Shown: positions 1-27,378 of the stretch, piece by piece
Layout: every line of letters begins with the position of its first letter
Position numbering within the stretch: the first letter of the stretch is position 1
Origin: Acidobacteriota bacterium
GTDB lineage: Bacteria > Acidobacteriota > Blastocatellia > Pyrinomonadales > Pyrinomonadaceae
Direction: 5' to 3'
Length of the DNA: 27,378 nucleotides
Assembly: GCA_020853255.1 (NCBI GenBank)
Contig: JADYZI010000370.1
Span: forward strand, 1 to 27,378
Notes under the pieces: generated by a model
The model's input: only the letters and a program-made list of their open reading frames with translations
Told to the model about the DNA's origin: nothing
Database searches by the model: none
Program-made: the position numbers and the translations under genes

Positions 1-325
1 ATATGTCAAAGTCCTTAAACGGCGTAGTGATCTTTTTCTTTCCGCTAAGCTTTTTGTCTAGTGCCAGTTGTCCGCGATTTTCCGGAGCTTGTCCGGGCGG
101 TTGGATCCAAACGACATAAAACTTGCGCGAAGGTGTCAGTCTTTCGGGCGGAGCCAAATTTCGGACCTGAAAATCAACGGTCGTGTTTCCGTTGCGGTCC
201 TTGCTGATCGTGCCTGATGCCGTCGCCGCCGGAACTGCCGGATTGACCGTAAAATTGACCTTTTTGTCACAAGCGGCGATAAATAAGAGCGAGGCCGCGA
301 TAATTGTTGTCAAAATATATTTCAT
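1..325 (-). CDS. Putative lipoprotein, 3' end outside window
   Basis: Open frame on the minus strand from an ATG at 325-323 running off the left edge (108 codons visible). The N-terminus MKYILTTIIAASLLFIAAC is a clear lipoprotein signal peptide: one Lys, a hydrophobic stretch and a lipobox ending FIAAC, so Cys19 should be lipidated and the protein anchored in an envelope membrane. The mature part is a beta-rich, TNG-rich segment including VDFQVRNLAPP and KFYVVWIQPPGQ. The latter faintly recalls the C-terminal domain of RskA-like anti-sigma factors, but this is a weak resemblance and I assign no function. No good Shine-Dalgarno is visible. It is divergent from the kinase gene at 547; the intergenic DNA carries operator copy A (441-480) in the orientation that reads toward this gene. 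Confidence 0.72.
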   Translation of the reverse strand, partial: MKYILTTIIAASLLFIAACDKKVNFTVNPAVPAATASGTISKDRNGNTTVDFQVRNLAPPERLTPSRKFYVVWIQPPGQAPENRGQLALDKKLSGKKKITTPFKDFDI

Positions 326-440
326 AAAAATTATTGTTCTAATTTCAAGATATTGATCTGCAACATCGGTCCATGGAGAACTTTTTATCTCCGGAATGCG
401 AAATTGCCAGTCTTTATTCTAAGGAAACACGAGGTTAGGC

Positions 441-480
441 TGCGAGCGTAAAAACACCCGAACAACACAGGTGTTTTCGC
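441..480 (-). promoter_or_regulatory. Conserved 40-bp operator-like motif, copy A
   Basis: One of four gapless 40-bp matches in the window. Written on the plus strand, the shared columns are CGAnnGT (3-9), AC[G/C]CGAA (16-22) and AnGTGnTTnC (29-38). This copy is the most symmetric: AAAACACC on the left is mirrored by GGTGTTTT on the right. It lies between the divergent lipoprotein and histidine kinase genes. Leftward, a -10-like TAGAAT (421-416) follows after 19 bp. Rightward, the -10 of the kinase operon (508-513) is 27 bp away. It could therefore control both directions, including autoregulation of the two-component system. Binding by the response regulator is inference. Confidence 0.62.
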
Positions 481-507
481 TTGCCTTTCGGATAACGGAG
501 GGGGCGT

Positions 508-513
508 TATACT
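508..513 (+). promoter_or_regulatory. Candidate -10 box of the kinase/regulator operon
   Basis: TATACT lies 33 bp before the kinase ATG. The only good -35 candidate, TTGCCT at 481-486, is 21 bp away, longer than the usual 17. This suggests a weak, activator-dependent promoter whose -35 region directly abuts operator copy A. Confidence 0.35.
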
Positions 514-546
514 CTGTATGATGAAAATGGTCTATCAAGGCAAGGT

Positions 547-1539
547 ATGAGTGAGCGGAGGTTATTGCTAGTTGTCGGCGCGGGAGGAATACTCACGCTT
601 ATATTGTTTGAATTGTTTTATGCGGGGGACCATCTGCGCTATGTCCTTTATGTGTTCGTTGGCTTGATCATTGTTTTCGGCGGAACCGCCGCGATACTGT
701 GGGCGGCCCGGATGGAAAGAAAGGCGAAGCGTTCGGATGAATTGGACCATTTGAAATCGGAGTTTGTAAGCCGTGTCTCGCATGAACTCCGTACCCCTTT
801 AACAACGATCAAAGCCCTGACACGGCTTCTGCTCCGCGGTGAGGTCAGTGATGCGAAACGACGCGAATATCTCGAAACCATCTCGATCGAGTGCGACCGC
901 CAGATCGACCTGATCTTGAATTTGCTTGATCTGTCGCGTATCGAAGGCGGTGTTTTTCGTCTTGCCCTGGAAAAAGTAGAGGCGGCCGATGTCATTTCGT
1001 CGTGCGTCAAATCGGAGATCGCGGCAGCGGAACGACGAAGCCACAAATTGCAGGTCGAACCGATCGGAGACATACCGTCGATCTGTGCTGATCCCAAACA
1101 TCTGCGACGCGTGATCTCTAACTTGATCGAAAATTCGATCAAGTACACGCCCGACGGCGGGTTGATCACACTTTCGGCGGAACTGGATGGAGACAACGTT
1201 GCACTTCGTGTAATAGACAACGGCAGAGGAATACCAAAGGCCGATCTTCCCGTCCTATTTGACAAGTTTTATCGCGGCGACCCGGCACCGCATTCGAAAG
1301 CGTTAGCGGCGTCCATGTCAAATGACGCATTTCTGGATGACGCGGATGCATCCGGCGTGGGACTCGGCCTATACCTTGCGCGGGATGTGGTGGTGCGAAT
1401 GGGCGGAAAGATAAGCGTTGAAACGGAAGTTGGTGCTGGAAGTACCTTTACGGTGCACCTTCCGATATGGGGTCCTGACACATGTGGCAGCGTTGAAAAT
1501 GAGGTGAAAGAAAATGCCGAATCGATTATTGGTAGTTGA
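547..1539 (+). CDS. Sensor histidine kinase with two N-terminal membrane segments
   Basis: A 330-aa kinase. Two hydrophobic segments (about residues 5-23 and 32-53) are joined by a very short loop, so there is almost no extracytoplasmic sensor. HisKA follows with phospho-acceptor His79 in SHELRTPLTTIKAL. The HATPase_c domain shows N box NLIENSIKY (191-200), G1 DNGRGIP (225-230), F box LFDKFYRGD (238-245) and G2 GVGLGL (270-275). An unusual 25-residue insert, rich in Ala, Asp and Ser, separates the F and G2 boxes in the ATP lid region. AAGG precedes the ATG. The gene overlaps the response regulator by 26 bp, so the two form one operon and a cognate pair. The signal could be membrane state or redox rather than an external ligand; this is inference from the missing sensor domain. 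Confidence 0.93.
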   Translation: MSERRLLLVVGAGGILTLILFELFYAGDHLRYVLYVFVGLIIVFGGTAAILWAARMERKAKRSDELDHLKSEFVSRVSHELRTPLTTIKALTRLLLRGEVSDAKRREYLETISIECDRQIDLILNLLDLSRIEGGVFRLALEKVEAADVISSCVKSEIAAAERRSHKLQVEPIGDIPSICADPKHLRRVISNLIENSIKYTPDGGLITLSAELDGDNVALRVIDNGRGIPKADLPVLFDKFYRGDPAPHSKALAASMSNDAFLDDADASGVGLGLYLARDVVVRMGGKISVETEVGAGSTFTVHLPIWGPDTCGSVENEVKENAESIIGS

Positions 1540-2146
1540 TGATGATGCAAGCCTGCTTCTGGCGGTTTCAGAAACAATGCGGGCCGAAGGATATATCGTT
1601 GTAACAGCTCGCCGCGGTGCCGAAGCCCTTGTGCGAGTTGCCGAACGTCTGCCCGATCTGATCATTAGCGACATTCGCATGCCGGGTATGGATGGGTATC
1701 AACTGGCCCGGCATCTCCGCTCGGCCCCGCATACACGTCTCGTCCCCATAGTTTTTCTGACCGCAAAGGATGAAACGGCTGATCGGATCGCCGGTTTTCG
1801 CTCGGGTGTAGATGCGTATATTACCAAGCCCTTCGAACCCGAAGAATTGGTTGCGGTCGTTTCCGGAATTCTCGAACGGGTCGAACGCACGCGCGGTGAC
1901 CTGGCCCGGCTGTTTGGCGAGAATGAAAATGAAGTCACATTTGAGCGGGATGAAGAGCTGACGGATGCTGAATGGCGTGTGGCAAAGGCAGTCGCTCACG
2001 GTTCGAGCAACAAGGAGATCGCGAAAGAATTAAATCTCAGCCTCAGGACCATCGAAGGCCATATCAGCCACATCCTGGACAAAAAACATTTGAGCAACCG
2101 AGTTGAACTTGCTCTGGCGATCGCGGGCCACAAGTTACCGGATTAA
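1514..2146 (+). CDS. Response regulator, REC plus LuxR/NarL-type HTH
   Basis: A 210-aa two-domain regulator. The receiver domain (about 1-120) has acidic pocket D10/D11, phospho-acceptor D53 in LIISDIRMPGMDG, T83 and K105 (ITKPF). The C-terminal HTH (about 148-205) has the LuxR-family signature: LTDAEWRVAKAVAHGSSNKEI followed by SLRTIEGHISHIL, so it should bind DNA as a dimer once phosphorylated. A good ribosome site, AGGTGA, lies inside the end of the kinase gene, and the start is fixed by it and by the receiver beginning at residue 4. It is the only transcription factor I see in the window and is the obvious candidate to bind the 40-bp motif repeated at 441, 3039, 11157 and 21376. That link is inference. 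Confidence 0.95.
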   Translation: MPNRLLVVDDDASLLLAVSETMRAEGYIVVTARRGAEALVRVAERLPDLIISDIRMPGMDGYQLARHLRSAPHTRLVPIVFLTAKDETADRIAGFRSGVDAYITKPFEPEELVAVVSGILERVERTRGDLARLFGENENEVTFERDEELTDAEWRVAKAVAHGSSNKEIAKELNLSLRTIEGHISHILDKKHLSNRVELALAIAGHKLPD

Positions 2147-2186
2147 AGATATATCCAGGGTCCGCTTACCCCGGCCGTTTATCGGC

Positions 2187-2504
2187 TTATGTTCGTCCAA
2201 CTGACCTCGGGGCTGCGCGCGCCAGTTTCTCTGTCGCCTCCAGATGATACGGGCAGATCGTCATACTTCGTTTTGCAAGTATTATTGTGGCGGTGATCGC
2301 GACAATACTGACGATCTGCACTACCGTGAAAAGTACGTCACTCCGCAGCCATGCATAGGTCAAAAGCAGAAGGCCCGCGATCAGCCATATCACCCACGTC
2401 GAAATACTAATGCCCCAGGCGCATTTTTCGACATAAAGATGCCGTATTTGTGGAAAATAGGCAACTATCACAAGAGCCGTTCCAAGCCAGCCGATCATCT
2501 CCAT
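2187..2504 (-). CDS. SemiSWEET-like PQ-loop membrane protein
   Basis: A 105-aa protein with three hydrophobic segments (about 4-17, 34-51 and 57-77). The PQ motif at residues 18-19 sits in VIVAYFPQIRHLY, followed by the typical GISISTWVIWL stretch. This is the layout of bacterial SemiSWEET half-transporters, which dimerise to move sugars; small PQ-loop proteins of unknown substrate look the same. The C-terminal 25 residues are hydrophilic. No clear Shine-Dalgarno precedes the first ATG; a second ATG lies two codons in, so the start is uncertain by 6 bp. It converges with the response regulator gene, 40 bp away, and has its own perfect -10 box at 2533-2528. It is therefore probably transcribed alone. 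A role in moving sugars made by the neighbouring operon is only a guess. Confidence 0.82.
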   Translation of the reverse strand: MEMIGWLGTALVIVAYFPQIRHLYVEKCAWGISISTWVIWLIAGLLLLTYAWLRSDVLFTVVQIVSIVAITATIILAKRSMTICPYHLEATEKLARAAPRSVGRT

Positions 2505-2527
2505 AGCTAAATGTACATCTCACGGAT

Positions 2528-2533
2528 ATTATA
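2528..2533 (-). promoter_or_regulatory. -10 box (TATAAT) for the PQ-loop gene
   Basis: On the minus strand a perfect TATAAT lies 23 bp before the ATG of the PQ-loop gene, within a short AT-rich patch. No good -35 hexamer is found 16-18 bp upstream. The 5' leader would be under 20 nt. Confidence 0.38.
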
Positions 2534-2585
2534 TCGCATCGATCGCGGGCCGAGAGTCCATCACCGGCCATCAACCAACTTGAAA

Positions 2586-2619
2586 AGGCAGGCCCCCGAA
2601 ATGATTCGGAATCCTGCCT
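2586..2619 (-). terminator. Intrinsic terminator after the 76-aa gene
   Basis: On the minus strand a two-tier hairpin is visible. Outer arms AGGCAGG (2619-2613) and CCTGCCT (2592-2586) enclose an inner stem TTCCG-type arm (2609-2605 with 2600-2596) around a 4-nt loop. It is followed directly by TTTTC. This is about 95 bp past the stop of the small gene at 2715 and closes the unit that begins at operator copy B. Confidence 0.6.
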
Positions 2620-2714
2620 ATCCGTTCCCCTTGTTCCCCCTTGTTCCGCCTTGCATGAAGCTCGCGATCTGGTGCGGCTTTTCTAAATCAAGAGATCGAT
2701 ACGCGGTTCGCTTC

Positions 2715-2945
2715 CTAAAAGTTGTGTTGGAATCGTTCAGTCGCCATTCTGATCTCTTCGAGTTGGCGTGCCTCGAACTCACTGACCCAGTTCCTGACCG
2801 CTGAAACCATCCGACGCGCCGCTCGCTTGCTAGATCGATCATCGACGACCGCAGTATTTTCAATGCGTCTGATCTCGCCTTTTTTGATGATCCTGATCTC
2901 CGTTCGGGCAGTAGGGCCGTACTTTTTGCTTCTCGTATTACTCAT
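2715..2945 (-). CDS. Small basic hypothetical protein (76 aa)
   Basis: I recognise no family. The 76 residues are highly charged, with a basic N-terminal half (MSNTRSKKYG, IRIIKKGEIRRIE) and a C-terminal half that looks like a long amphipathic helix (SAVRNWVSEFEARQLEEIR). There is no signal peptide or membrane segment. A weak ribosome site GGAAAG precedes the ATG. Three things support it as real: operator copy B and a -10-like TAAGAT lie just upstream in the right orientation, an intrinsic terminator follows, and codon use resembles the neighbours. The frame overlaps other open frames on both strands, so a non-coding transcript cannot be excluded. Confidence 0.5.
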   Translation of the reverse strand: MSNTRSKKYGPTARTEIRIIKKGEIRRIENTAVVDDRSSKRAARRMVSAVRNWVSEFEARQLEEIRMATERFQHNF

Positions 2946-3038
2946 GGCTTTCCAACTTGTATTCGCCTGCCGTAAATTTTCAGATGCGCGTTTTTATCGT
3001 GATCTTCGCTCCTATCTTAACCACTTCGCACCTTTGGT

Positions 3039-3078
3039 GACGAGAGTAATTCTACGCGAATCACATAGGTGTTTACCC
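3039..3078 (-). promoter_or_regulatory. Conserved 40-bp operator-like motif, copy B
   Basis: Gapless match to copies A, C and D, including ACGCGAA at 3054-3060 and AGGTGTTTAC at 3067-3076. It lies after the fba stop codon (3134) and 94 bp before the start of the small gene at 2945. A -10-like TAAGAT (3019-3014) is 19 bp beyond its left edge, the same spacing as in copy A. It therefore most likely drives the 76-aa gene rather than fba. Confidence 0.6.
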
Positions 3079-3133
3079 TCTATATTCGACGGGTTAGCGG
3101 GCAAAAGGCCGAGATCGCAGGGTCGCAAGCTTT

Positions 3134-4162
3134 TCAGCGTTGTTTGGCTTCCATGGACGCGGCGTATTCACCGCGGCGCGCCGCCCGGTTGCAGAGCGCT
3201 CGATGGACCAGCCGCTGCTGAGCGGTGTGGGCATTGGCGTCAACGCCTCGCCATATCTCCATCGCCGGTTCCTCAATGGCTCGGGCAAATGAGAACGTCA
3301 ATGCCCACGGAAGGTGAGATTTGAACCGGGCATTCATCGCATTCAAACGAGCCGTGGCCAGTTCAGCAGCTTGGCCGCCCGACAAAAACGCTACGCCCGG
3401 AACGGCCGCGGGAACGACGCGAAGGAGCGTTGTCACAGTGGCATCAGCCACCTCGTCAAGCGTTTCCTGGATCGGACATGCCAATCCCGGAAGCACCATA
3501 TTCGGTTTGAGGATCATTCCTTCAAGCATCACCCTTTGTGCGTAAAGCTTGGCAAAAACCGTATGCAGGACTTGCTCGGTAGCCTCGCGACACCGATCGA
3601 GCGAATGATCGCCTTCCATCAGGACTTCCGGTTCGACTATCGGCACAATGCCGGCTTCCTGACACAACGAAGCGTAGAGCGCGAGGATATGCGCGTTTGC
3701 CTCAATACAGGCACGGCTGGGAATACCGTCGCCCAAAATGATCTCCGCACGCCATTTGGCAAATCTGGCACCCAGTGTTGAATATTCGGCAAGGCGTTCA
3801 CGCAATCCGTCGAGGCCGCTCGTAATTTTCTCACCTGGATGCCCGGCCATGTCGGTAAGTCCGGCATCGACCTTTATACCAGGAATGATGCCCGCATCAA
3901 TGAGTACTTTTACAAACGGAATTCCGTCTTTCGTACTGTGCCGGATCGTCTCGTCGAAAAGGATGGCTCCGCTGATCGCCTCACCGAGGCCCCGAGCGGT
4001 TACGATCAACTCCCGCCACGACCTCCGAGCATCGTCGGTCTGCGGAATGTTCAATTCAGCAAAACGTTTGTCCTCGGTTGCGACGCTTTCATCCATCGCA
4101 AGCAATCCCTTATCGTCGGCCATTAATGCCCTCGCGGTTTCTATAAGTTGTTGTGAACGCAT
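3134..4162 (-). CDS. fba: Class I fructose-bisphosphate aldolase
   Basis: Catalyses reversible cleavage of fructose-1,6-bisphosphate to DHAP and glyceraldehyde-3-phosphate by a Schiff base, without a metal. Class I signatures are clear: LLAMDES near the N-terminus, GARFAKWR, IVEPEVLMEGDH, Schiff-base lysine in MILKPNM, and the phosphate-binding SGGQ. Length 342 aa fits the eukaryote-like class I family. I start at the ATG at 4162 because MRSQQLIETARALMADDKG matches the usual family N-terminus; an ATG seven codons upstream (4183) would also be open and lies 11 bp from the rpiB stop. It is the last gene of the minus-strand carbohydrate operon, 32 bp after rpiB. It would work with transaldolase and RpiB in glycolysis/gluconeogenesis and the non-oxidative pentose phosphate route. 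Confidence 0.95.
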   Translation of the reverse strand: MRSQQLIETARALMADDKGLLAMDESVATEDKRFAELNIPQTDDARRSWRELIVTARGLGEAISGAILFDETIRHSTKDGIPFVKVLIDAGIIPGIKVDAGLTDMAGHPGEKITSGLDGLRERLAEYSTLGARFAKWRAEIILGDGIPSRACIEANAHILALYASLCQEAGIVPIVEPEVLMEGDHSLDRCREATEQVLHTVFAKLYAQRVMLEGMILKPNMVLPGLACPIQETLDEVADATVTTLLRVVPAAVPGVAFLSGGQAAELATARLNAMNARFKSHLPWALTFSFARAIEEPAMEIWRGVDANAHTAQQRLVHRALCNRAARRGEYAASMEAKQR

Positions 4163-4194
4163 ATTGATAAATACCTCGATCATTCTTATACGCT

Positions 4195-4644
4195 TCAGGC
4201 GCGTTCTAGATCCGCCACTTTTGCCAGTCGGCGTTTGAACCGCTCATCTCCCTCGAAATGGGCCTTCAAAAATATCTGTACCAGATCCCAAGCGAGGGCC
4301 GGTCCGGTAATGCGGCCGCCAAGACACATTACGTTCATGTCATCATCCTCGACGCCCTGGTGTGCAGAATATGGGTCGGTGATCAACGCCGCACGCACAC
4401 CCGATATCTTATTGGACGCAACACATGCCCCGACGCCGCTCCCGCAAATGGCCAGCCCGCGTAAAACTTCTCCGCCCGCCACTGCCCGAGCCATTGGGAC
4501 CACAAGATCCGGGTAATCGTCGCCTGCGACCAACTCATGCGCACCAAAGTCAACGACCTCATACCCATCTGCCTTTAATAACTCATTCAGTGCAGCTTTC
4601 AATTCAAACCCGCCATGGTCGGCCGCAATGCCAATTCGGAACAT
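4195..4644 (-). CDS. rpiB: Ribose-5-phosphate isomerase B-type sugar isomerase
   Basis: RpiB/LacAB family, 149 aa, the normal length. Sequence landmarks are the N-terminal IGIAADHGG (D9, H10), catalytic Cys67 in AICGSGVG, the SNKISGVRAAL stretch and MNVMCLGGR near residue 103. The family interconverts ribose-5-phosphate and ribulose-5-phosphate through an enediol with Cys as base; some members act on allose- or galactose-6-phosphate, so substrate is not certain. A strong ribosome site, GGAGGG, lies about 8 nt before the ATG. The gene is 24 bp after the DUF457-like gene and immediately before fba, in the same operon as transaldolase. This context supports a pentose phosphate role. Confidence 0.93.
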   Translation of the reverse strand: MFRIGIAADHGGFELKAALNELLKADGYEVVDFGAHELVAGDDYPDLVVPMARAVAGGEVLRGLAICGSGVGACVASNKISGVRAALITDPYSAHQGVEDDDMNVMCLGGRITGPALAWDLVQIFLKAHFEGDERFKRRLAKVADLERA

Positions 4645-4668
4645 ATCCAGTTTCCCTCCTTTAAGTCT

Positions 4669-5349
4669 TCAGACCTGGCTTTCCCGAGTTCCATTTTTAG
4701 ATCGTCGTTGCCGATCCAGCCATTGGATCACTGCGGCAAAAACAACATACGAGACAAGGGCCGTAACGGCCAATTGGCCAGGCGACCCGGGCGCAGGGCC
4801 GAAAAAGATATATGCCTGCATCGCGACCATCAGCAGGCCAAACACGGACGCGCCAAAACGGCCTATGAAGTTGACGGGTGTCGTCCGTCTCATATACATA
4901 ATCATACCCCCGAACAGAAGAAACGCTTCGAGGGCGAGCGCCGCCGCTGGATAGTTCCAGATCCCGAAACCGATTTTCATTGAATTGTCGTATAGCGGCA
5001 GATCAGGCCGGTGCACTAACAAGTCCAGGATCCAGTGCGAAAACACTGCAGCCCCGATCCAACCAGCGGCGGCCCACGTACGCGGCGCGAAAATAGTCTT
5101 GCAGAGCACTCCTACCGCGATCGACCATAAGATCGCGGCGACCATACTATGCGTGTACGGCATGTAATAGAGGTCAAATGGATTTGAGGCGGTTATTCCC
5201 GGAACAATTCGGGCCTTCTCGATCCCGAGCAATATCAAGATCGACCAGACAACATCAATAAACTGAACTGAAATGAAGAGCAGCCAGAGCGGGATCGCTG
5301 GTCGAACTGCCTTGATCGCAAAACTTGGTCCATAGTGTCCAACGAACAT
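4669..5349 (-). CDS. Polytopic membrane protein, DUF457/YdjM-like
   Basis: A 226-aa protein with about six hydrophobic segments. Conserved-looking polar patches sit among them: GHYGPSF at the N-terminus, YTHSM near residue 65, and SHWILDLLVHRPDLPLY near residue 105. Such His/Asp patches recall the YdjM/DUF457 family, described as membrane-bound metal-dependent hydrolase-like proteins of unknown activity. The tail is basic (QWLDRQRRSKNG), suggesting a cytoplasmic C-terminus. The ribosome site GAGGAG is good. A perfect 7-bp hairpin lies just upstream of it. The gene sits between the molybdopterin-cytochrome gene and rpiB, so it is a regular member of the carbohydrate/redox operon. Function not known. 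Confidence 0.72.
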   Translation of the reverse strand: MFVGHYGPSFAIKAVRPAIPLWLLFISVQFIDVVWSILILLGIEKARIVPGITASNPFDLYYMPYTHSMVAAILWSIAVGVLCKTIFAPRTWAAAGWIGAAVFSHWILDLLVHRPDLPLYDNSMKIGFGIWNYPAAALALEAFLLFGGMIMYMRRTTPVNFIGRFGASVFGLLMVAMQAYIFFGPAPGSPGQLAVTALVSYVVFAAVIQWLDRQRRSKNGTRESQV

Positions 5350-5362
5350 TTCAAACTCCTCG

Positions 5363-5384
5363 GGATCAGCCTAAATACTGATCC
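5363..5384 (-). other. Hairpin directly before the DUF457-like ribosome site
   Basis: Arms GGATCAG and CTGATCC form a perfect 7-bp stem with an 8-nt loop in the 83-bp gap after the molybdopterin-cytochrome gene. On the transcript its base almost touches the GAGGAG ribosome site. There is no U-run, so it is not a plain terminator. It could be a processing or stability element that sets expression of the downstream half of the operon. Confidence 0.42.
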
Positions 5385-5432
5385 TACAGATGCTTCGCGT
5401 TTAGTTTATTGCTTCTTGCGATCTGCATAAAG

Positions 5433-7124
5433 TTAGATATTCGCCAACTCGCCGAAATATTCGTAGTCCTCCGCGAATCCGCCTTCGCCCTCACCTACAG
5501 ATCTTACTCGATCGACAAACTCGATCGACCGGATCCACTTGACCATTTTAAAACCAAGTTGATTCTCGACCCTCAGACGCAAAGGTGCGCCGTGCAGTTG
5601 CGCAAGCGGTTCGTAGTTCATCTCATACGCCAGCAAAGTTTGCGGATTTTCGGCATTCTCCATCGACAAGCTGTCGTAATAGCGAATGTCCTCGACGCCA
5701 TCGTGGAGCGCGACGCCGTCGCCGAACGAGTGGAAAACGACCGCCTTTGCATTCGGCTGCGGCTTGACGATTCGGATAAGGTCTCCCATCGGCAAACCGG
5801 TCCATGCGGCAATTCCAGACCAGCCCTGAATACAATGGTGCAGTGTTATCTGCGTTTTCGAGTCCATAGCCCGGAGCTCATCCAATGATAATTCGACCGG
5901 ATTTTCGACCAGGCCATTAACCTTCAAACGATAGTTCTTAAAATCGCCATCCGCCAGCGTCGTCCATTCTTCACTTGTCGGCATCTTGCCGTTTGCCCAA
6001 AGGAACGGCGAAATATCCTCGCGTTGAAACTCGGCCTGCGGGGCGCCGCGGTTCAGAAGCATCGACATTACCGGCGACACAAGCGCTTTGGCCACATGCT
6101 GCACCAAGCGCGGCCTCCGCCATGCCAGCCAATTGGCCAATATATTGACCGCCGCGATAACGGCGATCCCCAATACTCCAAGATAAACCCCGGCCAAAAC
6201 TATGTCATCGGTGCCGGTGACGATGTGGTTCATGTTTCTGACAAGACCAGTGATCGCCACCATAGCCACATGGCCGATGAGGAAAACGACGAAAGCACAC
6301 ATTACGAGAAAATGCAGCGACCGCCCGACCTGCCGGTTGCCGGGCAGTTCCGGATACCATTTGAAACGGTTCGTCAGCGCCGGCGACATCGACGGCCCGG
6401 TCAATATCGCAAGCGGTGCCAAAACGAACACGACACCAAAATAGGCCAGTTGCTGGAGAGCATTGTAATGATAAAAGGTATTGGGCTCCGGGGGCAGATG
6501 GAAAGTGGCATAATGGACAAAAAATGCCCAGGCATCGGGGATGATCTGCCACGATTCCGGCACCAGCCGTCGCCAATGGCCGGTCGCGAACAAGAGTACC
6601 GCATAGACAATTCCATTCGCCACCCAAAAAAGCACACTCAGAAAATGCCAGTGCCTTGCCATTCCGATGGTGTGCCGGTAACCGGGCAGGCCGATCCATG
6701 GCGAAATGTAGCGAGAGTCGTCCTTGGCCGTCCAGACACGATCTTTAGGAACTTCGATCGGCGTGAACCTGAGCCACTCGGTGCCGGGTGTGCAATGGAC
6801 ATTCCAGTATAACCGCGGGTGGTCCATCAATATCTGCAGGCCGCTGCGGACGAGCAGGATAATAAAAAAGAAGTTGACATAATGGGTGATCCGCAGCCAT
6901 GCCGGGAAACCAAACGGACCAACCGCCGTTTCAGGCGTCATTGTCGCGGCTGAATTTAACGCTGGCAGTCCGAACGTCGCCCACTGAATATAGGCGGCTG
7001 CAACCATCAAAAATAAAGGCGAGGCGATCAGCAGTAAAACTTTGGCGTTGTAACGCATGATCCCGAAGCGTGGAGTTCCAGGCAAGCCTTCATCCTTGCT
7101 CAACGTTGTTGCCTTCGCAGTCAT
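5433..7124 (-). CDS. Fused b-type cytochrome / sulfite-oxidase-fold molybdopterin protein
   Basis: A 563-aa two-part protein. Residues 1-335 hold six predicted membrane helices (about 29-50, 79-99, 160-180, 225-244, 269-293 and 308-330). His candidates for haem ligation are H81, H158/H160, H271 and H285, as in the cytochrome b561/Ni-hydrogenase b subunit group. Residues about 395-545 are a sulfite-oxidase-type molybdopterin domain; Cys431 in HHCIQGWSGIAAW is the expected molybdenum ligand. There is no Tat signal. Charges (R19, R24, K28 before helix 1; WRRPR after helix 6) put both ends in the cytoplasm. The likely role is electron exchange between the quinone pool and an unknown substrate. 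It starts 2 bp after the HAD gene stop. MsrP/MsrQ pairs are an analogy only, since here the two functions are fused. Confidence 0.88.
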   Translation of the reverse strand: MTAKATTLSKDEGLPGTPRFGIMRYNAKVLLLIASPLFLMVAAAYIQWATFGLPALNSAATMTPETAVGPFGFPAWLRITHYVNFFFIILLVRSGLQILMDHPRLYWNVHCTPGTEWLRFTPIEVPKDRVWTAKDDSRYISPWIGLPGYRHTIGMARHWHFLSVLFWVANGIVYAVLLFATGHWRRLVPESWQIIPDAWAFFVHYATFHLPPEPNTFYHYNALQQLAYFGVVFVLAPLAILTGPSMSPALTNRFKWYPELPGNRQVGRSLHFLVMCAFVVFLIGHVAMVAITGLVRNMNHIVTGTDDIVLAGVYLGVLGIAVIAAVNILANWLAWRRPRLVQHVAKALVSPVMSMLLNRGAPQAEFQREDISPFLWANGKMPTSEEWTTLADGDFKNYRLKVNGLVENPVELSLDELRAMDSKTQITLHHCIQGWSGIAAWTGLPMGDLIRIVKPQPNAKAVVFHSFGDGVALHDGVEDIRYYDSLSMENAENPQTLLAYEMNYEPLAQLHGAPLRLRVENQLGFKMVKWIRSIEFVDRVRSVGEGEGGFAEDYEYFGELANI

Positions 7125-7126
7125 CT

Positions 7127-7780
7127 TCAGGCACTCACCATGTCAGTCGCGATGTCGCCTATCAATCCAAACGCCTCCAATTTTATACAGGTCGATCCAT
7201 GGTCCACGTGATGAATGCTGTTTATGCCGAATGAATCCGCAATATCGACATACATCGCCGTATTTTCGAGATAGACGATCTGCTCCGCGGGCACTTGTGC
7301 GATATCCAGAGCAAGACGAAAGATTTCCGCATCCGGTTTTCGCATGCCGACAAAGCAAGACGACACAAAGGCATCAATAAATTCAGCCAAGCGAAATTTG
7401 TGGATCCTAAACGCATTTAACTCGCGTGCTTCATTGCTGACGACTATCGCTTTCAAATGGTACTGTGCCTTGAGCATGCGTACCAATTCGATCATCTCAG
7501 CATCGGCCTTGGAGCATGCGAACATAAATTCCTTGAATTGGCCGTGCGTAAACTGACGCTGCTCGTAGAACACTGTTCGATCCAGATATTCGTCGAGCGA
7601 GAGTTTTCCTTCCTCGTAAACCCCGAATACAAGTCGATGGCGATCCTCCATTTCGGCAAAGTCGAGACCAAACTTTGCGGCCGCCTGTTCTCGAAACTCT
7701 GTATTCCAACCGTCCGTGAGCAATACGCCGCCAATGTCCAGAAACAAACACGTGATCTTTGAGCTGCGTTTCTTTTTCAT
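7127..7780 (-). CDS. HAD-family hydrolase, YihX-like, altered motif IV
   Basis: A 217-aa HAD subfamily IA protein. Motif I is FLDIGGVLL, with the nucleophile Asp but Gly in place of the second Asp, as in YihX (DLGN). Motif II is VVSNEAR, motif III has Lys in GMRKPDAEIF. Motif IV reads YLENTAMYVDIAD where family members usually have two adjacent Asp. I start at the ATG at 7780 (MKKKRSSKITCLFLDIGG); the open frame extends 55 codons upstream but only as an overlap with the pgm 3' end. The ATG is 4 bp after the pgm stop, so the two genes are tightly coupled. YihX is an alpha-glucose-1-phosphate phosphatase, and adjacency to phosphoglucomutase fits that, but the changed acidic pair leaves activity uncertain. 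Confidence 0.88.
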   Translation of the reverse strand: MKKKRSSKITCLFLDIGGVLLTDGWNTEFREQAAAKFGLDFAEMEDRHRLVFGVYEEGKLSLDEYLDRTVFYEQRQFTHGQFKEFMFACSKADAEMIELVRMLKAQYHLKAIVVSNEARELNAFRIHKFRLAEFIDAFVSSCFVGMRKPDAEIFRLALDIAQVPAEQIVYLENTAMYVDIADSFGINSIHHVDHGSTCIKLEAFGLIGDIATDMVSA

Positions 7781-7784
7781 TTCT

Positions 7785-9482
7785 TTACTTTGCCGTTGAT
7801 CGACCGATCGCCTTGGTGACAATGGCCTGTGCTTCGTCCTGGATCCGCCGCAGATGGTCTTCGCCCTGAAAGCTTTCTGCGTAGATCTTGTATATACTTT
7901 CCGTGCCAGAAGGCCTGGCGGCGAACCATCCATTTTTAGCCGCAACTTTCAACCCGCCGATTCGCTCGCCGTTGCCCGGAGCCGTGGTGAGCACGGCCTC
8001 GATCTTTTCACCGGCAAGCTCTTTGATTTTCACCTGAGCGGCCGACAGGTCCTTCAAAATCGCCTTTTGTTCAGGTGTGGCCGGTGCATCTATCCGTTCG
8101 TAAACCGGTTCGCCGAATTCGGCCGCAAGTTCCTGATAGATCTCACCCGGGTCGCGGCCAGTCCGTGCCGTCATCTCAGCAGCAAGCAAGGCCGGTACTA
8201 TTCCATCCTTGTCAGTCGTCCAAACGGAACCGTCAAGCCGTAGAAATGAAGCACCCGCACTTTCTTCGCCGCCAAAGCCAAGCAAACCATGTAGCAATCC
8301 GTCCACAAACCATTTGAAACCAACCGGCACCTCATAGAGACTGCGTCCAACTTTTGCGGCGACGCGATCGATCATCTGGCTGCTGACGAGAGTTTTGCCA
8401 ACCGCGGCATCTTTGCTCCAGTTTGGCCGATGCCGGAAGAGATAATAGATCGCCGCCGAAAGGTAGTGATTCGGCTGAAGCAAGCCGGCGCTTCGCGTTA
8501 CTATCCCATGCCGGTCATGGTCCGTATCGCAGGCAAAGGCAATGTCGAACTTATCCTTCAGGCCGATCAGCCCTTGCATCGCATACGGCGATGACGGGTC
8601 CATTCGTATCTTGCCGTCCCAATCGACCGTCATGAATCGAAACGTTGGATCGACGATTGAATTTACGACAGTTAGATCGAGGCCATATCGCTCTCCAATT
8701 TGCGGCCAATAGTGAACGCCTGCCCCACCAAGCGGATCGACGCCGATCTTGATCGTCGCGCCGCGAATTGCCTCTATATCGATGACGTTGGTGAGATCGC
8801 GTGTGTAAGAGTCAGCATAATTGTGCCGATGGGTGGTTGCGGCGTTTAACGCCCGCTCGTATGCGATCCTGTTAACGCCGCGAAGGCCGGCTTCCAGAAG
8901 TTCGTTTGCTTTCGACTCGATCCAGTTAGTTATGGGCGCCTCGGCCGGACCGCCGTGAGGCGGGTTATACTTGAAGCCGCCATCGTCAGGCGGATTGTGA
9001 GACGGGGTTATCACGATCCCGTCGGCAAGGCCTTTTTTCCGGCCTTTGTTGTAAGTCAGGATGGCGTGCGATATCGCGGGCGTCGGAGTATATTCGTCAC
9101 CTTCCGCGATCATCACCTCGACACCGTTTGCCGCCAGTACCTCGAGAGCGGTTGCATGGGCCGGTGTAGAAAGCGCATGGGTATCCATACCCAGGAACAA
9201 TGGGCCATCGATCTTTTTTGACTTTCGGTACAAACAGATCGCCTGAGTTATTGCAAGAATGTGCCGCTCGTTAAAAGCCTTGTCGAATGCCGAACCGCGA
9301 TGCCCCGAAGTGCCGAATGCAACCCGCTGTTCCCGTACGCCTGCATCAGGCGTCTCGGTATAGTAAGCCGTGACAAGCCGTGGAACGTTTACCAGCATAG
9401 AGGCGTCCGCCGGCTTTCCGGCCAGCGGACTCACATTTTTCGCGACTTCTGTTGTTGATGCTGCCGTCTTCATGATTCTCAT
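7785..9482 (-). CDS. pgm: Phosphoglucomutase (alpha-D-glucose phosphate-specific)
   Basis: Interconverts glucose-1-phosphate and glucose-6-phosphate in the cytoplasm. Close in layout to E. coli Pgm (546 aa): [57 protein letters not shown], the active-site loop [13 protein letters not shown] (phospho-Ser), the metal loop [10 protein letters not shown], the sugar-binding GEESAGAS, and the phosphate-binding [12 protein letters not shown] near the C-terminus. I place the start at the ATG at 9482 (565 aa), with 9473 as an equal alternative. The frame stays open to 9671 but the extra residues do not resemble the family and cover a repeat-bearing intergenic stretch. The product glucose-1-phosphate is the precursor of UDP-glucose, the donor for the giant glucan synthase encoded nearby. 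Confidence 0.95.
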
Positions 9483-9513
9483 TATCTCATGTCCATTTGT
9501 CGGTTCAATTACC

Positions 9514-9686
9514 AGCGGACTGTAACAAATAATCTCGAAGTAATTTCTTGCAGATCTCTTCTTGTTTGCGGACGTTGTATCCCGTCCAGGCGACTTTTGT
9601 GTTAACAATTTTTCTTGACACAAAGCACACCAACTTGAAGACACAAAGAGCACAAAGTACTTGCGGCTCAATTGTTACAGTCCACT
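9514..9686. repeat. 173-bp segment with 15-bp terminal inverted repeats
   Basis: The plus strand at 9514-9528 and the minus strand at 9686-9672 read AG[C/T]GGACTGTAACAA, 14 of 15 identical. The right arm includes the transaldolase stop codon. Between the arms lie three copies of a CACAAAG word (gacacaaag at 9617 and 9640, gcacaaag at 9650), the first two 23 bp apart. No target-site duplication is evident. It could be a decayed MITE-like element or a long-range mRNA stem. It fills most of the 192-bp gap between tal and pgm. Confidence 0.4.
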
Positions 9687-10772
9687 AGAACCGGCTTTTT
9701 TAAGCTGATCGCCCTTGGACATTGTTGATCCGAGCAAGTCGTTCCAGGCTTTGACGAACTTTGCCGCACCTTCCTTTTGGAGTTGGTCCGCAAGTATTTC
9801 CGTGTCAATGCCGGCTTCAGCGAACTTGGCGAGAACGGCCTCGCAATCGCCGCCGTCTTCCGGCATCATTGGCCCGACCTGACCATGATCGGCGAATGCT
9901 TTAAGCGTGGTGTCGGGCAATGTGTTGATCGTAAGCGGTGCGATCAATGCTTCGACATAAAGAACATCCGAGGCATTTGGATCCTTTGTACCAGTGCTGG
10001 CCCACAATAACCGCTGCGGGCGAGTACCGGCATTGAAGATATGCTGCCATCGCGGCGAATCCAATAACTCGCGGTATGCCTTATACGTTTGCCGAGCGAC
10101 AGCAATACCTAGCTGATCGCGAAGTGTACCTGGTACCTTTCCTGCCACGGCTACATCCCACCGGCTGACAAACAACGATGCGACGGATGAAACGTCCGAT
10201 CTCAGGCCAGCGGCCAAGCGTCGCTCGATCCCGCGTAGATACGCCTCGGCCGACGCTAGATATTGTTCCTTGGAAAACAGCAGCGTTACGTTTATCGGCA
10301 CGCCCGCGAATATCGATTCTTCGATCGCGGTAACACCCGCTTTTGTTCCCGGGATCTTGATGATGACATTTGGCCGGTCAGCACTCGCGAAAAGTTCCTT
10401 TGCGGCCGCGATCGTACCGGCAGCATCGTCAGCCAGTATAGGCGAAACCTCAAGCGATGCCCAACCGTCAACTCCGCTCGTCTCATCATGGACGGGCCGA
10501 AACAGATCAGCAGCCTCTCTTAGGTCTTCCAACTCGAGCTCGAACAAGAGTTCTTCGCCTGATTTGCCTTCCTTCAATTTTTGGCGGATATCGTCGTCAT
10601 AGTCGTGACTATTTCTGATAGCGTGGTCGAAGATCGACGGATTAGATGTAAGGCCGGTGACTGAGAAATCCCGGATGTACTCGCTAAGAGTTCCGCTGGC
10701 CAGAAGGCCTCTGGTAATGTTATCGAGCCAAATGCTTTGGCCAAGTTCAGAAAGTTTCCGCGTCGATTTCAT
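9675..10772 (-). CDS. tal: Transaldolase
   Basis: Transfers the dihydroxyacetone unit between sedoheptulose-7-phosphate and glyceraldehyde-3-phosphate in the non-oxidative pentose phosphate pathway. At 365 aa it belongs to the longer transaldolase type seen in actinobacteria and cyanobacteria. Landmarks are SIWLDNITRG (Asp17), VTGLTSNPSIF, the Schiff-base Lys139 in NVIIKIPGTKAG, PINVTLLFS and RLLWASTGTKDP. A strong AAGGAGGG ribosome site precedes the ATG. It is the first enzyme gene of the operon, 74 bp after a small membrane peptide gene; that gap holds a long hairpin (10797-10828). The 192-bp gap to pgm is the largest in the operon. Confidence 0.95.
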   Translation of the reverse strand: MKSTRKLSELGQSIWLDNITRGLLASGTLSEYIRDFSVTGLTSNPSIFDHAIRNSHDYDDDIRQKLKEGKSGEELLFELELEDLREAADLFRPVHDETSGVDGWASLEVSPILADDAAGTIAAAKELFASADRPNVIIKIPGTKAGVTAIEESIFAGVPINVTLLFSKEQYLASAEAYLRGIERRLAAGLRSDVSSVASLFVSRWDVAVAGKVPGTLRDQLGIAVARQTYKAYRELLDSPRWQHIFNAGTRPQRLLWASTGTKDPNASDVLYVEALIAPLTINTLPDTTLKAFADHGQVGPMMPEDGGDCEAVLAKFAEAGIDTEILADQLQKEGAAKFVKAWNDLLGSTMSKGDQLKKAGSSGL

Positions 10773-10796
10773 AAGCCCTCCTTATAGTCTCGGGTT

Positions 10797-10828
10797 GTGT
10801 CCGTCACCACCCAACGTAATGACGGCAC
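10797..10828 (-). other. Hairpin in the transaldolase leader
   Basis: GTGTCCGTCA (10797-10806) pairs with TGACGGCAC (10820-10828): nine base pairs with a single bulged base and a 13-nt loop. It lies 24 bp before the tal ATG, between the small peptide gene and tal. There is no U-run. It may separate expression of the two genes or protect the enzyme-coding part of the transcript. Confidence 0.4.
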
Positions 10829-10846
10829 TCACCTCGTTCGATCGGT

Positions 10847-11074
10847 TCATTCGGTCGGCATTGTATTGATCTCGATCTTTCCTTCCGGCGGTCCCGCATT
10901 GTCGGCTATCAATCTATTACCGTCCTCGCTCGCGACCTGGCTAGCTTCGTGCTTCACGCCATCGGTCTTATTCGAGCTAATTGGAGCCGTCCTTGTCAGA
11001 TATGTCATCGCAAGGACTAACATAACGATCAGCCTTAGGCTGTGCAGCGATAGCAATAATCTAAAGAATTTCAC
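10847..11074 (-). CDS. Small membrane-anchored peptide (75 aa), hypothetical
   Basis: No family recognised. The start codon is GTG, with the purine-rich AGAAGGGAAG immediately upstream. The N-terminus (KFFRLLLSLHSLRLIVMLVLAMTYLTR) has basic residues and one hydrophobic helix, so a signal anchor or uncleaved signal peptide is likely. The remaining 45 residues are polar and acidic and would face the periplasm. It is the first open frame after operator copy C and precedes transaldolase by 74 bp, so it would be the leader gene of the eight-gene operon. A competing plus-strand frame (10797-11111) lacks a ribosome site and crosses a hairpin. The call rests mostly on position and composition. Confidence 0.45.
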   Translation of the reverse strand: MKFFRLLLSLHSLRLIVMLVLAMTYLTRTAPISSNKTDGVKHEASQVASEDGNRLIADNAGPPEGKIEINTMPTE

Positions 11075-11156
11075 CTTCCCTTCTGTGCCCCCTTTTCTTT
11101 GCTCAGCATGATCTTCGTGCCATGTTATCTAAAGTTTATTCAGTTGTATTTGCATC

Positions 11157-11196
11157 CGCGAGAGTGTTATTACGCGAAAAATGTACGTGATTACTC
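11157..11196 (-). promoter_or_regulatory. Conserved 40-bp operator-like motif, copy C
   Basis: Gapless match to A, B and D. It contains GAGAGTG, TTACGCGAA and ACGTGATTAC, and has the clearest direct repeat: GTGTTATTACGCGAA, then 23 bp on GTGATTACTCGCGTA. It lies 83 bp upstream of the GTG start of the 75-aa gene, with a -10-like TAGATA (11131-11126) in between. It thus heads the operon running from the small peptide and transaldolase to fba. Confidence 0.62.
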
Positions 11197-11292
11197 GCGT
11201 AACTCCTGAACCGAACAACTCACGAAATACCGGAGAATGTCATTCATACACACGTTCTTCGAGTTTAATATCTAAAAATCTAATTCTATGTA

Positions 11293-11330
11293 CTCAATGG
11301 GACATTGAGGCCGCCTTTTTATCGGCGGCC
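11293..11330 (-). terminator. Two adjacent hairpins after the glucan synthase gene
   Basis: CTCAATG-gga-CATTGAG (11293-11309) abuts GGCCGCC-8 nt-GGCGGCC (11309-11330). Both are perfect 7-bp stems that share one base. They lie about 70-105 bp past the glucan synthase stop on its transcript and before operator copy C. A TTTTT run appears only about 15 nt after the second stem, so termination is likely but not textbook. The rest of the 11075-11398 gap holds copy C and nothing else I can support. Confidence 0.5.
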
Positions 11331-11398
11331 GCGCGTGGTGAGGGATATGTCAGTGTGGCGTGGCCGACGAAGATCGCTTTAGCGCCCGAACGGTTCTT

Positions 11399-14300
11399 TC
11401 AAGTATTTTTCGGTTCACCGAGCACGACTAACACCTGATGTGTCTGACCATGGGCGGTCAATGGTATTTCATTGGACGCTAAGATTTTGGAATCGAGCCG
11501 GACCTCGGCGACACCTCGACAAACGCATGAAGGGTTCTCGACCTTGATCTGATACAGCGCATCGCCGTGACGATAATCGATCTCAAGATCGCGCCAGCCG
11601 CGCGGAATGCACGGATCGATCGTCAGCTTTTCACCTCGCAGATGAAAACCGAGCATCGATTCAAGCGCGGTCCGATACATCCAGCTTGCGGAACCCGTGT
11701 ACCAGGTCCAGCCTCCGCGGCCGATGTGCTGTGGCTCGCTGTAAACATCACCCGCCAAAACGTATGGTTCAACCTTGTATTTATGAAGGCCCGCGCGTGT
11801 ACCCGTGTGATTGATTGGGTTGAGCAGAGAGAATAGTTCTCCGACCTTATCTCCATCTCCGAGCAACGCGTATGCGATGATCGTCCACATTGCGGCGTGA
11901 GTATATTGGCCGCCATTCTCGCGAACGCCTGGAAGATATCCTTTGATATATCCGGGATTCAGTTTTCCTTTATCAAACGGCGGAGTAAACAATAGCACCA
12001 GGCCGTCTCCCGGACGGATCAGGTATTCATCAACCGAGGTCATTGCCCGCGTCGCCTGGTGCAAATTGCCGCCGCCGGAAATAACACTCCATGCCTGGGC
12101 GATCGAATCGATCCGGCATTCGTCATTTTCCGCTGAACCCAACGCCGTACCGTCGTCGAAATAAGCACGGCGATACCAATTTCCGTCCCATGCGTTCTCT
12201 TCAAGAGCAGTTTTCAGATCCTTAACATGCTCGCGATACTTGCTTTCCCGGTCCGCCTCGTTGCGCCCGGCAAGGAGAGGAATAACATCATTGAGCGTAT
12301 TGAGTAAAAACCATCCGACCCACACACTTTCGCCCTTGCCTTCGTGCCCGACAAAGTTCATGCCATCGTTCCAATCGCCGGAACCCATTAAAGGCAAGCC
12401 GTGTATGCCGACGGGTATGCTTCTATCGATAGCACGAAGGCAATGCTCCAATACAGTGGCCGATTCGGATGAAATAGTTGGCTGTGTGTAAGAATCGGTC
12501 TCGCCGTCCTTAAGAAGCGGAGCTTCGATAAACGGAACTACCTCATCCAGCAAGGACGCGTCGCCGGTCACCTTGATATAAAAGCTCGCAACGAACGGCA
12601 GCCAAAGCAGATCGTCTGAAATTCGGGTACGTACCCCGCGGCCCGTCGGCGGGTGCCACCAATGCTGAACGTCGCCTTCCTTGAACTGGCGTGCGGACGC
12701 GATAAGGATCTGCTCACGCGCAATTTTCGGCTTTGCGTAAACAAGCGACATCACATCCTGCAGTTGATCGCGGAAACCAAAAGCTCCGCCTGATTGATAA
12801 AATGCAGAGCGGGCCCATACACGGCATGCCAGCGTTTGATACAACAGCCATCGATTTACCAGTGTGTTCAATGCAATGTCAGGCGTGCGAATTTCGATCG
12901 TGCCAAGCATTTTCTCCCAGTGATCGACGACCTTATCGAAAGATGCTTTAACTTCGGAGAGTTCACGAAAGCGTGAGACCACTCCATCAACTTCCTCGTC
13001 CGATCCCGCTTCCCCGATCAAAAAGACCATTTCTATCTCGGCGTCCGGGTCAAGTTCAACTGTTGTTTGCAATGCGGCGCACGGGTCCAGCCCGGCGCCC
13101 ACTCGGCCGGATAGCTTTTCACGCCCTAATGCAGCGGGCTGACGGAGGTTTCCGTTCCTTCCGATGAACTCCTTTCTGTCACACGTCAATGAACTTAATG
13201 GTTGATCCGTAGCGATAAAGGCAACTCGTTCCGCAAATTCATTGTTGTACCGATTGCGTGCCCGCACATAACGGCCGTCCACGCTTGTCTCAGTAACAAC
13301 GTAAGGGACCGTCCGGCTTCGGTCGAAGCCCAAAACGAGTTCGTTGTAGTTGGTGACCGTTAGTTTTCGTTTTCGTTTCGACTGGTTGCGCAGCCGCAGA
13401 AGTGAGATCTTGACAGGTCCGTCAAGCGGCACAAATAATGTGAGCTCGTGCTCGACGCCATGACTTATATGCGCAAATTTGGAATAGCCGTGACCATGCG
13501 TGATCGTGTATGACCCAGCCTCGCGGATCGGCAAGGGTGTCGGCGTCCAGATCGCCCCCGTTTCTTCATCCCGCAGATAGATCATCTCGCCCGGCGGATC
13601 ACTAACCGCATCGTTTGACCATGGAGTCAAACGATTCTCACGACTGTTGATCGACCAGGTAAACCCGGAGCCGGTTTCCGACACTTGAAAACCAAATGAC
13701 TGGTCGTTTGCAATAACATTGAGCCACGGCGCTGGCGTCCGCTGGCCTTCGTCAAGAATCGTGACGTATTCTCGCCCGCCGTTTCCAAAACCGCCGAGTC
13801 CGTTAAAGAATGACAGGTCCGGGGTCGTACTCGGAGGCTCTGAATACACAGGTTGGGGCGACCGGGCAACGAGGTCCTTCGGCAATTTTGACTCGACCGG
13901 CCGCCGCAGGATCTCGTCTTCGAGGTTCCCGCGGTCGGCGACGATCACAACACGGGCAACCGTGTGTAAAAGTATTCGGTCCGCTTCCGGGATCTGATCC
14001 GATCGTTTGATAAAAATGCCGCCATTCTTGTCAAGCAGGTCCGCTTGGCCGGTCGTTCGAACAAGATTTAACAATTCGTCATGGAGCGATTGCAGATAGC
14101 TCGACGGAAGGTCGTTCAGGATCAGCAGATCAAAGATCAACCCCTTCAAACGCAGGTATTCATGGGCACGGAGGATCTGCTTGATCTTGGCCAGGTCGTC
14201 GCCGCGATTTATACGAATGAGGACGATCGGCAGGTCGCCGCCGATGCCGTAGGCCCAGAGGTCAGACTGTGCTTTCGTATTGAGCGCCAGGACCGCAGAA

Positions 14301-17300
14301 CGTGCACGCAGTGCCGCGTCAGAATATAGAATGTGAGCGGCAAGTCGCTGAAATAGATAAGCGTTTTCCGGATCGATCTTTAAGTGGCGCATTTCGACCT
14401 GGGCCCGCGTCCACGCCAATGCGGCTTCACGCTCGAAGATCTGAACATCACAGTATTTATCGGCCAGCCGCATCGCTTCGTCATACGAATGGGCCACCGC
14501 CGTCGCAAAAGATATGCGAACGGTTTCGCGTGGCTTGACGCGAATGCACCGGCGAAGAGAAAAGATGGGGTCCAAAACGGCCCCTACCGTATTCGACAGC
14601 GGCCGGTCCTCGACCACGGCAACCGGCTCACGCGTATCATGTCCGCGGCCAAGAAAGCGCGACCGGTCCGTTTCGTATTGAACCGCCCCTATCGTATCGC
14701 CATCTGTTGCGATGGTGTGGACCGCCAGGATCACCTCGTCGGTTTCAGTTCGCGGCCGGCGCTGGGCGATAAGCGAACTCTCGGCTGAATTGAATTCCGT
14801 TTCTATAGACAGATTGCTGAATGCCGGATGCGCAGCATCGGCCAACCGCGGGGCCAAAACTATTTCCGAATAGCTGGTTATTTCAATCTCGCGAACATCG
14901 GGCCCGTTGTTAGTGATCGAAACTCGCCTGATCTCCGCACTATCTTCAGGTGAGACGATTATTTCAGTCGTCGTCGCGATCTTGTTGTCACGCCGCCGGA
15001 TCACGGCCTTATCTTCAGAGAACGAAACTTCGTAAAACCGTGCCCGCTTACCAACCGGCTGGTGTCCGGCGGACCATACGTCGCCGCTCGCTATGTCACG
15101 CAGGTATATGAAACTGCCTGACGAATCGCGGGTCGTATCCTCGCGCCAACGGGTAACAGCCAGCTCGTTATACATTGAATAGCCCGCACCGGAATTCGTG
15201 ACCATTACCGAGTACGAACCATTTGAGACTATCTGTACGCGCGGGGTCGTCAGGTCTGGTGTATCGAACGTTCGCGTAATGCGGTCGGAGATCTGACGGT
15301 TCACGCTGCCCGACAAAACCTCTTCAGCACGCGGATGCCAGGCCGCCGCACCTTGCGGTATTCGTTCCTGAAGCAGAAGTTCTGTTGCCTGGACAAGCGG
15401 TTCCGTGTGAAAACGGTCCTGCATTATGTCCCTGTTGATCAAATTGTTAAGCGCGACCATGATCATTCCCTGATGATGTGCCATATAGGTGAGGACCACG
15501 GCCTTTTCCTTGCCGGGCGGCAATCGCAGCGGGGTATAGTCTATTGATTCGTAAAATCCATATCGAGACAGAGTATTTTCCCGTACCAGATGGCGAAAAT
15601 TTTCCATCGCTGATTGCGGCGAAACTAAGGCCCCGAGCGCCGTTGCATAAGGTGCGATCACGAGATCTTCGCTCAATCCGCGTATTAGGCCAAGACCCGG
15701 AACACCAAATGCCCGATATTGATAATTGAGCTGCATATCACGCGCGTTATACGCCGACTCCGACATGCCCCAGGGAATTTTGTTTTGTGCACCGTATTCG
15801 ATCTGCCGTGTAACGACCGCCTTATAGGTTTGGTTTAGAAGAGTTCCATCAACGTCGCGCATCACCAAGATAGGCATTAGATACTCGAACATCGTTCCAG
15901 TCCAAGAAACAAGGGCCCGGCTTGAATCCACAGGAGTAAGCGGCCTGCCGAGCCGGAACCAATGCTCCTGGGCGATCTCATCCTTTGCTATCGCCACAAA
16001 ACTCGTTAGCCGTGCTTCAGAAGCAAGCAGGTCATAATACGAATTATCTCTTCGTTCTAGATCGACGTTGTATCCGATCGAAAAGATCTTCCTCTGTTCG
16101 TCAAAGAGAAAATCGAACTTCATCTCATCGACGATCTCAGCACTTTGAGCGGCGAGGGAGTTCAGATCTACGGCGGCTGACTGCGCTGCTTGCTCGGCTG
16201 TCTTGAGCTTTGCCAGCAGGGTCTCGATGGCCTTCAATGCCGCCGCCGGGTCCGGATCGCCCTTTCCCGAATTGGCGATCCCTTCCTCGATGCCGAGGAG
16301 CACGGACCGAAGGTCTTCGTACAGTTCGGGTAGTTCAGATAGCGGAGGTATCGGCTTGAGTAGCTCGGTTATCTTCCCAAGTTCCTGCCGGATCGCCGGA
16401 AAGTTTGGCCCTATGATCTCGAAAAGGTGGGAAATATCGCGTTCTTGCCATGGGATCAATGTACTGATCTCCTGACGATATCGCTGTGTTTGGTGCGACA
16501 GGTCATTTGACCAGGACCTTAGTTCATGAAAATCCGCCTCGCCGTGTTCCTGCGACAACACTCCGATGATGTCGCCGATGGCAACAGCATGTGCGATCAG
16601 GGAGTCAGACAGGTTAACCCAGTCACCGGTTGTCTCGTGCGGCCCGCTCGCCAATAGCCGGACACATGTACCTATCTCAGCCTGAAGCTGCTTGATCGTC
16701 ACGGCCTCCGTTCGCTTGCTGACGATATTGAATTGCTTCGCTTCTTCGCGTATCAATTCAAGTGTATCGCTCAATCCGTCAATTACATCTGATCGAAATA
16801 GCTTTTGCCCCGCGATCTCGGTGACCGCCTGCTTGACCGCAAGCAGATGGCCCGCCAAATTCCCGCTATCGACGGTTGAAATATAGCGTGGCGAAAGAGG
16901 AGCAAGCGATTGCGTGTCATACCAATTCAAATAATGACCACGGACCTTCACGAGTTTTTCGAGGGTGGCAAACGTAAACCCGAGCCTCTCTATAAGTTCA
17001 AGTACGCCGATATAACCAAGGTCATACGCGGAAATTGTGGACAAGAAGTATAGGCCGATATTTGTCGGCGAGGTACGATGAGCGATCTTTGGCTGCGGGT
17101 CTTCCTGAAAGTTGTCAGGCGGGAGCCAATTTGAATTATCGCCGACGAAGGTTTCAAAAAATCGCCAGGTACGTCGGGCGATCGATCGTGCCATCCTGGC
17201 GTCGGCCATACTCAGCTGTACCTGTTTGCTCCGCGGTGCGAAACTGATCCGGTAGGCGACGAAAGGCGCAAGGACCCAAAGGAGTAAAAATGGTCCCGCA

Positions 17301-20233
17301 GCCAACCCGGCCGATGGACGAAACCAAAACACGATCGGTACCGCGATCAATGACAAAAGCGTTGAGGCCCACATTGACCACAAAAGTGCCGCCTGGCCGT
17401 GCGGACGCTCTCTTTCGCTTTGGGCCGCCGTTTTCCATTCCAACAATGCTTTGTGTGAGATGATCTTGCGGTAAAGGGTGCGTACGATGGCATCACAATT
17501 TGAATGCGCCTGATGAGCAAGTACCACTATCAAAAACAATACCTGGAGCGTGTTCGTCCGGACATCACCTAAGACAGTCCAAAAATGGCTCGTCCACGGA
17601 ATGCCGCGGGGGTGTGTCAATAGGTTGGTCTGGAGATGTGCATAGACCGGAAACGCAAGCACCACAATAATAAAAAGCGTCCACAAAAGCGGCGAGCCTG
17701 GAATCACTGTCCATACTGCCAGCAGCCAGAGGAAAATAGCCGGGGCAACTAAACTTCTGCGCAAATTATCAAGGATCTTCCACCGTGAAATAGCGGAAAG
17801 GTCATTCCTCACGCTTTTCCCATTCGCGTTTTTTATCCACGGAAATATCCATCTGGCGATTTGCCAGTCGCCGCGTACCCAACGATGCGATCGCTCTGTG
17901 AAGCTGTCATAATGAGCTGGAAAATCGTCTAGGAGTTCGACATCGGACACCAACCCGCAACGGGCGTACAAGCCTTCGAAAAGATCATGGCTAAGCAGAG
18001 AATTCTCAGGTACCCGACCCTTTAGCGCCGCGCGAAACGCATCAACATCATAGAGCCCTTTACCAACAAAACTTCCCTCTCCAAACAGATCTTGGTAAAC
18101 GTCTGAGGCCGCTGTTGTATATGGATCAATGCCGGTATTCCCAGAAAAGATGCGGGCAAAATAGGAACGTGACGCGCTTTGCAGTGAAATGCTGATACGC
18201 GGCTGCAGAATGGCATAGCCCTGAATGACCCGCTGCAAATTTTCGTCAAATTTCGGACGATTGAGCGGATGCACCGCGATACCAATAAGGCTGTGCGCGG
18301 CATCGCGCGGTAATTGCGTGTCCGAATCAAGCGTGATGACATATTTGATCTGCTTCAGAAATTTCTTGTCAGCAAGAATTTCCGTATAACTCGTTTCTCC
18401 GTCGCCCCGCAGCAGTGTATTAAACTCCTCCAGTTTGCCGCGTTTCCGTTCCGACCCCATCCATTTTTGCTCGCCTTCATTCCATTGGCGCCGGCGGTGA
18501 AAGAGATAGAATTTTTCATACTTTGTTTGCTCATATTTTTGATTTAATGCTTTGATCCCGTCACGTGCCGCTTTAATGATCTCTGAATCTTCCGCCAGTT
18601 CTTCGGCCAAAGCGTCTGAAAAGTCAGTGAGCAAAGCGAAGTATAAGTTGTTGTCCTGATTCGCAAGACTATAGACCTCCAGTTTTTCAAGCAACTCTGC
18701 AACAACAGATGGACTGGACAATAGAGTAGGAATTACGACAAATGTTCGCGCCTCGTCCGGAATACCTGTAGTTGTATCTATTTGCGGAAGGATGCGCGGC
18801 GGGACCATTCGTGCAAAATCCCAATTTAGAACGCTCAGTGCCAGATCGCTGGCCGGAATGATAGAAAGCACCGCGAAAGCAATGGTCAACGGAAGGCCCG
18901 CTCCGAGATAGGCGGCCGAGTAAGCCAAAAGCAGAACGACCAGTGCCGTCAACACCGCGGCTGATCCGAGGTAAGAAAAGGTCGGATGCCGCAATATGAA
19001 AAAAACAAGCTTTTCCGCGATCTCAGGACGATATTGGAATTCTTTCTCGATCTCCGAGACACCTTTATCTATTAAATAAAAGCCAATATGCGAGCGCCGC
19101 CGATCCGAGGCATCGCGGCGGCGGGCGCCTTGGGACTTTTCGACGACTTTCCGTGCAACCCTTAATTCATCTGCTTTGGTGCGCCTTGCGATCCGCTCAA
19201 CCACCTCACGGTAACGATTGCGCGTACCGAACGTCATCTTTGAATAGATCTTTGCTGGGTCTTTGCTGAAAAGCGGATCGATCAAACTGACGCTTTCAAA
19301 GAATGTTCTCCAATCGATCGTCGAAAGAAGACGCATACTCGTGATAATGTTCCCAACCGTAACCTGGGCGACTGCCTGCAGTTGGTACTCGGTCTCAACT
19401 GACAGCTCGATGCTCGAACCACGCTCATGCAGCTTGTTTGCCAGCCATTCATACGCGGGCGCGATGGCGAGGTCCCGGTCGCGTAGCTGGCACGTAAACC
19501 TTTCGACAAAGGCAGTCTCGAATTCTGTTCGTTTATCGAGATGTTGCGTAACAAATTGCAAAACCTCTTCGGGCCGTTTGCCGGCAATTTCCATCAGTTC
19601 GTCGGCCAGCTTCTCTGCTTCTTCGCGAGCTTCACGCGACTGAATTATCCGCCATGCAAACCGACGCAGGTTTTCAATAAGAACGATCCTGAGCGTGATG
19701 GCGATCGCCCAAAGTTCGCCGATCGTCAGCGGTGTGACGGCCTGGTAGGACCGCAGGAATCTTTCCAGGGCTTCGACATCGAGCCGACTGTCGGTATGGG
19801 CGATGATCGACATCGCGATGGCATAGATACGCGGATAACCCGCAAACTCACCATTTGCCAATTTTGGCAATTCACGATAGTAACCCGGAGGCAGGTCTTC
19901 GTGGATCTCACGAAGCTGTTCTTCCACAATATGAAAGTTGTCGACCAACCATTCCGCCGCCGGAGAGACCGATCGCTCTTCACGAATTGCATTTGCCAAT
20001 GAATAGTACGCTCCAAGCAGGACCTTGCCGTTATCTTTAAGGCGTGGACGCAGCAATTTATATCTTTTGGGCTGGTCCGCGGCCTTATGCTCCTTGGCGA
20101 GGGCCGCGGCAAATTGTTCAAATTTTTCGGCGCTGAATATCTCGCCGCGAATTGGTTGTTCAATATTGCCGGGCTTAACAAAATTTTTAAGCATGCCGGA
20201 TATTCCGTGAGTTGATCTAGTCATTGTTTCCAT
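11399..20233 (-). CDS. ndvB: Cyclic beta-1,2-glucan synthase-like giant protein (GT84-GH94)
   Basis: At 2,944 aa it is close to rhizobial NdvB/ChvB and Brucella Cgs (about 2,830-2,870). Order of parts: N-terminal region; membrane helices near 410-470; glycosyltransferase with ITLDSDTQLPRD (about 630) and RSHRWVRGDWQ (about 780); more helices near 845-990; a glycoamylase-like domain (about 1370-1630, HHQGMIMVALN); two beta-sandwich modules (about 1660-1815 and 2140-2410); and a C-terminal alpha/alpha barrel of GH94 phosphorylase type with MGSGDWNDGM (general-acid Asp near 2621) and PTGRGVRTRISDDLLWLP. The family makes cyclic osmoregulated glucans from UDP-glucose in the inner membrane and adjusts chain length by phosphorolysis. 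AGGA precedes the ATG, which lies inside the stress protein gene (13-bp overlap). Whether this member cyclises or makes another glucan cannot be read from sequence. Confidence 0.9.
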   Translation of the reverse strand: METMTRSTHGISGMLKNFVKPGNIEQPIRGEIFSAEKFEQFAAALAKEHKAADQPKRYKLLRPRLKDNGKVLLGAYYSLANAIREERSVSPAAEWLVDNFHIVEEQLREIHEDLPPGYYRELPKLANGEFAGYPRIYAIAMSIIAHTDSRLDVEALERFLRSYQAVTPLTIGELWAIAITLRIVLIENLRRFAWRIIQSREAREEAEKLADELMEIAGKRPEEVLQFVTQHLDKRTEFETAFVERFTCQLRDRDLAIAPAYEWLANKLHERGSSIELSVETEYQLQAVAQVTVGNIITSMRLLSTIDWRTFFESVSLIDPLFSKDPAKIYSKMTFGTRNRYREVVERIARRTKADELRVARKVVEKSQGARRRDASDRRRSHIGFYLIDKGVSEIEKEFQYRPEIAEKLVFFILRHPTFSYLGSAAVLTALVVLLLAYSAAYLGAGLPLTIAFAVLSIIPASDLALSVLNWDFARMVPPRILPQIDTTTGIPDEARTFVVIPTLLSSPSVVAELLEKLEVYSLANQDNNLYFALLTDFSDALAEELAEDSEIIKAARDGIKALNQKYEQTKYEKFYLFHRRRQWNEGEQKWMGSERKRGKLEEFNTLLRGDGETSYTEILADKKFLKQIKYVITLDSDTQLPRDAAHSLIGIAVHPLNRPKFDENLQRVIQGYAILQPRISISLQSASRSYFARIFSGNTGIDPYTTAASDVYQDLFGEGSFVGKGLYDVDAFRAALKGRVPENSLLSHDLFEGLYARCGLVSDVELLDDFPAHYDSFTERSHRWVRGDWQIARWIFPWIKNANGKSVRNDLSAISRWKILDNLRRSLVAPAIFLWLLAVWTVIPGSPLLWTLFIIVVLAFPVYAHLQTNLLTHPRGIPWTSHFWTVLGDVRTNTLQVLFLIVVLAHQAHSNCDAIVRTLYRKIISHKALLEWKTAAQSERERPHGQAALLWSMWASTLLSLIAVPIVFWFRPSAGLAAGPFLLLWVLAPFVAYRISFAPRSKQVQLSMADARMARSIARRTWRFFETFVGDNSNWLPPDNFQEDPQPKIAHRTSPTNIGLYFLSTISAYDLGYIGVLELIERLGFTFATLEKLVKVRGHYLNWYDTQSLAPLSPRYISTVDSGNLAGHLLAVKQAVTEIAGQKLFRSDVIDGLSDTLELIREEAKQFNIVSKRTEAVTIKQLQAEIGTCVRLLASGPHETTGDWVNLSDSLIAHAVAIGDIIGVLSQEHGEADFHELRSWSNDLSHQTQRYRQEISTLIPWQERDISHLFEIIGPNFPAIRQELGKITELLKPIPPLSELPELYEDLRSVLLGIEEGIANSGKGDPDPAAALKAIETLLAKLKTAEQAAQSAAVDLNSLAAQSAEIVDEMKFDFLFDEQRKIFSIGYNVDLERRDNSYYDLLASEARLTSFVAIAKDEIAQEHWFRLGRPLTPVDSSRALVSWTGTMFEYLMPILVMRDVDGTLLNQTYKAVVTRQIEYGAQNKIPWGMSESAYNARDMQLNYQYRAFGVPGLGLIRGLSEDLVIAPYATALGALVSPQSAMENFRHLVRENTLSRYGFYESIDYTPLRLPPGKEKAVVLTYMAHHQGMIMVALNNLINRDIMQDRFHTEPLVQATELLLQERIPQGAAAWHPRAEEVLSGSVNRQISDRITRTFDTPDLTTPRVQIVSNGSYSVMVTNSGAGYSMYNELAVTRWREDTTRDSSGSFIYLRDIASGDVWSAGHQPVGKRARFYEVSFSEDKAVIRRRDNKIATTTEIIVSPEDSAEIRRVSITNNGPDVREIEITSYSEIVLAPRLADAAHPAFSNLSIETEFNSAESSLIAQRRPRTETDEVILAVHTIATDGDTIGAVQYETDRSRFLGRGHDTREPVAVVEDRPLSNTVGAVLDPIFSLRRCIRVKPRETVRISFATAVAHSYDEAMRLADKYCDVQIFEREAALAWTRAQVEMRHLKIDPENAYLFQRLAAHILYSDAALRARSAVLALNTKAQSDLWAYGIGGDLPIVLIRINRGDDLAKIKQILRAHEYLRLKGLIFDLLILNDLPSSYLQSLHDELLNLVRTTGQADLLDKNGGIFIKRSDQIPEADRILLHTVARVVIVADRGNLEDEILRRPVESKLPKDLVARSPQPVYSEPPSTTPDLSFFNGLGGFGNGGREYVTILDEGQRTPAPWLNVIANDQSFGFQVSETGSGFTWSINSRENRLTPWSNDAVSDPPGEMIYLRDEETGAIWTPTPLPIREAGSYTITHGHGYSKFAHISHGVEHELTLFVPLDGPVKISLLRLRNQSKRKRKLTVTNYNELVLGFDRSRTVPYVVTETSVDGRYVRARNRYNNEFAERVAFIATDQPLSSLTCDRKEFIGRNGNLRQPAALGREKLSGRVGAGLDPCAALQTTVELDPDAEIEMVFLIGEAGSDEEVDGVVSRFRELSEVKASFDKVVDHWEKMLGTIEIRTPDIALNTLVNRWLLYQTLACRVWARSAFYQSGGAFGFRDQLQDVMSLVYAKPKIAREQILIASARQFKEGDVQHWWHPPTGRGVRTRISDDLLWLPFVASFYIKVTGDASLLDEVVPFIEAPLLKDGETDSYTQPTISSESATVLEHCLRAIDRSIPVGIHGLPLMGSGDWNDGMNFVGHEGKGESVWVGWFLLNTLNDVIPLLAGRNEADRESKYREHVKDLKTALEENAWDGNWYRRAYFDDGTALGSAENDECRIDSIAQAWSVISGGGNLHQATRAMTSVDEYLIRPGDGLVLLFTPPFDKGKLNPGYIKGYLPGVRENGGQYTHAAMWTIIAYALLGDGDKVGELFSLLNPINHTGTRAGLHKYKVEPYVLAGDVYSEPQHIGRGGWTWYTGSASWMYRTALESMLGFHLRGEKLTIDPCIPRGWRDLEIDYRHGDALYQIKVENPSCVCRGVAEVRLDSKILASNEIPLTAHGQTHQVLVVLGEPKNT

Positions 20234-21177
20234 TTATTCCTGGATTCATCGGTAACTTTCCTTGAAATGACCTCGACCGAACATGAAGCTCGTGACGCAA
20301 CGGCCGATGCTACGCAGCCCAGCCAATGTGATCGTCGGGAGTTCATTCCAACGAATATCGTGTCAGCCCTCCATTCGTGCGACGCGTTGACCAGAATGAT
20401 CCGGGGGTTACCGCTGTATGTTTGCATCGAAGCCGTCAAGCCTGCGTCCCGAAGCGTACATAAAGCCCGTTCAGCTAAAGCTCTAACCCATTTTTCTTCG
20501 CCTCTCGTCCTGTTTTCTGGAACGCCCGGGACCACGCGAAAGGCCCTTCCTGGTATCAATGCGTCCAATGGGTCCGTCACGACCAAAAGACGGATCTCTG
20601 GATGGCCGTGCCAGTTTCGTAACGCGGCGGTATTGACCGCTTCCACTGAGCACGGCGAGCCATCAAAACAAATGATAATTTTTGGCTGGTCGGTCTCGCT
20701 TGCCGGGTCTCCTCGGCCAATACGCACTGAGAATGGGGTGTATGAAATAACGTTCTGCGCAATGCTTCCCAACCCGGATATACTTGCGGAGGAGAGCCCT
20801 CGAGGGCCGATTGCGATCATGTCCGGCCGTAAGGCCGCAGACCTTTCCAGGATCATTTGAGCGGGCGAGCCTATTGCGGATTCAACTTCGATCGTCCAGC
20901 CGGGGAAATGATCCTGCAGTTCAGTCCTTGCTTCGATCAGGACCGCATTCGTCTCTGAAAGATTTCTATCTATTTGCTCGGAGTGTTTGCGGATATAATC
21001 GAGGATCTCGTTGTCTTGCGACGTATCGCTGTTGACTTCGCCTATCTTCGCTCGCAGCCAGACTTCGGAAACTGAAATGATCACGGCCTTTGCCTTATTC
21101 GGCAAGCCGGCCCGCCGAAGGTCATCCAGGGTATTTCGCGAGTATCCCGAGCCATCGTAAGCGATCAAGATCTTCAT
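20221..21177 (-). CDS. Tandem-domain universal stress protein
   Basis: Two UspA domains in about 318 aa. Domain 1 begins MKILIAYDGSGYSRNTLDDLRRAGLP and ends with an intact nucleotide-binding motif, GPRGLSSASISGLGS. Domain 2 begins KIIICFDGSPCSVEAVNTA and ends GMNSRRSHWLGCVASAVASRASCSVEV, where the usual first G-x-x-G is degraded, so only domain 1 may bind ATP. I start at the ATG at 21177 because the family begins there and AAGG/GAGG lie upstream. An ATG at 21231 (with GGCGG before it) and a TTG at 21237 would add about 20 residues. The stop overlaps the glucan synthase start by 13 bp, so the pair is co-translated. Operator copy D lies upstream. The likely role is stress or energy-state signalling tied to glucan production. 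Confidence 0.9.
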   Translation of the reverse strand: MKILIAYDGSGYSRNTLDDLRRAGLPNKAKAVIISVSEVWLRAKIGEVNSDTSQDNEILDYIRKHSEQIDRNLSETNAVLIEARTELQDHFPGWTIEVESAIGSPAQMILERSAALRPDMIAIGPRGLSSASISGLGSIAQNVISYTPFSVRIGRGDPASETDQPKIIICFDGSPCSVEAVNTAALRNWHGHPEIRLLVVTDPLDALIPGRAFRVVPGVPENRTRGEEKWVRALAERALCTLRDAGLTASMQTYSGNPRIILVNASHEWRADTIFVGMNSRRSHWLGCVASAVASRASCSVEVISRKVTDESRNKWKQ

Positions 21178-21335
21178 GAACCTTGGTACCTCAGCGCCCC
21201 CATTTTTCGAACGAGTGACCCGGCTACTCATGTTCAAACCGCCCCCGGCCTGATCCTCGTTTTAAAATATCCAATACAAGTCGCGGTGATCTGCGATCTT
21301 TATGTCTCGACCTCCGCAACGCGGGTTTCCGTTAA

Positions 21336-21353
21336 ACGACTAGACGACTAGAG
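21336..21353. repeat. Short direct repeat upstream of the stress protein gene
   Basis: CGACTAGA occurs twice back to back (ACGACTAGACGACTAGAG) between operator copy D and the stress protein start, just past the -10-like TAATAT (21360-21355). It falls near the predicted transcript start. It may be incidental. Confidence 0.3.
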
Positions 21354-21375
21354 TATATTAGATCGATCACCTTCG

Positions 21376-21415
21376 TGCGACGGTGTTTTCACGCGAATTG
21401 TGTAAGTGTTTCCTA
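21376..21415 (-). promoter_or_regulatory. Conserved 40-bp operator-like motif, copy D
   Basis: Gapless match to A-C: GCGACGGTG, TTCACGCGAA and AAGTGTTTCC. The direct repeat GTGttttcACGC and GTGtttccTACG, 23 bp apart, is clear. It lies between the hemL stop (21500) and the stress protein gene, with a -10-like TAATAT 15 bp beyond its left edge and 118 bp further to the longest ATG start. It would drive the USP-glucan synthase operon. Confidence 0.62.
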
Positions 21416-21499
21416 CGTCTCTGAACTTCACCGTCGTCGGGCTAGGCATTTTGAAGAGATCTGACTGGTCCTTCGGCCCACTAGTAAGAATGGACCTTG

Positions 21500-22792
21500 T
21501 TAGGAATTGATACTTTGGAGGGATCTGGTGATCGCTGACAGCGTTTCGTTCAGGTCGGCATTATCATGTACCGCCGAGACGAACACGGATTCGAATTGTG
21601 ATGGAGGCAAATATATCCCGTTGGCGAGCATCGATCGGAAAAAAGATGCAAACATCGAGGTGTCCGCAGTCTTCGCGGAATCAAAATCGGTGACAGCACT
21701 CTCGGTAAAAAACAGTGTGAACATCGAACCCACGCGGTTCAAGGTATATTTCCGGCCCGCGTCGTTGAATGCATGCTCAATGCCGTCGGCAAAGTATTTT
21801 CCTTTTTCTTCGAGCCGGTCATAAAACTCTGGCGTTTCGTCAATTATCTCTAAGGTCTCGATTCCCGCCGCCATCGTGACCGGGTTGCCTGAGAACGTCC
21901 CGGCCTGATAAACCGGCCCCGCTGGGGCGATCATCTCCATGATCTCACGACGGCCGCCGTAAGCACCGACGGGCAAACCACCGCCGATGATCTTTCCAAA
22001 CGTCGTAAGGTCTGGTGTGATACCAAAGATCTCTTGTGCTCCGCCGCGTGCAAGCCGAAATCCCGTCATCACCTCGTCAAAGATCAGAATGATCTTTTCC
22101 TCAGTACAAAGGTCCCGCAGGGCCTGCAGGAAATTTCGATCAGCCGGGACACAGCCCATGTTCCCGGCGACCGGTTCGATAAAAACGGCGGCTATCTCGC
22201 CTTTATGCCGCTGAATAACACCTTGGACCGATCCAATATCGTTGAAACGGGCGGTTAGCGTATCGTTCGCAGCCGAACGCGTTACACCCGGGCTGTCGGG
22301 CAAACTGAGTGTTGCGACGCCCGATCCGGCCTTGATCAAAAACGAATCGCCGTGGCCGTGATAACAGCCCTCGAACTTGATGATCTTGTTGCGGCCGGTG
22401 AAGGCCCGTGCGAGACGCATCGCGCTCATTGTCGCCTCGGTCCCGGAGTTTACCATCCTGACCGATTCGGCCGACGGCACAAAGCGTTTTATCAACCTGG
22501 CAAGTTCGATCTCACGCTCGCAGCAGGCGCCAAAGGTTGTTCCGTCCTCGACCGCTCGTTTGACGGCCTCGACGACCCGATCATGCGCGTGCCCAAGTAT
22601 CATCGGCCCCCAGGCACCAACGTAATCGATAAACTCATTCCCGTCCGCGTCCCACAAACGCGGGCCTTTGGCTTTCTTGATGTACAGCGGACCACCGCCG
22701 ACAGCGTTAAATGCCCGGACGGGCGAGTTTACGCCGCCGGGTATATGCAGTTTTGCCTCAGCAAATAGTTGTTTGCTCTTGACCGTGTTCAT
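21500..22792 (-). CDS. hemL: Glutamate-1-semialdehyde 2,1-aminomutase
   Basis: PLP enzyme that converts glutamate-1-semialdehyde to 5-aminolevulinate, the second committed step of C5 tetrapyrrole synthesis. At 430 aa it has family length. Landmarks are the N-terminal AKLHIPGGVNSPVRAF, NSGTEATMSAMRLARA (PLP phosphate contact), YHGHGDSFL, the IFDEVMTGFR stretch and Lys267 in TTFGKIIGGGLPVGAYGG, the internal aldimine. I start at the ATG at 22792, which overlaps the hemB stop as ATGA; the open frame continues 37 codons upstream only within hemB. It is the last gene of the hem operon. After its stop there is a 262-bp gap containing operator copy D. Confidence 0.97.
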   Translation of the reverse strand: MNTVKSKQLFAEAKLHIPGGVNSPVRAFNAVGGGPLYIKKAKGPRLWDADGNEFIDYVGAWGPMILGHAHDRVVEAVKRAVEDGTTFGACCEREIELARLIKRFVPSAESVRMVNSGTEATMSAMRLARAFTGRNKIIKFEGCYHGHGDSFLIKAGSGVATLSLPDSPGVTRSAANDTLTARFNDIGSVQGVIQRHKGEIAAVFIEPVAGNMGCVPADRNFLQALRDLCTEEKIILIFDEVMTGFRLARGGAQEIFGITPDLTTFGKIIGGGLPVGAYGGRREIMEMIAPAGPVYQAGTFSGNPVTMAAGIETLEIIDETPEFYDRLEEKGKYFADGIEHAFNDAGRKYTLNRVGSMFTLFFTESAVTDFDSAKTADTSMFASFFRSMLANGIYLPPSQFESVFVSAVHDNADLNETLSAITRSLQSINS

Positions 22793-23781
22793 TTGTCCAA
22801 TTCCGTCGCCGCCTCTTTTGCAAAGTATGTAACAATTACGTCCGCCCCGGCCCGCTTGATCGAGGTCAAGGCTTCCATCATTGCCGCCGTGCCGTCGATC
22901 CAACCGCGTTCCGCCGCCGCCTTGATCATCGAATACTCCCCGCTAACATTGTAAGCCGCGACCGGAACATTGAACTCGTCCTTTGACCGCCGGACGATGT
23001 CGAGATACGCCAGCGCCGGCTTGACCATAACGATATCCGCTCCTTCGTGAATATCGAGCGCGATCTCACGGATGGCTTCATCGGCATTGGCCCCGTCCAT
23101 CTGGTACGATCTTCGATCGCCAAATTGTGGGGCCGAATCTGCGGCCTGACGAAACGGCCCGTAGAATGCCGACGCAAACTTTGCCGAATATGCCATGATC
23201 GCCGTGTTCGCAAACCCGTTCTCGTCGAGTTTCGCCCGGATCGCCGCCACACGTCCGTCCATCATGTCCGAAGGCGCGACAATGTTTGCCCCGCTTTGTG
23301 CATGCGTCAGGGCCTGTTCGGCGATCAAGTCGACCGATTCATCGTTCACGACCTCGCCGTCGCGGATCACGCCGCAATGGCCGTGCGTGGTGTATGCGCA
23401 CAAACATACGTCGGTAACAACAACTATTTCGGGAAAGCGGTCTTTGATCGCACGTACCGTAGCCTGCACGATCCCGTCCTGCGCGATCGCCGCCGAACCG
23501 GTCTCATCTTTCACCGCTGGAATTCCAAACAACAAGATAGAATTGATCCGGAGGGACAAAAGCTCCTCGCATTCGCGCAGAACATTGTCGATCGAAAGCT
23601 GGTAAATGCCCGGCATCGCAGTGATCTCACGCTTTACATTTTCGCCGGTGGCGACAAATAGCGGAAAGATCAGATCGCTTTTTGCAAGCCGCGTCTCGCG
23701 GAACATATCACGCAACGCCACAGTGCGCCGAAGGCGTCGCAGCCGCGACACCCGAAAATCAGTTTGGATAAAGTTACTCAT
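22789..23781 (-). CDS. hemB: Porphobilinogen synthase (delta-aminolevulinic acid dehydratase)
   Basis: Condenses two 5-aminolevulinate molecules into porphobilinogen. At 330 aa it has normal length. The two active-site lysines are in AYSAKFASAFYGPFR (about 203) and DIVMVKPALAYLD (about 256). The metal site reads DVCLCAYTTHGHCG, with three cysteines, the zinc-dependent type rather than the Asp-rich magnesium type. The start is 3 bp after the hemD stop (TAA TAA ATG) with no clear Shine-Dalgarno, so translation probably depends on ribosomes finishing hemD. It overlaps hemL by 4 bp. Confidence 0.97.
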   Translation of the reverse strand: MSNFIQTDFRVSRLRRLRRTVALRDMFRETRLAKSDLIFPLFVATGENVKREITAMPGIYQLSIDNVLRECEELLSLRINSILLFGIPAVKDETGSAAIAQDGIVQATVRAIKDRFPEIVVVTDVCLCAYTTHGHCGVIRDGEVVNDESVDLIAEQALTHAQSGANIVAPSDMMDGRVAAIRAKLDENGFANTAIMAYSAKFASAFYGPFRQAADSAPQFGDRRSYQMDGANADEAIREIALDIHEGADIVMVKPALAYLDIVRRSKDEFNVPVAAYNVSGEYSMIKAAAERGWIDGTAAMMEALTSIKRAGADVIVTYFAKEAATELDK

Positions 23782-23784
23782 TTA

Positions 23785-24540
23785 TTAATGCGCCGCAGCC
23801 GTCAAAGATCGATACCGCTGAAACTTAAGCACGGCATTTGCAAGGTCCGCTGCGTCCGGTTTTTCTGAGATGAGATCGACGCGAATATTTGCTCTCGCAA
23901 AATATTCAGCTGTCGTTTTCCCTATCACAGCGACCTTGGTGCCGCACAGGAGGCCGGCACCGAACTGGCTGAGGAAACTCGCCGCCCCGCTTGGGCTAAA
24001 AAAGCATGCGAGTGCGATCTCGCCGCGTTTCGCAAGCGCCACGACCTTTTCGCGCAGTGCCGGCCCGACCAACATGGTTTCGGTGCGATAGACCACAGTT
24101 CTCTCGACCGTCGCGATCGGCGATAGATGGTCAACGACCGTAGGAAGAGCATTTTCGCCGCATATAATGAGGAAACGCTTATTCGCAAGCTCAGTGGGTG
24201 CTATTGCATCGAGCATTTCCTGTACGGTCCCCGCAGCGGCGTCGCCATATAGATCAAAACCCTCGTTCTTCAGAACATTGAAGCCGCGCTTGCCAAAAAC
24301 GTAAACCCTGCCGCCAAACTGAAGGTTGTATTCGCGATGCTTCTTTCGGAATATCTCGGCAGCCTTTCGGCTGGTCAGAAAGATGCCGTCGAACGAGTCA
24401 AGCCGTTTTAGCTTGTCTTCGAGGTCCAAAACGTCTTCTTTCTGCGAGGTCCGAATTGTCGGACAATTGATCACCGTCGCGTCGCCCGCAATCAGCATTC
24501 GGCTAAAATCTTCAAACTCACGGATCACCAACACGTTCAT
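23785..24540 (-). CDS. hemD: Uroporphyrinogen-III synthase
   Basis: Closes and inverts ring D of hydroxymethylbilane to give uroporphyrinogen III. This family is poorly conserved, so the call rests on length (251 aa), on the two-lobe pattern with GIFLTSRKAAEIF and CFFSPSGAASFLSQF, on VAVIGKTTAEYFA, and on position between hemC and hemB. The ATG at 24540 shares its A with the hemC stop (TGATG). GGAGG lies 7 nt upstream inside hemC. A TTG one codon earlier is possible but less likely. Confidence 0.93.
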   Translation of the reverse strand: MNVLVIREFEDFSRMLIAGDATVINCPTIRTSQKEDVLDLEDKLKRLDSFDGIFLTSRKAAEIFRKKHREYNLQFGGRVYVFGKRGFNVLKNEGFDLYGDAAAGTVQEMLDAIAPTELANKRFLIICGENALPTVVDHLSPIATVERTVVYRTETMLVGPALREKVVALAKRGEIALACFFSPSGAASFLSQFGAGLLCGTKVAVIGKTTAEYFARANIRVDLISEKPDAADLANAVLKFQRYRSLTAAAH

Positions 24541-25493
24541 CAAATTACCTCCAGGTCCGATGCGGCAAGATCGCTCCTTGCTCTCTCCAGGATCCTTTCC
24601 ACTCCTTTGTCTTCGAAAATTTCCGCAAGTGCGGTCCCAACGATCGTCGGTTCCGCGGCATTTCCGCGCAGCGACCCGCGAATAACCTCTGTCCCGTCCA
24701 GGTCGCCCGCAAAGCCTCGCAGCAGAATATCGTCACCAGCAAGTCTTGCAAGGGCCCCGATCGGCGCCTGACATCCGCCGTCGAGCCGATGCAGAAATGC
24801 TCTTTCGGCAAAAACACATTTCGCGATCGATAGGTCATTGATCGCAGAAACGATCACGGCCAGTTGCGTGTCATCTTTGCGAATTTCAACAGCGATAGCG
24901 GCTTGCCCCGCCGAGGGCAGGATCGTTTCAGTCGCGACTATCTCTCGGATATATTTGTCCATACCAAGCCGATGCACGCCGGCAAATGCAAGGATCAGGC
25001 CGTCTATTTCGCGATCATACACTTCAGCTATCCGCGTCGGTACATTCCCGCGGATCTCGATAGTTCGCAGATCTGGCCGATGATTCAGCAATTGGCTGCG
25101 CCGCCGCAGACTGCCGGTCGCCACGACCGCATCGGCCGGCAGATCGTAGATCGACGAATACTTTTTCGAGATGAACACCTCGTTCGGCATTTCGCGTACA
25201 ACGACCGCGGCTAGGGCTAAGCCATCCGGCTGAACCGTCGGCAGATCCTTCAAACTGTGAACTGCCAGGTCGATCTCACCCGCAAGTAGAGCGTCTTCGA
25301 TCTCCGTCGCAAAAAGTCCGGGGCTGCCGATCTTTGAAATTGCCGTGTCGAGGATGCGATCGCCCGCGGTCTCGATAACGCGAACTTCAAATCCGAATTC
25401 CGGATTCAATTTCTCCAGCGCCTCTTTAACAAATTCGGTTTGCCACAGTGCCAGATCGCTTCCGCGCGTACCGAATACTATTATTCGTTTCAT
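24540..25493 (-). CDS. hemC: Hydroxymethylbilane synthase (porphobilinogen deaminase)
   Basis: Polymerises four porphobilinogens into hydroxymethylbilane on a covalent dipyrromethane cofactor. At 317 aa it matches the family. Landmarks are GTRGSDLALWQ at the N-terminus, catalytic Asp83 in LAVHSLKDLPT, ATGSLRRRSQL, and cofactor-bearing Cys241 in LDGGCQAPIGA. The start at 25493 overlaps the hemA stop as ATGA. The frame is open 20 codons further but only inside hemA. Order hemA-hemC-hemD-hemB-hemL follows most of the pathway to uroporphyrinogen III. Confidence 0.97.
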   Translation of the reverse strand: MKRIIVFGTRGSDLALWQTEFVKEALEKLNPEFGFEVRVIETAGDRILDTAISKIGSPGLFATEIEDALLAGEIDLAVHSLKDLPTVQPDGLALAAVVVREMPNEVFISKKYSSIYDLPADAVVATGSLRRRSQLLNHRPDLRTIEIRGNVPTRIAEVYDREIDGLILAFAGVHRLGMDKYIREIVATETILPSAGQAAIAVEIRKDDTQLAVIVSAINDLSIAKCVFAERAFLHRLDGGCQAPIGALARLAGDDILLRGFAGDLDGTEVIRGSLRGNAAEPTIVGTALAEIFEDKGVERILERARSDLAASDLEVI

Positions 25494-26608
25494 GTCGCAA
25501 GGACCTCGCTTCGTGATCGTCCGCAGGAAACAAGCTCTGATTGACGCCCACACAAAACTCTGCCCAGCTCAGATTCGATCAAGCCTTCAACAACCGGTAT
25601 GGCCGCGGCCCTCCTTTGATAGTTTCCGGCGATCAGGTCGTTCAGATCGGAAAGGTTTCGCAGCACAACATTCGGGCACCCTGCCACTTCCGGCTCGATG
25701 TTGCGGGGCATCGCAATATCGATCAGCAAAACCGGCCGTTTACGCCCCACAAGATCCCCTTCGCAAAGGATCGGCTCCGTTGCCGCGGTTGCGCTGATTA
25801 CAATATCCGACCCAGGCAGTACGTCGCTGATACGCGAAAGTCCAATTGCGTCCACCCGCTTTCCCTCGTGTCGCTCTAACCACGCGGCGACCTCTTCAGC
25901 CCGCGACCTTGTCCGATTTGCAATGATCAGTTTTCCGACGCCTCGCTTCATCAGACTTTCCGCCGCAAGACCCGCTGTTTGTCCAGCCCCGATCACGAGT
26001 GCAGTTTTCTCGGTAAGCGGGCGGCACATCCTTTGGGCCAAACTGACGGCGGCACCCGCGATGGAAACCGCTCCCTGGTGAATGTCCGTATCAGAACGGA
26101 CCCGCTTTCCCAACTTGAAGGCCCGTTGGAAAAGCGGATTCAGCACGCGCCCGGCCGCATTGCATTCCGCTGCCACTGTATATGCAGTGCGAAGCTGGCC
26201 GAGGATCTGCGGATCACCAACGATCTTTGAATCAATACTCGCCGCAACCCGGTAGAGGTGGCGGGCCGCCTTTTCGCCGGCGAACGCAAACATTTCATCT
26301 GCTTTGACGATTCCCTTGGCAAGCTTATACTCGACAAGTTCCTCCAGACACGATATGAAAGGCCGACCGATGCCTACGCCATAGATCTCCGTGCGATTGC
26401 ACGTGGAGACGATGACGCATTCGTCCAGGCGTCGCATTAGCCGGCCCGTCAACTCTCGGATCTCACCGTCCGCCAAATGCACCGATTCAAGGGCCGCGAT
26501 CGACCCGCTCCGGTGCGTTATGCCGGCAACAAACAGTCTTGACAGACGGCCTGCCCGCAGCCGCATAGGGTTGAGCTCTGCGCAAATTGTCTCGGCTCCA
26601 ATTTTCAT
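25490..26608 (-). CDS. hemA: Glutamyl-tRNA reductase
   Basis: Reduces glutamyl-tRNA to glutamate-1-semialdehyde with NADPH, the entry step of the C5 pathway; its presence with hemL shows the cell does not rely on ALA synthase. The catalytic Cys lies in VIVSTCNRTEIYG and the Rossmann motif is VIGAGQTAGLAAESL. At 372 aa it is somewhat short at the C-terminal dimerisation region compared with about 420 aa in E. coli. About 25 residues precede the usual start (RLFVAGITHRSG), so an internal start is possible, though the ATG at 26608 overlaps the peroxiredoxin stop by one base (TGATG), typical of coupling. A GTG one codon upstream is also open. Confidence 0.95.
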   Translation of the reverse strand: MKIGAETICAELNPMRLRAGRLSRLFVAGITHRSGSIAALESVHLADGEIRELTGRLMRRLDECVIVSTCNRTEIYGVGIGRPFISCLEELVEYKLAKGIVKADEMFAFAGEKAARHLYRVAASIDSKIVGDPQILGQLRTAYTVAAECNAAGRVLNPLFQRAFKLGKRVRSDTDIHQGAVSIAGAAVSLAQRMCRPLTEKTALVIGAGQTAGLAAESLMKRGVGKLIIANRTRSRAEEVAAWLERHEGKRVDAIGLSRISDVLPGSDIVISATAATEPILCEGDLVGRKRPVLLIDIAMPRNIEPEVAGCPNVVLRNLSDLNDLIAGNYQRRAAAIPVVEGLIESELGRVLCGRQSELVSCGRSRSEVLAT

Positions 26609-27264
26609 CACTCGCTCGCCGCCGCGGCCGCCTTATCCGGCTGCTTGGTCAAACGGAGATACGGCTTTACGGTCGTCCAGCCGCCTGGAAATTTCTCCTT
26701 CGCGTCTTCATCGGAAACAGATGTGGCAATGATCACGTCTTCCCCATCCTTCCAATTGACCGGCGTCGCCACGCTGTATTTTGCTGTTAACTGAAGCGAG
26801 TCGATCACACGAAGCAGCTCATCAAAATTTCTGCCCGTACTTGCCGGATATGTGAGAGTGAGCTTCACCTTTTTATCGGGGCCGATCACAAACACCGAAC
26901 GGACCGTGAACGTTTCGCTGGCGTTCGGATGGATCATTTCGTAAAGGTTTGACACAGCTCGTTCGCCATCGGCGATAACAGGAAAATTCAATGCCGTCCC
27001 TTGGGTTTCTTCTATATCCTTTGCCCAGCCGGCGTGCTGGTCGAGCGGATCTACACTAAGGCCGATAACTTTTACGCCTCGCTTGTCGAATTGCGGTTTG
27101 AGCCGTGCGGCCTCGCCCAACTCGGTCGTGCACACCGGCGTATAATCTTTCGGATGCGAGAATAAAATTCCCCAGCCATCGCCGAGCCATTCATGGAAAT
27201 CTATCGTTCCTTCCGTTGTTTCCGCCGTAAAATCCGGCGCGGTATCTCCTAATCTAATTGCCAT
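26608..27264 (-). CDS. 1-Cys peroxiredoxin (Prx6-type)
   Basis: Reduces hydrogen peroxide and organic peroxides with one peroxidatic cysteine. Cys45 is in SHPKDYTPVCTTE, with the conserved Pro and Thr of the PxxxT/SxxC motif. The long C-terminal part (ASTGRNFDELLRVIDSLQLT, then TPVNWKDGEDVII) is typical of the Prx6/AhpC-TSA group at about 215-220 aa. There is no second resolving Cys in view. The ribosome site AGGAG is strong. It overlaps hemA by one base and lies 3 bp after the upstream partial gene, so it is a genuine member of the hem operon. Confidence 0.96.
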   Translation of the reverse strand: MAIRLGDTAPDFTAETTEGTIDFHEWLGDGWGILFSHPKDYTPVCTTELGEAARLKPQFDKRGVKVIGLSVDPLDQHAGWAKDIEETQGTALNFPVIADGERAVSNLYEMIHPNASETFTVRSVFVIGPDKKVKLTLTYPASTGRNFDELLRVIDSLQLTAKYSVATPVNWKDGEDVIIATSVSDEDAKEKFPGGWTTVKPYLRLTKQPDKAAAAASE

Positions 27265-27267
27265 GTT

Positions 27268-27378
27268 CTATCTCCTTCCTGCTGCTAAGTTGTAATTCAG
27301 ATCACCCAGTTTTCCGCTTTCGTTGAGCAAGCCTAACCGTTCGAGCCCGGCTATGATCTTGCGGGCGCTCTCGTCCAC
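27268..27378 (-). CDS. C-terminal end of an unidentified gene (5' end outside window)
   Basis: An open minus-strand frame enters at the right edge and ends at a TAG at 27270-27268, giving 36 visible residues that finish GLLNESGKLGDLNYNLAAGRR. The first part (ARKIIAGLERLGLL) looks like a helix. It stops 3 bp before the peroxiredoxin ATG, and its last codons contain the peroxiredoxin ribosome site, so co-transcription is likely. Too little is visible to name a family. Confidence 0.5.
   Translation of the reverse strand: MDESARKIIAGLERLGLLNESGKLGDLNYNLAAGRR

What the first reader, a model, noticed from the sequence alone, without database searches (positions are those of the whole stretch)
441..21415. 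Four copies of an unrecognised 40-bp intergenic motif define a putative regulon
Copies at 441-480, 3039-3078, 11157-11196 and 21376-21415 align without a gap. 18 of 40 columns are identical in all four: CGAnnGT, then AC[G/C]CGAA, then AnGTGnTTnC at fixed spacing. Chance alone would leave fewer than one invariant column in a random alignment of four, although I did select the alignment. None lies in a coding region, and all have the same orientation. Inside the motif a GTG-plus-ACGC-like unit repeats after 23 bp (best in copies C and D), about two helical turns, suggesting two protein dimers on one DNA face. I do not recognise it as a published operator.
Basis: seen in the sequence. Interest (0 to 1): 0.9.

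Follow-up and report, generated by a model that had tools for sequence, protein, structure and literature searches.

The report
Double-box stress promoters of one regulator
Four short motifs in this bacterial DNA look like paired docking sites for a stress-response switch protein encoded beside them, each sitting exactly where it could turn a promoter on, and one amino acid of that protein tracks one base of the motif across related bacteria.

Summary
In detail: four gap-free copies, 18 of 40 columns invariant, 4 hits against 0.02 expected. The motif is a double operator: two palindromic boxes (core GTGTTAACAC) of 7-2-7 geometry, centres 23 bp apart, 22-23 bp upstream of a TAnnnT -10 element that was not used to find it. 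That element is at 43 of 56 non-training sites (shuffled mean 3.7), at 33 of 42 from genomes outside the discovery set, and at all four window sites. All four promoters point to minus-strand genes. In relatives the motif follows an orthologue of the NarL/FixJ-type response regulator at 1514-2146: p = 1.8e-10 over 162 genomes, 1.4e-5 without the discovery genomes. Recognition-helix residue X (RT[IV]E-X-H) tracks motif base 21: X=G, C in 20 of 27 sites; other X, T in 40 of 40; X=G occurs in two separate clades. A prediction written beforehand mostly held. Best explanation: regulator dimers bind both boxes and activate a small regulon rich in stress genes (universal stress proteins, ferritin, YflT, OsmC, GrpE) and, here, sugar-phosphate enzymes. 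A new member of a known kind; no bench evidence.

The parts
441..480 (-). Operator A; 7-2-7 boxes at 468-483 (distal) and 445-460 (proximal)
   Evidence: 40/40 in L001 and 37/40 in L002, flanks 93% and 91%
416..421 (-). -10 element TAGAAT of promoter A, 23 bp after the proximal box
2..325 (-). Target of A: ORF that runs off the window; lipoprotein-like N-terminus by eye; no Pfam match
3039..3078 (-). Operator B; boxes at 3066-3081 and 3043-3058
   Evidence: 36/40 in L001, flanks 89%
3014..3019 (-). -10 element TAAGAT of promoter B, 23 bp after the proximal box
2715..2945 (-). Target of B: 76-aa ORF, no Pfam match; 78% identical copy in L001
11157..11196 (-). Operator C; boxes at 11184-11199 and 11161-11176
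   Evidence: 37/40 in L184, flanks 86%; site in L198 before the orthologous genes
11133..11138 (-). -10 element TAAACT of promoter C, 22 bp after the proximal box
3134..11074 (-). Targets of C, a likely (inferred) operon: 75-aa ORF (10847-11074), transaldolase (9675-10772), phosphoglucomutase (7785-9473, after a 201-bp gap), HAD hydrolase (7127-7780), molybdopterin oxidoreductase fused to cytochrome b561 (5433-7124), membrane protein with a weak YdjM match below cut-off (4669-5349), RpiB (4195-4644), class I aldolase (3134-4162)
   Evidence: Pfam; ORF75-tal-pgm-HAD-molybdopterin protein-rpiB in the same order in L198, where the membrane protein and aldolase are not found
21376..21415 (-). Operator D; boxes at 21403-21418 and 21380-21395
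   Evidence: 38/40 kept in L183 while aligned flanks are 145/217
21352..21357 (-). -10 element TATACT of promoter D, 22 bp after the proximal box
11399..21231 (-). Targets of D: universal stress protein (20221-21231), then a 2941-aa GH94/glucoamylase protein (11399-20224)
   Evidence: Pfam; orthologues in L183 (89% and 95%) behind the D site, and of the GH94 protein in L199 (77%)
547..1539 (+). Histidine kinase (HisKA, HATPase_c), likely partner of the regulator
1514..2146 (+). Response regulator, receiver + LuxR/GerE helix-turn-helix (NarL/FixJ type), the proposed binder; recognition helix RTIEGH, X = G
   Evidence: co-occurrence; residue-base pairing

Best explanation
Each motif is a double operator of the NarL/FixJ-type response regulator encoded at 1514-2146. 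When the neighbouring kinase phosphorylates it (inferred), one dimer binds each 7-2-7 box (consensus in gene direction nRVGTGn-ta-ACACCYR-N7-YRGGTGT-ta-ACACNST). From the spacing to the -10 (shown) the proximal box centres at about -42.5 or -43.5 and the distal one at about -65.5 or -66.5 from the start (start sites inferred). The proximal dimer lies where a -35 element would be and recruits RNA polymerase (class II activation, inferred). It switches on a small regulon clustered around the regulator gene: universal stress proteins, ferritin, YflT/OsmC/GrpE-type stress proteins, many small proteins of unknown function, and here a sugar-phosphate operon and a giant GH94 enzyme. Residue X of the recognition helix reads base 21 of the motif and its mirror base 13 (covariation shown, contact inferred).
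For: Beyond chance. Promoter geometry not used in selection: TAnnnT at offsets 21-23 in 43 of 56 non-training sites, shuffled mean 3.7, maximum 11 in 1000; 40 of 52 after removing four near-copies of training sites, 33 of 42 from genomes other than G001-G008; 82 of 88 sites in at least one orientation; 12 of 13 new sites. Co-occurrence in 162 genomes: both 14, regulator only 11, motif only 4, neither 133 (Fisher). Co-location: 36 of 41 matches lie on a contig with a regulator gene (both strands of a near-palindromic site count twice; three of these contigs were discovery loci); nearest site within 250 bp of the gene for 16 of 28 regulator genes. Specificity: X=G 20/27 C21, other X 40/40 T21, p = 1.5e-11 (sites within a locus are not independent); by locus 18 of 18 non-G loci pure T, 10 of 10 G loci contain C; X=G in two separate clades. 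X aligns with the V that I recall as V189 in NarL 1je8. 7-2-7 sites are the NarL mode (PMC4549865 passages; PMC7419079 introduction).
Against: No binding, footprint or expression data. 11 of 25 regulator-bearing genomes lack a stringent match, although each of the 11 has at least one site of 16 or more near a regulator gene. L175, L221 and L222 hold the regulator and no such site. X=G sites are not pure (5 T, 2 A of 27); L162 is 3 C, 3 T. In G004, whose only regulator found has X=G, 7 of 10 sites on other contigs have C21 and 3 have T; such sites were left out of the 67. In the prediction test one X=N site had A, and not all of it was blind (see full report). The motif was first learned near regulator genes, so full-sample co-occurrence is partly circular. 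Motif without a detected regulator: G009, G016, G044, G122; in G009 the contig ends inside a kinase gene of this family.
Confidence: 0.84

Rival explanations
1. The boxes are bound by a different transcription factor whose gene travels with this two-component system or lies elsewhere; the response regulator is only a neighbour.
For: Sites occur on contigs without the regulator (G001:C111, G001:C161, several G004 contigs). Four motif-bearing genomes show no regulator match.
Against: Base 21 tracks one recognition-helix residue of this regulator, in two separate clades and within genomes that carry several paralogues: clean in G038 and G008, partial in G003. The largest gene families beside sites are the kinase (15), universal stress proteins (11) and an unnamed 177-207 aa family (6); none of these is a DNA-binding family by Pfam.
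Confidence: 0.09
2. Same regulator, but the boxes repress transcription because they overlap the promoter.
For: The proximal box covers the -35 position. TTGACA-like letters there are slightly above random: 45 of 70 promoters match 3 or 4 of 6 against about 31 expected, though the box's own fixed letters contribute.
Against: No promoter matches 5 or 6 of TTGACA, so they look activator-dependent. Fixed spacing from box to -10 is typical of activators that touch polymerase (general knowledge).
Confidence: 0.06
3. The motif works as RNA: a hairpin in the 5' leader of the messages.
For: The composite is an imperfect dyad that could pair; symmetric positions show some excess pairing (z 3.6 at 13/21, 2.5 at 7/27, 2.4 at 2/34).
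Against: A -10 element lies downstream, so the motif should be upstream of the transcript. Most symmetric positions show no excess, and the 13/21 excess follows the regulator type. No Rfam match in the window.
Confidence: 0.01
4. Chance alignment or a dispersed repeat element.
Against: 0.02 expected; sites recur with orthologous genes and -10 spacing in divergent genomes; the flanks printed show no shared repeat by eye.
Confidence: 0.005

Closest known systems
NarL of E. coli at the yeaR and ogt promoters
   Same: Two-component NarL-family activator; inverted heptamers 2 bp apart; one site by the -35 (ogt -44.5), a second upstream (PMC7419079, abstract and introduction seen).
   Different: Heptamer YRGGTGT here; an engineered NarL site is TACCCCTAAAGGGGTA (PMC4549865 passage). 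The second ogt site is at -77.5, here at about -65.5. Different genes; signal unknown.
DevR/DosR of mycobacteria and OsdR of Streptomyces
   Same: NarL subfamily; closely packed boxes, the proximal one over the -35 (PMC3029386 passages); regulon with universal stress and heat-shock proteins, its conserved core around the regulator gene (PMC5069765 abstract and passages).
   Different: Box sequence (OsdR consensus AGGGCCGATCGGCCCT); the window kinase has no sensor domain that Pfam finds. Orthology was not tested; DosR is not among the 60 of 302 chains shown nor the 18.
LiaR and VraR
   Same: Best solved matches of the DNA-binding part: 4wt0 and 4wsz (4WSZ is LiaR by PMC9263151), 5hev VraR.
   Different: Similarity only at domain level; their role in Gram-positive envelope stress is recalled.

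Membership tests
NarL/FixJ response regulators | Receiver domain plus LuxR/GerE helix-turn-helix | tested here: met
   Pfam Response_reg 8.4e-28 and GerE 2e-13; match along nearly the whole length to NarL 1a04, 3.6e-21
NarL/FixJ response regulators | Binds inverted heptamers spaced by 2 bp (7-2-7) | tested here: inconclusive
   Sequence geometry fits at both boxes; binding itself not testable here
NarL/FixJ response regulators | Activated by phosphorylation from a partner kinase | not testable with these tools
   Kinase and regulator ORFs overlap by 26 bp; chemistry untested
DevR/DosR-OsdR dormancy regulators | GGG-type palindromic box (OsdR AGGGCCGATCGGCCCT, PMC5069765 passage) | tested here: not met
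   Consensus heptamer here is YRGGTGT
DevR/DosR-OsdR dormancy regulators | Partner kinase with GAF sensor domains (recalled) | tested here: not met
   Window kinase: HisKA and HATPase_c only. Ten relatives: HAMP in 7, dCache-type above cut-off in 2 and below it in 2, PAS in 3, GAF in one PAS/GAF hybrid
DevR/DosR-OsdR dormancy regulators | Closely packed boxes, proximal one over the -35, regulon with universal stress proteins | tested here: met
   At sequence level only. This says it works like them, not that it is one

The most novel reading that the evidence does not exclude
One recognition-helix residue and one operator base form a natural specificity code that keeps paralogous copies of this two-component system apart in one cell: G038, G008 and G003 carry 2 to 4 copies with different X, and boxes near each copy tend to carry the matching base 21 (clean in G038 and G008, partial in G003). 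The copies share one fixed double-box promoter plan but take different sensor kinases.
Probability: 0.5. Interest if true: 0.68.

Novelty: new member of a known kind. Interest (0 to 1): 0.58.

Why it matters
It supplies a regulator, an operator, a promoter plan and a gene list for a stress-like response in Acidobacteriota, common in soil and hard to culture (general knowledge). Among the rows listed by four searches of an open-access library no such regulon appeared (two searches listed 10 of 711 and 15 of 162). The residue-base pairing makes NarL-family specificity, and the separation of paralogous two-component systems, testable with a few synthetic promoters.

Tried and rejected
RNA element: no Rfam match at the gathering threshold; only weak symmetric covariation. 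sigma54-like elements: looked for by eye, nothing consistent. Autoregulation is not claimed: for 14 of the 15 kinase genes beside sites the assigned promoter points away from the kinase. Conservation between the window and G001/G002 is weak evidence for A-C, whose flanks are 86-93% identical; only D stands out. Single 7-2-7 boxes were not searched for, so I cannot say that the double box is obligatory. Notebook slips, mended here: one search gave 42 matches and 4 controls for (recount: 41 and 3); one search gave hits in 9 of 10 loci for (recount: 10 of 10). Literature: searches listed no paper naming the NarL contact residues. The DosR base contacts Lys179, Lys182, Asn183 are from a PMC4082495 passage; placing X on Asn183 is my own register, not computed.
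Full report
Observation. Searching the constant columns with 3 mismatches returns only these four; shuffles give 0.02. No whole genome is held for the window, so relatives were used. The regulator between copies A and B has orthologues in ten loci (L001-L010, 61-96% identical) of assemblies titled Acidobacteriota, Pyrinomonadaceae or Blastocatellia; the next rows, from other phyla, are 43% or less over their best segment apart from a few short receiver matches.

Direction and anatomy. Read as the reverse complement, the sites align as G[T/A]GnaAACACCYR-N7-YRnGTGttAAYACNST. A first matrix from the four sites finds at least one hit of 13 or more in 10 of 10 of these loci, several only at 13-18, and 2 in 70 loci of other taxa. 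In eight genomes, 29 matches with up to 3 mismatches compare with 3 for the reversed pattern. Alignment of 32 sites shows two 10-bp palindromes centred at 5.5 and 28.5, each extending to two heptamers 2 bp apart, and a TAnnnT at positions 59-64 (T 26/32, A 22/32, T 23/32). Positions beyond 40 played no part in choosing sites.

Promoter. Over 87 sites with enough downstream sequence, TAnnnT starts 22 bases after the motif in 49 and 23 bases after in 19, and 0-5 times at every other offset from 5 to 33. Of 56 sites outside the training set 43 have it at offsets 21-23, shuffled mean 3.7, maximum 11 of 1000. Four of the 56 are near-copies of training sites; without them 40 of 52; from genomes other than G001-G008, 33 of 42. 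Of the 18 of 88 sites without it (one lacks enough sequence), 12 have it in mirrored orientation, so 82 of 88 in at least one; 28 of 88 have it mirrored. Divergent site pairs 86-222 bp apart occur. All four window sites have it on the minus strand. If the hexamer is at -12 to -7, the boxes centre at about -42.5 and -65.5 (one base further for A and B). TTGACA matches at the -35 place are slightly above random (45 of 70 with 3-4 of 6; about 31 expected) and never 5 or 6. ORF starts lie within 350 bp downstream of 66 of 88 sites, median 90. Six of 88 sites overlap an ORF of 150 aa or more after overlapping ORFs were removed.

Regulator. In 80 genomes of the family 13 have the motif (41 matches, 3 reversed controls), 17 the regulator, 10 both. 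In 162 genomes of the class 18 have the motif (69 matches, 5 controls), 25 the regulator, 14 both: p = 1.8e-10. Without G001-G008, which shaped the motif, 7 of 17 against 4 of 137: p = 1.4e-5. Around regulator genes 20 of 21 fetched loci have a site of 16 or more (L175 has none), and 6 of 8 further ones (L221 and L222 have none). Backgrounds: none of 14 or more in 1.54 Mb shuffled, none in 271 kb of other contigs of such genomes, 2 in 1.1 Mb of other taxa.

Specificity code. The recognition helix reads RT[IV]E-X-H, X = G, N, H, M, S or A. Assigning 67 sites to the nearest regulator on their contig: X=G, C21 in 20 of 27 (5 T, 2 A) and G13 in 17 of 27; other X, T21 in 40 of 40 and A13 in 37 of 40; p = 1.5e-11 and 2.8e-7. 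Sites in a locus are not independent; by locus, 18 of 18 non-G loci are pure T and 10 of 10 G loci contain C. Sites on contigs without a regulator were left out; in G004 (only regulator found X=G) those give C in 7 of 10 and T in 3. The tree puts the X=G pair of G038 and G029 in one supported clade (100/96), outside the main X=G clade (98/98): two origins, or parallel losses. Before fetching eight loci I wrote the prediction down. It was not wholly blind: the G008:C509 site letters were already (its X was not known), and most of G008:C21 had been fetched. New sites: X=G, C in 2 of 2 (one fully blind, L223); other X, T in 4 of 5, the other A; 12 of 13 new sites have the -10. X falls on the V that I recall as V189 of NarL (HMMER alignment to 1je8).

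Regulon. Window targets: two ORFs without Pfam match; a likely operon of transaldolase, phosphoglucomutase, HAD, molybdopterin/cytochrome b protein, RpiB and aldolase; a universal stress protein with a 2941-aa GH94 enzyme. Of 100 ORFs beside sites about 58 were scanned. They include 11 universal stress proteins (11 of 11 Usp; 8 downstream of a site as oriented, 3 only on its other side), ferritin, baeRF10, YkuD, a penicillin-binding protein, BON, DUF2382, sulfate permease, fatty-acid desaturase, MgtE, GrpE, OsmC. Fourteen scanned neighbours, window ones included, have no Pfam match, so 'stress regulon' is an inference. G122, where no regulator was found, has a C-type site before ORF75, YflT, tal, pgm, HAD, molybdopterin protein, rpiB and a ferritin, and a site 187 bp before the start of the GH94 protein (77% identical). 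Gene calls were simple ORF calls, so some targets may be wrong.

Known relatives. NarL uses 7-2-7 sites and activates ogt from -44.5 and -77.5 (PMC7419079, abstract and introduction; PMC4549865, passages). DevR boxes are closely packed, the proximal one over the -35 (PMC3029386, passages). OsdR and DevR share a core regulon around the regulator gene, with universal stress proteins (PMC5069765, abstract and passages). This system works like them but differs in box sequence and kinase. No published counterpart appeared among the rows listed.

Verdict. A real operator with a strongly indicated regulator. Shown by computation: composite motif, -10 spacing, co-occurrence, residue-base covariation. 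Inferred: binding, phosphorylation, activation, stress function.

Noticed in passing
window 547-1539; L007, L010, L162, L164, L166, L167, L168, L172, L177, L180: The kinase beside the regulator has different input parts in different genomes (HAMP with or without a dCache-type domain, PAS with DUF4118, a PAS/GAF hybrid, or none found in the window), while regulator and boxes stay.
   Followed up: partly
G038, G008, G003: Single genomes carry 2-4 paralogues of this regulator with different recognition-helix residues.
   Followed up: partly
window 5433-7124: A cytochrome b561 domain fused to a molybdopterin oxidoreductase domain in one protein, inside the sugar-phosphate gene run.
   Followed up: no
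window 11399-20224: A 2941-aa GH94/glucoamylase protein directly behind a universal stress protein.
   Followed up: no
window 21500-27264: A tetrapyrrole synthesis run (class III aminotransferase, ALAD, HemD, porphobilinogen deaminase, glutamyl-tRNA reductase) next to a 1-Cys peroxiredoxin; no box found there.
   Followed up: no
L163 8767-8988, L170 9352-9624, L162 8071-8307: A family of 73-90 aa proteins sits beside a box near the regulator in three genomes; the two members scanned have weak zinc-ribbon matches below cut-off.
   Followed up: partly
L221, L222: G001 and G002 carry a second regulator copy (about 60% identical, X = N) with no site of 16 or more in the stretch fetched.
   Followed up: no
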